Shown here piece by piece: positions 1 through 64,000 of a stretch of 64,000 nucleotides of DNA. A program made the position numbers and the translations under genes. Source of the DNA: Dyadobacter sp. 676. GTDB taxonomy: Bacteria; Bacteroidota; Bacteroidia; Cytophagales; Spirosomataceae. A model generated the notes under the pieces. The model saw nothing but the letters and a program-made list of their open reading frames with translations. It had not been told where the DNA came from and made no database searches. The first letter of the stretch is position 1. Each line of letters opens with the position of its first letter. The stretch lies in assembly GCF_040448675.1 (NCBI RefSeq), contig NZ_CP159289.1:4943001-5007000 (forward strand), read 5' to 3'.

Positions 1-3000
1 GTAAGCTGTCAGCTGCGCGTGGACATCCATACGTACGCTGCGGATGGCGCTGTACGCGAAGGTTTCATCCGCATCGATCATTTTCAGACGGTAAAGGTTT
101 TCGCCAATCGCCGGCTGCGCATGTTCGAATGTATACTCAACCCTTGATTTGCTTTCGCCTTTGGCAGCAACTGTTCCTACCAGGGTCCAGGTTTTGCCGT
201 TGGTGCTGTGCTCGACCTCGAAGCGGTCCGCATTGGTCTCCTCGGTCGTTGCCCAGGCCAGCATCGTTTTGCCTTCCTGAACACGTGCCTGGAAGCTGAC
301 CAGCGTCACCGGCAAAGGGTCTGCCCATTCGAGGCTGTAAATGGCAGGCGTTCCCAATACACCGGCTGCATCTACCCATGCATATTCAAACGAAGTGCTG
401 ATATCGCCGATGGTCGCCTCGGTAAACTGGACCTGCAATTTAAGCGGGTCGAAGTTTTTGATCTCTACCCCCAACATTACCGGCTGCCCGTCGTACAAGA
501 GCGTGGTATTGGTCGGAAGGACGGTGATTACCACTGTTTTGCCGCTCAGTGATCCGGATGTGGGCTGGTCCTCGGGATCGCTACCGGTCAGCTCGGGCAA
601 ATTGCCGCTCAAATTAACGATGTCCCCCACTTTTGGCTGGTCGATGATGCGGTGGTAGGGATCGGCCGAAGGTGCGACTTCGACGCCGAAGTTGGCATTG
701 GTCACATCCACATTCAGGACGGTCACGTTGGTGAGGATACCGTTTACGGCATCATCGCTGCCGGCACCGGCGCCCAGGTTTTCGCCCATATTGATCCAGC
801 CTGTGGGAAGCGAAGGCGTGGTAGATCCGGTGGCAGTCTGATGCAGGACGATGCTGTAAGTATCGGCATTGACCGTGCCGAAATCGAACGCGCCGTTTGC
901 ACCTACGGGCACAGTCGAAAGCAGAGTGCCGTCGCTGCCGATCAGCGAAACGTACAGGCCGGTCGGGATCGGGTCGGGCGAAGTCGTGTTAACCGTCACG
1001 TCGGTAAGGCCGTTGGCATCGTGGAATACATTACCGCGCAAGGCTACCGGAGCAAGGCATTGTACGGCCGGCTTAATGCTCACCGGAATGGATTGTACCA
1101 GCTGGCATTTGGAGTCGGCGTCAGTAATGGTCACCTGATAGGTCCTTGCCGTGTTGGTCGTAACGGTGGGGTTAGCCACAAATGCATTGGATAATCCCGT
1201 CGACGGGCTCCATACATATTGATAGTTACCGGTGGAAGTCACATTCAATGTCATCGGGGTAGTTGTCCCCTCGCAAACCGCGAGCGGCGTGCTGGTAGCC
1301 GAAACGGTGTTCGCATTCACTACTACGACTACCTCCTTGAAGTTGCTGCAACCCGAAGCCAGGTTGGTCTGCGTCAGGCGGTAAGTGGTAGTGGCCGTCG
1401 GGGTAATGACCGTTGAAGTTGCATTCGGTGAAGACACCCCGGTGGTCGGGCTCCATTGCCAGCTGGTTCCGGCTGCGGGTGCGCCCACCAGGCTCAGGGT
1501 GGTGGTGCCACCGGCACAGATGGTGGTATTACCGGTGATATTGAACGCGGAAGGGGTATTGACGGTCACCACCACCTGATCGGTGCTGGTACAGGTTGGC
1601 GTGGTCACGGTTACGGTGTAAGTCGTGGTCGCCGTTGGTTTGACGGTCGGCTGGGCTACATTGGCAGTGCCTACAATACCCGCGCCGGTCCATGAATAGG
1701 TTGCCCCATCGATAGCCGGTGTTCCGATCTGGGTGGATTCACCCGGACAGATGGTTACGTCGCTGCCTGCGCCTGCATTCGGAGTTACCTCTATTTCATC
1801 GGTAAAGGTACAACCGCTCGGCAGGGTTACCAGTACGGAATAGGTCGTTTTTTGCGATACGGTGGCAGTCGGATTGGCTGCTGTGGCGCTGCTCAGGCCG
1901 GTGGATGGTGACCACAGGAAGGTCGCGCCGGCAGGGGCCGGCGGGTTACCGTTCGCGCCGAAACCGATGGCTACGCCGGCAGCCGAACATGCAGTCGCGT
2001 CGTTGAGCGTAACGGAAGGTACCGGGTTGACGGTGATGGTCACCTGGTCGATCATCGGAGCGGTACAGCCGGGATAGCTGATTTGCAGGCTGTAAGTGGT
2101 AGTCGCCGTAGGCGTTGCGATCGGGTTGGCACAATCCGTACAGCTCAGACCGGGGCCTGTCCACAGATAGGTCACACCAGGTTCCGGCGCGCGGCCGAGC
2201 TGGATGCTTTCGCCCTGGCAGATCGTGTCCGCTTTGCTGGCGTATTCACCGGGTACCAATTCGTTTCTCAATGTAACGCTGTCGGTTGCCATACAGCCCG
2301 ATTCGGGGTCTGTGACCGTCAGGATAAACGTCTGCCCGCCGGTGGCCGAAAACTCTACCTGCGGCTGAGGCATGCTTGCATTGGTGCCGTTGGTCCAGGC
2401 GGCCGAGGCGGGCTGCCATGCGTAGGTCCAGTTGGTGCCGGTTGGGGCGGGCGTTCCAAGGGTGACGGTCGCGCCGTTACAAATGGTGCGGTCAACGCCC
2501 GCGTCGACTACCACGCGTGCCACTTTCACATTGACCGTGTCGATTGTTTTACAGCCGTATACAAGGTCCTCGATTTCCACGACGTACTGCTGATCTGCGG
2601 TCAGGGTTGCCATCGGGTTAGGGATCGAGTCATTGTCAAGTCCGACCGCCGGGCTCCATTTGTAGGCAAATCCGGCCAGGTCGGTGCCGATCGGTGTCGC
2701 GCTGTTGTAACAAGCGAATTTATCGGCCAGATTGATATTCGGCTTGGCAGCGCCTGCCGGGTTGATATCGATGGATTCCGAGCAGGTAATGGAAGGATCA
2801 TACTTGTTGGTAATGGTCAGCGTGATCGTTGCCGGGCTGCTGGTCAGTACTTTCACTTCACGGGCAGTCGCATTGTCGACCAGGTTGGCGGGGCTCCACC
2901 GGTAATTCCAGTCGGTGGTGTTGATGTACTTCGGAGCCAGGCGCAGTTCTTCGCCGGGGAACGATTTGGGACATCCTTGTGAAGAGATCGTCTCGATTTC

Positions 3001-5745
3001 AACATCGCAATTGCCGCCGCAGATGATAATGTCGACATCCGAAGAGCAGGAAACGCCATTGAGCGTAACGGTGCGACGGAATTTAGTCGTACCCACGTTG
3101 CTTTTCAGGTAAGCGTCCGCCCCGCCGTTGCGGGTGCTGAGCACCGTTCCGTTCCCGCTGACGACGGTCCAGCTGTAAACGGCCTCGGGGCAGTTGGGGA
3201 ACCCTTCGTGGGTTACCCAGCGAGGGCCGCATTCGGTATCGCCGCTATCGGAAGTCTGGGAATTCAATACGGAGACCTTCACTTCGTCGACAAAGCTGCA
3301 ACCGTTCTTGACGGCTGTCACGGTGTAGTTGACCGAGCAGGTGGGGAGGCCCGAGGAGCCGGCTGTAAATGTAGGGCGCGCCACGTCGGTTGCATTCAGG
3401 AACTGGCCGGGTGTCCAAGTATAAGCGTAGGTGGCATCCGTAGCGCTACCGAGCTGTACCGACGAGTTGATACAAATCGTGCGGTCGGGACCGGCGAATG
3501 CGGTTGTGCCGCCCGGTGCGGTAACCGGGGTGACGGTCACATCGTCGGTGGTAGAGCAGGTAGTCCCGTCTTTTTTGGTGACTGTGACTGTGAGCCGGTA
3601 AACGGTCGCCGCGGTCGGGTTGGCGATTGGCTGGGCGCAGTTGGTACAGCTTAGCGTTGTGATGGGGCTGCCCGAGACGCGGGTCCAGGCATAAACCACA
3701 GAGGGGCTCGCTACCGGCGCCGAGCCGATTTGCACACCGCCGCTGCCCTGGCAGAACGACTGGTCCGGACCTGCATTGGCCACGGCCGGCACGATCGTAA
3801 CCTGATCGGTATCGATACAACCCGAAGCGTCGGTCACTTTCAAGGTGTAGGTAGTCGCCTGGGTTACGGCCGGCGTCGTGAAATTAGCTGCCGAGCCCAC
3901 CAGCGTACCGCCGTTGGAACTGCCCTGGTACCATTGATAGCTGTAAGGGCCGGTACCGCTGGTGGCTGAGCCGCTCAGCGTAACGGTGTTGTTGCCTGTG
4001 CCGCAAACGTACCACTGAGGGCCGTTGGCATTGGCGAGAGGCGCCGCATTGGTGCCGATGGTGACGGAGGCCACCTGGGAAACACCCAGCGAATCAAACT
4101 GACAGAAGTAGCTTTTGCCCAGCACGATCCGGCGGTAATACAGTGTTTCGCTGGAAGCCAGCGGCTGCAAGTCTTTGAATACTTCGCCTTCCATGTCGGT
4201 CCACGGGCCGGTCGGGCTGGTGGCCTTCTGCCATTGGTAGGAAATGCTGGTCGAATAACCCGCGGGCGCTGTAACGCCGACCGCATTGCCCTGAATGACC
4301 TGCGGGATACCCAAAATACAGGCTTCCTGCGTCATCGGGGAGAGCGTGCTTGCGGAAATGGCTACGCCGTCCGGGAAGGGTCTCTCGGTCAATTTCATCA
4401 CGAAAGCGCTGTTTTGCGTTGATGCCGTCGATGAAAGGTTGTAGACGCATTCATTAGGATCGAAGTCCGCCACCTGACTAAACCAACCAGCCACCAGGAT
4501 TTCACCTGCTTGATTGGCAGAAATCCAGACCGGATTGTCACTTTCGCCGGTTCCCTTGATGCTTTTCACCCATCCGATAGTTCCCGTTGCATCCGTTTGA
4601 AGCACATACATGTCCTGATCGGTTTGAGACGAAGTCGTCAAGGTCAGTGAACCAAAAGTAGCCGAGCCTGAATAGCGTCCAGTGATATACACTTTGTTGT
4701 CCGGGCTCACGCTGATATAGCTGACGTTGTTTCCCCACTCCTTGGTCCAAAGCTGGTTACCATTGTTGTCAAAGGCAATCAGGCTTGATCCATCCGGCCC
4801 AATTCCGTTAACACCTCCGTAAACATTACCGTTAGCATCAACTTTGACATCTCTGTAAGCGTTGAAACCTGCTTTTAGGGTCGACCATATCAGGTTACCG
4901 CCACTATCCAGTTTCAGCATATAGGCACCGTTACCGGCGATACTAGCAATGCCGGTGGTGTTGCCCCCAACTGCTCCACCGACATAGATGTTTCCTGCTG
5001 CGTCAGTATCCAGTCCCCAAAGAACGTCTTGGCCGGTCCCCCCGATTCGTTTTGCCCATTGGAATACTCCACCGCTGCTCAGCTTAGCCAGGAAACCGTC
5101 GTTTCCTCCGGCAGAAGTCAGCGATGTGGCTCCAAAGGTAGATACGCCTGGCCCAATATAACCGGATATCAGGACATTGCCGTCAGGAGCAATTTCCAAA
5201 TTGTAGCTGTATTCATCCGATGGGCCTCCCATCCGCTGTGCCCACACGTAGTTACCGTTTGGGTCCAGTTTTAAAATATATGCATCCTGGCTTCCGGCAT
5301 TGGAAACCAAGTTGTTCACCCCTGCATTCGGATTGAAGTCCACAGTTCCCGCAAAATAGCCGGCAATGTAGGTATTCCCCGCCGCATCAGACTGTATTCC
5401 GTAACCGGCGTCAACACCGGGGCCTCCGACGCGTTTCGCCCAAATGTATTTGCCATTTGGATCATACTTGGCGACAAACATATCATTGCTGCCGGCCGAC
5501 ACGAGGTTCGCAGTAGCGGCGCTCGGATCAAAGTCTACGGTTCCCGTGAAAAGTCCGGTTACATATACATTCTTGGTAGCATCGGTCGAAACTGCATATG
5601 CAGCGCCATTCTGCCCCGCAGCAGATATAAAGCCATTTGCCCATTGCAAGCCTACGTCCTGGGCTTGCAGATGAAAGCCCGTTATCAGCAGCAACGATAC
5701 CGCCAGGGCTTTTATCCATGCGTACCGGGGTAATTTCAAGGCCAT
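1..5745 (-). CDS. Giant T9SS-secreted surface protein, SBBP beta-propeller plus Ig/PKD-like repeats, 3' end outside window
   Basis: One uninterrupted frame of over 1900 codons runs off the left edge, so the C-terminus is missing. I start at 5745 because it gives a clean signal peptide (MALKLPRYAW to about residue 29, ending LQAQ); an in-frame ATG at 5817 adds 24 unlikely residues. Residues about 30-430 are SBBP-type repeats of the pattern DxxGNVYVTG, GTVDFDP and KLDPNG, which form a beta-propeller. Residues about 435-1555 are consecutive PKD/Ig-like units with motifs such as CTNCANP and YTVTVT. About 1565-1680 resembles an SdrD B-like domain (GNVFHDANG). The last part (LPVTLVSFQA, WATTEETNADRFEVE, ENLYRLKMIDADETFAYS) is the conserved module that precedes T9SS sorting domains. 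Expected to be a cell-surface or secreted adhesin or gliding-associated protein. The sorting signal itself lies outside the window. Confidence 0.88.
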   Translation of the reverse strand, partial: MALKLPRYAWIKALAVSLLLITGFHLQAQDVGLQWANGFISAAGQNGAAYAVSTDATKNVYVTGLFTGTVDFDPSAATANLVSAGSNDMFVAKYDPNGKYIWAKRVGGPGVDAGYGIQSDAAGNTYIAGYFAGTVDFNPNAGVNNLVSNAGSQDAYILKLDPNGNYVWAQRMGGPSDEYSYNLEIAPDGNVLISGYIGPGVSTFGATSLTSAGGNDGFLAKLSSGGVFQWAKRIGGTGQDVLWGLDTDAAGNIYVGGAVGGNTTGIASIAGNGAYMLKLDSGGNLIWSTLKAGFNAYRDVKVDANGNVYGGVNGIGPDGSSLIAFDNNGNQLWTKEWGNNVSYISVSPDNKVYITGRYSGSATFGSLTLTTSSQTDQDMYVLQTDATGTIGWVKSIKGTGESDNPVWISANQAGEILVAGWFSQVADFDPNECVYNLSSTASTQNSAFVMKLTERPFPDGVAISASTLSPMTQEACILGIPQVIQGNAVGVTAPAGYSTSISYQWQKATSPTGPWTDMEGEVFKDLQPLASSETLYYRRIVLGKSYFCQFDSLGVSQVASVTIGTNAAPLANANGPQWYVCGTGNNTVTLSGSATSGTGPYSYQWYQGSSNGGTLVGSAANFTTPAVTQATTYTLKVTDASGCIDTDQVTIVPAVANAGPDQSFCQGSGGVQIGSAPVASPSVVYAWTRVSGSPITTLSCTNCAQPIANPTAATVYRLTVTVTKKDGTTCSTTDDVTVTPVTAPGGTTAFAGPDRTICINSSVQLGSATDATYAYTWTPGQFLNATDVARPTFTAGSSGLPTCSVNYTVTAVKNGCSFVDEVKVSVLNSQTSDSGDTECGPRWVTHEGFPNCPEAVYSWTVVSGNGTVLSTRNGGADAYLKSNVGTTKFRRTVTLNGVSCSSDVDIIICGGNCDVEIETISSQGCPKSFPGEELRLAPKYINTTDWNYRWSPANLVDNATAREVKVLTSSPATITLTITNKYDPSITCSESIDINPAGAAKPNINLADKFACYNSATPIGTDLAGFAYKWSPAVGLDNDSIPNPMATLTADQQYVVEIEDLVYGCKTIDTVNVKVARVVVDAGVDRTICNGATVTLGTPAPTGTNWTYAWQPASAAWTNGTNASMPQPQVEFSATGGQTFILTVTDPESGCMATDSVTLRNELVPGEYASKADTICQGESIQLGRAPEPGVTYLWTGPGLSCTDCANPIATPTATTTYSLQISYPGCTAPMIDQVTITVNPVPSVTLNDATACSAAGVAIGFGANGNPPAPAGATFLWSPSTGLSSATAANPTATVSQKTTYSVLVTLPSGCTFTDEIEVTPNAGAGSDVTICPGESTQIGTPAIDGATYSWTGAGIVGTANVAQPTVKPTATTTYTVTVTTPTCTSTDQVVVTVNTPSAFNITGNTTICAGGTTTLSLVGAPAAGTSWQWSPTTGVSSPNATSTVITPTATTTYRLTQTNLASGCSNFKEVVVVVNANTVSATSTPLAVCEGTTTPMTLNVTSTGNYQYVWSPSTGLSNAFVANPTVTTNTARTYQVTITDADSKCQLVQSIPVSIKPAVQCLAPVALRGNVFHDANGLTDVTVNTTSPDPIPTGLYVSLIGSDGTLLSTVPVGANGAFDFGTVNADTYSIVLHQTATGSTTPSLPTGWINMGENLGAGAGSDDAVNGILTNVTVLNVDVTNANFGVEVAPSADPYHRIIDQPKVGDIVNLSGNLPELTGSDPEDQPTSGSLSGKTVVITVLPTNTTLLYDGQPVMLGVEIKNFDPLKLQVQFTEATIGDISTSFEYAWVDAAGVLGTPAIYSLEWADPLPVTLVSFQARVQEGKTMLAWATTEETNADRFEVEHSTNGKTWTLVGTVAAKGESKSRVEYTFEHAQPAIGENLYRLKMIDADETFAYSAIRSVRMDVHAQLTAY

Positions 5746-5817
5746 CCCGGTACACAACTTTTTCCGGATCGGTATGCCGCATAGGTTCATGCAACTTGAT
5801 TGTAGGTGTGTTTGCAT

Positions 5818-6429
5818 AACTCAATGTGATTGGTGAAAAACTGAACTACATTAAAATCAATTACTTGTCTTTTCATATACATTAAGATGTATTAAGTAAA
5901 CAATTGGTTACAAAATATTCGAACGCAACAATCTCAGGGGAGGCTCCCGGTCCGAGTCAACACGGATGCTGTCAAGTAATTGGGTTATTCACAGATGGAT
6001 CCTACCTGCAATGCCCTGGTACCAATATGTCAAGCTCCGGGATACCCGAGTGCCGATCACATTTCCGGTGAAGTTGTACAACTATTTCGAGAAGCAAAGC
6101 TAAATAGAGGCGTGGAGAAATGTTGACGAAGAAAAGTCAGCAAGCCGACGAAATGTCCGGACGAAATTATCGAACTTGTTCTACATAAAAATCGATTAGG
6201 AAGTGTATAAAGGGCGTTGGCGGGTCATCCGCAAATCCGGCCAGCCTTAGAGTTGTCAATAATTTCGATTTTATTCTATGCGGTAGCATTACATGGTCTT
6301 CTGTATATTCGCCAGCTTAATGGAAGGCAAAATGAAACGGCTGGCGGATAAACGGGGCGATTGGAGGATGTCCGCCATTGGCGGGACGCAGCCAGTTTTC
6401 CGGCAGACCGATCTCCCTGCAAGTCAAAG
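5818..6429. other. Divergent intergenic region, no convincing gene
   Basis: About 600 bases separate the divergent adhesin and response-regulator genes. The first 120 bases are AT-rich and probably hold the adhesin promoter, but I see no exact TAnnTTTG/TTG pair. A 30-codon reading frame at 6011-6103 (starting MPWYQYVKLRDT, ending YFEKQS) has protein-like composition and could be the tail of a lost gene. I recognise no family. Confidence 0.4.
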
Positions 6430-7053
6430 ATGAAAGCGATATTAATTGTCGATGACCACCCGATGGTACAATTGGGGCTGAGTTATCAAATCAGAAAGAT
6501 GGTGGCCGACTGCCAGGTACATCTGGCGGAAACTTACGATCAGATGATAGCGATACTGGATAAGCATGCGATCGACATGCTGATCCTCGACCTCAGCATT
6601 CCGGGAGGGAGCGGGCCCAAAACAATCGGGGAAGTCCGGCAAATGCGGCCGCAGGTGAAGATATTGGTCTACACATCCAGGGACGAGGTACTCAATGCGC
6701 CGCTTTATCTGCAAGAGGGTGCCGACGGCTACCTGCATAAAATGGCCTCGCCGGCCGACACGCAAATTGCAGTGCAGACCGTCCTCGACGGGAAAAAGTA
6801 TTTGAGCCCGAAGTTGCAGGCCTATTTGCTGGATTTTGGAATGAACGAGCCTACCAACGGATATGACAAGCTCTCGCCCCGCGAGAAGGACATTTTGCAT
6901 GGTTTGCTGGACGGGCTTACCGTGAAGGAGATCAGTGTGCTGCTTCGGATGAAGCAGTCGACCGTGAGCACTTATAAAGAACGGATCATGGATAAACTGG
7001 AAGTGGAGAATATGGTCGAGCTGTATAAGAAAATGCACTGGTTTATCGAGTAG
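6430..7053 (+). CDS. NarL/FixJ-type response regulator
   Basis: A 207-residue cytoplasmic response regulator. The receiver domain (1-120) has the acidic pair D8/D9, phosphoacceptor D54 in LILDLSIPGG, switch T82/S83 and K104 in YLHK. The LuxR-type helix-turn-helix spans about 148-203 (LSPREKDILHGLLDG, VKEISVLLRM, STVSTYKERI). A frame upstream to 6361 is open, but the receiver begins directly at MKAILIVDD, so I use 6430. No cognate kinase is adjacent, making it an orphan regulator. It is divergent from the giant adhesin, which makes that gene a plausible but unproven target. A strong hairpin follows the stop codon. Confidence 0.93.
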   Translation: MKAILIVDDHPMVQLGLSYQIRKMVADCQVHLAETYDQMIAILDKHAIDMLILDLSIPGGSGPKTIGEVRQMRPQVKILVYTSRDEVLNAPLYLQEGADGYLHKMASPADTQIAVQTVLDGKKYLSPKLQAYLLDFGMNEPTNGYDKLSPREKDILHGLLDGLTVKEISVLLRMKQSTVSTYKERIMDKLEVENMVELYKKMHWFIE

Positions 7054-7059
7054 CAAAAA

Positions 7060-7093
7060 GGGCAACCACATCCTTATCCGGTTGTGGTTGCCC
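7060..7093. terminator. Bidirectional hairpin terminator
   Basis: A perfect 11-bp stem (GGGCAACCACA, 7060-7070, with TGTGGTTGCCC, 7083-7093) lies between the convergent response-regulator and T9SS-protein genes. It is flanked by an A run on the left and an A-rich stretch on the right, so it can serve both strands. Confidence 0.8.
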
Positions 7094-7122
7094 CGAAATT
7101 CAAAAGTACAGCAGCGTATAGT

Positions 7123-8592
7123 CTAGCGTGCGATTACCAAACGGTTGACATTCACCGTGCCGTCGGACCGGACCGTACGCACGAGGTAGGTGCCGGCAGG
7201 TATTCCGGATACATTGATATTTTGATTTTGGCTGCTTTCCAGCACCAATTGCGAGCCCGGGTTAAAGAATTGAACTTTCGTGACGGACGAATCGCCCGCA
7301 TCGGCAACCGAAACTTCATCTATTGCCGGGTTAGGATACAACGAAGCGGCCCGGCTATCCAGTTTCACTACGACGATCCGGCTATAAGCATAGGTCTCGT
7401 CCAGATCGACCATTTTGAGGCGATAGAAATTACTGCCCGCCGTGGCCGAAAGATCGCTGTAACTATACATGTTGCGTACGCTGCTTTCTCCCGCCGCTTT
7501 TACCCGGCCAATCGGCGAGAAGTCTTTTCCGTTGCTACTGCGTTCGATGATGAAATGGCTGCTATTGGTCTCTTCGGCGGTTTGCCAGTCAAGCTGCACC
7601 TGTCCTTGTTCCCGCCGGGCGCTGAATGAGACCAGCTTTACGGGCAGCGCACCTTCCTCGTATGTGTACACTACGCAGGCGCCTGCGCTTACGTGGGTCT
7701 GAACAACGGTCTGCTGATTACCGCTGCCCACGATCGTCACGCCGCTTTTAGCTTCGGTCGGGATGGCGAGATTTCCTTCACCATAAAAAGTATTGTCTAT
7801 TAAAAACGGAGGGTACTCATAGCGGGAGGATGCATAGGAGAACTCGTCCAGCCAGGTTCTTCCCGAAGTGCCGGCGTAATCCTGCACACCGTCATACGCT
7901 GGTAAAATACCACTGCGCGGAACATCGCTATTTATCTTAAGAAAAGCCCCCCGGGGTAGTTCCATGCTCATAATTCCCTGAACGGAGATATCATACGCAT
8001 CCTGCGTTCCCAGGTTCTCTATTCCAATGCTGGGATGCCAAACCGATTCCGCAGCGAAGATCTTTACGCCCACCGGTACGGCTGCTACGGATGATTTGGG
8101 CAGGAGGAGGTCTTCCTTCCAGGTGGTTACGGTCGGCGTTTTCATGGTACAATAGGTGATCGTGTTCTCCTTCGCAACCAGGCCCAGCCCATACCTGTCA
8201 GCCGGCGCCCCGGCGGAAATGGTTATGAGGTCCGAATAGCCGGAAGTATTGGCGGCGCTGTTGATGGAATTGTCGTTACCCTGGCGCTTCAAAGCGACAC
8301 TAAATCCTTCCGAAGGGAAGACGTATTCGATAATAAAATTGCCGTCCGTTTTGGTTGGAAGTGAAAACCCGCCGTCGCTTTGGCTCAGGGCCGTAGAAAC
8401 GACCTGTCCGTTGGACGCGTTCAGCAGCTTGACCAGAATCCCCGGTACAACCTGTTCGCCTGCGTCGAATAAGCCGTTGTATGGCTTTTTATCCGTCCAA
8501 ACAGTTCCTGTGATTGCGGAACCTCCCTCCGCCGCGGCGGAAAATGACAGCGAATTGCAAATGAAAAGAAACGAGAGTGATAAATACTTCAT
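7123..8592 (-). CDS. T9SS-sorted surface protein with N-terminal SdrD-like B domain
   Basis: A 489-residue exported protein. The N-terminus is a signal peptide (MKYLSLSFLFICNSLSFSAAA). Residues about 25-130 form an SdrD/Cna-B-like fold (ITGTVWTDKKPYNGLFD, VPGILVKLL, DGGFSLPTKTDG). The middle (130-320) is unassigned. From about 318 comes the shared pre-sorting module (LPVKLVSFSA, LDWQTAEETNSSHFIIE, NFYRLKMVDLDETYAYS). The C-terminus is a type A sorting domain (LYPNPAIDEV, GIPAGTYLVRTVRSDG, NRLVIAR). It should cross the outer membrane by the type IX system and be anchored or released. A possible -7 element lies 26 bases upstream. It is smaller than the adhesin at 1-5745 but shares its C-terminal plan. 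Confidence 0.92.
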   Translation of the reverse strand: MKYLSLSFLFICNSLSFSAAAEGGSAITGTVWTDKKPYNGLFDAGEQVVPGILVKLLNASNGQVVSTALSQSDGGFSLPTKTDGNFIIEYVFPSEGFSVALKRQGNDNSINSAANTSGYSDLITISAGAPADRYGLGLVAKENTITYCTMKTPTVTTWKEDLLLPKSSVAAVPVGVKIFAAESVWHPSIGIENLGTQDAYDISVQGIMSMELPRGAFLKINSDVPRSGILPAYDGVQDYAGTSGRTWLDEFSYASSRYEYPPFLIDNTFYGEGNLAIPTEAKSGVTIVGSGNQQTVVQTHVSAGACVVYTYEEGALPVKLVSFSARREQGQVQLDWQTAEETNSSHFIIERSSNGKDFSPIGRVKAAGESSVRNMYSYSDLSATAGSNFYRLKMVDLDETYAYSRIVVVKLDSRAASLYPNPAIDEVSVADAGDSSVTKVQFFNPGSQLVLESSQNQNINVSGIPAGTYLVRTVRSDGTVNVNRLVIAR

Positions 8593-8617
8593 GACAGTCT
8601 TTAGTTGTTTATGCCGG

Positions 8618-8625
8618 CAAAATTA
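8618..8625 (-). promoter_or_regulatory. Bacteroidota-type -7 element for the T9SS gene ending at 7123
   Basis: TAATTTTG on the minus strand fits TAnnTTTG and sits 26 bases upstream of the start codon at 8592. No good -33 TTG was found at the usual spacing, so this is only a partial promoter match. Confidence 0.35.
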
Positions 8626-8755
8626 CGCGCAGCTTCCCGCCTGGGCTGTCACCATTAAGCTTGCGGATTACCGAACAATTCGGGCGAAAACAACGAAAGA
8701 ACTTCTAATGGCCTTTGTCCATTTAAGTCGAGTGACGAGCTTCACAAGGTACTTG

Positions 8756-8801
8756 AAAATACCGGCCAGGTTCCCAGCAACGGGAAGTTGGCCGGTATTT
8801 T
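8756..8801. terminator. Strong bidirectional hairpin terminator
   Basis: A 13-bp perfect stem (AAAATACCGGCCA, 8756-8768, with TGGCCGGTATTTT, 8789-8801) is extended by an inner TTCCC/GGGAA pairing. A/T runs on both sides suit transcription in either direction. It lies just downstream of the decayed T9SS gene at 8825-9596 and about 160 bases upstream of the gene starting at 8592. Confidence 0.85.
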
Positions 8802-8824
8802 TAAATCGGGAAATCTGACAGCTA

Positions 8825-9596
8825 TTACCGCGTGATCAATACCTTTTTGTGATCCGTCGTTTTACCTGATGCTGGCGCCGGGAACTTCCTGAATTGTTAC
8901 CACATTCGTACCTGCTTTTTATTCCGACGTTAAAAACTTCTTCGCGGAAAACGATATTCCAGCTATTCGTCGGGGGAATTGTTGTGGAATAGAAAATAAA
9001 ACCACCGTTGACGGACCGGGATATTGGGCTCGAACTTCCGAATAACGCAGCCTTAGCCGATATATGCCGTTTGCCGGCACCCCGTCTACCGGATAATTGT
9101 TGTCATCGCCCCTCGTTCCGCTGCCGGAAGCGTTCGGGTCGCTGGTTACCGGTGCGGAATCATCCTGGGTCTCCGATTCCAGGCACACATTGAGGTCCTC
9201 GGTGAAAGGCGGAGTGCAGCTTTTGGATGTTCAGCGTGTATTCGACCGTCTTGCTTTCACAACCGTCTTTTGAAGCGGTAACTGTGTAAACGCAGGTCCC
9301 GGCCGCGTCGGGCGTGATCATATCGATGAATTGCCCCATTTAGTTGAGGCCCGGTCCGTTCCGGGTGTACGTAGAACCCGACTTGTAATGGCGACGTCAG
9401 GTTGACGGTTTCTCCCGAAGCATTGATGCCGTTGGTCGTCCATGTGTAGGTGATGCCTTCACAATTTCCCGTGCTCGGCTTCGAGGCAATTCACATGTTC
9501 CGCCGTCGCCCCGATTCCGGCCGGCGTTTCTGCGTCGTTCCCCCGGGCATAGAAAGGGATCAGGGATAAAAAACAAAGGTAAAGGAAGCGTTTCAT
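8825..9596 (-). pseudogene. Decayed T9SS-secreted PKD-type protein
   Basis: Remnant with both ends recognisable but no continuous frame. It starts at 9596 with a signal peptide (MKRFLYLCFLSLIPFYARG) and ends at 8825 with a sorting-domain tail (SGKTTDHKKVLITR, then TAA). Between them, protein-like pieces alternate frames: NCEGITYTWTTNG and VNLTSPLQVG; then STYTRNGPGLN, an in-frame stop, and MGQFID, CVYTVTASKDGCESK; then CTPPFTEDLNVCLESETQDD; then GFIFYSTTIPPTNSWNIVFR; then AGTNVVTIQEVPG. At least four frame changes plus a stop are needed, mostly outside homopolymers. This is genuine decay, unlike the single-base breaks elsewhere in the window. The product would have been a short PKD-repeat surface protein of about 250 residues. 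Confidence 0.75.
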
Positions 9597-9717
9597 GACC
9601 GTTATGTTGCAGTGAATGAATTTGACATAGCCGGAATAATGCAGTTTTAACTTGCTATATGCCAGTATATTCATGGACATTTAATGGTTCACGAAGCGTG
9701 CGCACGAATGTCGGGCA

Positions 9718-11178
9718 TTACTTCTTATAGGTGAATTCGATGATGGCTCCCTGCTCGGCGGATTGTTCGGGATTCTCTCCCGACGGCCCGGAAGTGACCA
9801 CCGATCGATCGGTTACCAGGTAAACGCTGCGTCCGTCGGCCGATATGGCGACATCGCGGTACCGCACCTGATTGTGGAAATAGTCAGTTTGTCCTTTTAC
9901 GGCCTTGCCATCGGCGCTTAGCCGTACCCTGACCACTTTGCCGTTTTTCAGCGAGGTAAGCAACAGGGAGCCCTCCCAGCCGGGGATTGCGCCGGAGGTA
10001 TAGGCCGCAATGCCGGATGGGGCAAGCGACGGCCAGACGGGACTTTTTTGCCCCGTCCGGATGGTGTCCATGTAGGCCAGAAGCGTTTTGTTTGGGGTAG
10101 GAAAGAAGCTTTTAACCGGCGGTTCGAAGTTTTTGAGTTTTCGGGCATTTGTCAGTTCGTCCGCAATCACCGGATAAGTAGTGTTCCACGGGCCGGGCAG
10201 GCTATCGTACGCAGTAACACCTGCCGCAAGGCCATTGTAGTTGCCGTCGGGATAGCCAATCACCAGCGGATGGCCGTAGTTGCCGCCGCGTTTAATGATA
10301 TTGATTTCGTCGTCGGAAAACGGGCCGTGTTCGGAGGAGAAAATGATTTCGTCGCCCCCGAGCTTCATGGAGGCAAGCCCCTGCGCATTGCGGTGACCAA
10401 GCGACCACACCGCGCTGCGGCCCTCGTTGTTGAACGGGTTGTCGGCAGGAACCCATTCGCCGCCCGTTTCGGGTTCTGTGTGGAACCGCAGGATTTTCCC
10501 CTCGTAGCTCGCCAGGGTCTGCGCGTAATTAGGTCTGGCCGCGTTTTGATATTGACCCGCACCCATATCGCCGATGGAATAGAAGAGGTAATCCCGGCCA
10601 TTGACCGCCGCTATCAACAGCCTGCCTCCATTGTGGTCGTTGCTGCCGGGTATGGAATCGCAAATGGTTTGGGGACGTTCAAGCTTGTTATCCTGCCGGT
10701 TATAATGGTATCGGACAATCCTGGTTTTGTAATGAAACCCCTGATCCTGCGGGTCCCGACCGTCGCCGGAGTGGTTTTTGCCCTCGAAATCGTAGACATA
10801 CGCCAGGTAAACGAATGGCTTGCCCGTCAGTAACCGCGGGTGAAGGGCCATGCCCATCAGGCCACCTTGAGGCATGGGTTTCCCGCCGTCGGCAGCCTCA
10901 TCGATCGAGTCATAATCGGGAAAAAATTTTTCGGTGTTCAGGTCGAGCAGCACCGATTTTTTCCCGCCGGCCGGATCGATCCTCAGTACGCGGTAACCTT
11001 TGGATTCGGTTACCCACAAATGACTGTCCGGCCCGTAGATGATCTCCCATGGGTCGGACAGGCCTTTGGCGATAATCCTCTTTTCGAATTTTTCCGGGCC
11101 TGTCTTCTGGGCAGTACAGGGTTGGTTCAAAAGCAAGAAATGAAATGCGATCAGGCAGATCGGGCGAAAAAATGGCAT
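9718..11178 (-). CDS. PQQ-dependent sugar dehydrogenase (GSDH/sorbosone dehydrogenase family)
   Basis: A 486-residue exported protein with a signal peptide (FHFLLLNQPCTAQ, cleavage near 23). The body is a six-bladed glucose/sorbosone-dehydrogenase propeller: SDPWEIIYGPDSHLWVTE near the start, MGMALHPRL, GDMGAGQYQN, VWSLGHRNAQGLA, SSEHGPFSDDEINIIKRGG and YGHPLVIGYPDG. These are the conserved PQQ- and metal-binding stretches of the family, which oxidises aldoses or related alcohols in the periplasm. The natural substrate cannot be told from sequence. It appears monocistronic and faces away from the signalling genes on its right. No PQQ biosynthesis gene is in the window. Confidence 0.85.
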   Translation of the reverse strand: MPFFRPICLIAFHFLLLNQPCTAQKTGPEKFEKRIIAKGLSDPWEIIYGPDSHLWVTESKGYRVLRIDPAGGKKSVLLDLNTEKFFPDYDSIDEAADGGKPMPQGGLMGMALHPRLLTGKPFVYLAYVYDFEGKNHSGDGRDPQDQGFHYKTRIVRYHYNRQDNKLERPQTICDSIPGSNDHNGGRLLIAAVNGRDYLFYSIGDMGAGQYQNAARPNYAQTLASYEGKILRFHTEPETGGEWVPADNPFNNEGRSAVWSLGHRNAQGLASMKLGGDEIIFSSEHGPFSDDEINIIKRGGNYGHPLVIGYPDGNYNGLAAGVTAYDSLPGPWNTTYPVIADELTNARKLKNFEPPVKSFFPTPNKTLLAYMDTIRTGQKSPVWPSLAPSGIAAYTSGAIPGWEGSLLLTSLKNGKVVRVRLSADGKAVKGQTDYFHNQVRYRDVAISADGRSVYLVTDRSVVTSGPSGENPEQSAEQGAIIEFTYKK

Positions 11179-11224
11179 AGTCAGATTCGGAACTCGTTGA
11201 AAATGGTCCCAGGCCCCTAGAAAA

Positions 11225-12115
11225 TTATGCCAGCTTAGGCATAACGATCATAGCCAACCACGCCATGCATACGTTTTTTAAGCGAAAAGCCGACCTTGTC
11301 AGGTCGGTAGATTTGGGAATGTATGCGCTGGCGAGGCGCCGGTAACTGGCCCGGACGTCCTCCATATCCTCCGAAATGCTGAAAATAATGATCGGGACCA
11401 GTGCAAGTTTGCGCTGCGAATAAAACTGCCTGATGTTGCTGAGAAGCTGCAATCCCTGGGAGCGGTCGGGCAGGTACAGGTCCAGAACAATCAGTCCGAC
11501 GGGCGGAGCGGCACCATGGTAAGCCGATTCGAGGTAAGCCATGGCTGTCGACGCGGAATCGGCATGAGCCGGTTTTAATTCCTGCGGCATTTTCGACCAG
11601 GCGGGCCGCATTAAGTTCCAATGGTCTTTATTGTCTTCTATTACCAGCACGCCTTTGGGTTTGGTTTGCGGCCATTTGTATGTGGCCTCGCCTGGCAGGC
11701 AGTTGTCGGCCTGCAGATAGGTGAGCGTTACCGCACAGGCGATGCGCTGGTAGTCGGACATCGAAACCGGTTTGACCAGGTAAGCGTTGGCACCGGCCGT
11801 GTAAGCGGCGGCGATTGTGCGGGCGTCGGAGCTGGTGGAAAAGATCGCAACGGGAATATGCGAGGTAGCCGGATTCGAACGGAGCTTAACCAGTGCTTCC
11901 ATTCCGCTTACCCGCGGCATATTGATATCCAGCAGGATCACCGACGGCGCATCTGCCTCCAGATGAGCAGGTAGCCGACTGAGCAATTGCTCGCCGTCGC
12001 TGAACTCGAAGATCGTACACCCAAGGGAAATATTTTCCAGGGCGTCCCTGATAAGCATCCTGTCATCTTCGTCGTCATCGACCAGATAAACAACGTTTTT
12101 GTTTCGTTGCTGCAT
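11225..12115 (-). CDS. Tandem-receiver response regulator without output domain
   Basis: 296 residues from the start at 12115; an ATG at 12133 would add six. Two CheY-like receivers follow each other. The first (7-130) has an acidic cluster DDDEDD at 13-18, phosphoacceptor D63 in ILLDINMPRVSG, S93/T94 and K115. The second (153-285) has E160/D161, D212 in IVLDLYLPDRSQG, S247 and K268. There is no DNA-binding or enzymatic output domain, so it probably acts as a phosphorelay intermediate or by protein contact. It is divergent from the histidine kinase at 12343-13653, the obvious partner. The domain type is common in Bacteroidota phosphorelays. The specific role is unknown. Confidence 0.88.
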   Translation of the reverse strand: MQQRNKNVVYLVDDDEDDRMLIRDALENISLGCTIFEFSDGEQLLSRLPAHLEADAPSVILLDINMPRVSGMEALVKLRSNPATSHIPVAIFSTSSDARTIAAAYTAGANAYLVKPVSMSDYQRIACAVTLTYLQADNCLPGEATYKWPQTKPKGVLVIEDNKDHWNLMRPAWSKMPQELKPAHADSASTAMAYLESAYHGAAPPVGLIVLDLYLPDRSQGLQLLSNIRQFYSQRKLALVPIIIFSISEDMEDVRASYRRLASAYIPKSTDLTRSAFRLKNVCMAWLAMIVMPKLA

Positions 12116-12161
12116 GTATAATTGTTTAACCACTAGCCAGCCTTGATGAAAAGCCGTTACA

Positions 12162-12169
12162 CAAAGGTA
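12162..12169 (-). promoter_or_regulatory. Possible -7 element upstream of the tandem-receiver gene
   Basis: TACCTTTG on the minus strand fits TAnnTTTG, 47 bases before the start at 12115. The nearest TTG lies 26 bases further upstream, longer than the usual spacing. Confidence 0.25.
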
Positions 12170-12342
12170 CCGCTAACCGGCGAAAGAATGGCTTACAAGA
12201 GTAAAAATGTGGTAACATTCAAATAACGACCGCCGCGCATATAGACCGGAACGTGGCATGGCTTTTGCACATATTCGTATATAACCCGCCCGGTAAGCAG
12301 GCGGTGTGCGAAATCCTCTGATGACAAACCAGTTCGATAAAC

Positions 12343-13653
12343 ATGCAAAAAATTGATTCTGAATCGCTGACACATATTACAGAATACCTTTTTAACCGGC
12401 GGGAGGCCATACTCAATAACTGGCGGATGGCCTGTGAAAATGATGACAAACTGAGCAAAGTCTCCTCGCTCACGCGTCAGGAATTCAATAACCTGATGCC
12501 GGTTATTCTGGACATCCTCGAACAGCGCCTGCTGGGATTGCCGCCGCAGGAGGACCTTTCGTATGTGGCCGGCGGGCATGGCCTGCACCGATGGCATAAG
12601 GCGTTGGCCCTGATCGAAACAATGCGGGAACTGAACCACCTTTCGGAGATTCTGTACCGGGAGCTGGAAACTTACGAGGAACTGTTCGCCGATACCGACA
12701 AATCGTTGCTCCTTTACGTTCACCGTGAGATCACTTCGGTTCTTCAGGAAACATTTACGGCCAGCGTGCAAAAGTACGACGAGTTGCAACGGTTGCATGC
12801 CGCCGGACGGCTGACGACCCTCGAAAGTGCGCTCGAAACAATGAACGAACTGGCCAGGGAGCGCGGGAATATACTCAGAAAGTCATCGCACGACCTGCGC
12901 GGAAGCGTGAGCATCGCTTCCTCGGCGGCTACCTTGCTGCAATTACAGGAGCTCACCGATGACGACCGGCAAATGTACCTGGAAATGCTCAACCGGAACC
13001 TTGCCAATGTGCAGTCGATGCTCACCGAGCTGATGGACTTGTCCAGATTGGAATCCGGGCAGGAAGCGTTGCAAATCGGGCCGGTGGATGTCAGCCAGCT
13101 CCTTCGGGAACTGGTAGAAGGGGCGCAGGGCATGGCCCGCGAACATCGGATCATCCTGAAAGTGGATGGCCCTGATTCGCTGACAGTGCAGACCGACAGC
13201 ACCAAACTTCGCCGCATCGCACAGAATCTGCTGGTCAATGCATTGTCTTACAGTAGCCTGGATTCGGACAAGAAGGGCATCGTTTCTGTTTCCTGGTCCT
13301 TGCAGGGAAGCTACCATTGGGTGTTAAGTATCCAGGATTCGGGGCCGGGAATATCGGGTGCTGTCACGAAGGTTTTGTCGGAACAGCTCAGGCCGACGGT
13401 CGAGTCGACGGCCGTGCTGGGCCCGGACCTGGCCGAGCCGGATCAGGTATTGCCGGTCAATATTCCGGAAATCCCGTCCGGCGAAGAGCTGGAGGCGATG
13501 TCGGAGGCCGCACCGCGAGGCGAAGGTGTGGGCCTGCAGATCGTGAAGCACTTGTGCAATATGTTGCATGCAAACCTGGAAGTGGAAACCCAGCCAGGCC
13601 GCGGTACGTTGTTCCGTGTACGAATGCCGGTTAGTTTTCCTGCAAACAAATAG
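12343..13653 (+). CDS. Cytoplasmic sensor histidine kinase with RsbRD-like N-terminus
   Basis: 436 residues with no membrane segment. Residues 1-140 resemble the RsbRD sensory N-domain (ILNNWRMACENDD, GHGLHRWHKALALIE). The HisKA helix carries H183 in RKSSHDLRGSVS. The ATPase domain has the N box around 294-303 (QNLLVNALSY), G1 DSGPGIS at 332-338 and G2 GEGVGL at 393-398. About 53 residues rich in Pro, Glu and Ala sit between the G1 and G2 boxes, where the ATP lid is normally much shorter. The likely partner is the divergent tandem-receiver protein. The small membrane protein at 13712 follows after about 60 bases and may be co-transcribed. Confidence 0.9.
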   Translation: MQKIDSESLTHITEYLFNRREAILNNWRMACENDDKLSKVSSLTRQEFNNLMPVILDILEQRLLGLPPQEDLSYVAGGHGLHRWHKALALIETMRELNHLSEILYRELETYEELFADTDKSLLLYVHREITSVLQETFTASVQKYDELQRLHAAGRLTTLESALETMNELARERGNILRKSSHDLRGSVSIASSAATLLQLQELTDDDRQMYLEMLNRNLANVQSMLTELMDLSRLESGQEALQIGPVDVSQLLRELVEGAQGMAREHRIILKVDGPDSLTVQTDSTKLRRIAQNLLVNALSYSSLDSDKKGIVSVSWSLQGSYHWVLSIQDSGPGISGAVTKVLSEQLRPTVESTAVLGPDLAEPDQVLPVNIPEIPSGEELEAMSEAAPRGEGVGLQIVKHLCNMLHANLEVETQPGRGTLFRVRMPVSFPANK

Positions 13654-13711
13654 GAGAGGGTTGGTAGGGTAAGCTCGCTGCTGCGTTAATTATACAGTAA
13701 CAAGGGTTGGT

Positions 13712-14083
13712 ATGAAAGCGAAAAAGTCGTCGAAGATCACTTTGTCCGTTATCATGGCGGTTCAGGGCTGTTACTACCTGGTAACCGGCTTTTGGCCGAT
13801 CATACACCTCAGAAGTTTCATGTGGGCCACCGGAGATAAAACCGATATCTGGCTGGTTAAAATGGTCGGCTTGCTTTCAGGTGCCATCGGGGCTACGCTG
13901 CTGCTTTCGAAAAAATCCGGCAAGCGTACGGGGACTGCCCTCGGCATTTTCTCTGCCCTGGCATTTGCGGTTATCGATATTTACTATGCAGCGTCGGAAG
14001 TTATTTCGCCGGTTTACCTGTACGACGCTGCTTTGCAATTAATTTTTGTCGCATTTTACCTGCTCAGGCAAAATGCACGGTGA
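13712..14083 (+). CDS. Small four-helix membrane protein, function unknown
   Basis: 123 residues with four hydrophobic segments: about 9-30 (LSVIMAVQGCYYLVTGFWPI), 50-66 (KMVGLLSGAIGATLLLS), 75-92 (LGIFSALAFAVIDIYYA) and 100-117 (VYLYDAALQLIFVAFYLL). A Lys-rich N-terminus suggests it begins in the cytoplasm. I recognise no catalytic motif and no named family. It lies behind the kinase at 12343 and converges on the NarL-type gene at 14129. Confidence 0.75.
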   Translation: MKAKKSSKITLSVIMAVQGCYYLVTGFWPIIHLRSFMWATGDKTDIWLVKMVGLLSGAIGATLLLSKKSGKRTGTALGIFSALAFAVIDIYYAASEVISPVYLYDAALQLIFVAFYLLRQNAR

Positions 14084-14128
14084 TTAGTCAACCCGATGGT
14101 GGCCACTGCAAGACTGCTCCGGCGGGGG

Positions 14129-14749
14129 TCAATGCCGGGCAACGGCCAACTTATTGAGGCTCACATTGAGTTCGACGACATTTTTGACGCCCAGTTTCCC
14201 GTAAATTTTCCGTTTGTAAAAACCGACGGAGTTGGGCTTGATGCCCGCAATCGATGCGATTTCAAACCTCGATTTGTTCTCAGCCAAAAGATCTGCGATC
14301 AGTCGTTCGCGGGCCGTCATCTCGTTCTCCTGGTATGACGGAATAAGGTGGGCAAGTAAAATCTGTTGCAGATCGTTGCTGACAAACCGCGTTTTAGGCT
14401 CGCATACTTTCAGGCCGGTACGAATTTCTTCGAGTTTTGCTTTGTTTGAAAAAACTCCGTTTACCCCTATACGCAGTAGCGGAAATACCTGTCGTGGATC
14501 ACCGCCTAACCATGCGATGATAAAAGTTCCCGGATTCGACTCACGGAATTTCATGATTCCGCTAAAGTCCTTGCCGCCGTTGACAGTTATATCCAAAACC
14601 AGCAAATTGATATCGTTTGTCATCGCCAGGTCGGTTGCCTGCTTTACGGTGCCGGTTTCCAGGACCCAGGCGCCGGGACAATTTTCTTCGAGAATCACCC
14701 GCATGCCCAGGGCAAACAGAAGGTTCTCGGTCACGATTAGCGTAGTCAT
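14129..14749 (-). CDS. NarL-type regulator with degenerate receiver acidic pocket
   Basis: 206 residues. The receiver begins TTLIVTENLLFALGM, so the usual metal-binding Asp pair is T7/E8. The phosphoacceptor position D53 (LLVLDITVNGGKD) and K103 are retained. The LuxR-type helix-turn-helix is at about 142-198 (MTARERLIADLLAENKS, FEIASIAGIKPNSVGFYKR, YGKLGVKNVVELNV). Losing one acidic residue often weakens magnesium-dependent phosphorylation, so this may be a pseudo-receiver or phosphorylation-independent regulator (inference). It is transcribed separately from the T9SS protein downstream, and a gap of about 110 bases divides them. Confidence 0.88.
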   Translation of the reverse strand: MTTLIVTENLLFALGMRVILEENCPGAWVLETGTVKQATDLAMTNDINLLVLDITVNGGKDFSGIMKFRESNPGTFIIAWLGGDPRQVFPLLRIGVNGVFSNKAKLEEIRTGLKVCEPKTRFVSNDLQQILLAHLIPSYQENEMTARERLIADLLAENKSRFEIASIAGIKPNSVGFYKRKIYGKLGVKNVVELNVSLNKLAVARH

Positions 14750-14857
14750 GAGCGAAATGCTGATTGGTTAAGTGTGTGAATACCAGTCTGGCCGTGAACG
14801 GTAAGACCGAGAGGTATGCCCGGGGCCGTGGGGGCGCCGGGCATAATCGGTATCAGG

Positions 14858-16402
14858 TTACTTTGTAATGCCTAGCTTGCAGGTTTTGACGGTGCCGTCG
14901 CGTAGGGTCAGGCTTACCACATACAAGCCGGGCTGCAGCCCACGGACATCGATTCCGTCACCCGACAATTGCTTTTGTGCCAGTACCTGTCTGCCCGAAG
15001 AATTGTACAAAACAACCTGTTTTAGCTGTGTATAGTTTTTGAAAAACAATTTTTCCGAAACAGGATTTGGATACGGTTCCAGACTCACCGCATCATCGAA
15101 TGCCAGGCTACGTATTACACTATACGCGAAGGTTCCGTCTCTGTCTACCATTCTGAGCCGGTACAGGTTTTCTCCTTCCACGGGGCTCGCATGCGAAAAC
15201 CGGTAACCTTTCAGCACACTGCTTTCGCCGGTGGCCGCAACAGTGCCGATTGCATGCCATTTTTTTCCGTTAATGCTGTGCTGCACCTCGAAATAGTCGC
15301 TGTTTGTTTCCTCGGTTGTTTCCCAGGTAAGGATGCTCGTCGTACCTTCTTTTTTGCCATTGAAACTAATAAGTTTTACAGGTAATGGAGGCGTGCGTCC
15401 GATTCCAATGGCCGTGATACCGGCGATCATAGTGCCTTCCAGGATGCTGTTCTCGGTATTCCCGCTGGCGTAGCTGTTGCCGGCATAAGGTGCAGTGCCG
15501 GTACTCAGATTCATCCACTGGCTTCCGTTCCAACCCACCAGCCGCAATTCCCCCGCCTGCGCAAAACCTGTCATGTCCGGGATGGACACTTTGATATTCA
15601 AGCCTTCACCGGTTCCTGTCGCCGGCGTTACCGGTTCCGTGGTAATGGTGTTCCCGGCAATCCAGTCCCACTGCCCAACCGGACTTACCGCCTGCAGTCC
15701 CGTCGCAAAAGAGGCAATCGGGTGTTGAGCGGGCGTCCCCGACGGGTCGGTGGTAGATGTGGGGTCTCCGGCAATCCAGGCGACACTGTAATGGTCGGTG
15801 GCTGCCGCGGGTGCGCTGATTTCGAGCGTGCGGATATCCGTGCCGCTTCCGACCGGAAAAACAAACGCATCGTCCCCGATCTTGCTCACGTAACCGTCTA
15901 CGTGCTGACTGTCGGTGTTACCTCCGGTGTAACTGGCTCCATCCTCAAACCGCAGTGCGCCAAGCTGATGGGCAGTCCGGATCGTCGTTGTAATCCCATT
16001 CGAGAACGTGGCTAAACTTCTTACATTTGCACCGTCCGAATTAGTAATCTCGATCAATTGTCCTGCTCCGTTGATCAGTTCCAGGTTAAAGAAATAAGGA
16101 CGTACGCTCCCACCTATTTCCTGGGCCCCGGTGGTTCCCAATGGCCCCATGAATTTGTCGATGTGTCCTCCGCTGGCATTATAAACGCCGTCGTTCATGA
16201 ACGTCTGCGACGACGGCCCATGGTGCTCGAAAACACCGTTGTTAAGCCCATCAAAAACGCCCGTAGACGCGTTGAACCATTGATTCTCCCAATCGCTGAT
16301 CAGCCCGCCATCGTTCGTGACGGTCCCTGCGTTGTATAACTGCGCGAGCGCTACATGGCGGCACAGCATCGTCAGCAGGCAGCATATAAAAATTCTTTTC
16401 AT
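14858..16402 (-). CDS. T9SS-sorted surface protein
   Basis: 514 residues. The signal peptide is MKRIFICCLLTMLCRHVALA. Residues 22-330 form a region rich in Gly, Ser and Thr with little known homology (VFEHHGPSSQTFMNDG, VYNASGGHIDKFMG). The shared pre-sorting module starts near 335 (LPVKLISFNG, LTWETTEETNSDYFEVQ, ENLYRLRMVDRDGTFAYS). The type A sorting domain is at the end (LEPYPNPVSEKLFF, GLQPGLYVVSLTLRDG, CKLGITK). It lies only 19 bases after the stop of the secreted protein at 16422, so the two almost certainly form an operon. The product is probably exported to the cell surface. Ligand or activity is unknown. Confidence 0.92.
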   Translation of the reverse strand: MKRIFICCLLTMLCRHVALAQLYNAGTVTNDGGLISDWENQWFNASTGVFDGLNNGVFEHHGPSSQTFMNDGVYNASGGHIDKFMGPLGTTGAQEIGGSVRPYFFNLELINGAGQLIEITNSDGANVRSLATFSNGITTTIRTAHQLGALRFEDGASYTGGNTDSQHVDGYVSKIGDDAFVFPVGSGTDIRTLEISAPAAATDHYSVAWIAGDPTSTTDPSGTPAQHPIASFATGLQAVSPVGQWDWIAGNTITTEPVTPATGTGEGLNIKVSIPDMTGFAQAGELRLVGWNGSQWMNLSTGTAPYAGNSYASGNTENSILEGTMIAGITAIGIGRTPPLPVKLISFNGKKEGTTSILTWETTEETNSDYFEVQHSINGKKWHAIGTVAATGESSVLKGYRFSHASPVEGENLYRLRMVDRDGTFAYSVIRSLAFDDAVSLEPYPNPVSEKLFFKNYTQLKQVVLYNSSGRQVLAQKQLSGDGIDVRGLQPGLYVVSLTLRDGTVKTCKLGITK

Positions 16403-16421
16403 AGTTTCCTGTTGATGCTGG

Positions 16422-17294
16422 TTATAGGATTTTTGTCAACGCCAGTTGTGTTCCGGTAGAGATATTGTAATTCGTGCCTACGAGGACGTTACCTCCTTGT
16501 CCCCACCCTAATTGAAAAATAAAGGTTCTCGGCGTCGTGATGGTCGTTACATACTGGATGGTAACACCGAAGTTTGAAGCACCTCCGAAATTACCTATTG
16601 TATTTCCGTGAATTCTTTTCGATCCAGCGTTATTGATGGGAAAATCGTAAAAGAAACTGTGGTTTGGCTTCAAGCCGTCACCCGTGGTGCTCGCATCACC
16701 CCCTGCATAGTCTCCCTCGATGACCATCTGCACAAGATAAGTACCGGCAGGGACAGTAATGGCATTGCTCGACTCATCATAACTGGCGCCGGGTATTGTA
16801 TTGGCCTTCAATACGTCCGAAGCGAGAAGGCTCGACGTACCGTTTGCTCCTTTTGCCATATTGTTCGAAGCTGTTTTTTCCACCACGAGCATCTGCGGCT
16901 TCGCTACGTCGTACTTAAAGGCCCACCAGTTACCGTTGCTGTACGAGAATTCCACCGCTTGCCCTGCGGGGACCTGGAAGTTGTTCAGGACGGCTTCGAA
17001 GCCACCGGTGGTATTGTTGAAAATCACCAGGCGCTGGCCTGCATTAGGTGCCGCCGGGGCGCTGACGGCGATGGTAGCCGTGGCGGAGCCCGTTAGTTGC
17101 ACCTGACTGGTATTGGCCGGCACGCTTACGGCGTTGCCGGAGACAGTAAGGACGGTCTCGCGATTGGTAATAGCGCCATTTACGTCCAGCTTTGTGCCAG
17201 GCGTAGAAGTTCCGATGCCTACGTTTCCATTTTGTGCAAAGACAGAAGACCCGGCAAGGATCAGACTGGCCAATAGTAATAATTGTCGTTTCAT
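16422..17294 (-). CDS. Secreted tail-fibre-like protein, first gene of T9SS operon
   Basis: 290 residues with a signal peptide (MKRQLLLLASLILAGSSVFAQ). It then carries NVGIGTSTPGTKLDVNG, a motif common at the start of Bacteroidota tail-fibre-like and collagen-like secreted proteins. The remainder is Gly-, Thr- and Asn-rich beta-structure (TVPAGTYLVQMVIEGDYAGG, FQLGWGQGGNVLVG). No T9SS sorting domain is present. The C-terminal half looks like a jelly-roll (C1q/TNF-like) head, judged from pattern only. It is the upstream partner of the T9SS protein at 14858, and joint transcription suggests the two act together at the surface. Confidence 0.82.
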   Translation of the reverse strand: MKRQLLLLASLILAGSSVFAQNGNVGIGTSTPGTKLDVNGAITNRETVLTVSGNAVSVPANTSQVQLTGSATATIAVSAPAAPNAGQRLVIFNNTTGGFEAVLNNFQVPAGQAVEFSYSNGNWWAFKYDVAKPQMLVVEKTASNNMAKGANGTSSLLASDVLKANTIPGASYDESSNAITVPAGTYLVQMVIEGDYAGGDASTTGDGLKPNHSFFYDFPINNAGSKRIHGNTIGNFGGASNFGVTIQYVTTITTPRTFIFQLGWGQGGNVLVGTNYNISTGTQLALTKIL

Positions 17295-18084
17295 GTGATG
17301 AAAGTTTAGTTGGTTAATAAAGAATATGTGTTTTCTGGAGGAACAATCGGGGCTTTCGCCTTCCGGTATTAACTGTGCCTAGTGTGTGTGAATGCCGATC
17401 ATTTTGAACGTTTATTTTGCTTCATATACTGGTAGTTACTTGCAAAGATATCGTCCCGGCAGGGAGAGTTTATATAGCTAAGTAGCTCACATGCTGTCGA
17501 AACACTTCACAGGTTCTATCGTTGTTCTACGCCCGTTGCCGTCGGGTAATATCCATGTCCAAAATGGAGTGATCAATCCGTTTTTCATTTTTGCAAAACG
17601 TAACGCGCTTTATATTTTGACTTTGTATTTTTACAATAATTCCGCATAACCTTTCCAGACAATCATACCGACTGTGCACAAAGGAGCTGCTCCCATTCGG
17701 ATAGCGTTCCGGGGACTGGTAAGCTGAGATTTATAGAATTTATGCGACGTATATTGGAATGTAATTCTATAACCTTTATTAATCAACTTTTGTATACTTG
17801 TGTTGGTTACATACAATATAATGCATTGAAAATGCAATTAGTTGTACTAATAGGCTATTCTTTTGTCGAAATAGTTTAACTTTACTACAATTTTTCGATA
17901 TATTTTCGTACTAAAAGCATGTTTTCAGTTGCTAAAAAAGCCTTCTGTCGATTGTTTACGACATTTGTGTTATAGAATAAATACTATATTTATTCAGGAT
18001 TTCGAAACCGGGTGGTGATTTGGAAATTCCGGGAGCCAACGGCATGAGCGTATTTAGAGCAGGATATTTAAATATTAATTTTTC
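17295..18084. other. AT-rich intergenic region, no gene recognised
   Basis: About 790 bases, clearly more AT-rich than the surrounding genes, especially 17580-18080. On the minus strand TATCTTTG (17443-17450) matches the -7 consensus about 150 bases upstream of the secreted-protein gene at 17294, but no -33 partner was seen. A 68-codon minus frame at 17631-17837 has no protein-like features. Confidence 0.5.
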
Positions 18085-18513
18085 ATGATACATATGAACA
18101 ACCCCGAGTACGCAATCATGACAACATACAGCTCCATTTTCAGATACGCCGACGAACACAACTGGGAGGGGTTGGCGAACGCGTTTACCGAAGATGTCGA
18201 TTTCGATTATCACTCGCTTTCCGGGCAGGCCGCCCAAACCATAAAATCCGCGCAGATCACAGCCAACTGGGCCGCATTTCTCCCCAAATTCAAATTCACC
18301 ATGCACTATCTTTGCAACCATTTTGTAGAGGTAAACGGGCTGCACGCTACGGCCTTTTGCTACGGACAAGCCATTCATCAGCAGCCCAACGATGAAATCT
18401 GGACCGTGTATGGCAAATATTATTTCCGGCTGACCGAAGCGGACGGGCGCTGGAAGGTAAGTGCGATCCGCTACGAGCATAAATATGCACAGGGTAACCT
18501 GAACCTTCCCTGA
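18085..18513 (+). CDS. NTF2/SnoaL-like protein
   Basis: 142 residues with the cone-shaped NTF2-like pattern: an N-terminal helix (SIFRYADEHNWEGLANAF), the characteristic F-x-x-D-V-D-F-D (TEDVDFDYHS) and C-terminal strands (YGKYYFRLTEADGRWKV, SAIRYEHKYAQGN). Family members range from small polyketide cyclases and isomerases to ligand-binding proteins, so the reaction cannot be assigned. There is no signal peptide. Two further methionines (residues 4 and 12) are possible starts. It stands alone between an AT-rich spacer and an aldo/keto reductase relic. Confidence 0.8.
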   Translation: MIHMNNPEYAIMTTYSSIFRYADEHNWEGLANAFTEDVDFDYHSLSGQAAQTIKSAQITANWAAFLPKFKFTMHYLCNHFVEVNGLHATAFCYGQAIHQQPNDEIWTVYGKYYFRLTEADGRWKVSAIRYEHKYAQGNLNLP

Positions 18514-18632
18514 TCGCACCGCTAGCTCCCCGCTGCATTTTTTTAATCGCACTGCGTATGCGGTTTGGCTAGCTAGCACTTTGCTATGCCTGTTCATGAA
18601 AACCATCGCATTTAAAGGATACCGTTTTTCGC

Positions 18633-18770
18633 AACACTGCGCTCGGCGCGGTTCAGCTGGGTATGCCGTACGGGATCTCCAATTTGAAAGGCATGCCCGA
18701 CGACCGCGAGGCCCTGAATATGGCGGCCGGTGCGGAGATCACCACTTTTGATACAGCGCGGCAGTATTCA
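18633..18770 (+). pseudogene. N-terminal stub of an aldo/keto reductase
   Basis: In one frame the sequence reads NTALGAVQLGMPYGISNLKG then PDDREALNMAAGAEITTFDT. This matches the start of aldo/keto reductases of the 'LGTVQLGMPYG...G..DTA..Y' type. There is no acceptable start codon, a short stretch appears lost before EITTFDTA, and similarity stops after ARQYS, where the frame runs into the AraC gene. Catalytic Tyr and Lys regions are absent, so the fragment cannot be functional. Confidence 0.55.
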
Positions 18771-18819
18771 CGGAAGTCGGGATTTAGCGTTATATTTCGT
18801 CGAACGTTCGCTCAATGCC

Positions 18820-19602
18820 ATGCAGGTCCGGTATCTTGCTCCATCCCAATCTCTGACCCATCTCGTCAGCGGGATTTTCGTGATCCGCCATGAAAGTACA
18901 TCGGACTTTACATTACCGCTTTTTGCCAATGGCTCGCCGGCCATCGTATTTCAGACCGCCAGCGCCAAAACGGGTGCGGGCAATGTCGGGAACCTGATGC
19001 TACACGGACAGACGATCCGGCCCGACGAGCTGTCGATCAGAGGCGGTTTTACCCTCATTGCATGGTTCCTGCATCCTCATGCACTGAAACCGCTGCTGGG
19101 AACCGGTGCAAGCGAACTGACCGACGGCCGAATAGATATCGGTTACCTGGGCAGTGCCAGGGAAGCCGGTCTGGAAGAGCGGCTGCTAAATGCCCCCGAC
19201 CTCGGGGCACAGCTCCGTCTGATGGAGGAATTTCTGTCGCTTATGTCATTGCCGGACAAATATGAAGTACAACGGGCGACTTTTGCCGCCGCGCAACTTA
19301 AAAACAGTCGGGGCCAATATTCGCTGACAACCCTGCAGGACCAGCTGAATATGACCGAGCGTACGATGCAGCGGCTTTTTGAGCATAACGTAGGTATGTC
19401 GCCCAAGATGTTCCGCCGCGTGTGCCAGTTCGATGCGGCTTTCCAGCAGCTCAACCGGCTACAATTCGGGAAATTCTCCGATGTCGCGTTTGAACACGGC
19501 TATGCCGATCAGAGCCATTTTATCAGGGTCTTTCGCGAGTTTACAGGCCAGACACCGGGAGAGTACCTTGCCAGACGGCAGCAGTACAATCCGGTATCTT
19601 AA
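18820..19602 (+). CDS. AraC-family transcriptional regulator
   Basis: 260 residues from MQVRYLAPSQSL. An open frame back to 18730 overlaps the reductase relic and is unlikely to be translated. The N-terminal 150 residues resemble the DUF6597-type ligand-binding domain common in Bacteroidota AraC proteins (YLAPSQSLTHLVSGIFVI, GGFTLIAWFLHPHALKPL). The C-terminal AraC domain holds two helix-turn-helix units: LTTLQDQLNMTERTMQRLF and FSDVAFEHGYADQSHFIRVF, ending GQTPGEYL. It ends 3 bases before the convergent RibD-like gene. The effector is unknown. Confidence 0.88.
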   Translation: MQVRYLAPSQSLTHLVSGIFVIRHESTSDFTLPLFANGSPAIVFQTASAKTGAGNVGNLMLHGQTIRPDELSIRGGFTLIAWFLHPHALKPLLGTGASELTDGRIDIGYLGSAREAGLEERLLNAPDLGAQLRLMEEFLSLMSLPDKYEVQRATFAAAQLKNSRGQYSLTTLQDQLNMTERTMQRLFEHNVGMSPKMFRRVCQFDAAFQQLNRLQFGKFSDVAFEHGYADQSHFIRVFREFTGQTPGEYLARRQQYNPVS

Positions 19603-19605
19603 ACA

Positions 19606-20160
19606 TCAGGACCTGGCCGGCCGGTATACGAGGAGCGTCACTCCTTTTTCGAGCGGACGGATCTCGGTCAGATCGAGGCTGACGTTCAAATCCTGGCCGA
19701 AGAGTTTGGCCCCGTTTCCCGTAACGTGCGGCTGGACCATGAGCCTGATCTCGTCTATCAGCCCCACATTCAATAATGCATTTACGAGTTTGCCGCTTCC
19801 CTGAATGAGGATATTATCGCCCGACTGGTTCTTCAACGCAGTGATTTCTTCCGTCAGGTCGCCGCGCAGAATTTCGGTATTTTGCCAGCCGGCGTGTTCC
19901 GTCGTCTGCGAGTACAAATACTTTCTGACTTTATTGAGTTTTTCGGCCACCCCCATTTCGTTGTTTCGGAATGACGACCAGTAGGGGAATAACATTTCAT
20001 ACGTAACGCGGCCGTAAAGCATGGCGTCGCAGTCGGCGATGGTTTCCCGAATGACAGCCGCCCTGCTGTCGCTGTGATAGGGATTGAACCATTCGTTCAT
20101 AGTGCTTGCGTCGAAAACGCCGTCAAGGGATATCCATTCTGTTACGATGAGCTTTCTCAT
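19606..20160 (-). CDS. Dihydrofolate-reductase/RibD-like reductase
   Basis: 184 residues from MRKLIVTEWISLDGVF, the classic start of the RibD C-terminal domain family. Family hallmarks seen are AMLYGRVTYEMLFPYW, KYLYSQTTEHAGW, DNILIQGSGKLVNALL and DEIRLMVQPHVTGNGAKLF. The fold binds NAD(P)H, and members are usually uncharacterised single-domain reductases. The open frame extends upstream to 20373, but that part overlaps the flippase gene and looks non-coding. A TAGCTTTG -7-like element lies 34 bases upstream (20194-20201). Confidence 0.88.
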   Translation of the reverse strand: MRKLIVTEWISLDGVFDASTMNEWFNPYHSDSRAAVIRETIADCDAMLYGRVTYEMLFPYWSSFRNNEMGVAEKLNKVRKYLYSQTTEHAGWQNTEILRGDLTEEITALKNQSGDNILIQGSGKLVNALLNVGLIDEIRLMVQPHVTGNGAKLFGQDLNVSLDLTEIRPLEKGVTLLVYRPARS

Positions 20161-20193
20161 AATTTCAATAATTGAATAAGTGATTGAATGAGA

Positions 20194-20201
20194 CAAAGCT
20201 A
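20194..20201 (-). promoter_or_regulatory. Possible -7 element for the RibD-like reductase
   Basis: TAGCTTTG on the minus strand matches TAnnTTTG, 34 bases before the start at 20160. No TTG at proper spacing was seen. Confidence 0.3.
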
Positions 20202-20293
20202 CCCTGTGCGCAATCGGGAGAATAGAATGGACCCGACAAAACCCCGGCAGGAGCCGCCCCGGGCTCCTTTGAAAAGCCTTTTGAAGTGGCCGA

Positions 20294-21631
20294 TTACCGG
20301 TTCCACACGCCTTTTGCCTTTTGATTGATAACCCTGAAATATTGCAGGCACACGGCCGTTGCGCTGATGGCAAGGCAAATGCAGGTTGCCAGGACGATTC
20401 CCTTCAGGCCCAGTGTTTTGGAGAGAAGTATGGCCAGTGGAATATTAATGGCCGCGGAAAAAGTGCTGACTATCAACTGTACCCGTATCTTCCCGAGACC
20501 ATTGACGAAATAGGCAAAGATATTGGAAAACGCTGCAATGGATACGAAGAGGGCCATCGACGCGGAAAGGTCCGCAGGAACCCTTACTTCCTGGCCCACC
20601 CAGAGCCGGTAGAGCTGATCGGAGAAATGCAGGCAGAGCAGCAGGCAGGCATTCATCAGCGCCCAAAAGTACAACAGGGTAGTCATCGCCTTTTTTATCC
20701 AGGCGTAGTCGCGTTTCACATAGGCTTCTCCGAAGGCAACCCAGTAGGGGGCGATGATCAGGTTCCAGGCGATATTAAACGTGCTGAAAAGCTTGTAGGC
20801 GACATTGTAGACTGTTACGTGCTTTGGGCTGAATAGTCTGGATATTAAAATATTGTCGGTGGAGTAGATAACCAGCGCGGCAATCTGGATGACGAAAAAC
20901 TGCCCTCCAAGCGAAAACAGGTCGCGGATATAGCCTGGATGAAATTGACGGAGCGAGGGGCGGACGGTCCTCAGCTCGCCTGAGAAGAAATAGATGTTGA
21001 AACCGAGGGATAGCAGGGCAGGGGCCATCGTCACGAGGATTCCCAGCAATGGTAACCGCAGGGGCGCTTCAACCTCCATATGGCTCAGACCAAAAACAAC
21101 GGCAAGGGAAAGCAAACTGGCCAGAAAACCATTCAATTGCACGATCGCCGCTTTCTGAAAAGCCAGCAGGACACTGTGAATGGAGTCCAGCACCAGTTTT
21201 AACCCGAATATGGTCAGGCAGATCCAGATTAACGTCTTAAGATGAACCTGCTGTTTGTCCACATTGAGTAGGCGATGCCAGTTGATGAAAGGTTGGGCGG
21301 CGGAGAATATTCCGATCCCGATTGTGACTACTAGCAGCAGTATCACATAGTGCGTACTGACGAGCCTAACGGCCCGTGGCGCGTCATCCAGCGCCAAAGC
21401 CTCTGAAAGCTTGTTTTTCAGGCCGTTGCCCAGGCCGAAATCGAAAAAAGTCGTCCAGCTTAAAACCGAATAGATAACCAGCCACGTGCCGTAAGCGGAC
21501 TCGGATAAAAATGACAACGACAAGGGGACCATTAAAAGGGACGCGAGCAGCGCGCCACCCTTGTACAGCAGCGAAAATATAATGTTGCGATACTGGGTCA
21601 GGCTTCTTGTGTTCGTGACGAAACTCATCAT
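20294..21631 (-). CDS. Wzx-like polysaccharide flippase (MATE/MOP superfamily)
   Basis: 445 residues with about 12 hydrophobic segments across the whole length. The start (YRNIIFSLLYKGGALLASLL) is followed by VPLSLSFLSESAYGTWLVI and FFDFGLGNGLKNKLSEALAL, which are typical of lipid-linked oligosaccharide flippases. It should move undecaprenyl-linked saccharide units across the inner membrane. No glycosyltransferase or polymerase gene is adjacent, so it is detached from the usual polysaccharide cluster. ATG codons at 21631 and 21628 are both usable. Confidence 0.9.
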   Translation of the reverse strand: MMSFVTNTRSLTQYRNIIFSLLYKGGALLASLLMVPLSLSFLSESAYGTWLVIYSVLSWTTFFDFGLGNGLKNKLSEALALDDAPRAVRLVSTHYVILLLVVTIGIGIFSAAQPFINWHRLLNVDKQQVHLKTLIWICLTIFGLKLVLDSIHSVLLAFQKAAIVQLNGFLASLLSLAVVFGLSHMEVEAPLRLPLLGILVTMAPALLSLGFNIYFFSGELRTVRPSLRQFHPGYIRDLFSLGGQFFVIQIAALVIYSTDNILISRLFSPKHVTVYNVAYKLFSTFNIAWNLIIAPYWVAFGEAYVKRDYAWIKKAMTTLLYFWALMNACLLLCLHFSDQLYRLWVGQEVRVPADLSASMALFVSIAAFSNIFAYFVNGLGKIRVQLIVSTFSAAINIPLAILLSKTLGLKGIVLATCICLAISATAVCLQYFRVINQKAKGVWNR

Positions 21632-22256
21632 GGGGAGGTTTTTTAGTTTGTTGGTACGGCGGCAGACCCGACTGTTGATACCGATGACTCAATACTGCTT
21701 TCTTAGGTTGTAGTGCTTTCTTAAAAAAACTGGCCAAGTAGCGTAATGGCGATCTTTACGTACCCTGAAAAGTGATTGGCTTGACAGATATTTCCGACAA
21801 CCCGCCGGGATCGCTTCCCGGGCCCTGTTTTCGCGCTTTTTTGAATTGTAATTGTCAAAGATTGTCATTTGTGGACAAAGATAGTCGGATATTGTCTTTT
21901 TTGTGATTATGCCCCCCCGACCGTCAGTGACAATCCTGACTACTCTGATCACCTTATCTATCCCTGGCCACATCCCGCCACCGGTTTATACGGGCGTTTG
22001 CTGATCCATGCGCCGGCAAAAAGACGATAATGAAGTCGTTATAACTAAAAGGAACGATGAATGTTTTGTTTTGACTGTTATGGCTATACGTTATGCGTTT
22101 TTACCGGACACTCACTGTCCGGTTACGGACATCGGGCACGTCCGTTTTCGTCTGTTAATAGCTGCTGGCGAGCTCAAACCCTCTTTTTGTAAACTGGTAC
22201 CGGTTTTTTAGGAGTGCAACGAACCAATGAAGCGGCGACGAAGCTGCCTGTTTAAT
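21632..22256. other. Divergent regulatory region between flippase and AraC gene
   Basis: About 600 bases with no convincing gene. It contains the 10-bp-phased ATTGTC-like repeat at 21851-21900, a C7 run near 21911, and TATCTTTG on the minus strand (21876-21883), which fits a -7 element about 245 bases upstream of the flippase. A 67-codon frame at 22008-22211 has no protein-like character. Confidence 0.45.
21851..21900. repeat. Five 10-bp-phased ATTGTC-like units
   Basis: Five consecutive decamers begin ATTGTC, ATTGTC, GTGGAC, ATAGTC and ATTGTC at 21851, 21861, 21871, 21881 and 21891. The spacing equals one helical turn, so the conserved bases fall on one DNA face. The middle contains the inverted repeat TTTGT-GG-ACAAA. 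It may be a regulator-binding array in front of the flippase gene. Confidence 0.45.
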
Positions 22257-23045
22257 ATGATCGCACTGGAAGCAGGGGAGTGTTTAGGCGAACAGCTGGA
22301 TGCATTTCGATGCAACGAGATCCGCTTGCAGCGAACGGTGTATTTGCCCGACCAGCCCACCGATGCCATGCATTTCCACGAGCATGTTCACATCAGTCTG
22401 GTACTGAGCGGTGGAAACCTGGAACGAAAGAAATCCGTCCAATACGAGAGAGGACCGGGTTGCGTAACGTTTTACCACGCCGGTGAAGCTCATCAGACGA
22501 TTCATAAGCGGTTTCCCGCTCAGCATCTTAACCTCGAGGTAGGAAACTCGTGGTTAAAGCGATATCAGCTGGACGAAGAGCACTTGTACAAAGGAATCCA
22601 TGCCCACCCGGATGCCGCGTTGACGCTCATAAAACTGTACAACGAATGCAGAATAAATGACGGTTTTTCGGCGGCGTCCATGGATATGCTCGTTCAAAGT
22701 ATGGTAGCTCTCAGGACAACCACGAGCGTCGGGCCTCCCTGGGTGAGGATTATTCACGAACTGTTGCAGGACCGATGGAGCGAGCCGGTTACTTTGCAAG
22801 ACCTGGCCGGTGCGGCAGGGGTGCATCCTGTGACTGTTTCCAAATACTTTCCCCGGTATTTCAATTGTACACTGGGAGAATACGTTCGTAAACTGCGCGT
22901 GTCCAGGGCTCTTTCTTTGATAAAAGAGTCGACGCGGCCGTTGGCTGAAATAGCATACCAATGCGGATTCGCCGACCAAAGTCATATGAACCGGTGCGTT
23001 CGGGAGCTGACCGGATTCCTTCCCGGGCGGTTCCGGCAGTTATAA
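22257..23045 (+). CDS. AraC-family transcriptional regulator with cupin N-domain
   Basis: About 262 residues from 22257 (MIALEAGECLG); an upstream ATG at 22227 would add ten basic residues. The N-terminal half is a cupin-like sensor (HFHEHVHISLVLSGGNLE, CVTFYHAGEAHQTIHKRF) with several His residues. The C-terminal AraC domain reads VTLQDLAGAAGVHPVTVSKY, then LAEIAYQCGFADQSHMNRCV and ends GFLPGRFRQL. It precedes the beta-lactamase-fold gene by about 80 bases on the same strand. It may regulate that gene, but this is only proximity. Confidence 0.87.
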   Translation: MIALEAGECLGEQLDAFRCNEIRLQRTVYLPDQPTDAMHFHEHVHISLVLSGGNLERKKSVQYERGPGCVTFYHAGEAHQTIHKRFPAQHLNLEVGNSWLKRYQLDEEHLYKGIHAHPDAALTLIKLYNECRINDGFSAASMDMLVQSMVALRTTTSVGPPWVRIIHELLQDRWSEPVTLQDLAGAAGVHPVTVSKYFPRYFNCTLGEYVRKLRVSRALSLIKESTRPLAEIAYQCGFADQSHMNRCVRELTGFLPGRFRQL

Positions 23046-23126
23046 ATCGGAAAAGCGCTAATTTCATTCTATTTTTTGCCGACCGGCACCGCTATCTTGC
23101 GTGCGGAAAAAATAGTAAACTTTGAA

Positions 23127-24659
23127 ATGCGTAACGCACATTTTTCAATTACATTCATTAAGCCGCTGACGGCCCCGGGGCACCTGTTCCGATTCATTGG
23201 CCTGAAATTGATCCTGATTTGCCATCTGGCGGGTTTTTCTGATTTCTCCTGTCAGGCACAAACGGCAGCCGAGCGCATGAAACAGGTCGAAAACGGGTTA
23301 ATGCCATGGATTCAATTCCAGGACAGTACCCCTAAAAGGTTTTCGATCCGCGAACGGATGGAAGCCTATCAGGTGCCGGCTGTTTCCATTGCGGTAATTA
23401 ACAATGGGCAGGTGGAATGGGCACAGGCCTACGGACTGGCGGATGTGGCTGAAAACCGCAAAGCGACTACCAATACGATCTTCCAGGCGGCTTCCATCAG
23501 CAAATCGGTTAATGCGCTGGCTGTCATGAAACTGGTGGAGGAGGGGAAACTCTCGCTGGATACCGATATCCGGCATTACCTGAAAAGCTGGTCTTTCCCC
23601 GACAATGAATTTTCCCGGAACCAGCCTGTAACACTGGCCCATTTACTAAGCCATACGGCGGGTTTGAATGTCCACGGGTTCGATGGCTACGCTTACGGAG
23701 ACTCTTTGCCTACTTTGAACCAGATATTGAACGGACAGCGCCCGGCGAACAGTCCGGCCGTGAAACCGGTCAACAAACCCGGTATCAAATATCAGTACTC
23801 CGGCGGCGGGACGGTAATTACACGAAAGATCCTGGAAGATAATATATCGGGCGATTATGCCGCTCTACTCGCCGAAAAAGTCCTTAAACCGCTGCAAATG
23901 AACCACAGCTCCTTTGCGCAACCGCTTTCGGGGCAGCAGGCATCGATGGCCGCAACCGGTTACCATGAGGGAGGCCAGGCCTACAAGGGCAAATACCACA
24001 TCTACCCCGAACTGGCTCCGGATGGCTTGTGGACTACCCCCACGGACCTGGCCCGTTTTATCATAGCGGTCCAGCAATCGCTGAAAGGCGGGCCGGGCAA
24101 CTTCCTGAAACCGGAAACGACGCGAAAAATGCTGACGCCGTATCTGGATTCCTCGAAAGTGGCGCTGGGGTTCTTTCTGTCGAACGGGGAAACGGAACCC
24201 TTCTTCGCCCACAATGGCAGTAATGCCGGTTTTAACTGCGATTATTTTGGTAGCCTTCATACCGGCAAAGGTGCGGTTGTCATGGTAAATTCCGATAGTT
24301 ATGAAATTATCTACGAGATTATCAATGGCATTGCCAGCGTCTATAACTGGAAGGGTTTCTATAAACCCGTCGTTAAGAAGCTGGCCTCGATTCCGGAGGA
24401 CGTATTGGAGCGGTATGCAGGCGAATATCGCTTTGATGAAAACTCGGGTGTCCTGATCAGGCGGGTCGGTCATCATCTGGAAATTAAAGGGAAAGCCGAT
24501 CCGCACTGGGAAACGCTGTACCCGGTCAGCGGACATGAATTTCATCTCTTTTCCAACCGGCTCAGCTATCAGTTTGTGAGCGAAACCGGTAGCGATAAGC
24601 CGGAAACCCTGGTCCTGACGAACGGGCGACGTTCTAAAAAAGCGCGGAAGGTAGAGTAG
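23127..24659 (+). CDS. Serine beta-lactamase-fold hydrolase (class C / PBP type)
   Basis: 510 residues from MRNAHFSITF; an ATG at 23076 adds 17 residues before the export signal. A hydrophobic stretch at about 24-38 followed by SCQAQ suggests export. The beta-lactamase/transpeptidase-like domain (60-400) has nucleophile motif S123-I-S-K126, Y224-S-G in KYQYSGGG, and H362-N-G in place of KTG. The C-terminal extension after about 420 (VLERYAGEYRFDENSG) is the DUF3471-like domain of esterase or peptidase members. Such proteins are usually D-aminopeptidases, esterases or peptidoglycan enzymes rather than antibiotic lactamases. Substrate is unknown. Confidence 0.88.
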   Translation: MRNAHFSITFIKPLTAPGHLFRFIGLKLILICHLAGFSDFSCQAQTAAERMKQVENGLMPWIQFQDSTPKRFSIRERMEAYQVPAVSIAVINNGQVEWAQAYGLADVAENRKATTNTIFQAASISKSVNALAVMKLVEEGKLSLDTDIRHYLKSWSFPDNEFSRNQPVTLAHLLSHTAGLNVHGFDGYAYGDSLPTLNQILNGQRPANSPAVKPVNKPGIKYQYSGGGTVITRKILEDNISGDYAALLAEKVLKPLQMNHSSFAQPLSGQQASMAATGYHEGGQAYKGKYHIYPELAPDGLWTTPTDLARFIIAVQQSLKGGPGNFLKPETTRKMLTPYLDSSKVALGFFLSNGETEPFFAHNGSNAGFNCDYFGSLHTGKGAVVMVNSDSYEIIYEIINGIASVYNWKGFYKPVVKKLASIPEDVLERYAGEYRFDENSGVLIRRVGHHLEIKGKADPHWETLYPVSGHEFHLFSNRLSYQFVSETGSDKPETLVLTNGRRSKKARKVE

Positions 24660-24703
24660 ACCGGGAACCCGCCCGCCCGGCAGCAACATCGGTTACGTGG
24701 TTT

Positions 24704-25159
24704 TCATGCGGCCGGCGATGCCTGGCGCTCCCGCAGGCGGTCCACCGCATAGGCGCCGCCACCTGTGAAAACCAGCGTGATCGCCATGCCGATTGCGAGA
24801 AGAAAGAACTCCATTCCTTCGACATGCTGGTTGCCGAACCAGTCCATGAAAAAATGATCATGAAAGGTGGTCACGATAATTCCGGTCATCACCACAGCTA
24901 TCGCGGCGGCGGAAAGCCGGACTGCCACTCCCAATATCAACGCCAGCGGCCCAAAAAATTCGATGACGATAACCAGAAAGCCGATAATCCAGGGCAATCC
25001 TCTCTGGCCGGTAAAGTACTGCATACTGCCCTCGAAGCCAAAACCATTGAACCACCCCAACATTTTCTGCGCCCCGTGCGGGAACAGGACCAATGCCAGA
25101 AAGAGGCGGAGAAACAGCGCTCCCCAATTCAAATCCGGTTTTAATGTATTTGCAAACAT
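24704..25159 (-). CDS. DoxX family membrane protein
   Basis: 151 residues with four transmembrane helices: GALFLRLFLALVLFPHGAQK, WIIGFLVIVIEFFGPLALIL, AAAIAVVMTGIIVTTF and FFLLAIGMAITLVFTGGG. The motif LFPHGAQKMLGWF is typical of DoxX/DoxD proteins. These are poorly defined; some assist oxidoreductases or redox stress responses. The stop of the NTF2-like gene at 25171 is 11 bases upstream, so both are probably translated from one mRNA. Confidence 0.9.
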   Translation of the reverse strand: MFANTLKPDLNWGALFLRLFLALVLFPHGAQKMLGWFNGFGFEGSMQYFTGQRGLPWIIGFLVIVIEFFGPLALILGVAVRLSAAAIAVVMTGIIVTTFHDHFFMDWFGNQHVEGMEFFLLAIGMAITLVFTGGGAYAVDRLRERQASPAA

Positions 25160-25170
25160 GGCAGCGATAT

Positions 25171-25536
25171 TTAATTGTTATAAAAAAACTGTTCATGAAT
25201 GATCTGCCCGTCCTGCCAATGCTGGACGGAAACCTGCGTGTAATTGCGGACGCCCCATTCGCGATGCGTGTAATCGAAATGCCAGGTGACGTATGAAATA
25301 TTGTCGCCTACGGCAAGTCCCTTTACGGCCGCGCTCCTGAATTCGAGAACGTTGTCGAAAAACTCTTCTTCCCGCTTGCGGTTGGCGGCCTTCGATACCG
25401 TGGCAGGCAGGTGGTTTTCCTGCATCGAAACCTGGTCATGGTAATACTTTTCGAATGCCTCCATGGCTTTGCCGTTCAGTACCATATCGTTGAGCTCGCG
25501 AATGGCCGATTCGATCTGATCTCTGTTCATATTCAT
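25171..25536 (-). CDS. NTF2/SnoaL-like protein
   Basis: 121 residues, no signal peptide. NTF2-like pattern: IESAIRELNDMVLNGKAMEA, EKYYHDQVSMQENHLPATV, SYVTWHFDYTHREWG and TQVSVQHWQDGQIIHEQFFY. It starts MNMNRDQIE; the second Met is equally possible. It is the first gene of a two-gene operon with DoxX. The pairing of an NTF2-like protein and DoxX under nearby AraC and Crp regulators hints at a small stress or xenobiotic response unit, but the reaction is unknown. Confidence 0.85.
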   Translation of the reverse strand: MNMNRDQIESAIRELNDMVLNGKAMEAFEKYYHDQVSMQENHLPATVSKAANRKREEEFFDNVLEFRSAAVKGLAVGDNISYVTWHFDYTHREWGVRNYTQVSVQHWQDGQIIHEQFFYNN

Positions 25537-25754
25537 AATTTATTAATGTGATTGTTTGGTTTATCGCGCTTTTTTCATGGCTGATTGTTTATGCAAATTT
25601 TGCCCGACATCCCGTGCAGGAGCAATCGCATGGGATAATAAAATCCGTTAACATGGATTAATTTTTCGGCTATTGAAGGCAAGTACGGCGCAAGTGTCCT
25701 GCCGGACGATCCGCCGGAAGGAGTAAGCCGTGTCCGGATTGTTTCTGTGAATGA

Positions 25755-26336
25755 TCAGGCGCGGTCGGGGCCGTGCGACCGGATCCGGCTCAGTGTCTGC
25801 GGGGTGATTCCCAGATAAGAAGCAATCTGATGGTTGGCGACGCGCTGCTCTATCTGCGGGTACCTTTCGATGAACTCTTCATACCGCTCCTGCGCACTTT
25901 TTGCCAGGGTTGCCGATAGCCGTCTTGTGGATGTGATAAATGCATTCTGGATCATAATGCGGAAATGCCGTTCCATTTTGGGCACCTTCTCGTATAAAGT
26001 TTCCAGGTCCGCCCTCGTAATGTGCATGACCTCCGTGTCTTCCAGGCAATCCACATTATACGTCGTGGGAGCCTCTGTCAGAAAGCTGTACAAATCGCCC
26101 ACCCACCAGTCTTCCAGTCCAAATTGCAATACATGTTCCTGCCCTTTCTCATCCACCTGATAGGTACGCGTAACACCTTTGACTATGAAAGTTTCGTACC
26201 GGGCCACATCTCCTTCTTGCAGGATGTATTGCCTTTTGCGGTATTTCCTGAAAGTAAAAAGGGACTGTATAATCCCGACTTCCTGGGGAGTCAGAGGTAC
26301 AAACTTGCTCAGGTTCTTGATCAGCGGGTCCCACAT
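25755..26336 (-). CDS. Crp/Fnr-family transcriptional regulator
   Basis: 193 residues from MWDPLIKNLSKFVPL. The frame is open to 26435, but a canonical promoter covers 26342-26372, which makes 26336 the likely start. The cyclic-nucleotide-binding fold occupies about 10-125 (YILQEGDVARYETFIVKG, YQVDEKGQEHVLQFGLEDWW, YNVDCLEDTEVMHI). The recognition helix is near the end (NHQIASYLGITPQTLSRIRS). There are no Cys ligands for an Fe-S cluster. Bacteroidota members of this type often lack a full cAMP pocket. It is separated from the NTF2-like/DoxX operon by about 220 bases and transcribed towards it. Confidence 0.88.
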   Translation of the reverse strand: MWDPLIKNLSKFVPLTPQEVGIIQSLFTFRKYRKRQYILQEGDVARYETFIVKGVTRTYQVDEKGQEHVLQFGLEDWWVGDLYSFLTEAPTTYNVDCLEDTEVMHITRADLETLYEKVPKMERHFRIMIQNAFITSTRRLSATLAKSAQERYEEFIERYPQIEQRVANHQIASYLGITPQTLSRIRSHGPDRA

Positions 26337-26341
26337 GCGGA

Positions 26342-26372
26342 CAAAGATAAGTTCGCCCTGTAAATTAGTCAA
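26342..26372 (-). promoter_or_regulatory. Canonical Bacteroidota promoter abutting the Crp/Fnr start
   Basis: On the minus strand, TTG (26372-26370), a 20-base spacer and TATCTTTG (26349-26342) match the TTTG-N19-TAnnTTTG consensus closely. The start codon at 26336 follows after only 5 bases, implying a leaderless or almost leaderless mRNA. Confidence 0.55.
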
Positions 26373-26501
26373 TGCCTCTTTGCGGAGACCGTTCAAACCC
26401 CGGCGGATCGTCCCCGAGCGATACTGTGTCGGCAAGCCGCAGAGTCAAAATGCCGCATTCGGGGCAAGCGCGGAGGTATTTCGGAGGCAAGGCGGGCGAT
26501 A

Positions 26502-27230
26502 TCAGGGGTTGTAATGGTATTCATACACCGAACCGTTGTCCTCGTGGCAGGTCAGCGGCCAACCGGCATCGTTGTAGGTGAATTTCCTTTCCCATAGCAC
26601 CTGTCCTCCCGAATCAAGTGAGCGGACGACATTATTGGGACATGTGAACGGGTCCGGCAATCCGTAAGTGTTGAGGCCGCGCATAGGATTGGGATTATTA
26701 TCGTATTCGAAACGTTTGATGCCAAAAACGCCGGAATCGGCATCGCTTTGTTCGATAACATTGCCTTTGCCGTCGAATTTCACATAAGAAATCCTGGACG
26801 AGTTTTGGTCGTTGTAGGCTATGCTTATAGTCGCATTCTGGCCGCTATATTCATAAACGGCTGTCATATACTTGCCTGTCACTTTACTAAATCGCCCCTG
26901 CTTATCTAGTTGAAATGTATGATTCTGATACTCGAGAGCTATATCCGGGTCGCACGGCGTACCGCTCCACGAAGACCAGAGGGGGCGGGTGCCCGATCTC
27001 GTTGCCGTTATTTGCCCGTCATTATAGCCATATTCAACGATGGAATAGGGTGTTCCGCAACTACTATAAGCCAGCACCCGCGAAACGCGGCCGTTGCGGT
27101 ACTCGAGACGCTTCTGAAGTTTGCCTTTTGCCGTAACTTCATATAAGGCACCACCCGGAATTTCGGGATCGGCTTCTTTTTTGCAGGAATATAACAACCC
27201 CAGGAGAAAAATCAGGATATACCGTTTCAT
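26502..27230 (-). CDS. Predicted lipoprotein with YD/RHS-like strand repeats
   Basis: 242 residues. A lipoprotein signal (MKRYILIFLLGLLYSCKKE) puts Cys16 after the lipobox LYSC. The mature part consists of short strand pairs of the form LEYRNGRVSRVLAYS, IVEYGYNDGQITATR, YEYSGQNATISIAYND, ISYVKFDGKGNVIEQ, KRFEYDNNPNPMRGL and RKFTYNDAGWPLTCHE. This resembles the short YD-type repeats seen in small Bacteroidota lipoproteins. No enzymatic motif is visible. It is probably anchored in the inner or outer membrane. Monocistronic. Confidence 0.8.
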   Translation of the reverse strand: MKRYILIFLLGLLYSCKKEADPEIPGGALYEVTAKGKLQKRLEYRNGRVSRVLAYSSCGTPYSIVEYGYNDGQITATRSGTRPLWSSWSGTPCDPDIALEYQNHTFQLDKQGRFSKVTGKYMTAVYEYSGQNATISIAYNDQNSSRISYVKFDGKGNVIEQSDADSGVFGIKRFEYDNNPNPMRGLNTYGLPDPFTCPNNVVRSLDSGGQVLWERKFTYNDAGWPLTCHEDNGSVYEYHYNP

Positions 27231-27844
27231 TATTGAAATGATCAGAGCTTTGACTTTCAGAAAAGATTCTCCGGGGCGCGCTTTCCGTGTTAAGTGGGTT
27301 TAACACAGAAGCTTAATAATTATTCCAGAATGCAGGAAACAGCGGAATCTACTTGCCTGGATCGGTAAAAAGTTGTCAGGAGCAGTTACTTATCGGCCGT
27401 TTGTGTTTTCCGCAGATTTTAAAGAACTGACTGTTATCGCCGGTCGGCCTGGCGTCGCTATCCACGATATGAACGTGAATTGCTTTGGGGGATTCGGGCA
27501 TCCGGATGATCTCGTAACCGTCGAAATCGAATAAGTTACCATAGATTACTGTTGAAAGGTAGCCATAAAATAGTGTACCGGCCAGCAAAGGTATCGCGGC
27601 CGGGGCAATAGGTGGCTAATGGTAATCAAACCTATTGTTAAGGATTTCAAACCAAATTGGCCCGAAACGGAAAGCTAGGTTACCGGCGCATCTATCTCCG
27701 GGGCCGGAGAACATACCTCGTGGACATTTCTCATCGACCGGATAGACCTGTCGAAAGTTCCCGGCCACGGGTGGTAGATTCGGTGATAGCCAGGCTTTAA
27801 GAGATACACCAATTATTTCCGAGCACATTTTGCCGTATTTCCGC
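27231..27844. other. Intergenic region with gene relic
   Basis: About 600 bases between the divergent lipoprotein and ECF sigma genes. Apart from the molybdopterin-oxidoreductase relic at 27376-27588, I see no gene, promoter match or clear hairpin. Confidence 0.4.
27376..27588 (-). pseudogene. C-terminal relic of a molybdopterin-binding oxidoreductase subunit
   Basis: The frame reads NLFDFDGYEIIRMPESPKA, then IHVHIVDSDARPTG, then FFKICGKHKRPIS. This resembles the last 70 residues of isoquinoline 1-oxidoreductase / aldehyde oxidase large subunits (nFd.Y...R...P.IeVHiv.S...PTG ... faatGkRiR.LP), with the central GEPG-PPVAPA block deleted. There is no ATG and no upstream family sequence, so it is a dead fragment. 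The match is by memory of the family only. Confidence 0.4.
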
Positions 27845-28421
27845 ATGTACCGGCCCGCATTGAATAATGAAAAGGAGCTCCTGCGGCGCGTGGCCGGGGG
27901 GGATGAACGGGCTTTTACCGCGTTGTTCGACCATTACCACCAGCGTCTGGGGATGCATATTTACCGCATTACCCGTTCCGAACCCGTCGCGGAGGAGCTG
28001 GTGCATGACGTTTTCCTGAAAATATGGCGCAACCGGGAACTGCTTTCGGAGATCGAAAACTTTTCGGTTTACCTTTTCGTGGTGTCCAAAAAACGCGGCA
28101 TTGAACGCTTTGAAAAAGATCGCCGCCGAACGGGCCAGGTTCACCGGCCTCGACGGGGCTGCCGAAGATGAACCCGAACAGCCGGATGATTACCGCTACG
28201 CATTGATCGACGAGGCGATCGACCAGCTTCCTCCCCGGCAGCGGCAGGTATATGTGCTCAGCAGGCATCAGCGGTTGTCCTATAATGAAATAGCCATGCA
28301 AATGGGCCTCTCCCGGGAGACGGTCAAGAAATACCTCCAGATCGCTACGGCGTCCATCGTTTCCTACATCGGGAAAAGCGCGAAAATGAGCCCGTTTCTG
28401 GTTTTGAAAATTTTCTTCTAA
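27845..28421 (+). pseudogene. ECF sigma factor, frame broken in an A6 run
   Basis: The first frame (27845-28087) gives the sigma-70 region 2: NEKELLRRVAGGDERAFTAL, LVHDVFLKIWRNRELLSEI, FSVYLFVVSK. After six A's (28088-28093) the frame changes, and the second frame gives the linker and region 4: ALNALKKIAAERARF, IDQLPPRQRQVYVLSRHQ, LSYNEIAMQMGLSRETVKKY. Reading five A's joins them as VVSKNAALNALKKIAAE, a normal sequence of about 190 residues. As given, the gene would make a 100-residue truncated protein. It heads a sigma/anti-sigma/SusC/SusD locus, where loss of the sigma factor should reduce expression. Sequencing error, mutation or slippage are all possible. The start at 27845 could also be 27830. 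Confidence 0.85.
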
Positions 28422-28492
28422 AATTTTTCGGATGCAATAGCCCCTTTTTGGAAAGCCTTGCTGTCCTGTTGTTGAATAAGCACGACAGGGGT

Positions 28493-29659
28493 ATGGACCA
28501 CGAAGAACAAAAACGGATACAGCATCTTTTCGACCGCTACTACGCAGGCCGGGCAACACCGGCGGAGGAGGAAGAACTGATGCTTTACGTCCGGTCGGGG
28601 CGGTATGATGAGGCCGTCGAGCGGGCAATGAAACGGAATTGGCTCGAACCCGCGGATCAGGCGCCATTGTTCGATGCCTTGCAAAGCGAAAGTATGCTCG
28701 GTGCGATCCTCGCCTCGGGCCGGGCGCGCGGGTATCGGACCATGGGTATTTGGACAAGATATGCGGCCGCGGCGGCGGTGCTGGTGCTTGTGGCCGGGCT
28801 GTGGCTGCTCAGGAAGGCCTCCGAAAAACCCGCAGCCGTGGCGAATAGGGAAATACAGGACGTCGCACCCGGAAGAAACAGGGCCCTGCTGACGCTGGCC
28901 GACGGACAAGGCATCGAGCTCGACCGGGTCGGCAGCGGTTTGGTGGCCCGCCAGGGTAATACCGAGATTACGAAGCAGCAGGACGGTCTGGTGGTTTACA
29001 ATAATCGCCCGTCGGAAACGGCGACAGCCGGCCTCAATAAGATATCCACTCCCCGGGGCGGGCAGTACAAGGTGCAGCTTCCTGACGGCAGCAAAGTGTG
29101 GCTGAATGCCTCTTCGTCGATCCGGTTCCCGTCTGTTTTTCCGGCCTCGGAGCGTCGGGTGGAAATTACGGGCGAAGCGTATTTCGAAGTGACGAAAGAC
29201 CCCGCCAGGCCGTTCACGGTGCGTTTCAACGGTTCCGAGGTGCAAGTGCTGGGGACGAGTTTCAATGTAATGGCTTATCCCGACGAGCGTATTTCGAAAA
29301 CGACCCTGGTGGAAGGTTCCGTGTCGATCCGCAACAAGGGCGCACATGCCACGCTCCGGCCAGGCCAGCAGGCGGCGCTGTTGCCCGGTGGTCGCATCGA
29401 AACGGCTTTTACGACCGTGGAGGAGGCCGTAGCCTGGAAGGAAGGCATGTTTTATTTCAAAAATGCCGGCGTGAAAGAGGTTATGCGGCAACTTGCGAGG
29501 TGGTACGACGTAGAGGTCAGTTACCGGGGCGAAGTGCCGGTGAGGCAGTTTACCGGCAGGGTGTCGCGCAATGTGAACCTCTCCGAGGTCGTGGGAATGC
29601 TCCGGTATGCCGGGGTGAATTGCAGCGTCGCGAACAATACCATCGAGGTCGGACAATAG
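28493..29659 (+). CDS. FecR-family anti-sigma factor
   Basis: 388 residues from MDHEEQKRIQHLFDRYYAGR; the frame is open from 28448. The cytoplasmic N-terminal 85 residues should bind the sigma factor. A single membrane helix is at about 90-106 (AAAAVLVLVAGLWLL). The periplasmic FecR domain is at about 185-285 (TPRGGQYKVQLPDGSKVWLN, GEAYFEVTKDPARPF, VLGTSFNVMAYPDE). The C-terminal DUF4974 domain starts near 318 (FYFKNAGVKEVMRQLARWYD). It transmits the signal from the SusC-type receptor to the ECF sigma factor encoded 70 bases upstream. Confidence 0.95.
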   Translation: MDHEEQKRIQHLFDRYYAGRATPAEEEELMLYVRSGRYDEAVERAMKRNWLEPADQAPLFDALQSESMLGAILASGRARGYRTMGIWTRYAAAAAVLVLVAGLWLLRKASEKPAAVANREIQDVAPGRNRALLTLADGQGIELDRVGSGLVARQGNTEITKQQDGLVVYNNRPSETATAGLNKISTPRGGQYKVQLPDGSKVWLNASSSIRFPSVFPASERRVEITGEAYFEVTKDPARPFTVRFNGSEVQVLGTSFNVMAYPDERISKTTLVEGSVSIRNKGAHATLRPGQQAALLPGGRIETAFTTVEEAVAWKEGMFYFKNAGVKEVMRQLARWYDVEVSYRGEVPVRQFTGRVSRNVNLSEVVGMLRYAGVNCSVANNTIEVGQ

Positions 29660-29678
29660 GTTGCGTATACATATAAAC

Positions 29679-29692
29679 GTTTAAATTTAAAC
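29679..29692. promoter_or_regulatory. Perfect 14-bp palindrome upstream of SusC-type gene
   Basis: GTTTAAATTTAAAC lies 20 bases after the FecR stop and about 150 bases before the SusC-type start. It is the only perfect AT-rich palindrome in this spacer and may be a regulator site. A short cruciform-like chance match is also possible. Confidence 0.3.
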
Positions 29693-29843
29693 CCTTCTTG
29701 CTATGATAATCGCGCTCCATGTTCCTCCCTGAAACCGTGGTGCCTAAAACAAAAGGGAAAATGCGCTAACATTTTCCCCGCAGTTCAGGCGTAACCGAGC
29801 TTCTCTGAAAAGTCTTTTGTCATTCCTAAACTTTAACAAAGTT

Positions 29844-32800
29844 ATGAAAATTAACCTTTTGCCCCGCCTTCCGGCGGGCTGCAGGGCGCATATTGTTGCC
29901 CAAACCTTAATGACTATGACCAGGATCGCGCTTTTGCTTATCGTAACCCTCTCCCACGTGGTGGCGGACGGGTTCAGTCAAAAGATTTCCTTTCATGCCA
30001 GGAACCTGCCCCTGAAGACAGCGATGCGGGATATTGAAAAACAGACAGGCTACTCGTTTCTGTACGACGAGCTGGATCTGCCATCGTCGAAGCGGGTGTC
30101 GGTTAAGCTGAAAAACGCTTCGATCGATGAGCTGTTGCTGGCGGTTTTCGGAGATATGCCGTTGTCTTACAAAATTTTTCAACGGAATATTGTCTTGAAA
30201 AAGGCCGTGAAAGCTCCCACGCAGGAAACCACGATCCCAGCGCGGGTCCCGCCGATGCAGCCCGCGATTCGGCTCAATCAGCGGGCCATCGATCCATTGC
30301 CCGTAAGCACCGACCGCATCGTCCGGGGCCGTGTGACCGACGAAAACGGCAGCCCGTTCCCCGGCGTGAGCATCGTAGTCAAAAACTCGCAAACCGGTAC
30401 GGCAACCGACGCCAACGGCGAGTTTCGCCTGAGCATACCGGAGTCGCTCGCGGGACAGGGCGAACTGGTAATCGTGGCGAGTTTTGTAGGGTATAAAAAC
30501 CGCGAGATTCCCGTTGGCAACAACATGGAGCTGAACTTCGGGATGACCGTCGACACAAAAGCGCTGAACGACGTGGTGGTGATCGGGTACGGTACACAGA
30601 AACAGAGCAGCATTACCGGCTCGGTAGCTTCGTTACCCATGAAAAATGTGGCCAGCCAGCCATTAACGAGCCTCGACCAGGCCCTGGGCGGACAAATCGC
30701 CGGGGTGAATGTGGCGCAGACGAAGGGTGCGCCCGGCGGGGGCGTGTCCGTACGTGTACGCGGGACGGGGTCGATTGGGGCGGGGAACGAACCGCTGTAC
30801 GTGATTGACGGATTCCCGGTATCCGGCGATTTCAACAGCAATTTCAACCCGCTTTCGTCCATCAATCCCAATGATATCGAATCCATCGAAATACTCAAAG
30901 ACGCATCGGCTGCGGCTATCTACGGCTCGCGCGGAAGCAATGGCGTGGTGCTGGTGACGACCAAGCACGGCAAATCGGGGAAGTCGGTCGTGCAGCTGGA
31001 TACTTATTATGGTTTTCAGCAGGTAGCCAACAAGATCGATATGCTCGACGCACGCGAATACGCCGAATACAATACCGAGGCGCGCAACAATGCGTGGGTC
31101 GACCGGGGCGGTAATGCCAGCGATCCCAACAGTGTGCGGCCCGCGGCGCTGCAAATCCCGGAAATGTTTATGAACCCTGCGACATTAGGTAAAGGCACCG
31201 ACTGGCAGGACGAGGTTTTCCGCACGGCCGCTATTCAAAATCACCAGCTGTCGGTTTCGGGAGGGAATGATAAAACGACATTTTTTCTGTCAGGGGCCTA
31301 TTTCAAACAGGACGGCATCGTCATGAAAACCGGTTTCGAGCGGTATTCGGCGCGGGTGAACCTCGACCACCATATTTCCAGAAATGTAAGCGTGGGAATA
31401 AACCTGTCGCCTTCGTTTGCGACGAGCCGTATTCTGCCCGTAGAGGACCAGGTGTTTACAGGAGGGATTCTCGGCTCCGCATTGTCATTACCACCGACCG
31501 TGCCCGTTTACAATCCCGACGGCTCGTTTACGACACTGCTCGGCCCTTCGCCTTACAACATCGGGGTGATCGACAATCCGGTGGCCATTGCGAGCAAAAT
31601 CAAGGACAAACGCACGGTATTCAGGACATTGGGTAATGTGTATGCCGAAATAAAGCTGCTTGACGGTCTTAAATTCCGGACCTCTTTCGGCCTCGACTAC
31701 TCCGACGCCCGGGAAAATGCGTACTATCCGTCCGACCTGGGCTGGAACGGCGTTCCGGCGCCCGTACAGGCGAGAGCGATAGCGTCGACGGGACGTGATC
31801 TGAACTGGCTCAACGAAAACATTCTCAGCTATAAAAAAGTCCTCGGTACCAGGCACGAACTCGACCTCCTGGCCGGTTTCACAGCACAAAAGGCGCATGG
31901 CGAGTCGGCGGCACTGAATGCAACCAACTTCCCGACCGACCTGGTGCCCACGCTGAATGCGGGCCAGGTGACGGGCGGTGGTACCGGCATGTCGGAGTGG
32001 TCGTTGCTGTCGTTGCTGGCGCGTGTGAATTACACCTATTCCGGCAAGTACCTTTTCTCGGCAACCATGCGGCGCGACGGGTCGTCCCGATTCGGCGCGC
32101 GGAACAAATGGGGGACGTTCCCGTCGGTTTCAGCGGGCTGGTACATTTCGGAAGAAGGTTTCATGAAATCGCAGAACGCGGTAACCGACCTGAAACTGCG
32201 GGCCAGTTACGGATTGGCCGGTAACAACACGATCGGCAATTATAACCACATTGGTTTGCTTTCCAACCGCCGTTACAGTTTCGGGGCCGGAACCGGCTCG
32301 CTGGTTTACGGACTTTACCCGAGTTCGATCAGCAACGAGCAGCTTGGCTGGGAAATGATGCATCAATTCGATATCGGTGTCGATTTCGCATTGCTGCGCA
32401 ACCGGCTCAGTTTTACCATTGATTTTTATAACAAAAACACCACCGACCTACTGCTTAATGTACCCGTGCCGGCTTCCACCGGCTATGAAACAGCCCTTCA
32501 GAACATTGGCAAGCTCAATAACCGCGGCTGGGAGTTTAGTATTAATTCCAAAAACCTGACCGGCGCATTCAAGTGGTCGACCGCATTCAATATTTCCTTT
32601 AATAAAAACAAAGTGGTGAAACTGGGGCCATCCGGCAACCCCATCATTTCTAAAAGCCCTTCTTTCAGCCCGAACACCCATATCACCAGGATCGGCTCGC
32701 CGATCGGCAGTTTCTGGGGATACGACGCGATCGGCGTTTACCAGTCGCAGGAGGATGTCGACAACAGCCCGAGGGTGACCGGCAATGCGGGATCGCGTCC

Positions 32801-33386
32801 CGGCGACCTGAAATTCCGGGACATCGACGGCGACGGCACCATTACCCCGAGCGACGTGACCATCATCGGCGACAACAGCCCCGACTTCTTTTACGGCATT
32901 ACCAATAATTTCTCCTACGGCCCGTTCAGCCTGAGCATATTGGGGGACGGCGTGCAGGGCATCCAGCTTTTGAACGGTTCCCGCCGGAATATCGGGCTGG
33001 TGAACGGCAGTTACAGCCGGAAAGACGTACTGGGCCGCTGGCAGTCTCCCCAGCAGCCGGGCGACGGCCGCACACCGCGGGCGAATGTGGCGCCGACGGG
33101 CGGTAATGTGAGCTACGTATCGAGCTTGCTGGTCGAAAATGCTTCGTTTTTCAGGATCAGGAATATCAATTTGAGATACAACCTTCCTGAAAACGTTTCG
33201 AAGTCGGTATATCTGCAAAATGCGGCGGTGACGCTTTCGGTACAAAACGCCTTCACATTTACACCATACCGCGGCTATAACCCCGAGCAAAGCCTGAACG
33301 GCAGCAGCGCGCTCACGCCCGGCGTCGATTTCAACGGTTACCCGCTGGCCCGCACGTTTACCCTTGGACTGAACCTGACATTCTAA
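29844..33386 (+). CDS. SusC/RagA-type TonB-dependent outer membrane transporter
   Basis: 1180 residues from MKINLLPRLPAG, with an unusually long export signal (LMTMTRIALLLIVTLSHVVA). Order: an STN signalling domain at about 50-105 (ISFHARNLPLKTAMRDIEKQ, YSFLYDELDLPSSKRVS); a carboxypeptidase-regulatory-like domain at about 155-235 (VRGRVTDENGSPFPGVSIVV); TonB-box-like LNDVVVIGYGTQ; the plug (LGGQIAGVNVAQTKGAPGGG, IGAGNEPLYVIDGFPV, DASAAAIYGSRGSNGVVLVT); and the beta-barrel ending ARTFTLGLNLTF. The STN domain means it can also signal to FecR. With SusD it imports oligomeric nutrients across the outer membrane. Confidence 0.96.
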   Translation: MKINLLPRLPAGCRAHIVAQTLMTMTRIALLLIVTLSHVVADGFSQKISFHARNLPLKTAMRDIEKQTGYSFLYDELDLPSSKRVSVKLKNASIDELLLAVFGDMPLSYKIFQRNIVLKKAVKAPTQETTIPARVPPMQPAIRLNQRAIDPLPVSTDRIVRGRVTDENGSPFPGVSIVVKNSQTGTATDANGEFRLSIPESLAGQGELVIVASFVGYKNREIPVGNNMELNFGMTVDTKALNDVVVIGYGTQKQSSITGSVASLPMKNVASQPLTSLDQALGGQIAGVNVAQTKGAPGGGVSVRVRGTGSIGAGNEPLYVIDGFPVSGDFNSNFNPLSSINPNDIESIEILKDASAAAIYGSRGSNGVVLVTTKHGKSGKSVVQLDTYYGFQQVANKIDMLDAREYAEYNTEARNNAWVDRGGNASDPNSVRPAALQIPEMFMNPATLGKGTDWQDEVFRTAAIQNHQLSVSGGNDKTTFFLSGAYFKQDGIVMKTGFERYSARVNLDHHISRNVSVGINLSPSFATSRILPVEDQVFTGGILGSALSLPPTVPVYNPDGSFTTLLGPSPYNIGVIDNPVAIASKIKDKRTVFRTLGNVYAEIKLLDGLKFRTSFGLDYSDARENAYYPSDLGWNGVPAPVQARAIASTGRDLNWLNENILSYKKVLGTRHELDLLAGFTAQKAHGESAALNATNFPTDLVPTLNAGQVTGGGTGMSEWSLLSLLARVNYTYSGKYLFSATMRRDGSSRFGARNKWGTFPSVSAGWYISEEGFMKSQNAVTDLKLRASYGLAGNNTIGNYNHIGLLSNRRYSFGAGTGSLVYGLYPSSISNEQLGWEMMHQFDIGVDFALLRNRLSFTIDFYNKNTTDLLLNVPVPASTGYETALQNIGKLNNRGWEFSINSKNLTGAFKWSTAFNISFNKNKVVKLGPSGNPIISKSPSFSPNTHITRIGSPIGSFWGYDAIGVYQSQEDVDNSPRVTGNAGSRPGDLKFRDIDGDGTITPSDVTIIGDNSPDFFYGITNNFSYGPFSLSILGDGVQGIQLLNGSRRNIGLVNGSYSRKDVLGRWQSPQQPGDGRTPRANVAPTGGNVSYVSSLLVENASFFRIRNINLRYNLPENVSKSVYLQNAAVTLSVQNAFTFTPYRGYNPEQSLNGSSALTPGVDFNGYPLARTFTLGLNLTF

Positions 33387-33400
33387 CCCAACCCGAACTC

Positions 33401-34840
33401 ATGAAACGCAATATCATTATTTTCGGCTTCCTTTGCCTGCTGGCCTCGGGCTGCTCGGGATTTCTCGATCTGGCGCCTATCGACGCCACCAATGTGAAGA
33501 ATTTTTACAGGAATGCATCCGACATGCAGGCGGCCATCAATGCGGCGTACGGAATGCTCGCCAACAGCGGCGAATATGGGTATGCCTATTACAATGTGGC
33601 CGAAGTGCGATCGGACAACACCATGAACTGGGAAGGAGGCGGTAACCTGCCCGACGCCGAGCTGGACCAGTTTAAAATGGCATCTACCAATGAAATCATC
33701 CGCGTGATGTGGGTGGATACCTACCGGGGTATCCTCGCCGCCAACAGTGTGCTCGATCATATTGGCGGCGCGCAAATGGACGACGCGCTCCGGCAGCGGC
33801 TCACCGGCGAGGCGCAATTCCTGCGGGCGTTGCAATATTTCAATCTTGTCAGGACTTTCGGGGACGTGCCGCTGGTATTGTCCGAAACCAATTCCGTGGA
33901 CGAAGGTTACAGCCAGCCCCGCGTACCGAAGGCGGAAGTATATGCCCGGATCGTCGCCGACCTGGCGGAAGCGGAACAGAAACTCCCCGTATCTTACACA
34001 GGCAACGACATCGGCCGGGCAACACGCGGAGCGGCAAAGGCATTGCTGGGGAAGGTTTATCTCACCACCGGTGATTTTGCCAAGGCCAAAGACAAGCTGA
34101 AAGAGGTGATCGACCCGGGCACCTACAAGTTGCTGGACGACTACGCGGCGCTCTGGCCTGTCGCTAATGCGAATCACGAGGAATCCATTTTTGAAGTACA
34201 ATTCAAAAAAGGTGGAACGGGGACCGGAAGCAGCTTTTACAATAATTTCGCACCGCGTAACTCGGGCAGTTCTGTGATCAAGGTCGGCTTCGCCGGTGGG
34301 CGCAACCTTCCCACCGCCGACCTGATCGCCGCCTATGAACCGGGGGACTACCGGAAAAACGTTTCGCTGGCCCTGGGATATACCGACAACGTCACTGGCA
34401 AATACGTTGCCGACCCTTATACGCTTAAATTCCAGGACACGCCCTTTGCGGATGGCGACGCGGACAACAACTGGCCGGTATTGCGCTATGCCGACGTACT
34501 GCTCATGTACGCCGAGGCGGTGAATGCGGTAAACGGTCCTACGGCGGAGGCCTACGATGCGGTCAACGCGGTGAGAAAGCGTGCAAAACTGGCGGCGTTG
34601 CCGGGAGGTTTATCCAAACCGGCGTTTGCGCTGGCGATCGAACACGAGCGGCAGGTTGAACTGGCATTCGAAGGGCACCGGTGGTTCGACCTTGTACGTA
34701 CGGGACGGGCGGTGGCGGTTATGAACGAGCATTTCAAAGGCCCTGTCGTGCAGGAATTCAATGCCGTTTTCCCGATTCCACAAACGCAGATCGACATTAA
34801 TCCGAGCGGTATTAAACAGAATCCGGGATATAGTTTTTAA
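33401..34840 (+). CDS. SusD/RagB-type nutrient-binding outer membrane lipoprotein
   Basis: 479 residues, starting 14 bases after the SusC-type stop. Lipobox LASGC with Cys18. The SusD fold is clear: GFLDLAPIDATNVKNFY, MWVDTYRGILAANSVLDHI, LTGEAQFLRALQYFNLVRTF, RATRGAAKALLGKVYLTTGD, WPVLRYADVLLMYAEAVNAV, IEHERQVELAFEGHRWFDLV and FPIPQTQIDINP. It forms the lid over the SusC channel and captures the ligand. The ligand class cannot be read from sequence, but the M14 peptidase behind it suggests peptides or glycopeptides. Confidence 0.96.
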   Translation: MKRNIIIFGFLCLLASGCSGFLDLAPIDATNVKNFYRNASDMQAAINAAYGMLANSGEYGYAYYNVAEVRSDNTMNWEGGGNLPDAELDQFKMASTNEIIRVMWVDTYRGILAANSVLDHIGGAQMDDALRQRLTGEAQFLRALQYFNLVRTFGDVPLVLSETNSVDEGYSQPRVPKAEVYARIVADLAEAEQKLPVSYTGNDIGRATRGAAKALLGKVYLTTGDFAKAKDKLKEVIDPGTYKLLDDYAALWPVANANHEESIFEVQFKKGGTGTGSSFYNNFAPRNSGSSVIKVGFAGGRNLPTADLIAAYEPGDYRKNVSLALGYTDNVTGKYVADPYTLKFQDTPFADGDADNNWPVLRYADVLLMYAEAVNAVNGPTAEAYDAVNAVRKRAKLAALPGGLSKPAFALAIEHERQVELAFEGHRWFDLVRTGRAVAVMNEHFKGPVVQEFNAVFPIPQTQIDINPSGIKQNPGYSF

Positions 34841-34918
34841 TAATTGAACGGCCGTGGAACAGAATGTGATTCAGTTCGCTCGGATTTATATCAAGTAACC
34901 TTAAACCAACCTTTTTAT

Positions 34919-36148
34919 ATGAAATTCGTAACATTGCTACTGGTCATCTGCACGGCCATGCTGGCTATTCCGGCCCGGGCTGCGGAACCAGAAAATTCCT
35001 CGGCCGATACGGTCGCTACGCCCAAGATTTTTATCAACACGGGCTTCGAGAATGCGTCGCCGATGAACTGGCGCATCGACTCGGCGGGCCGGGTGATCGG
35101 CTCCATGGTGTACGACCACGAACGTTTTTCGCCGAATCGCGCGGTGAACCATTACCATTTCAGGGTAGAAGCCGCCGTGGGTACGGAGGTGACCCTGATC
35201 CTCGAAAATTTTGACAACATCTGGAACGGCATGTTGGCGAGCGATCTTTCGGAAAAGTCGCGGTACGTGGTTTCTTTCGACAACAGGAAATGGGAGAGCC
35301 GGTCGGTGGTGCCGCTGCCGGGGCGCCGTGTTTTCATTAAATTCAAAATGGAAGCCCCCCACGCCTACATTGCCAGCGTGGAGCCTTACCGGATCAGCGA
35401 CCTCGATAGAATGCTGGCGAAGATCAGGCAGAGCAAAAACGCCAGCGTAACCACCATCGGCAAAACAGCCGAAGGCCGGTCGCTGGAAATCGTACGCATC
35501 GGCAACGAAAATGCTCCCAAACGGCTTTTCCTGCGCGCCCGCGCCCATGCGTTCGAGGCAGGAGGAAACTGGACCGTCGAAGGGCTGGTGCAAAAACTAC
35601 TCAGCAACGACGAGGACGCCAGGCGGTACCTGAAAACTTATTGCGTGTATATCCTTCCCATGGCCAACAAGGACGGTGTGGCGCGCGGTAAAACACGTTT
35701 CAATGCAAATGGCTACGATCTGAACCGCAAATGGGACAAACCCGCCGACTCGCTCATCGCGCCGGAGAATTATTACCTCGAACAATGGCTGCACCGGATG
35801 ATCAGAGCGAATAAAAAGCCCGACCTGGCCCTGGACATTCACAACGACGCCGGCGGCAACCTGCACGTGAGCCGGCCGGAAGGCGATATCAGCGCTTACC
35901 TGTCGAGCATGGAAAAGCTGGAAATGCTTTTGCGCAAACATACCTGGTTTACCGAAGGCTCCACCAAGCCCAGTTTTCGCAATCCCGGCACGCTGGGAGA
36001 GGGTTTTATGGCACGATTCGGGATTCACGCAGCGGTATATGAACTGAATTACGAATGGATCGCCGGGTTAAAGAAAGCCCCTCTGGCGGCCGACTGGATT
36101 TCGCTGGGGAACAATCTCGGCGAAGTGTTTTACAATTACTTTAAATAG
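34919..36148 (+). CDS. M14-family zinc carboxypeptidase, exported
   Basis: 409 residues from MKFVTLLLVICTAMLAIPAR (signal peptide); the frame open from 34844 adds no sensible start. Residues about 35-160 are an N-terminal beta-sandwich often found before cytosolic-carboxypeptidase-like M14 domains (HYHFRVEA, YVVSFDNRKWESR). The peptidase has zinc ligands H210-x-x-E213 (ARAHAFEAGGNW) and H308 (LALDIHNDAGG), substrate-binding ANKDGVARGKTR and NGYDLNRKWD, and probable catalytic E375 (AVYELNYEW). It trims C-terminal residues from peptides, probably in the periplasm. It lies 78 bases after SusD on the same strand and ends in a strong terminator. Confidence 0.9.
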   Translation: MKFVTLLLVICTAMLAIPARAAEPENSSADTVATPKIFINTGFENASPMNWRIDSAGRVIGSMVYDHERFSPNRAVNHYHFRVEAAVGTEVTLILENFDNIWNGMLASDLSEKSRYVVSFDNRKWESRSVVPLPGRRVFIKFKMEAPHAYIASVEPYRISDLDRMLAKIRQSKNASVTTIGKTAEGRSLEIVRIGNENAPKRLFLRARAHAFEAGGNWTVEGLVQKLLSNDEDARRYLKTYCVYILPMANKDGVARGKTRFNANGYDLNRKWDKPADSLIAPENYYLEQWLHRMIRANKKPDLALDIHNDAGGNLHVSRPEGDISAYLSSMEKLEMLLRKHTWFTEGSTKPSFRNPGTLGEGFMARFGIHAAVYELNYEWIAGLKKAPLAADWISLGNNLGEVFYNYFK

Positions 36149-36164
36149 CACCAGACCAATCGTG

Positions 36165-36200
36165 AAGCACTCCGGCAAAAAATCGCCTGCCGGAGTGCTT
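36165..36200. terminator. Bidirectional terminator closing the SusCD locus
   Basis: A perfect 13-bp stem (AAGCACTCCGGCA, 36165-36177, with TGCCGGAGTGCTT, 36188-36200) lies 16 bases after the carboxypeptidase stop. It is between convergent genes and can end transcription from both sides. Confidence 0.85.
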
Positions 36201-36232
36201 TGCCATTTTCGACCACCGTCGGCACGGGAGGA

Positions 36233-36910
36233 TCAATAAAGAAGTTGCCCCGATGCAGGATGTTTATTGCCCCATTTATACCGGTGCGTCCAGTAGGCCA
36301 CTTTCATGGACAAATACCCGATCCCGGCCCCAACGAGCACATCGCTGATATAATGCCGGTTGTTGGCCACCCGCAACAGCCCCACCGACGACGCTATCGT
36401 GTACGAAGCATACGGCATCCAGGGGTAGCGGTCTTTATATTCCTCATTCAGAAATGTGGCCGCCGCAAAAACCTGGGTGGTGTGGCCGGAAGGGAACGAG
36501 TTATACGAGCTGCCATCGGGGCGCAGGGTATGGGTTGCCGATTTGAGGATGGTGGCGGTGGTCAGGGCCATGGCTTCGCCTTTGACCAGGATCGCGGTGC
36601 GGTTGAATACATCGGTTTTAGATTTGATGCCGAATGCATCCAGGCCGTAGGCGACTACCAATGGCGAGAACTGCACATAGTCGTCGATGTGCGTCCGGAA
36701 GCGGGGAATATGCCGGTTCCTGCTTTCGGCAAGCTCGTTCTTGATGGATTCTTCGGAATGCCCGTTGGCGATCAGTCCGCCGACGATCAGCGAGGCAGGC
36801 GCGTAAAACTGCCGTAGGGTTAACGGCTTGCGGACCGGCAGGCTGTCGGCAGGAACTTGTGGGCGGGCGAAAGATAATACGGGGATTAGCAGGAAGATGA
36901 GGAGGCGCAT
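36233..36910 (-). CDS. PAP2-family phosphatase, exported
   Basis: 225 residues with an N-terminal signal (MRLLIFLLIPVLSFARP). All three phosphatase signature blocks are present: K123-x6-R130-P131 (KSATHTLRP), PSGHTT at 140-145 with H143, and R180-x5-H186-x3-D190 (LLRVANNRHYISDV). Unlike inner-membrane lipid phosphatases it has few strong membrane helices, so it is probably periplasmic or weakly membrane-bound. Candidate substrates are lipid phosphates, polyprenyl diphosphate or lipid A phosphate. It follows the TonB receptor gene by 12 bases, and together with the two-component genes forms one leftward operon. Confidence 0.9.
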   Translation of the reverse strand: MRLLIFLLIPVLSFARPQVPADSLPVRKPLTLRQFYAPASLIVGGLIANGHSEESIKNELAESRNRHIPRFRTHIDDYVQFSPLVVAYGLDAFGIKSKTDVFNRTAILVKGEAMALTTATILKSATHTLRPDGSSYNSFPSGHTTQVFAAATFLNEEYKDRYPWMPYASYTIASSVGLLRVANNRHYISDVLVGAGIGYLSMKVAYWTHRYKWGNKHPASGQLLY

Positions 36911-36922
36911 AAGGTAATGAGG

Positions 36923-39331
36923 TCAAAATTTGAAACTGTATCCGGCCCGGACCAGCTGGGTCTCGTAATAGTCGCTGCTCTTGTAATGGAAGCCGTCGCC
37001 GTACACCGTTTTCCGGATTATCAGTGTGCCGAAAAGGTCTGTCGCGTTCACAAAGAGCTCGCCTTTGGGCAGTTGCCGTTTGGCGCCGGCGTCTATCGAA
37101 AACCGGTGGCCGGTCCTGCCCTGCGGAACGATATCGGGGGCCTGGTAAACGGCCACGACCTGCACTTCGGTTTTGGAACGTTTCACCATTACGGCAATTT
37201 TGGCGTTACCCGACATCAAGGTCTGTTTCGAAGCGCTGTAAATGGATTTTACAGGGTATAAATTCTCGACTGAGAATGCATTGAATGTATTTTTATAAAT
37301 ATTCCCATTCATATTCACCGACAGCCACGGCGCGAGTTCTTGTTGCCATACCAGCTCGCCACCGGCATTGTAACTTTTGCCCGCATTCTGGAATACGTTG
37401 TAAATCAAAGTGCTGCCGGGAACTATCGTGCCGATCCGGGTAATCGTGCCATTGATTTGCTTGCGGTATAATGCGGCGTAAAGCGAGCCGCTGTTCCAGC
37501 CGGTTTTATAGCCGGCCTCCCAGGAACTGGTAAATTGCGGTTTAAGCGCCGGGTTCCCTATCTTGATGATTTCCGCGTCGTCGTACTTGGGAAAAATGCG
37601 GATATCCACCTCATTAGGCCGGTCGACGCGCCGGTTGTAAAACACCGAAACCTTGTTACGGTCGTCTATTTTGAATGCGAAACGAACGTTCGGAAAGGGT
37701 TTTGTGTAGGTATAACCATCGCTGTGATAGGTAGGATGGGTCGGATTGACATCGTAACGGAGATCGATATACTCCACCCGCAGCCCCGCTTCCAGCTCGA
37801 AATGCCTGTTTTCGAAGACGTAGTTGCCATACACTGCCGGAATGGTCTCCTTGTAATCCGCCCAACCGCCCGCGAGGCTGTCGATGGGGGAGTTCAGGCC
37901 CGGGAAAAACTGCATATCCGTGGGTATAAAACGCCTGCGCAGTTTTATGCCGCCTTCCAGCCGCCCGTATCGCAATGGACGCAAATAGTCGGCGTTCAGG
38001 TCGAATACATGTTCGTCGGAAAGCAGCTTGAACGCGTCCTTACCGGTGAAATCGGGCATGATGTTGGTGAAAAAATACTGCTCGTTTTCGCGGTGGAAAG
38101 TGTAATTCAAACCGATATTCAGTAAATGTCCCGGCTGCGCATATTTGTGCTGGTAGGAAGCGCTGGCGGTGACTGTCGTTTTTAGTTCGTCTTCCAGAAA
38201 CTGCCATAACCGGCTCCTGCGGGTCAGGCTGGCATTGAAAAAGGGCTCGTCGCCGCGATCGAGTATCTTTTCGCTGCTGAACAGCGCCGATACCGACAGG
38301 GCATTGCGTTCGTCGAAAGTCCAGTCGGCCCCGGTTTTGGCGGTTACGACATTGGTATTGCGGTTTCGTTTGGTTTGTTGCCTTACGGTATCCCCGCTGT
38401 CGTAATACCGGTCCACAAACTCGTTTTTGTTCAGCGCAGGCGTGTGCAGGTAATCGCCCTGAAAGAAAACATTGACCTTCCGTTTCTTATAGTTAAGCGC
38501 CAGCGAGGGATTCAGTTTGAGCGTGTTGCGGTATTGCGGACGGATATCGGGCAGGTTTTCTTTCCTTACCCGCAAAGCACCCAGTCCGGCCGCCATTCCG
38601 ATTTTTCCGTTAAAGCCTTCCTGTTTTTCCTTTTTGTAAATGATATTGATAATCCCTGCATTACCGTTCGCATCGTAGCGGGCCGAGGGATTATTGATGA
38701 TCTCGATGCGCTCGATGGCCGAGGCGGGGATGTTGTCCAGGCTCGTCTGGCTGCCGAAGCCGGTAAGTGCCGTCTGGCGGCCGTCTGCCAGGATCGCCAC
38801 TTTGTCGCTCCCGCGCAGGAGTACCTTGCCGTCTTCTCCCACCGTGATGCCCGGCAGGTTTTTCAGCGCCTGCAAGACCGACCCGCCGCTCTGGCTTACA
38901 TTACGGCCGATCTCGAATGTCTTTCGGTCGAGCTTGTCGTCCACGCCTTCCGCCTGCCGGCCGGCGATCGTCACTTCCCGCAAGTTCCGGGGATCATCGG
39001 CCATCCTGAACTCGCCCAGGTCGAGGAAAGGGCTCAACGTACCTACGGTGACGTTTTTCCGCGACGCCTTGAAACCCAGCGAAGCGCATTCGATGCGGTA
39101 GTTGCCGCTCTTCACATCCGGCAGGCTGAACCGCCCCAGCTCGTTCGTGATCGTGCCTGTCACAAACGCGCTGTCTTTTTCGGTTTTGAGAATGATATTG
39201 ACGAACGGAACCGGCTGTCCGTCAGCTATGGAAACAACCTGCCCCGAAAGCGTCACTTTACTCACCTGCGCCCTGAGCTGGGGAATGGCAAAAAAGCAAC
39301 AAAGCAAGGTCAGGATTTTCTTGATGGCCAT
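36923..39331 (-). CDS. TonB-dependent receptor (outer-membrane beta-barrel, OMP_b-brl type)
   Basis: 802 residues with a signal peptide (ILTLLCCFFAIPQLRAQ). Domains: a carboxypeptidase-regulatory-like fold at about 28-110 (TLSGQVVSIADGQPVPFVNI, TNELGRFSLPDVKSGNYRIE); the plug at about 125-235 (GSVLQALKNLPGITVGEDGK, KVAILADGRQTALTGFGSQ, IEIINNPSARYDANGNAGII); then a large beta-barrel ending in an aromatic residue (AGYSFKF). It lacks STN and is unrelated to the SusC locus. It lies 63 bases after the histidine kinase and directly before the PAP2 gene. The cargo is unknown. Confidence 0.93.
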   Translation of the reverse strand: MAIKKILTLLCCFFAIPQLRAQVSKVTLSGQVVSIADGQPVPFVNIILKTEKDSAFVTGTITNELGRFSLPDVKSGNYRIECASLGFKASRKNVTVGTLSPFLDLGEFRMADDPRNLREVTIAGRQAEGVDDKLDRKTFEIGRNVSQSGGSVLQALKNLPGITVGEDGKVLLRGSDKVAILADGRQTALTGFGSQTSLDNIPASAIERIEIINNPSARYDANGNAGIINIIYKKEKQEGFNGKIGMAAGLGALRVRKENLPDIRPQYRNTLKLNPSLALNYKKRKVNVFFQGDYLHTPALNKNEFVDRYYDSGDTVRQQTKRNRNTNVVTAKTGADWTFDERNALSVSALFSSEKILDRGDEPFFNASLTRRSRLWQFLEDELKTTVTASASYQHKYAQPGHLLNIGLNYTFHRENEQYFFTNIMPDFTGKDAFKLLSDEHVFDLNADYLRPLRYGRLEGGIKLRRRFIPTDMQFFPGLNSPIDSLAGGWADYKETIPAVYGNYVFENRHFELEAGLRVEYIDLRYDVNPTHPTYHSDGYTYTKPFPNVRFAFKIDDRNKVSVFYNRRVDRPNEVDIRIFPKYDDAEIIKIGNPALKPQFTSSWEAGYKTGWNSGSLYAALYRKQINGTITRIGTIVPGSTLIYNVFQNAGKSYNAGGELVWQQELAPWLSVNMNGNIYKNTFNAFSVENLYPVKSIYSASKQTLMSGNAKIAVMVKRSKTEVQVVAVYQAPDIVPQGRTGHRFSIDAGAKRQLPKGELFVNATDLFGTLIIRKTVYGDGFHYKSSDYYETQLVRAGYSFKF

Positions 39332-39394
39332 TCAGGATCATGTTCAGATTATCTGACGGCAAAAATGAAAACCGATTTGGAAGAAATTTCGAAT

Positions 39395-40666
39395 TCAGAA
39401 GTACAGGGAGAAATGGTGCATTCGGCCATCGAAACGGTAGCCGATCCGCCAGCCGTAACGCTCGCAGATCTCGCGTGCGATCGCGAGCCCGAGCCCGCTG
39501 CCCGCATGCTCGCCCGACGCCTGCGCGAACCTCCTGAAAAGGTTCCCGGCCTGTAATGCCGCCGTGCCGGTATTGGAAATTGTCAGCATGCCTTCCACTA
39601 AATGCACCTGAATGCTGCCGCCTGCGGGCGTATAGCGCACCGCATTGACGAGCAGATTGGTCAGCAAAATCTCGACAAGCACCGGGTTGGCCTCCACTGA
39701 GAAAGCCCCGATGTCTCTGGTGTAATGCAATGCATTGTTTTCAAACCGGTCGGTAAACTGCGCGGCCACGTCCGCAAACACCCGGTCGAGCGCCAGGTGC
39801 TCTTTTTCTTCGAATTGCGCATGCTCGATGCGTGCCAGCAGGAGCAGGTTTTTGTTGATCCGGGATACGCGGTTGATCGCCTGGTAAACCTGCTCGACGA
39901 TCCGCATTTGCGCCGCATCCAGCGACTGGCTTTGCAGGAGCATATCCAGCCGGGACTTGACGATCGCCAGCGGCGTCTGCAATTCATGGGAGGCGTTTTC
40001 GGTAAATTCCTTCTGTTGGCGGTACGACGCCAGGCTGCCCTGCATCAGAGCGTCGAGACTGGCATTCAGATCGGTAAATTCGGTCACATCCGAGGCGGGT
40101 AGCGGCACAGGCTTGCCCGTTTCCAGGCGGAAATTATGCAGGGCACTTAGCGTGTCGTAAAACGGCTGCCAGATGCGCAGGGCGGTTTTACGGTTGAGAT
40201 AAATGAAACCGGCGAGGAGCAGCATACTGAAAAAGATCGTCACGGCGGCAATGGCCAGGATCGTCTCGTCGATCTCTTCCATATTCGTTTCCACCAGCAC
40301 ACGGTACAGCTTGTTGTTGACCCGGATGTCTGTGAGCAGGCAGCGGAACTGCTCCCGGTCGTTCATGAAACTGTCGAACCGGATAATGGTATAAAGGCTG
40401 TCGGGGCGGGGAGCGGCGGCCTGGCTGAAAGAAAAGCCCGGCTGGACCTTGTCGAGTACGGCGATCATATTATCCACGGCGGTGTCGGGCAGGCTCAGGT
40501 GCGTAAGGCGTTTTTCCAGCTTCTCACGGATGGCATAGTGGTGCTTGTCCAGCTCGTTTTCCCAGATCCAGTCGATGATCAGGAAATAAACCGGAATGCT
40601 GACGACCAATACCACGAACGCATAAACCACCAGGGGCCGCAGGCTCCGATCGAGCAGTTTTTTCAT
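39395..40666 (-). CDS. Membrane sensor histidine kinase
   Basis: 423 residues from MKKLLDRSLRPLVV; this start overlaps the end of the response-regulator gene by 4 bases, a mark of translational coupling. Membrane helices at about 11-32 and 136-157 enclose a periplasmic sensor of about 100 residues. HisKA carries H227 (FTENASHELQTPLAIVKSRL). The ATPase domain has LLTNLLVNAVRYTP (N box), ISNTG (a short G1) and GSGLGLAIAREICERYGW (G2). With the OmpR-type regulator it forms a full two-component pair that probably controls the TonB receptor and PAP2 genes downstream. Confidence 0.94.
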   Translation of the reverse strand: MKKLLDRSLRPLVVYAFVVLVVSIPVYFLIIDWIWENELDKHHYAIREKLEKRLTHLSLPDTAVDNMIAVLDKVQPGFSFSQAAAPRPDSLYTIIRFDSFMNDREQFRCLLTDIRVNNKLYRVLVETNMEEIDETILAIAAVTIFFSMLLLAGFIYLNRKTALRIWQPFYDTLSALHNFRLETGKPVPLPASDVTEFTDLNASLDALMQGSLASYRQQKEFTENASHELQTPLAIVKSRLDMLLQSQSLDAAQMRIVEQVYQAINRVSRINKNLLLLARIEHAQFEEKEHLALDRVFADVAAQFTDRFENNALHYTRDIGAFSVEANPVLVEILLTNLLVNAVRYTPAGGSIQVHLVEGMLTISNTGTAALQAGNLFRRFAQASGEHAGSGLGLAIAREICERYGWRIGYRFDGRMHHFSLYF

Positions 40667-41337
40667 CCTTCCCATTTGTAACCCGTTCCGTAGATTGTTT
40701 TCAGGTAATTGCCGTAACCGGCTTCGCTCAGCTTCCTTTTCAGGTTCTTGACATGCGCGTACACAAAGTCATGGTTGTCGAACATATCGGCAATGTCGCC
40801 CGACAAATGCTCCGCCAACGCACTTTTGGCGATTACCCGGTTTTTGTTCCCGATAAAAAAGAGCAAAAGATCGAGCTCTTTTTTTGTCAGGACGACCGCC
40901 GTGCCATGGACTGTGACCGATTTGCTCAGCAGATCTACCCTTAACTCGTTTTGTACGACGCTGTTGTTGTTGTCAAAGTTCCTTCTTCGGATCACCGAGT
41001 AAATGCGGGCGGCGAGCTCCGGCAAATGAAAAGGCTTGGCCAGGTAATCGTCCGCTCCGGCATGTAACCCCTTGATTTTGTATTCATAATCGCCTTTGGC
41101 CGAAATGATAATGACGCCGTCCTGCTGTCCCTGTTTTTTAAGGGTTTCGAGAATATCCATGCCGTCACCGCCGGGAAGCATCAGATCCAGCAGAATACAG
41201 TCGTACCGGTACAATTCCACTTTCTCCCGGGCCTGCGCCCAGGTGCCTGCGTACTCGCACAGGTAATCCTGCGAGGACAGATAGGCCCCAATGCTTTGCG
41301 ATAATTCGGGTTCGTCCTCGACGATCAGGATCTTCAT
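40663..41337 (-). CDS. OmpR/PhoB-type response regulator
   Basis: 224 residues. The receiver (1-118) has E7/D8, phosphoacceptor D51 in ILLDLMLPGGDG, S79 and K101 in DYLAKPFHLPEL. The C-terminal winged helix is at about 128-222 (VLTKKELDLLLFFIGNKNRV, FDNHDFVYAHVKNLKRKLSE, YLKTIYGTGYKWEG). The gene is the first of the leftward regulator-kinase-receptor-phosphatase operon and is translationally coupled to the kinase. Confidence 0.95.
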   Translation of the reverse strand: MKILIVEDEPELSQSIGAYLSSQDYLCEYAGTWAQAREKVELYRYDCILLDLMLPGGDGMDILETLKKQGQQDGVIIISAKGDYEYKIKGLHAGADDYLAKPFHLPELAARIYSVIRRRNFDNNNSVVQNELRVDLLSKSVTVHGTAVVLTKKELDLLLFFIGNKNRVIAKSALAEHLSGDIADMFDNHDFVYAHVKNLKRKLSEAGYGNYLKTIYGTGYKWEG

Positions 41338-41381
41338 AAAGGATAAGCGAATGCGGCGGTGGAATTACACGAAGGTAATGG

Positions 41382-43328
41382 TTATTTTTTCATGAGGCCG
41401 TTCCTGAACTGGAAGCTTGCCGCCTGATACCAGGCCACCGCCTCTTCAACCAGGTGTTTGTTTGGTGCGGTCGGGCGGGCGGAGCCGTCTTTGAAGTCAG
41501 GAGTGAATGTGGCGGCAACTTTCTGGGGTTTCAGTATGATCAGAGAATCATTTTTAATGTATCCGAGGCTTTGGTAAGTGCTCACGAAGGCGCGTTCCCG
41601 GCCGGGTTGCAGCTTGAAGATATCATATCCGAAAAACTTGCTGCGGTACGAAAAATTGAGAAGCCCCAGGACAGTCGGCCCGACATCAATCTGGCTCATG
41701 AGCCTGGGCATGACGCCCGGCCGGATGAAACCTGGAGCGTAGACGAGCAACGGGATTTTGTAGCGGTTAACGGGCAGGTCGGTTTTTCCCGCGCTGGATG
41801 CGCAATGGTCGGCCACGATGACGAATAAAGTATTTCGGAACCAGGACTGGCCCTGTGCGTGGCGGATAAACTGGCCGATTGCAAAATCGGTGTATTTCAC
41901 CGCGCCTTCCCGCCCGGTGTGCGAAGGGATATCGATCCTGCCTTCGGGATAGGTGTAGGGACGATGATTGGAAGTTGTCATGATGTGCGCGAAAACGGGC
42001 TTTCCGCTCCCCGTCGCCGCGCCGATTTCCCTGCTGGCTAATTCAAACAGGTTTTCGTCGGCTACGCCCCAGATGTTTTCGTAATCGATATCCTTTTTCG
42101 AAAGCGCCGTCCGGTCGACTACGCGGTAGCTGTTGTGGCCGAAGAAATAACCCATATTGTCGAAGTAACCGTAGCCGCCGTAGATGAAGCGGGCCTGGTA
42201 TCCTTTCCCCGCCAGCACGCTTCCCATCGAGAACAGATCCTCGTTCTGCGGCCGCCTCACAATGGATTGGCCGGGGGTGGGCGGGGTGCATATCGACAAT
42301 GCTTCCAGGCCGCGGACCGTTCGCGTACCGGTGGCGTAAAGATTGGTAAAAAGAAGGCTCCTGGCCGCGAGGGAATCGAGGAAGGGCGTAATTCCCTGCG
42401 TATTCCCGAAGCAGCCCAGGAAATCGGCGCTAAGGCTTTCGACGCTGATCAGGACAATGTTTTTGTGCAGTTCCCTGCCGGGGTTGACAATTTCCCTTTC
42501 GATGGAGAAGAGCTTGCGGTCCACAAAGCGGCTTTCGGGCGTTTCTACCAGCGAGCGTATGGTGGATGATGCTTGCCTCTCATCTGACTTCAGGTAAAAT
42601 TGGTTGTAGTCGAGCTCGTTGTTACGATAGGCGGCAAATAGCTCGTACATCCCGTTGCCGGCCAGTTCGTTGACGTAGATATTGCCGCTGAATTGCCTGA
42701 CCTTGTTATCGACCAATGCGAAAGCTGCTGCAACCAGAACAAAATAGACGGCCAACATCGCCGACCGCCTGCCAAATCGCATCACGCGGAAAGCGAACCG
42801 GTTGGTTAGCCGGGAGGCGAGCAAGGTCAGCAATGCCGCGGATATCACCAGCGTGCAGATAATGGCTTCAACCGGGTACGACTGGCGAATATTCCCGATG
42901 ACCTCCTGCGTGTAAACCAGATAGTCGACCGCAATGAAATTGAACCGGGAATTGAACTCATCCCAGAATATCCACTCGGAGACCGCGTTGAGCAGAAGCA
43001 GGAATACCAGAATGAAAAGTAATGCGTTCGCAGCGATTTTGAAGCCCCATTTCCCGGCCCGCCTGCCAGGTGTAATCGAGCCGAATAACATCAGTGGAAA
43101 GACAAAATACAACGCGTTGACCAGATCGTAGAACAAGCCGACGCCGAACATGCCGAGAAGGTTGATGAAATTGTAATCCACATCTTTACCCGCCTTGATC
43201 ATCAACGCAAGCCTCGTTAGCGTCGAGATGGTTACAAGCAGGGCTGTCAGGATTAGGGGGCGCGTCAAAAAAACTGATTTTGAAGCGGATGTTCCGGTTA
43301 TTTTAACTTTCTCGGTGACGGTATTCAT
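41382..43328 (-). CDS. LtaS-like phosphoglycerol transferase / sulfatase-fold membrane protein
   Basis: 648 residues. Five hydrophobic helices span about 22-205. The extracytoplasmic alkaline-phosphatase/sulfatase domain (288-600) has metal ligand E297 (LISVESLSADFLG), a Thr nucleophile region ATGTRTVRGLEALS with T335/T337, and D507/H508 (VIVADHCASS). This is the plan of lipoteichoic acid synthase, which is unexpected as a true LTA enzyme in a Gram-negative. Bacteroidota homologues probably transfer phosphoglycerol or phosphoethanolamine to glycans or lipids (inference). It reads in the same direction as the two-component operon 45 bases downstream and may be linked to it in envelope modification. 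Confidence 0.9.
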   Translation of the reverse strand: MNTVTEKVKITGTSASKSVFLTRPLILTALLVTISTLTRLALMIKAGKDVDYNFINLLGMFGVGLFYDLVNALYFVFPLMLFGSITPGRRAGKWGFKIAANALLFILVFLLLLNAVSEWIFWDEFNSRFNFIAVDYLVYTQEVIGNIRQSYPVEAIICTLVISAALLTLLASRLTNRFAFRVMRFGRRSAMLAVYFVLVAAAFALVDNKVRQFSGNIYVNELAGNGMYELFAAYRNNELDYNQFYLKSDERQASSTIRSLVETPESRFVDRKLFSIEREIVNPGRELHKNIVLISVESLSADFLGCFGNTQGITPFLDSLAARSLLFTNLYATGTRTVRGLEALSICTPPTPGQSIVRRPQNEDLFSMGSVLAGKGYQARFIYGGYGYFDNMGYFFGHNSYRVVDRTALSKKDIDYENIWGVADENLFELASREIGAATGSGKPVFAHIMTTSNHRPYTYPEGRIDIPSHTGREGAVKYTDFAIGQFIRHAQGQSWFRNTLFVIVADHCASSAGKTDLPVNRYKIPLLVYAPGFIRPGVMPRLMSQIDVGPTVLGLLNFSYRSKFFGYDIFKLQPGRERAFVSTYQSLGYIKNDSLIILKPQKVAATFTPDFKDGSARPTAPNKHLVEEAVAWYQAASFQFRNGLMKK

Positions 43329-43617
43329 TCGTACAGTATTGGAGAGGTGTCGGTCGGGCCTGTTCAGGCCTTTGCGTGCTCAACCTACTGGCGAATTTTG
43401 AATTCTTTTTGAATTTGCGATGGCAATGAGAGAATGCCGGTCTTTGTAATTTTATCGCCGCGCAGCAAGTGCATTCGAAACCGGAATGCTTTGCCGTGAC
43501 CCGCAAGCGGGGTAAATTTGTCGCGGACCGGACGTAATCCGGTGACTTGTGCTTTTATTTGTTTTCGATTATCCGTTAAAGGAATTCAATCGTTTCCGGT
43601 TTGCAATCCATCAGGCG
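43329..43617. other. Divergent spacer with three small hairpins
   Basis: Between the LtaS-like and Imm5-like genes, three short stems follow each other within 75 bases: GCATTC/GAATGC (43471-43489), CCCGC/GCGGG (43500-43511) and ACCGGA/TCCGGT (43527-43543). They could form a structured leader, but I recognise no known riboswitch core. No gene is seen. Confidence 0.35.
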
Positions 43618-44130
43618 ATGATATTACCCAAAGAACGAGACCCAAGATTTATCACCACGAGACGTGGCGGAACATTAACAGATTCGAACCATCGTTTACT
43701 CGCGTTATGGGCGGCCGATTGTGCGGAACATGTGCTGCACCTGTTCGAGCAGGTGAATGCAGACGACAAGCGGCCAAGGGAAGCGATAGCGTTGACAAGG
43801 GCCTGGGTGAAAGGTGAAATAACGATGAAACAAGCTCACAAAGCCGCTTTCGCTGCGAATGCGGCCGGGAAAGGAATGCCCGATGCTGCCAGGTTTGCGG
43901 CGTTGGCAGCCGGACAGGCCGTGGCCGTGGCGCATGTGGCGGCACATGAGCTGGGGGCGGCGGCATATGCGATCAGGGCCGTCGGGGAGGCGGTTGGAGA
44001 AAATGCGAAAGAGCTGATGGCAAAGGAATGCGAATGGCAGCGGGACCAGCTTCCCGACGACATTCGCGAACTTGTCCTGGACGATCAGAAATTACGAAAT
44101 CACCTTTGCTGGTTTGTTTTCGCCTGCTGA
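43618..44130 (+). CDS. Imm5-like putative immunity protein
   Basis: 170 residues from MILPKERDPRFITTRRGG; the frame is open from 43549, but family proteins begin at this point. An all-helical protein: TLTDSNHRLLALWAADCAEH, LHLFEQVNADDKRPREAI, a long Ala-rich stretch (AARFAALAAGQAVAVAHVAA), WQRDQLPDDIRELVLDDQ. I recognise this as the Imm-5-like family described as putative immunity proteins of polymorphic-toxin systems. No toxin gene is adjacent, so it is an orphan, and its cellular job may differ from the family label. Cytoplasmic. Confidence 0.7.
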   Translation: MILPKERDPRFITTRRGGTLTDSNHRLLALWAADCAEHVLHLFEQVNADDKRPREAIALTRAWVKGEITMKQAHKAAFAANAAGKGMPDAARFAALAAGQAVAVAHVAAHELGAAAYAIRAVGEAVGENAKELMAKECEWQRDQLPDDIRELVLDDQKLRNHLCWFVFAC

Positions 44131-44332
44131 AATAGGAGCCGCCTTCCGATCATCACCGGTTCTACCCGGTACCCTTCGGACCTTAAGAGCATTATCAGCC
44201 CGGTTTTGTAACGGAGATGATCGGGCCCGACGGCTATCAAAGTATTCCGGTAATATAAAATCCCAAAATTTGCCCGATTCATAGCCTGGTAAATTCCATT
44301 GGGGCATATCGATGCGTCGTTTCAGAGCCGGC

Positions 44333-46718
44333 CTATTCCGAGCGGAGCGATTTGACCGGGTTTGTAAGCGCGGCTTTGAGTGACTGGTAGATGACCGTCA
44401 GCCAGCAAACCAGCAATGTCGCCGCACATGAGGCTACGAATATCCAGATACTCATGTTGGTTTTATAGGGAAAACTTTGCAGCCATTTGTTCATTACGAA
44501 CCAGGCCACCGGCACGGCTATCGGAAATGAGAACAGGACGAGACGTGTGAAATCTTTCGATAACAAAATGACAACGCTGGACACCGACCCGCCCAGCACT
44601 TTACGAACTCCGATCTCTTTTACGCGTTGTTCGGTAGTAAAAGTGGCAAGTCCGAACAGGCCGAGGCAGGCAATCAGAATTGTGAGGGCCGAAAACGCCG
44701 TGCATATCCTGCCACGCAGTTCATCGGCGTGATACGCCGTCTGGAAATCCTGGTCGAGGAAGCGGTATTCAAATAGCTTGTCGGGATAAACCTGCTGCCA
44801 TTTCTGGCCGATGTAAGCAAGTGTTTCCGCAGTGTGTTGTGTTCGGATCTTGACATGGATAACGCCATTTCCCCGGCGGTAGATCATAATCAGCGGCTCG
44901 ATCGGATTGTAGAGCGACTGCTGGTGAAAATCGCGGACGACCCCTACCACCTGTGTGGTCGGCGGCGGATTTTTGCCGTCGGCCGGAACTGTGCCCAGCA
45001 TGACCTTTTTTCCCAGCGGTTCTTTCCAGTTCATTCGCTTCACCGCCGCTTCATTAATCAGCACGCTATTGGCTGTATCTGCCGGAAGCTCGCTCGAAAA
45101 ATTCCGGCCGGCTACCAGTTTCATACCCATGGTTTTCAGGTATTGGTCGTCAATCAACGTCGGTTTGAAAGCCATTTCTTTCATGCCCGTATTGGACTCT
45201 ACGGTGAAGATCACCCGGCCGCCGATATTGCTTACCGGCGCCGATGCGGACGCCACCCGCTCGATATTCGGGTTTTCCAGCAACAATTGGCGGAAGGCAT
45301 TGTATTTCTCGGGCGATTGCTGGTCCTGGAAATCGATAGTTAGCACTTGTGAGCGGTCATAGCCCAGATCTTTATCCCTCATATAATTGAGCTGGCGGTA
45401 AACCACCCAGGTGCAAATCAGCATGATCAGCGAAATGGAAAACTGTGTCACTACCAGCGCCTTCCTGAAAAAACCGCCGCCTTTCGCCTTAAAAGTACCT
45501 TTCAGGACTTGCGCGGGTTCGAAAGCCGATAAATAAAATGCCGGATAGCTGCCGCTTATGAGCCCGGTGAACAGCACGATGCCCAGCGCGATCGATACGA
45601 ACCGGGGACTGAGCAATTGCATGTAGCTGATCGCTTTGCCAGACACATTATTAAAGAATGGCAAGAGCAGCGCTACCAGCAGGAGGCTTAAAATGAGCGA
45701 AATGCTTGCGATTAATATCGATTCAGTCAGAAACTGCCGTACCAGCGCACCTTTCAGCGAGCCCATTACTTTGCGCAGGCCCACTTCCCTGGCCCGCCGG
45801 GCCGATTGCGCCGTGGCCAGGTTCATATAGTTGATACTGGCAATCAGTAACATAAAAAACGCCACCGCGGTAAATGTATAGACGTATCCGATATCGCCGT
45901 TCGACTCCCCGTCGAATTTGGAATACAGGTGAATGCGGGTCAGGGGCTGTAACTGATAGGTAATATGAATGCCCATTCTTTTGAAAATACCCGACATGTA
46001 TTTTTCGTAGAGCTGCGGAAAACCGGCTTCGAGCTTTTTCAGGTCGGCGCCGGGCGATACCAGAATATAGCTATTGATATAGAAACCGCCCCAGCCGTCG
46101 GCATTCCGCTGGTTCCGGTCGAGCGAAACCAACGCGTTGAAGGTGAAATGCGAGTTTTTAGGAACATCGTAGATCACGCCGGTCACCTTATATGACGTGG
46201 TATCGTTGGTTTGCAAAACCTGTCCCAACGCAGGTGTGTGGCCGAAGAACCTTTCAGCCACGCGTTTCGTGAGCACGATACTGCCGGGTTGCCGCAGCGC
46301 TATTCGGGGATCACCCTCGACGAAATGGTGTGTGAATACATCGAAAACGGTGGAATCCGCGGCGTAGATATCTTCTTCATAAAACCGCCGTTCGCCTTGC
46401 CGGAACATCGTGCGGCCATTCGGAAAGAAACGGACGTAATTTTCCACGAAAGGATAGTCCTGTTTGAGCGTTTTGACCAACGGAGGTTGCGTACTAACCC
46501 ATTTATTGATCTTGTCCGGCTCGCGGATATACGAAACAATGCGGTAAATCCGGGAGGCTTTTTTGATGGTAACGGTCGTAACTGAGCTCGTCGGTCACGT
46601 AGAGGAGCAACAACATCCCGCAGGTCACGCCGATGGTAAGTCCGAGAATGTTGATCAGGCTATAAAATTTGTCCTTGACCAGGGTGCGAAATGCCAGTTT
46701 CAGATAGTTTTTCAGCAT
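44333..46718 (-). pseudogene. MacB/FtsX-type ABC transporter permease, frame broken in an A6 run
   Basis: The start at 46718 (MLKNYLKLAFRTLVKDKFYS) is followed by the first membrane helix and LSYDRYHQK. In an A6 run of the coding strand (46559-46564) the frame changes. With five A's the protein continues KASRIYRIVSYIREPDKIN and so on for about 790 residues. The remainder has a MacB-like periplasmic domain, three helices around an FtsX domain (NLATAQSARRAREVGLRKVM), a second periplasmic domain and a second FtsX domain (EQRVKEIGVRKVLGGSVSSV). This two-module permease is common in Bacteroidota. No ATPase gene is adjacent. It should transmit force across the envelope for export or lipid work. As given, translation stops after about 70 residues. 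Confidence 0.85.
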
Positions 46719-47225
46719 ATAACAGGAGGTTTTGCCTTTGGGGGATCCAATGCCTCGATATTTTAAATCCATACCAGGCCGAAAGCGATGCCGGAGAGGG
46801 GTTCCGGCTTGAAAGTTGTTCATTCGGGAACATCAGGTGTCCGATAATGAACAGTGGTATGCCGCTCGTTTGCAGCATGTTTGGTAAATAAAAGTTTACT
46901 TATCCTTACAACGGGATGACGATGGGTTGGGCTGTCACGGGGCGGCCCCGCCGCCGGTTCATTTCGCCGGCACCGCCCCTCGGATACGCGATCCATTGCC
47001 AATGCCGGCAACGGGTTTTTTGTGTGGCGGGTGTAAATACGTGTTTTTTTAAACAGGTGTTTACACGCGTTTTTGAAGAATTATTTCTACGCAACTTTGT
47101 CGAACAAAAGCTTTTGTATGGTGGAGATCAGCTACCACTTTAAAAAACGGACTTACCTGTAAAAGTATTCGTTACAGGGCGGCCCCCGTACGCTTTCGAA
47201 CGGGGAAAATAGTCATACATCCACA
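46719..47225. other. Divergent spacer upstream of the unknown paralogue pair
   Basis: About 500 bases. It holds the long imperfect inverted repeat at 47028-47069. A small region rich in GC (46935-46985) contains facing GGCGGCCCCGCC-type stretches. No gene and no exact TAnnTTTG element was found. Confidence 0.4.
47028..47069. promoter_or_regulatory. 16-base imperfect inverted repeat around a T/A loop
   Basis: CGGGTGTAAATACGTG (47028-47043) and CAGGTGTTTACACGCG (47054-47069) are inverted copies matching at 13 of 16 positions, with TTTTTTTAAA between them and TTTTTG after. It could be an operator, a hairpin leader or a terminator. It is about 155 bases upstream of the gene at 47226. Confidence 0.45.
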
Positions 47226-48434
47226 ATGGGCACTTTTCTAGATTTACAAAATGGCTGGTACAACGGTCTGATCCAGGGATTGGGACAAAGCCAGGATTCT
47301 TTCCAGATCATTCAGCCGGCACCTCCTATCGCGAGCGGTACTGCCGCCAACACGACGTTTTGGGCCTATTACAACAATATCCCTCCTAAAACCCTGACCC
47401 AACAGTTTGCCGCAAGCGGTGGCAATCAGTTTTACAATAATTACAGAGCGCTGCTTTCTGCGCTCGTCCCTTCACGCAACATCGATGTGAAGGCGGACAT
47501 CGGGGAAGAGAATTACAACAACTGGCAGGCTTATGTGCAAAGACAACCCACATTGCCGACGATGAACCAGATCCCGACGATGTTCCGCAACTGGGCGATG
47601 TTTTATGCGCCGAGCGTTGCCAACATCGGCTCTTCCGACTACGCGGCTATTTTGCTCGATCCCATCGCGACCGCGCAGAACGAGTTGACGTTGATCTACA
47701 CCAATCCCCAGGGGCTGCCGATCAATTTCGACTGGCAGCTTACTTATCTCGACATGGTTAACCAGCTGAACAACAGTCCGGCCCGGTCGTTTTCCTTCGA
47801 TAGCGCTACCATGAACAGCAATGTGAGCAGTTCGTGGTCCGGTGGTTCGCAATCGGCATTTTTCGGGCTCTGGGGCAATAGCAGCTCCACGTCCAAGCTC
47901 AGCGAACAGTTTGCGTCGAGCCGTGTGAAGGTTACCGCCGACTTCCAGAATGTACTGGTGTATTCCAACACGCCGGGCGCATGGTACTACTCGTCGGCTA
48001 TGGGCCTTGCCTATGCCAATCAGACCGGCAACCCGTGGAGCCCGGCGTCGTCCATTAACTGGAACAATACTTTTGGTGGCAACGGCAATATGCAGTATTT
48101 CGCGGCTAACGTTATTGTGGCTTCGGGTATGACGATCACCGTTACTTCGGATGCTTCCTATTCTTCGCTGGATCAGCAGACTATCACGTCCAGCGGTTCG
48201 GCCGGGTTCTGGCCGTTTTACACCGGCGATAGCGGCAGTTCTTCCAACAACCGCGTCACATTTGACGAACACGGCCAAATGACGATCAGCACGACCAGCG
48301 TACCCGGCGTTCCCATTATCCTGGGCGTCAATGTACTGTCGGCGGGCGAATTTGTGGGCCACTCGGCGAGCGCAGCAGTGTCGCTTTACGAATCGGCCAA
48401 AAATTTTATCGCCGAAGGGCTGGTTGCCGTTTAG
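47226..48434 (+). CDS. Uncharacterised protein, first of two tandem paralogues
   Basis: 402 residues, family not recognised. No signal peptide or membrane helix, so probably cytoplasmic. Blocks shared with the next gene, in order: GWYNGLIQGLGQS, SFQIIQPAP, NIPPKTLTQQF, DIGEENYNNWQAYV, WAMFYAPSVANIGSSDYAA, SFSFDSATMNSNVSSSW, FFGLWGNSSSTSKLSEQFA, SSRVKVTADFQNVLVYS, PGAWYYSSAMGLAYA, MTITVTSDASYSSLDQ, GFWPFYTGD and MTISTTSVPGVPIILGVNV. The C-terminal half is Ser/Thr/Gly-rich beta-structure. It resembles neither T9SS proteins nor known toxins. A hairpin terminator separates it from its paralogue. Confidence 0.82.
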   Translation: MGTFLDLQNGWYNGLIQGLGQSQDSFQIIQPAPPIASGTAANTTFWAYYNNIPPKTLTQQFAASGGNQFYNNYRALLSALVPSRNIDVKADIGEENYNNWQAYVQRQPTLPTMNQIPTMFRNWAMFYAPSVANIGSSDYAAILLDPIATAQNELTLIYTNPQGLPINFDWQLTYLDMVNQLNNSPARSFSFDSATMNSNVSSSWSGGSQSAFFGLWGNSSSTSKLSEQFASSRVKVTADFQNVLVYSNTPGAWYYSSAMGLAYANQTGNPWSPASSINWNNTFGGNGNMQYFAANVIVASGMTITVTSDASYSSLDQQTITSSGSAGFWPFYTGDSGSSSNNRVTFDEHGQMTISTTSVPGVPIILGVNVLSAGEFVGHSASAAVSLYESAKNFIAEGLVAV

Positions 48435-48443
48435 AAGCTCTTG

Positions 48444-48470
48444 GAAGGCTGGCGCTGGCCAGCCTTCTTT
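48444..48470 (+). terminator. Intrinsic terminator between the paralogues
   Basis: GAAGGCTGG (48444-48452) pairs with CCAGCCTTC (48459-48467) around a 6-base loop and is followed by TTTATTT, 10 bases after the stop of the first paralogue. It suggests partial or complete separation of the two transcripts. Confidence 0.75.
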
Positions 48471-48513
48471 ATTTGCTATCTCCTGTAATCTTTCGCAAAC
48501 CTTTTCCACCACA

Positions 48514-49638
48514 ATGGTATTTGACGCTATTTCTACCGATGCGATAACCGCAGTTACTGACGGGTGGTACAATCAGTTGGCGACCAGCCTGAACCTGTCG
48601 GTCCGGAGTTTCCAGTTGTTGCAACCGCCGGTGGTCCCGGTGGACGATCGGAGCCTTTGGGGTTGTTTCGATGTCCCGCCCGAGACCCTGAAATACAACC
48701 GCTGGTATTTCAGCCAGCCCGACTTTTTCAGCCAATACGCTGCGATTGCAAACGGGCTTTCTTTTCCCGACAGCGCCTTTGCGGCCGATATCGGGGCTGT
48801 TACTTATGCGAAATGGATGGACTATCTCAATAGCCTTTCGTCTCCGCCGCCGCCGAACACCTTACCGACCGTCTGGTTTCAATGGGCTATGGTAAATGCG
48901 CCGTCCGTGGCCAACATCGGCCGAACGGATCTGTCGACACAGCTGCTGATCAACAGCGCACAGGCGGCTTTACAGCCTTTTGAAGGGGAAAATGCCCGTC
49001 CGGCCGATTTCTCGCCGTCATTTTCGGACCTGAAAACGACGCTTCTGGCTTCCCAGGGGGCCAGTTTTTCGTTCGATTCGGCCCACGACAATCCCGACGT
49101 ATCCGACTCGTGGGTACCCGGCGACGACCCTAATTATTTCGGCATGTGGACCGGCAGTTCGCCCGCGATCCGAATCAGCAGGAAGTTTGCTTTGAGCAGG
49201 ATCAATATCTCGGCCAGCTTCACACATTTCGCCTGCGTAACCGTAACGCCCGGCACGTGGTACGACTCCGGTTTGCTGCACCTGGCGATGGTTTCCCAAT
49301 CCACGCCGCCCTGGATCGACAGTTCAGACTGGGAAACCTATTTTGGTGCCAGCGGAACGCTGACCCACGCCATTGGCTCGCTGCTCGCCGTCGACGGAAT
49401 AACCCTGACCCTCACATCCGATGCCGATTTTACGGAGGAAGAGCAAGCGATCGTCAAAGCGCAGGTGAGCATGGGCTACTGGCCTGTTTACTGCCCGGCA
49501 CAATCGTCCGTGATTTCGAATACCGTTACCACCTCGCCCGGATCGACTACGATAAGTATGCAATCGGCCCCCGGGAATCCCGTTGTGCTGGGTTTCAATG
49601 TTTTTGGTATCGGAAATTATCTGGGAGGCGGCGTGTAA
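48514..49638 (+). CDS. Uncharacterised protein, second of two tandem paralogues
   Basis: 374 residues from MVFDAISTDAITAVTDGWYN; the frame open from 48331 overlaps the first paralogue and the terminator. It is colinear with its neighbour: GWYNQLATSLNLS, SFQLLQPPV, DVPPETLKYNRW, DIGAVTYAKWMDYL, WAMVNAPSVANIGRTDLST, SFSFDSAHDNPDVSDSW, YFGMWTGSS, PGTWYDSGLLHLAM, ITLTLTSDADFTEEE, GYWPVYCPAQ and TTISMQSAPGNPVVLGFNV. Divergence is substantial, so the duplication is old. Function unknown and cytoplasmic by signal content. The best-conserved stretch is APSVANIG, a good family marker. Confidence 0.82.
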   Translation: MVFDAISTDAITAVTDGWYNQLATSLNLSVRSFQLLQPPVVPVDDRSLWGCFDVPPETLKYNRWYFSQPDFFSQYAAIANGLSFPDSAFAADIGAVTYAKWMDYLNSLSSPPPPNTLPTVWFQWAMVNAPSVANIGRTDLSTQLLINSAQAALQPFEGENARPADFSPSFSDLKTTLLASQGASFSFDSAHDNPDVSDSWVPGDDPNYFGMWTGSSPAIRISRKFALSRINISASFTHFACVTVTPGTWYDSGLLHLAMVSQSTPPWIDSSDWETYFGASGTLTHAIGSLLAVDGITLTLTSDADFTEEEQAIVKAQVSMGYWPVYCPAQSSVISNTVTTSPGSTTISMQSAPGNPVVLGFNVFGIGNYLGGGV

Positions 49639-49657
49639 CCCTCACCGTCCGCTATTT

Positions 49658-49921
49658 TCACGCTCGATATCCAAAAGCCAAATGCGCCACCCTGGACGCC
49701 TCCGGATGAAAAATCGAAGAGCCGACAAACGGCTGCAAGATCGAGGCTGTCAGTTGGTACGCCAGGGTGATGATGCCGATTTGCGCGAATGTGAGGCTGT
49801 AATTGGATTTCAACAGTGGATAAATCGCCGAAATGCCCGACTGGATCAGGTCATTCAGCAAATGGGAGACGCTGATGGCCAACAGGATGCTGTAAGTCGT
49901 GGCAGCCGGGTACGGGATTGA
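49658..49921 (-). pseudogene. Relic of an Fsr-type MFS efflux transporter
   Basis: The minus frame reads PAATTYSILLAISVSHLLND, LIQSGISAIYPLLKSNYSLT, FAQIGIITLAYQLTASILQP and FVG, the start of fosmidomycin-resistance-type MFS proteins. It then jumps to SSIFHPEASRVAHLAFGY, which lies roughly 50 residues further along in intact proteins, and ends. No ATG precedes it, and about 300 C-terminal residues are missing. An internal deletion plus truncation leaves a dead gene. Confidence 0.72.
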
Positions 49922-50125
49922 ATCTGCTTTTTTATAATTGATATTTATCAGATCATCTGATGACTGCGAAAGTAGTATATATTTTTATTTGGCAAGTTTT
50001 CGGACACAGAATATTTCGGGACAGGTTGTCAGCATAATTAGTTAGTGGTTGGCGTCGTTGCGTTCCGATCGATTAACTTAACAGCAATTACTGCGCAATT
50101 TCCTCAAACTTAGCCAGATACTTCC

Positions 50126-51103
50126 ATGCCTTTCAAACTTATCAAAGGTAAGTTCCACATCAGGAACTACTCCCCCGATGGTGATTCCATCAGATTCGAG
50201 CCGGACAACGCCGCATTTGTTCAGGCGCTTTCCGGCAGCCGGCCGCGGTTTAATTCGAGAAATCACGTTCAGTTGCGCATTGAAGCAATCGATACGCTCG
50301 AAACGCATTACACCCCGCCGAGCGGAGGCGGCGTATACCACCAGCCGCTTGGCCTGGCCAACAAGGCGATGGACCAGCTCTTAGCCTACGTAGGTATTAC
50401 CCAGGTTGAATGGGACAGCTCCCACAAAACGGTTCTGGCGGCCAATGACGCCACGCCTGGTTATATCGCAAGCAGGGCGGTCGAAAAAAATGGCCGGCCG
50501 GTCGCATTTGTTTTCGCAGGGAATACGAACATCCGGGACGGAGACGATTTCTTTCTTACGCCCGAACACCTCCGCGAGAGCTACAATTATCAGGCTCTTT
50601 TGTCGGGAATGGCCTATCCGACTTATTATGAAGGCTTGTTTTTCGATTTGCGCCAGGCACTGAACGAAGCTGTGGAGCAGGCGCGGCAGGCGAACAGGGA
50701 ATTACATGCGGTCGACGGCACCAATAGCGGGTTCAACGCGGATTCCCTTGTTTCCATTACGCAGGACGTTTGTATCCTGCCCAAGCTCTTCCGGAGGCTT
50801 TGCGAATACATGGTCAATTACGGAACGTCCGTCGGCTTCAAGGAAAAACTGGCACAGTCCCGCGAGCCGGTTCTGGATCTTGTCAAAAACAATTTTACGC
50901 ATCTGGATACCTTCGTCGAGCAGCAGGACGGAAGTACGGAAATCCGGCTTACCCGTTTACCGGAGCAACTGATTTTCGATCCAATGCCGACACGCCCGGT
51001 CAATACCTTCTCTGCATTGATGGCCCCCGAGGTCGGTATGGTTACGCCCGATATAGCGGCCAATTTGTTGCTGGAGAGAAGTTTGTTGCGAAATTTCCTG
51101 TAA
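50126..51103 (+). CDS. Staphylococcal-nuclease-like (SNase) domain protein
   Basis: 325 residues without a signal peptide. The N-terminal 130 residues follow the SNase/OB fold: FHIRNYSPDGDSIRFEPDN, HVQLRIEAIDTLETHYTPP and LGLANKAMDQLLAYVGI. The catalytic Asp and Glu positions of the thermonuclease pattern (DGDS, R-x-E-x-x-D-x-x-E) are largely kept. The second arginine is not obvious, so activity is uncertain. The region after 150 (FFLTPEHLRESYNYQALLSG, YEGLFFDLRQALNEAVEQA) is unassigned. Typical SNases are about 150 residues, so this is a longer architecture. Presumably a nuclease or nucleic-acid-binding protein. Confidence 0.7.
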   Translation: MPFKLIKGKFHIRNYSPDGDSIRFEPDNAAFVQALSGSRPRFNSRNHVQLRIEAIDTLETHYTPPSGGGVYHQPLGLANKAMDQLLAYVGITQVEWDSSHKTVLAANDATPGYIASRAVEKNGRPVAFVFAGNTNIRDGDDFFLTPEHLRESYNYQALLSGMAYPTYYEGLFFDLRQALNEAVEQARQANRELHAVDGTNSGFNADSLVSITQDVCILPKLFRRLCEYMVNYGTSVGFKEKLAQSREPVLDLVKNNFTHLDTFVEQQDGSTEIRLTRLPEQLIFDPMPTRPVNTFSALMAPEVGMVTPDIAANLLLERSLLRNFL

Positions 51104-51243
51104 CGCGCCGCATGCCGGTATTCATCCCCGCAGGAATAACCGCGAGCGGATGGGCACGCAGCCGCCGGGGCGGTATAATTCCGTACGTAATTCAGATGTA
51201 AAGGAAGGCGAGTGATTTCCGGTCATTCGCCTTAACTTTGCAT

Positions 51244-51477
51244 ATGAATGATCCAATACTACTTCCTGTTGATTATTTGGGTGAAACCCATGAGTTTCCG
51301 GTAACTATTGTGCCTCTCGGCTATGCCTATCGACTGCATGTGGACCTCGACGGCAGGATATTGATTTTTGAAAAGGATGATCAGGGTAAATACCGGGTTA
51401 TCGATCACTCCGGCGATCATTCGAAGATCGACAAAGGGCTTGTTGCGGCAATTGTATCGACTCTGGAAGCATTATGA
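51244..51477 (+). CDS. Small uncharacterised protein
   Basis: 77 residues from MNDPILLPVDYLGETHEFPV. Strand-rich (TIVPLGYAYRLHVDLDGRIL, IFEKDDQGKYRVIDHS) with a C-terminal helix (DKGLVAAIVSTLEAL). The composition is that of a real folded protein, but I recognise no family. It overlaps the end of the convergent histidine kinase gene by 6 bases. Confidence 0.65.
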   Translation: MNDPILLPVDYLGETHEFPVTIVPLGYAYRLHVDLDGRILIFEKDDQGKYRVIDHSGDHSKIDKGLVAAIVSTLEAL

Positions 51478-52794
51478 AACGGCTTGTACACTGGCCGGGA
51501 ATCTTAAAAAAAATGTGGTTCCGGTCCCCGGATTGCTGGCGAAGGTTATTTCTCCTCCTAACAGATCCGTGTATCTTTTAACCAGCGAAAGACCGAGCCC
51601 TCCCGAGCGCGACAGGACTCGTACCGGGTTTTTCCAGGTTTCCAGGATGTCTTTCCGGCGTCCTTTCGAAATTCCCTGACCGGAGTCCCGAATGCAAAAC
51701 AGATGGTCCGACTGGTCCCGCCGGTAAACGACAGAAACTTCTCCGCCACCCTTCGTAAATTTGACAGCATTGTTGATCAGGTTCCGGATAATGATCGTGA
51801 ACACCTGCGGGTTACCGGTTAGCGTGAGGTTTTCGGGGAGATCGATGGTGAATGCCAGTCCGTTCAGCTTTGCGATGTCGCCATAAACCCGGAGCGTGTC
51901 GCGGACCGAATCGAGAACATTGAAGCGATGATCGTGGCTTATGAGCCGGCTGTCGAATTTGGTCATATCGAGCAGGTTCATCAGCAGGTTCTGCGTGTTG
52001 ACGATCGACTGCCGCATTTCCGACTGGAGCATTTTGCGCTCGTCGGCATTGAGTTCGTAATTCCCTATGATATCCAGGTACTTGCCGAGCGACACCAGCG
52101 GCGTGTGGTAATCGTGCGAAATGACGGAGATAAGCCGTGATTTCTCTTCGTGCAATTCGTCCAGCAGCGCTGCCCGCTGTTCGGCCTTCTCTTTTTCCCT
52201 GGTATAATTGCTGATAACGTAGCCGAGCCCGCCGAGAAAAAGCAGGATGTTGATCGTGTAAGTGGAGGCGACATCGATAAACTGCTCGCGCCGGTCGGCA
52301 TAATGGACGATCACGAAAGCCGGGTCGTGGTATTCGAGCCAGAGCAGCGATCCAACCAGTCCTATATTCAGGATGGTCAGTACCAGATATTCTTTCCGCG
52401 GCGTTGTGATGAGCGACAGGTAAAAGACCAGGCAGAACGACAACAAGGTGGAGCCGCTGATGCCGGCGCTGAGCCGGTAGCTGACCACAAAAAAGCCGTG
52501 GAAGAGAAGGGAGTAAATGTAAACGGCGATAGTCGTCCGTTTTTTGACGCGCGACAGATAATAAAGTCCCAGTTGCAGCGGGAGCAGTATTCCGGTAATC
52601 AGCGCGTAGGTGGTCATACCGACGGCGATACTGAAAAAGAGCACATACACCATCACACAAACCGTGATCGCGCCCATGAAATGGAAGATCCTGCTCTGGA
52701 GTGAAAATTCCGACGGGTCGCCGTAAAGCCGGAGCGTGAGCGAACCGAGGCGGGTCAGGATGCGGTTGTTCGGCCCTGGGAGATATTTGTTCAT
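51472..52794 (-). CDS. Six-helix membrane sensor histidine kinase
   Basis: 440 residues. About six membrane helices between 38 and 196 (FMGAITVCVMVYVLFFSIAV, LLFHGFFVVSYRL, LLSFCLVFYLSLI, YLVLTILNIGLVGSLLWL, YTINILLFLGGLGYVI), a 7TMR-like sensor without an extracellular domain. HisKA has H227 (RLISVISHDYHTPLVSLGKY). The ATPase domain has IRNLINNAVKFTKGGG (N box), RDSGQGISKG (G1) and SGGLGLSLVKRYTDLLGGE (G2). No response regulator is adjacent, so this is an orphan kinase. A TAATTTTG element (52837-52844) lies 43 bases upstream. Confidence 0.92.
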   Translation of the reverse strand: MNKYLPGPNNRILTRLGSLTLRLYGDPSEFSLQSRIFHFMGAITVCVMVYVLFFSIAVGMTTYALITGILLPLQLGLYYLSRVKKRTTIAVYIYSLLFHGFFVVSYRLSAGISGSTLLSFCLVFYLSLITTPRKEYLVLTILNIGLVGSLLWLEYHDPAFVIVHYADRREQFIDVASTYTINILLFLGGLGYVISNYTREKEKAEQRAALLDELHEEKSRLISVISHDYHTPLVSLGKYLDIIGNYELNADERKMLQSEMRQSIVNTQNLLMNLLDMTKFDSRLISHDHRFNVLDSVRDTLRVYGDIAKLNGLAFTIDLPENLTLTGNPQVFTIIIRNLINNAVKFTKGGGEVSVVYRRDQSDHLFCIRDSGQGISKGRRKDILETWKNPVRVLSRSGGLGLSLVKRYTDLLGGEITFASNPGTGTTFFLRFPASVQAVS

Positions 52795-52836
52795 TCAAAA
52801 TACTTGATAACGGTCTCGGCTGGAATTTGCCGCAGG

Positions 52837-52844
52837 CAAAATTA
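52837..52844 (-). promoter_or_regulatory. Possible -7 element for the orphan histidine kinase
   Basis: TAATTTTG on the minus strand matches TAnnTTTG, 43 bases before the start at 52794. No -33 TTG was seen at the right spacing. Confidence 0.3.
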
Positions 52845-52910
52845 AGAGGATGTGTGCAGTTCGCAGGGGTTTTCTTAATGTACATTAATCTTTTTGCCGG
52901 TGTACGCAGG

Positions 52911-52937
52911 TTGTTTTATGCAAACAAAATAATTTTG
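52911..52937 (+). promoter_or_regulatory. Promoter of the Crp/Fnr gene at 52962
   Basis: TTG (52911-52913) and TAATTTTG (52930-52937) match the Bacteroidota -33/-7 pattern with a short 16-base spacer. The start codon follows 24 bases after the -7 element. Confidence 0.45.
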
Positions 52938-52961
52938 ACGCTAACCGACCTGGCATAACAA

Positions 52962-53537
52962 ATGCAGCAACTCATCACGCATATCAGCAAATTCGGTTCG
53001 ATCGACGCGGGTAAACTGGCGGAGATAGGACAATATTTCGAGGCACGGACTTTCAAAAAACGCGAGCTTCTTCTGGAAGAAGGGCAGCGGTGCAACGAGA
53101 AGTTCTTTATTGTAAAAGGATGCGTGAACCTGTTTTACCTCCGGCAAAATGGCGTGGAGCAGACTATTGATTTCGCATTGGAAAACTGGTGGACGACCGA
53201 TTTTATGGCGTTTCAGAATGGTGGAACGGCGCAGTTTTCCATCCGGGCGATCGAAACCACGGAAGTCCTGAGCATTTCGGCCGCCCGGCAACGGGAAATG
53301 CTCGCCAACGAAATACCTGAACTTCACGGGTACTTCCACGCCGTGTTCCAGCGGGCATACGCGGCTTCCCAGGTCCGGATCAGAAAGCTGTACGAATTGT
53401 CCAAGGAGGAACTCTACCACGACTTCATCAGCAGTTATCCCGCCTTCATTCAACGGGTACCGCAATACCTGCTCGCATCTTTTTTGGGTTTTACACCCGA
53501 ATACCTCAGCGAAATCCGAAAGAAATCCCTTTCTTAA
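52962..53537 (+). CDS. Crp/Fnr-family transcriptional regulator
   Basis: 191 residues. Cyclic-nucleotide-binding fold at about 10-120 (KKRELLLEEGQRCNEKFFIV, GCVNLFYLRQNGVEQTIDFA, IRAIETTEVLSISAARQREM), then a long helix and a helix-turn-helix at the end (VPQYLLASFLGFTPEYLSEI). It lacks Fe-S cysteines. This type commonly controls one neighbouring operon in Bacteroidota. The carboxymuconolactone-decarboxylase-like gene starts 56 bases after its stop, on the same strand, and is the likely target or operon partner. Confidence 0.9.
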   Translation: MQQLITHISKFGSIDAGKLAEIGQYFEARTFKKRELLLEEGQRCNEKFFIVKGCVNLFYLRQNGVEQTIDFALENWWTTDFMAFQNGGTAQFSIRAIETTEVLSISAARQREMLANEIPELHGYFHAVFQRAYAASQVRIRKLYELSKEELYHDFISSYPAFIQRVPQYLLASFLGFTPEYLSEIRKKSLS

Positions 53538-53593
53538 ACCAGCTTAAGAAGTTCCTCCTTCCGGTTGGCCAATTTTGTATTGAAAACAAAACG

Positions 53594-54049
53594 ATGTCAA
53601 CCATGAAGAAAATTGTTAAACGCCTGGATGTCTGGAAAGAAGAACCCCTCTACTGGACCCATATGTCGGCCATCGAAAAGCGGGTGTATGCCTCGTCGGT
53701 TCCCAGAAGCCTGATCGAGCTCATTAAGATAAGGGCCTCCCAAATCAATAAATGCGTGTTTTGTATCGATTACCATACCAACGAGGCCTTGCAGCTCGGG
53801 GAGTCGCCCCGCCGGATATTCGTGCTTTCGGCCTGGAAGGAAAGCCCGCTGTTTACCGAGGTTGAGAAAAGCGCCCTGCAACTGACGGAAGAAATCACCC
53901 ATATTTCGGTGGATGGCGTCGCGGATGAAACTTATGAGCGGATAAAAACCCATTTCAGCGCCGGCGAGATCGCCGATCTCATCATATGTATTTGTCATAT
54001 CAATTTTATGAACCGGATCGGCATTTCCACACAAACGGTTGCAATTTAA
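53594..54049 (+). CDS. Carboxymuconolactone decarboxylase-like (AhpD-fold) protein
   Basis: 151 residues. The AhpD-like active site is intact: C54-V-F-C57 followed by H61 (INKCVFCIDYHTNEALQLGE). The preceding IELIKIRASQ helix and later LQLTEEITHISVDG and DLIICICHINFMNRIGIS are also typical. AhpD-fold members act as peroxidase-linked thiol reductants, and the CxxC pair suggests a redox role rather than decarboxylation. It follows a Crp/Fnr regulator, a frequent combination in this phylum. Cytoplasmic. Confidence 0.92.
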   Translation: MSTMKKIVKRLDVWKEEPLYWTHMSAIEKRVYASSVPRSLIELIKIRASQINKCVFCIDYHTNEALQLGESPRRIFVLSAWKESPLFTEVEKSALQLTEEITHISVDGVADETYERIKTHFSAGEIADLIICICHINFMNRIGISTQTVAI

Positions 54050-54066
54050 GAGGTATGAAGCGGACG

Positions 54067-54091
54067 CCTGGCCGGTCGGCCGCCGGCCAGG
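54067..54091. terminator. GC-rich hairpin between convergent genes
   Basis: CCTGGCCGG (54067-54075) pairs perfectly with CCGGCCAGG (54083-54091) over a 7-base loop. There is no T tract, so termination is likely but not certain. Confidence 0.45.
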
Positions 54092-54183
54092 ACGGTGCTT
54101 AACCGATTGCCTCGATAGATAATGCCTGGCGGCATGTGTGAATGCGGCTACACACCCGCGCGATCAACCGGAGCTAATACCGG

Positions 54184-55062
54184 CTACCTGGCTTTCAGTT
54201 TCGCCAGCGCCTCCCGGGCGCCGTTGTTGCCGGGGTTCAGCGAGAGCGATTTCTCGTAGGCCGGGATCGCCTCGTCCGTGCGGTTCAAAAGCATCAGGCA
54301 TTCGCCGTAGCTGTCGAATGTGTTGAATGCTTCTGGATACAGTTCCGTATTCAGCCGGAATACCTTGACGGCCTGTTCGGGTGTCTTAATTATTTGATAA
54401 CCAAAAGTGTTAATGCCCTGCTCGCTGACGTCGTACCGCGATCCTTCCCCTTTCCCGACCTCCGCTCTGATAAAGGCGATCGTTTCGTCTACGGACTTCG
54501 CCGTTGCATGGTATTGAGAGATCGGAAGCAAATTCAGCCGCCTTTCTTTGATTTTTTGTTCGGCGAGTGTTTCTACGTTGTACGCACGCCTTTCTTCATC
54601 GGTAATTTTTGTCGAATCGATCTTATAACGCTCGAACCGGGCATTGGGGCCCATCTTTACATACTGGGTCCCGTAAACCTGCGGCATACCTTTTCGCATC
54701 AGGTCCCTGTCGATGGCCGCCGCCAGCAACCACTTATTGATGGTCGTATCCAGTGAAATGGCTTTTTTCATCAAACGGATCGCCATACCGGAAGCTAACG
54801 TGTCTGTTCCGTGCTGGAAGATCATCGCGCCGTGGTAGAAATCCTTCCCGGTAACTACCTTGTTGGAATCGAGAAGCTCGGCTACCCGTTTTCGCCTGAG
54901 CGCGTCGTCCTTGTTAAGCTGGTTCCAATCGATACTGGCCACTTTCCTTGCAGACTGATCTTCGTCGTACATTCTTTTGATCTCCGCATTATCGGCGGTC
55001 TGCGCACGGACAACGGGCAGCAATGCGAAATATATCAGGAGCGCGGGAATGGCGAATTTCAT
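54184..55062 (-). CDS. Exported tetratricopeptide-repeat protein
   Basis: 292 residues with a signal peptide (MKFAIPALLIYFALLPVVRAQ). Residues 22-190 hold the DUF6624-like pattern of Bacteroidota proteins (NAEIKRMYDEDQSARKV, FYHGAMIFQHG, WLLAAAIDRDLMRKGMPQVY GTQ). The last 80 residues form two tetratricopeptide units (AVKVFRLNTELYPEAFNTFD and AIPAYEKSLSLNPGNNGARE). Expected in the periplasm as a binding or scaffold protein. It appears monocistronic. Confidence 0.82.
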   Translation of the reverse strand: MKFAIPALLIYFALLPVVRAQTADNAEIKRMYDEDQSARKVASIDWNQLNKDDALRRKRVAELLDSNKVVTGKDFYHGAMIFQHGTDTLASGMAIRLMKKAISLDTTINKWLLAAAIDRDLMRKGMPQVYGTQYVKMGPNARFERYKIDSTKITDEERRAYNVETLAEQKIKERRLNLLPISQYHATAKSVDETIAFIRAEVGKGEGSRYDVSEQGINTFGYQIIKTPEQAVKVFRLNTELYPEAFNTFDSYGECLMLLNRTDEAIPAYEKSLSLNPGNNGAREALAKLKAR

Positions 55063-55230
55063 TTGCTGATCGGGTTTTAATGAAACGCGGGGACCGGTAC
55101 CACAAAAGCGGGGTGTTTTGAATATATACTGGAATCAGATACTACCATCGTAACCGAGATTGTCTGCCTATGGGGTGGCCGAACACCGCAAACGATTCCG
55201 TTGTCTATATTCCCGGCGTTTCGTCTACAT

Positions 55231-55238
55231 TATTTTTG
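55231..55238 (+). promoter_or_regulatory. Possible -7 element for the kelch-like gene
   Basis: TATTTTTG matches TAnnTTTG and lies 57 bases before the start at 55296. No -33 TTG was found at the expected spacing. Confidence 0.3.
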
Positions 55239-55295
55239 CCGGCGCAGGTATTTCGCTTTCTTTATATATGTTGTTCAAAATCAGCATTTATAGTT

Positions 55296-56322
55296 ATGAA
55301 AACATACCGGAACCTGCTGGCGGTAATGCTTCTCGCACCACTGCTGGCCTGCCTTGCCCGTTTCAATGCGTTTGAAACTTTTAGTCGGCCGCCGGCCAAC
55401 CCGGGCCGATACGAATGGAAGCAAGTGCTGCCGCCCGGCAACGGGACGCAGCAACATGAATGGAAACCCGGCACTTTTCCGATGGGCATCGTTCCCGTGG
55501 TTGCTTTCGACGGGCAACTTTGGATGACCGGACAAAAAGCGGCCTGGTCGTCGGTGAATGGTACCACCTGGGTGCGTCACGCGAAGAAGGACTGGGGCGA
55601 ACGCATTAATTTGTCGAACATCTATTTTAATAACAGGCTCTGGACTTACGGAGGAATGCGTTACCAGGATAGGGAGCTGGTCAATGAAGTGTGGTCTACC
55701 CGGAATGGCTCCGATTGGCAACGGGCAGGAAACGCGGCCTGGGAACCCAGAAAGGGGCACGCATTGGTAGTTTTTAAAAACAAGTTATGGCTTTTAGGCG
55801 GCACGACGAAGGTCTCGCGGGACTTCGAGCCTCTTGAAATGAAGAACGACATCTGGTCGTCGGTCGACGGGTTTACGTGGACGAGGGAAGTAGCCGGTGC
55901 GCCGTGGTCGCCGCGGGATTCGCCGCAGGTGGTGGTTTTGCGGGACACGCTGTACCTGCTCGGCGGGCAGGGCCTGGCCGACGTATGGCGCTCCGTGGAC
56001 GGAAAAAACTGGGTACAACTCACGGCCGGGGCCGATTGGGGGAAACGATACGACAAGGGCGTACACGCATTCGACGGCAAGCTGTGGGTTTTTGGTGGCC
56101 GCGATACCAATCCCGATCATTATAAGGCCGCTCAGAACGACGTCTGGCACTCGGCAAATGGTGCAGACTGGACGCGTCACGACGGACATGCGCCATGGAG
56201 CGTCCGCAGCGGGCTGCATAGCGTGGTATTCCGCGATCAGATCTGGCTTTTCAGCGGCAAACACACCGGCGGAAACCCGGTCTGGAAAGGTGATATCTGG
56301 GTGCTGCAAAAAAAGCGAATGA
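55296..56322 (+). CDS. Exported kelch-like beta-propeller protein, end altered by an A7 run
   Basis: From MKTYRNLLAVMLLAPLLACL (lipoprotein-like or cleaved signal) the mature part consists of repeats of the form VVAFDGQLWMTGQ, YFNNRLWTYGG, VFKNKLWLLGG, VLRDTLYLLGGQ, AFDGKLWVFGG and VFRDQIWLFSG, each followed by W-x-S-x-x-G-x-x-W. This is a kelch/galactose-oxidase-type propeller of about 340 residues. As written the frame stays open to 56594 across the spacer and start of the next gene. With one A fewer in the A7 run at 56308-56314 it ends at 56322 as VLQKSE, the natural propeller end. I annotate that version. Open frame upstream to 55170 has no signal peptide. It may be co-expressed with the cytochrome gene. 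Confidence 0.72.
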
Positions 56323-56454
56323 CCGTTACTGCGCCCTTACGGTTATGGATTCAGGGTTTTTGTATTAATTTTTTAAACTTTATTGATAATCAATGGCTAA
56401 GAATTGAACCAGGTTGGCTTTTAACTTCATTAAGGTGTATTTCGATGAAAATCC

Positions 56455-59400
56455 ATGAAATCTCTTACGAAGAAGCGGGCTTTTTTGAAGTGCGGGAAAG
56501 CCGCGGCTGCGACGTATTTCTGCCTGGCGCTCGTCGGTTGCGGCGTGGAAAAACCCCGGGAGGTGGAACTGGCGATCAGGGAGCTACCCGATGAATTGGA
56601 TTTCAATTACGACGTCAAACCGATTCTCTCCGATAAATGCTTTGCCTGCCACGGCCCCGACGCAAAAAAGCAGAAGGGCGGCTTGCGGCTGGATACCGAA
56701 GAAGGTGCTTACAAAGCGCTGAAAAAGACGAAGGGGCGGCATGCGATCGTACCGGGCGATCTGGCCGCGAGCGAAGTGTACACGCGGCTCGTCTCGCAAG
56801 ACCCCGGGTTGAAAATGCCGCCGCCCGCGTCTAACCTTGCATTATCTGTAAAGGAAATAGCCGTACTTACCCGCTGGATCGAGCAGGGCGCTAAATACAA
56901 ACCGCATTGGTCGTTCATAAAACCCGAAAAAGTCGGAGTCCCGAAACCAAGGCTGGCAGGTTGGGCCAGGACACCGATCGACAATTTTATCCTCGAACGG
57001 TTGGACAGGGAAAAACTGCGCCCTTCGCCGGAGGCCAGCCGCGAAGATCTGATTCGTCGGGCAAGTTTCGATCTGACCGGTCTGCCGCCCACATTGGCTG
57101 AAATCGATGGATTTGTGGCCGATAAATCCCCCCGATGCATACGCCCGGCTCATCGACCGCCTGTTGCAATCTCCGGCTTATGGCGAACGCATGGCCGGCG
57201 AGTGGATGGACGTTTCGCGCTATGCCGACAGCGACGGTTACCTCGACGACAAGCATCGCGATTTCTCCCCCCTGGCGCGACTGGGTGATCGGCGCCTTCA
57301 ACCGGAATATGCCTTACGACAGGTTTATTACCATGCAGCTGGCTGGTGACCTGTTGCCCGGCAAAACCCGTGAAAGCATTCTGGCCACAGCATTCAACCG
57401 CCTGCACAAGAAAAGCTCCGAGGCGGGTATCGTTTTCGAAGAATACAGGGTGGAATACAATGCGGACAGGGTGCAGACGGTGGGGCAGGGGATTCTGGGG
57501 CTTTCGGTGCAATGTGCGCGATGCCATGACCATAAGTACGATCCGATCAGTCAGGAAGCATATTATAAAATGTTCGGGCTTTTCAACAGCACCGACGAAA
57601 CCGGAAGCCCGGTGTATGGACCCGACCAAACGCCCGGGCCTGCATTGCTGCTCACCAACAAGGAAAATGAGGAACTGCTCCGTTTTTTTGACCGGCAAAT
57701 CACCGGCTTGCGTAACCGTCTGGAAAAGACCAGGGCCGATTCGCAGGCCGATTTTAGAAACTGGCTGGGTACCGGAAAATTGACCGCCGGGATGGTCGGC
57801 CGGCAGGCCGCCAGTGGAATGGTGGCCTATTATCCTTTCGACAAAGCTTTCGCAAACGGCGGAAAAGAGACGGTCACACCCAACTTATTGAATAAAAACC
57901 AGCCGGCCCAATGCACTGAAATCGTCCTGAAACCAGGCGTGAAAGGCAATGCCTACTTTGTATCCGACTATAATTCCGTCAGGCTGGGGCATAACATCGG
58001 CTGGCACGAGCGTACGGAACCTTTTTCGGTGGAGCTTTGGATCAATCCGGCCACAGTTTATCCCGACGCGGGTATTTTTTACCATTGCGAGGACCTCCGC
58101 CTGGGTTACAAGGGGTATTCGCTGAAACTGGCCGACAACAAATTACAGTTCATCATCGCACACTCCTATCCGCAGAACGCCATTCAGGTCAGCACGGTAG
58201 CGGCGGTCCCGAAGCAGAAATGGACGCAGGTAACGGTGACCTACGACGGATCCAGCAGGGCAGCGGGAGCGAAAATCTATATCAATGGGGAGCTGGCAAA
58301 GGTGACCGTCGACCGCGACTATCTTTACAAAGGCATTTTGTATGAAAAGGATATTCATACGTATGGTTTTCAGGGATTTATGCTCGGTCAGCGTAACCTG
58401 CTGATCCCCTTCAAGGATGGGGGGCTCGACGAACTGAAAATTTTCGACAAGGAATTGACGGCCCTGGAAGTTCTGTACAATTACGACGCCGGAAAGGTTG
58501 CCGGAATACTAAGCAAGCGGGGCCGGCCAGCCGAAATGGCGATGTTGAAGGCATTTTACGACGCCCGTTTCAACGCCCGTGTGGCTGCCCTGAGCGATAG
58601 CCTGAAAGCCGGTATGGACGCGCAGAACAAACTGGTAAACAGCATTCCGGAACTGATGGTAATGGGCGACCTGCCCAAGCCCCGGCCAACTTACCTGCTC
58701 ACAAGGGGTGCCTACAACGCGCCCGGAAAGCAGGTGACGCCGGGTGCATTGGAAACGGTAATGCCCTTCGAGGGAAGGTTTCCACCGAACAGACTGGGGC
58801 TGGCACGCTGGATCACCGATAAAAATAACCCGCTCACGGCGCGGGTGTTCGTAAACCGCATTTGGCAAATGCATTTCGGAAACGGCATAGTGCGCTCGTC
58901 GGCCGATTTCGGCAACCAGGGAAACCTGCCGACCCACCCGCAGCTGCTCGACTGGCTCGCGGTCGATTTTATGAATTCCGGTTGGAATATCAAACGGCTG
59001 CATAAGCTTATTATGCTCTCCGCTACCTATCGGCAAAGTTCCGTAACCACGCCGGAACTGCTTGAAAAAGATCCGGACAACGAACTGCTCGCAAGAGGCG
59101 CCCGGTTCCGTTTTACGGCCGAAATGATCAGGGATAATGCATTGTTTATCAGTGGGCTGATGGTGAATAAAATGGGTGGCCAAAGTGTGTATCCTTATCA
59201 GCCAGCCGGGCTTTGGGACGAGCTCAGCGACAAGGTATGGCGCTACAAATATCTTCAGGAACCGGGCGAGGGGCTATACAGGCGAAGCCTTTACACCGTT
59301 TGGAAAAGGACCTCGCCCCCGCCTTCGATGCTGATCTTCGACGCCCCCGAGCGCGGCGAATGCGTGGCGAAGCGTCGCTCCACGAGCACACCGTTACAAG

Positions 59401-59730
59401 CGCTGGTGCTGCTCAACGACCCGCAATATGTGGAAGCCGCCCGGGCCCTGGCCGAACGGGTTTTGCACGAAACGCGGGGCATAAATTCCACCGATATGGC
59501 TTTCAGGCTCATTACCGGCCGCAGGCCGGACCGGGCGGAGCAAAAAAATACTCTCGGAGTTTTATGCCGGCGAACTCGCCCGTTTCCGGGCCCGGCCCGC
59601 GCAAGCGCTCGAATACCTGCGCACGGGCGAACGTAAATGGGACCGGACGCTGAAACCAGAAGAAATCGCCGCACTGGCCACAGTTGCCAACGCGGTTATG
59701 AATACGGACGAAGGTTATACCCGCAAATAA
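56455..59730 (+). pseudogene. Planctomycete-type cytochrome c lipoprotein (PSCyt1-DUF1549-LamG-DUF1553), three frame breaks
   Basis: A lipobox ALVGC puts Cys29 after the signal. Then come the PSCyt1 haem site C62-F-A-C65-H66, DUF1549 (TPIDNFILERLDREKL, ASFDLTGLPPTLAEIDGFVA, second haem-like CARCHDHKYDPIS), a LamG/concanavalin-like insert (58000-58480; FSVELWINPATVYPDAGIF), and DUF1553 (RLGLARWITDKNNPLTARVF, TPLQALVLLNDPQYVEAARA). Three breaks occur: C6 at 57128-57133, C6 at 57267-57272 and A7 at 59542-59548. Removing one base in each gives about 1090 continuous residues ending at 59730. The function of this family is unproven; it is found with DUF1501 partners as here. It should sit in the periplasm or at the outer membrane. 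Confidence 0.82.
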
Positions 59731-59736
59731 TGCAAT

Positions 59737-61200
59737 ATGGAAGATCTGAAAAAGGTATTAACCCAGCTCAACCGTCGGGACTTTCTCACCAAAGCGGGGC
59801 TGGGCCTCGGCTCTATCGCACTTTCCAGTATTATACAGACTTCCCCCGGCGGTCGGCGCGAGGAAGCGAATGCCGACGCGGCGATAGCGCCATTTGTGCG
59901 GGGGCCACATTTCTCTCCCAGGGCGAAAAGGATTATTTACCTTTTCCAGAGCGGCGGGCCCTCGCAGTTGGAAACCTTCGATTATAAACCCGCATTGGTA
60001 AAATGGCACGGTCAGGAAATCCCCGAATCGATAAAAGGGACGCAGCGGAACTCGGGTATGGTGGCGGGGCAGTCGACATTTCCGCTGGTCAAGTCGATCT
60101 ATGATTTCAAACAATACGGTCAGTCGGGTGCGTGGGTGAGCGAGCTTTTGCCCTACACGGCGGGCATCGTGGACGATTTGTGTATTGTCAAATCGGTCTA
60201 TACCGAGGCTATTAACCACGAACCGGCGGTGATGTTCGTGCAAACGGGCTCCCAGCAAAGCGGAAGGCCGTCGATGGGCTCGTGGCTGAGCTATGGGTTG
60301 GGGTCGGACAATCAGAACCTGCCTCACTTCATGGTTTTGATTTCCAAGGGCGTCAAAGGCGACCAGCCATTGAGTACCGCCGCCTGGGCGAACGGCTTCC
60401 TTGCTTCCCACCATCAGGGCGTGCAGCTCAGGGCAGGTAAAGACCCGGTGCTCTACCTGCAAAACCCGTATGGCGTGCACAAGGAAGACAGGCGTCGAGC
60501 GCTCGATCGCATCAGGGAACTGAACGAACACCAGTTTACGCTCTGGGGCGATCCTGAAATCCAGTCGAAAATCAGCCAGTACGAAATGGCTTATCGCATG
60601 CAGACTTCCGTGCCCGAGGCCCTGGACACGACGAGCGAGCCCGAATATATTTATAAAATGTACGGGGAAGACGCCCGCAGACCCGGCACTTTTGCCGCAA
60701 ATTGTCTGCTGGCGCGACGAATGGCCGAGCGTGATGTGAAATTTATCCAGCTTTACCACATGGGTTGGGACCAGCACGGCGACCTGCCTAAAAATATCGC
60801 GAAACAGGCCAAAGACGTCGACCAGGCGTCGGCAGCACTGGTAAAGGACCTGAAACAACGCGGGTTACTGGAAGATACGCTGGTGGTTTGGGGTGGCGAA
60901 TTTGGCCGTACCAGCTTTTCGCAGGGGAAACTGACGGCCGATAACTATGGCCGCGACCACCACTCCGGCTGCTTCACCATGTGGATGACGGGCGGCGGCG
61001 TCAGGACGGGCCAGGTTTATGGTGAAACCGACGAATTCAGTTACAATGTGGTTAAGGACGGCGTACATGTGCATGATTTTCAGGCTACCTTGCTGCACCT
61101 TTTCGGACTGGACCATGAGAAACTGGTTTTCAAGCACCAGGGCAGGCGTTACCGACTGACGGACGTTCACGGCACGGTTATAAAGGGCCTGATCACCTGA
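59737..61200 (+). CDS. DUF1501 protein (sulfatase-like fold), Tat-type signal
   Basis: 487 residues starting 6 bases after the cytochrome stop. A twin-arginine-like start (LNRRDFLTKAGLGLGSIALS, R13/R14) predicts export folded, with cofactor or metal. DUF1501 features: KRIIYLFQSGGPSQLETFDY, KQYGQSGAWVSELLPYTAGI, SVYTEAINHEPAVMFVQTGS, YHMGWDQHGDLPKNI, DTLVVWGGEFGRTSF, GRDHHSGCFTMWMTGGGV. The Asp/His pattern resembles alkaline-phosphatase-fold enzymes. It is always paired with DUF1549/1553 proteins in this family, which supports a joint complex; the reaction is unknown. Confidence 0.93.
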   Translation: MEDLKKVLTQLNRRDFLTKAGLGLGSIALSSIIQTSPGGRREEANADAAIAPFVRGPHFSPRAKRIIYLFQSGGPSQLETFDYKPALVKWHGQEIPESIKGTQRNSGMVAGQSTFPLVKSIYDFKQYGQSGAWVSELLPYTAGIVDDLCIVKSVYTEAINHEPAVMFVQTGSQQSGRPSMGSWLSYGLGSDNQNLPHFMVLISKGVKGDQPLSTAAWANGFLASHHQGVQLRAGKDPVLYLQNPYGVHKEDRRRALDRIRELNEHQFTLWGDPEIQSKISQYEMAYRMQTSVPEALDTTSEPEYIYKMYGEDARRPGTFAANCLLARRMAERDVKFIQLYHMGWDQHGDLPKNIAKQAKDVDQASAALVKDLKQRGLLEDTLVVWGGEFGRTSFSQGKLTADNYGRDHHSGCFTMWMTGGGVRTGQVYGETDEFSYNVVKDGVHVHDFQATLLHLFGLDHEKLVFKHQGRRYRLTDVHGTVIKGLIT

Positions 61201-61230
61201 TACTGAGCACCGGCCGCCTGACAAACTGCA

Positions 61231-61253
61231 GTTCCGGACTCCGGTCCTGGAAC
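61231..61253. terminator. Possible hairpin between convergent genes
   Basis: GTTCC-GGAC (61231-61239) pairs with GTCC-T-GGAAC (61244-61253), with one bulged base. There is no T tract. It lies between the DUF1501 and antiporter stops. Confidence 0.35.
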
Positions 61254-61258
61254 GGGGG

Positions 61259-63385
61259 CTAGCCGGGGAAGATCCGCCCGATGATTTTCCCGATCTCGAT
61301 AAAATCGTCGTGGTTGCTAACCGACCGGCGTTCGGTCTGGTCGTCGTCCTGCTGCGAGAACGGGAATATCAGCAGGAAATTATTTTCGCTCGCATGCTGG
61401 TTGAGGAAATCGGGAATGTCGCCCATTTGCGGGAAATAGGAAATCATGCCGCGCTTGGCCATGAAGATGATCAGGCCTTCATCGGCGGCGAGCTGCATGG
61501 CCGCTTCCTGGGCTTCCCGCCAGCTCGCGATCGTGTGCAGGGACGACTCTATGTTCGACTTGCTTAGCACGCGTTTCAGTGTTCGGATCACCGGCTCGCC
61601 TGCGTAGAAGCGCATTTCGGCGCCCGAATTTTTAGCGATATTCCACACCCGCAGCAATGCATGGAAAAAGCCGGGCTCCCTTTCCGCCCTGGCGGGAATC
61701 AGCACCACATAACTTTTGACGGTAGCGATAGGCTGCGCTGCGTGGTAAATGAATGTATTGACGTTGTCGTTCTGAAGGTAGCCGTTGTAAAGGTTGTAGA
61801 TAAACGAAGGCGTGAAGCCTTTTCCCGATTGAAGGCCTATGAGCAGGTCGGTAATCCGCTGCTCCTTGATCACATTGCTGATTCCGCTGGAAACGTCCTG
61901 GTCGTAGCGGGTAACTTGCCGGATCGTCACATCGGCCGCCGCAGCGGTGTCTGTCGCAATGTGCAGGGTTTTTTCGGCGTTCTTGACGGACGACTCATTT
62001 TTGTCGTCGTTCACGACATTCAGGGCGAACAGGCGGTCGTCGTTATGCCCGGCCTTGATCATCAGTCCGAGATTCACCAGTTTCTCAACCGTATCTTCGT
62101 AGTTTACGGCAATCAGGATGTTTTCATTTTCGCGGTTGATGCCGGAGGCCGTATCCTCCTTGTCCGCTTCGGCGATTTTTTCGGCACTCGACATCGACAC
62201 GAAAGAGGAAACCGTACAGGAAATGAGAATGAGCAGAATACTTCCGTTCAGCACGTGTTCGCTCAAAAGGCGGACGGGTTCGCCGTTTGCGGTTTCGGCG
62301 ATTACAATATTATAACCCACCATCACCGCCGCCAGCGTGGCCGCCGCCGATGCCGAACTCATACCGAAAATCAGCATTCCCTCGTCTTTGGTGAGTTTGA
62401 AGGTCTTTTGGGTAAACAGCGCAGCGAGGTATTTGCCGCCGATGGAAGCGACAAGCATCACCGCCGCCACGCCGACGGTTTCCCAGCTTTTGACGATCAC
62501 CTTGAAATCGATCAGCATTCCCACGCTGATCAGAAAGAAGGGAATAAATATCGCATTGCCGACAAACTCGACCCGGTTCATGAGCGACGACGAATGCGGG
62601 ATCAGGCGGTTAAGGGCAAGTCCGGCAAAAAAGGCGCCGATAATGGCTTCGATACCCGCCAGTTCGGCCAGTACCGCCGCCAGGTAGATCATCACGAGTA
62701 CAAAAATATACTGTGAGATCTTGTCGCCCACCCTTTTGAAAAACCATCTCCCTATGATCGGAAAAACAAACAGCACAACCAGGCTGAACGCCAGCACCGA
62801 CACAATGAGCCTGATCCAGAACGCACTGTCGACTTCGCCCTGCGTCATACCGACCACCACCGCCAGTACCAGCAGCGAGAGGACGTCCGTAAGCATTGTC
62901 CCTCCCACGGTAATGTTCACCGAAAGGTTTTTGGAAATACCCAGCTTGCTCACGAGCGGATACGCAATGAGCGTGTGCGAAGAAAAAAGGCTGGCAAAAA
63001 GGACGGTGGTAAGTACTGAGAAATGCAGCACATAATATCCTCCTATCAGCCCCAGGATGAACGGAATGGCGAAAGTGTAGGCCGTAAAACCGATACTTTT
63101 CCATTTGTTCCTTTTGAAATCGCCCATATCTATTTCGAGGCCCGCGAGGAACATGATGTAGAGCAACCCGGTGGTGCCGGTAACAACCACGCTGCTGTCG
63201 CGGGCGAGCAGATTCAGGCCGTTGGGGCCAACGAGCGCCCCCGCGATGAGCAGCCCGAGCAGATGCGGCACTTTGATCTTGTTGAGCAGCAGCGGAGCGC
63301 CCAGAATGATGACGAGCTCGATGAGAAATTTCAGTACCGGATCTTCGATAGGCAGGGTACTGATGTGAATGTTCAGTAAATGCAT
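61259..63385 (-). CDS. CPA2-type cation/proton antiporter with Usp-like C-terminus
   Basis: 708 residues. About 12 membrane helices in 1-390 (VPHLLGLLIAGALVGPNGLN, LYIMFLAGLEIDMGDFKRNK, AEAIIGAFFAGLALNRLIPH region, IPFFLISVGMLIDFK), typical of Na+(K+)/H+ exchangers of the NhaS3/KefB type. The cytoplasmic tail from about 415 has two universal-stress-like units (ENILIAVNYEDTVEKLVNLG and PIATVKSYVVLIPARAEREP). It is likely to move monovalent cations against protons for pH or ion balance. It starts 2 bases after the stop of the lipoprotein gene at 63388, so both are one operon. Confidence 0.9.
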   Translation of the reverse strand: MHLLNIHISTLPIEDPVLKFLIELVIILGAPLLLNKIKVPHLLGLLIAGALVGPNGLNLLARDSSVVVTGTTGLLYIMFLAGLEIDMGDFKRNKWKSIGFTAYTFAIPFILGLIGGYYVLHFSVLTTVLFASLFSSHTLIAYPLVSKLGISKNLSVNITVGGTMLTDVLSLLVLAVVVGMTQGEVDSAFWIRLIVSVLAFSLVVLFVFPIIGRWFFKRVGDKISQYIFVLVMIYLAAVLAELAGIEAIIGAFFAGLALNRLIPHSSSLMNRVEFVGNAIFIPFFLISVGMLIDFKVIVKSWETVGVAAVMLVASIGGKYLAALFTQKTFKLTKDEGMLIFGMSSASAAATLAAVMVGYNIVIAETANGEPVRLLSEHVLNGSILLILISCTVSSFVSMSSAEKIAEADKEDTASGINRENENILIAVNYEDTVEKLVNLGLMIKAGHNDDRLFALNVVNDDKNESSVKNAEKTLHIATDTAAAADVTIRQVTRYDQDVSSGISNVIKEQRITDLLIGLQSGKGFTPSFIYNLYNGYLQNDNVNTFIYHAAQPIATVKSYVVLIPARAEREPGFFHALLRVWNIAKNSGAEMRFYAGEPVIRTLKRVLSKSNIESSLHTIASWREAQEAAMQLAADEGLIIFMAKRGMISYFPQMGDIPDFLNQHASENNFLLIFPFSQQDDDQTERRSVSNHDDFIEIGKIIGRIFPG

Positions 63386-63387
63386 GG

Positions 63388-63948
63388 CTATCGGGTTGTG
63401 AGGCGGGTCAGCTCGATTGAAAATTTGGCGGTACAGGCATTGTCGATGCCGATGGTCTGCATTCCCTTGATCAGGCTGCCGTTACCGCGTCCCAGCTCGA
63501 CGTTCATTTCCGTCGTTCTGGCCGAGGACGAGTCGCTTTTGTAATGCAGCCGGATTCCCGTGCTGTCGAAGCTGGCGGAATATACCCGTATCAGTTTGTT
63601 GTTGTTGAAAACCCTCGTGAAAAGCCCGGTAGAGTCGCTCACGAATTCCCACGCGTTGGACCGCTGGTCGCCGATCACATATTCGCTGCAATTGGATTCC
63701 CGGCACACCGATTTGCTCGTCCACATACCAGCCAGGTCTTCGGGCCACGTCCGGATGATGACGGTGTCGCTTTTTTGGGCAAGCAGGCTGTCCCGCATGC
63801 GCACGAGGGCGTAGTAGTCGGCTTCCTTTAAGGCGAATTCCTGCTCTTTGCGAAGCAATGCCTGCTCGCGCCGGGCAAGTTGCTGCTCTTTCTCGTTATC
63901 GCGGCATCCCCACAGCAGCAAGCAGCTCAGGATCAGCGGGAAGTACAT
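63388..63948 (-). CDS. Predicted lipoprotein with coiled-coil N-terminus
   Basis: 186 residues from MYFPLILSCLLLWGCRDNE; the Met at 63963 adds five residues. The lipobox LLWGC gives Cys15 as the acylated residue. Residues 20-50 form a charged coiled coil (KEQQLARREQALLRKEQEFA). The rest is beta-structure with two Cys (SVCRESNCSEYVIG) and FVSDSTGLFTRVFNNNK. No known domain was recognised. It is the first gene of the operon with the antiporter, so it may sense or stabilise it at the envelope (inference). Confidence 0.78.
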   Translation of the reverse strand: MYFPLILSCLLLWGCRDNEKEQQLARREQALLRKEQEFALKEADYYALVRMRDSLLAQKSDTVIIRTWPEDLAGMWTSKSVCRESNCSEYVIGDQRSNAWEFVSDSTGLFTRVFNNNKLIRVYSASFDSTGIRLHYKSDSSSARTTEMNVELGRGNGSLIKGMQTIGIDNACTAKFSIELTRLTTR

Positions 63949-64000
63949 TTTAAAAAGTGGCATAAGGTCCGGATTTTGACGAAGTGGTGGTGGCCCGGTT

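Follow-up and report, generated by a model that had tools for sequence, protein, structure and literature searches.

According to the available part of PMC3711429, a frame break that occurs in a single genome and is confirmed by BLASTp is expected to be a sequencing error, and sites used for slippage are often eight bases or longer. Programmed transcriptional slippage, e.g., in dnaX and IS elements, likewise alters the frame at homopolymers, and in many genomes A/T runs are evidently selected against at a length of nine, as given in the accessible sections of PMC1088944. A third type of system is found in long-read assemblies, where single-base homopolymer indels fragment genes, lower completeness and are detected by way of relatives; the hallmark of the nanopore case is deletions that follow long homopolymers (PMC12007338, Kastor, as far as the available text goes).

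The DNA analyzed here, termed the window, is a stretch of 64 kb (bases 4,943,001–5,007,000) within a single contig of 7,284,078 bases from a Dyadobacter genome. Several genes in this genome show frame breaks that have properties of all three systems. As with the GeneTack singletons, the frame change is present in one genome, has homology on both sides and is expected to be a sequencing error, but GeneTack counts across genomes, whereas here there are many breaks in one assembly and these are tied to run length (PMC3711429, available part). The breaks are at homopolymers as in programmed slippage, but the programmed sites described in the available part of PMC1088944 are longer and are used for expression, whereas here short runs are involved and relatives lack the frame break. 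There is a likeness to the long-read assemblies in effect on genes and completeness, and in detection through relatives. However, the confirmed errors here are insertions and not deletions as in the nanopore case, and G/C runs are hit hardest, so that the error profile does not point to a particular sequencing platform (PMC12007338, available text).

Homopolymer runs and frame breaks in the window

Six runs had been listed by a sequence-only reading of the window, and all six are found with the positions and lengths given there (Table 1).

Table 1. Runs associated with frame breaks, and the gene with three breaks; positions are those of the window and +1 denotes one extra base
Feature	Position	Strand	Comparison or content
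A6 run in ECF sigma factor gene	28088..28093	+	+1 vs 7/7 relatives; Sigma70_r2 and Sigma70_r4_2 in separate frames
T6 run (coding-strand A6) in MacB/FtsX-type ABC permease gene	46559..46564	-	+1 vs 11/11 relatives
A7 run closing kelch-repeat gene at 3' end	56308..56314	+	extra base probable; kelch proteins of 5 relatives end here
C6 run in PSCyt1-PSCyt2-LamG-PSD1 (DUF1549/DUF1553) gene	57128..57133	+	+1 vs 12/12 relatives
Second C6 run in PSCyt1-PSCyt2-LamG-PSD1 gene	57267..57272	+	+1 vs 11/11 relatives
A7 run close to 3' end of PSCyt1-PSCyt2-LamG-PSD1 gene	59542..59548	+	+1 vs 6/6 relatives
Bulk of PSCyt/PSD1 gene, three breaks	56455..59636	+	ORFs, Pfam domains, frame changes

In the ECF sigma factor gene, region 2 is within positions 27797–28144 and region 4 is within positions 28119–28421 in another frame. 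The break in the ABC permease gene cuts off an N-terminal piece (46503–46823) from the segment 44333–46480, and the extra base is at or adjoining the T6 run. The permease is 744 aa in length here, compared with 792–857 aa in the 31 next-best proteins listed. The PSCyt/PSD1 gene is present in two pieces, 56455–57288 and 57135–59636, with the PSCyt1, PSCyt2, Laminin_G_3 and PSD1 domains distributed across both, and a third frame carries the 3' end past the A7 run. The piece of this protein is 818 aa here; 116 of 119 other proteins listed have at least 1,050 aa. The segment 57135–59636 also has a match to PF07953 (24.7 bits, cut-off 23.8), which overlaps a far stronger Laminin_G_3 match. It is read as a probable resemblance in lectin-like fold and not as a toxin gene.

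Every window run of six or more bases was aligned to up to 12 relative genomes, and a run was considered testable when at least two relatives aligned. There are 81 such runs, and 33 are testable. Five of the 33 have one base more than every aligned relative, which amounts to 47 of 47 comparisons when summed. At 28 of the 33 the majority of relatives display no frame-changing difference, and at runs 1848 and 61969 a single relative each is off by one base. The proposal of one base too many at six runs is therefore confirmed for 28088, 46559, 57128, 57267 and 59542, and is plausible for 56308, a run that is unaligned. What had been counted as six independent insertions is more properly five that are shown plus one that is probable.

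At some sites the extra base can be located only approximately, to a few bases, e.g., for 46559 the gap falls directly next to the T run in many alignments. At this permease site one relative (G045) also has six Ts, yet in total it has one base fewer there and is in frame. The A6 run of the sigma factor site is likewise present in three distant relatives (G054, G039 and G012), and these, too, have one base fewer in total and keep the frame. Since runs of the same length are found in relatives that have a shorter stretch, the private item is the extra base and not always the run length. A check of run lengths in relatives, as had been suggested, thus gives a divided answer: the extra base is absent in all aligned relatives, but a run of equal length occurs in the three sigma factor sequences and the one permease sequence.

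An unguided protein-level scan (2,971 ORFs, 138 relative loci) reveals 14 places in the window with a frame change. The five places with at least 11 supporting loci are the five aligned breaks, and the remaining nine have at most three each. For all five breaks a run of at least six bases lies no more than 25 bases away; this holds for 4.7% of random covered positions, and the location of the breaks at homopolymers is therefore not due to chance.

The A7 run at 56308–56314 yielded no alignment to relatives across or past the run. The kelch proteins of the five relatives shown end two residues into the A7 point, and the kelch frame of the window continues beyond it into the next gene. Because the proteins of the relatives stop where the window frame reads on, this run probably carries one extra base.

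The +1 error elsewhere on the chromosome

The ileS gene, which encodes isoleucyl-tRNA synthetase, provides a case outside the window. A tRNA-synt_1 family search shows IleS in all 8 relatives as one open frame of 1,144–1,172 aa. Here the gene consists of two frames of 346 and 862 aa, the E. coli IleS protein likewise aligns across two frames, and there is no second ileS copy among the matches of the family search in this genome. The break is at an A7 run (G000:C1:2043658-2043664) that exceeds its counterpart in each of the two relatives compared by one base. The ileS stretch displays no further gap relative to the two relatives over 3.3 kb, with 88% identity. A free-living bacterium is not expected to survive without isoleucyl-tRNA synthetase, and the ileS sequence as written is therefore hardly right. 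Homopolymer error would be expected to strike genes that are unlikely to be lost as well as others, and ileS is such a gene. The four other genes of this genome that PF00133 matches are open over 883, 958, 693 and 500 aa, in agreement with relatives. These, together with the 28 of 33 window runs that are in order, show that the error is not universal.

Private frame-changing short indels were counted in the aligned parts of the window and in one other 20-kb stretch, with blocks that overlap by about an eighth. This genome has nine (seven insertions and two deletions) in 46.3 kb aligned, compared with seven, one of them 14 bases in length, in 307.9 kb for nine relatives combined. The nine represent the five window sites, the coding site L160 14814, and L160 8833, L160 18149 and window position 56447. 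Six of the nine are shown to be coding, and all six are insertions; the remaining three (L160 8833, L160 18149 and window position 56447), which include both deletions, are of unsupported coding status.

The same +1 error is found at six other places on the chromosome. Stretch L152 has one extra base near a C6 run, near a G7 run and near an A4 run, and stretch L157 has one extra base near each of two G7 runs, each relative to a single genome (G046). One extra base is also present at a G7 run in L309 compared with the four relatives shown, and at a T5 run in L160 compared with seven relatives. The genes compared with the single relative are presumably, as named from their sequences, RsmE-like, sulfatase-like, acyl-CoA-reductase-like, SDR-like and TonB-receptor-like. 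The gene compared with four relatives we take to be thiamine-pyrophosphate-enzyme-like, and that compared with seven encodes a conserved protein of approximately 585 aa. A split at a G7 run is also seen in miaA, as judged from the frames and a MiaA motif by use of an E. coli query and not a Dyadobacter alignment.

Stretches L152, L157 and L309 were chosen from pointers given by a tblastn scan, the candidates of which were accepted only after a check at the DNA level; L160 and L165 were picked independently of the scan. The tblastn event counts (33 clusters in this genome versus 32 in controls) are too noisy for use, and the scan was kept only as a source of candidates. Because broken and antisense ORFs served as queries, mirror events appear in the controls. 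Ten candidates were dropped on the DNA check as non-coding, at a gene end or unclean: L152 13276, L152 14837, L157 8383, L157 10366, L157 13356, L157 19036, L167 8163, L295 3779, L295 19267 and L306 12931. A DNA alignment was sought for L169 5424, L277 15383, L277 15949 and L286 5485 and none was obtained. A looser tblastn run additionally listed L154 3424 and L167 9550, which are candidates at the protein level only.

A search with 89 E. coli protein queries of 1.264 Mb of this genome plus the ileS stretch gave 23 matches kept at ≥ 110 bits and 60% coverage. One of the 22 matched genes other than ileS is split (miaA); ileS is left out of this count because its stretch was fetched as already known to be split. 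The genome has a completeness of 95.3% in one contig, compared with 99–100% in 45 of 47 genus-mates, and this lowered value fits the presence of many broken marker genes. Two protein searches for a match from the same species show none above 85% identity among the best 120 listed in each, and the nearest other proteins among the matches listed are 85% and 82% identical. Of the matches with a named source, the best belong to Dyadobacter.

Codon model and run spectrum

A homology-free codon model trained on long ORFs was used to ask for a frame change across each run that has a coding signal on both sides. The sample consists of 1.264 Mb of this genome (17%) and 877 kb of relatives, with control stretches that come partly from the same region in several genomes and are not fully independent. 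Values quoted are from the laxer setting with 210-base flanks unless given for the stricter one with 150-base flanks. Under the stricter setting three control genomes were pooled with one codon table (31 testable runs), and for the laxer setting they were retrained singly.

The G/C runs of six or more give a +1 change in 29 of 61 and a -1 change in 1 of 61, compared with 0 of 17 in the relatives. With 150-base flanks the values are +1 in 10 of 17 and -1 in 0 of 17, with 0 of 4 in the relatives. For A/T runs of six or more there are 22 +1 and 10 -1 changes in 511 runs here, and 6 and 2, respectively, in 467 runs of the relatives. Strand changes, which represent model noise, are found at 28 of 511 of these A/T runs here and at 8 of 467 in relatives; as this noise is commoner here, the A/T part of the signal is softer. 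All runs of six or more taken together display +1 in 51 of 572 here versus 6 of 484 in relatives (Fisher p = 5e-9). Runs of four and five follow this pattern as well, with +1 changes in 119 of 8,129 here and 38 of 6,521 in relatives, and -1 changes numbering 80 and 48. The run spectrum is in agreement, with G7/C7 and G6/C6 runs in a proportion of 34 : 89 here and 2 : 11 in 400 kb of controls, which are poorer in G+C (46.9% versus 51.3%).

The sensitivity of the model is low, in that two of the five window sites are flagged per setting (46559 and 57267 with the stricter, 46559 and 57128 with the laxer). There is also a false positive, as the T6 run at window position 40658 is called -1, yet 8 of 8 relatives are without an indel. 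Two ORFs overlap at this run (40658–40663), i.e., 39395–40675 and 40663–41337. A C9 run at L289:1434-1442 (G000:C1:501434-501442) displays a frame change of the opposite sign, which two extra bases would match. Scaling of 40–51 events, i.e., with or without noise subtracted, to 7.28 Mb suggests that there are perhaps 230–290 detectable breaks genome-wide, a number extrapolated from 17% of the genome that covers runs with clear coding on both sides.

Explanations of the breaks

The breaks can be attributed with high confidence to errors of the assembled sequence and not to the organism. The confirmed coding errors are insertions only, are at or adjoining runs, and are in unrelated genes, one of which is ileS, with the extra base absent in relatives. 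Homopolymer error leads one to expect that the extra base is private to this genome, as seen at the five window sites, and that it recurs, as seen in unrelated genes elsewhere. Consensus error is the best explanation because of this privacy, this recurrence in unrelated genes that include ileS, and the low completeness. The sequence-only reading had arrived at consensus error in homopolymers, and the 47 of 47 comparisons, the other chromosome sites, ileS and the codon model all lend it support. A base caller or consensus step would over-call run length by one, most commonly in G/C runs of six or more, more rarely where A or T is repeated six or seven times, and occasionally in runs of four or five. 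Genes that are otherwise intact would then be shifted by +1, at several distinct regions of the chromosome. Two points are inferences on our part, namely that the organism itself has the shorter sequence and at which step the error was introduced.

The artefact is of an ordinary kind but is on a large scale. Anyone working from the assembly would score many intact genes as dead, and there is a risk of inferring gene loss, hypermutation or recoding where none exists. The advice not to treat the genes as dead is upheld: in the organism itself the broken genes are almost certainly intact, and they should be flagged as probable assembly errors. Error is separated from biology here without reads, by run-by-run comparison with relatives, the direction of the shift, an essential gene and a controlled codon model.

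Real breaks would imply a hypermutator or decaying strain in which lengthened runs have turned genes into pseudogenes. The three breaks within the PSCyt/PSD1 gene are in line with decay, and homopolymer indels are a mark of lost mismatch repair. However, ileS is broken in the same way although no second copy was found in the family search, and the remainder of its stretch is free of gaps relative to both relatives compared. MutS is open at 864 aa, which is the length in five of six relatives (887 in the sixth). Replication slippage is expected to yield indels of both signs, and the G/C runs of six or more show 29 +1 changes against one -1 change; the A/T runs are noisy in this respect (22 and 10 of 511). 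The broken ileS, the open mutS frame and the strong +1 bias at G/C runs are thus left unexplained by decay or hypermutation, which is very unlikely.

Control by slippage, in which a shift of RNA polymerase or the ribosome at the runs would yield some full-length protein, had been raised as the alternative to consensus error. It accounts for the location at homopolymers and for frames that are open on both sides, and in some bacteria slippage may occur on runs of fewer than nine bases, according to the available part of PMC1088944. Yet a conserved run and frame break among orthologues, as slippage would lead one to expect, is absent at the five sites, where no aligned relative has the extra base. 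As the runs have only six or seven bases and are often G or C, no frame break is conserved, and the affected genes are unrelated and without a common function, slippage control fails and its probability is close to nil.

Equally improbable is reversible phase variation, whereby changes in run length switch genes and the assembly has caught one state. The homopolymers are inside coding sequence, and poly-C and poly-G runs serve this role elsewhere (PMC3711429, available part), but the runs here are short, ileS and miaA are among the genes hit, and the changes reach 29 of 61 testable G/C runs of six or more, or nearly half. In addition, the sequences of relatives are mostly interrupted at both C6 sites and at the A7 site, which leaves little to vary. 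That the longer runs are real and that in this Dyadobacter lineage an unusually permissive RNA polymerase or ribosome drops or skips a base at short homopolymers in hundreds of genes, ileS included, deserves hardly any credence.

Two additional features of the chromosome were observed. A gene at G000:C1:1516968-1517717, which we take to be MutS2-like, has an open frame of 545 aa, compared with 803–893 aa in 6 of 6 relatives, and is probably another frame break. Stretch L160 contains a repeat of about 60 bases at L160:5962-6024 (G000:C1:3405962-3406024) for which a search of seven relatives gave many matches, in either orientation, and this appears to be a palindromic REP-like element of the genus.
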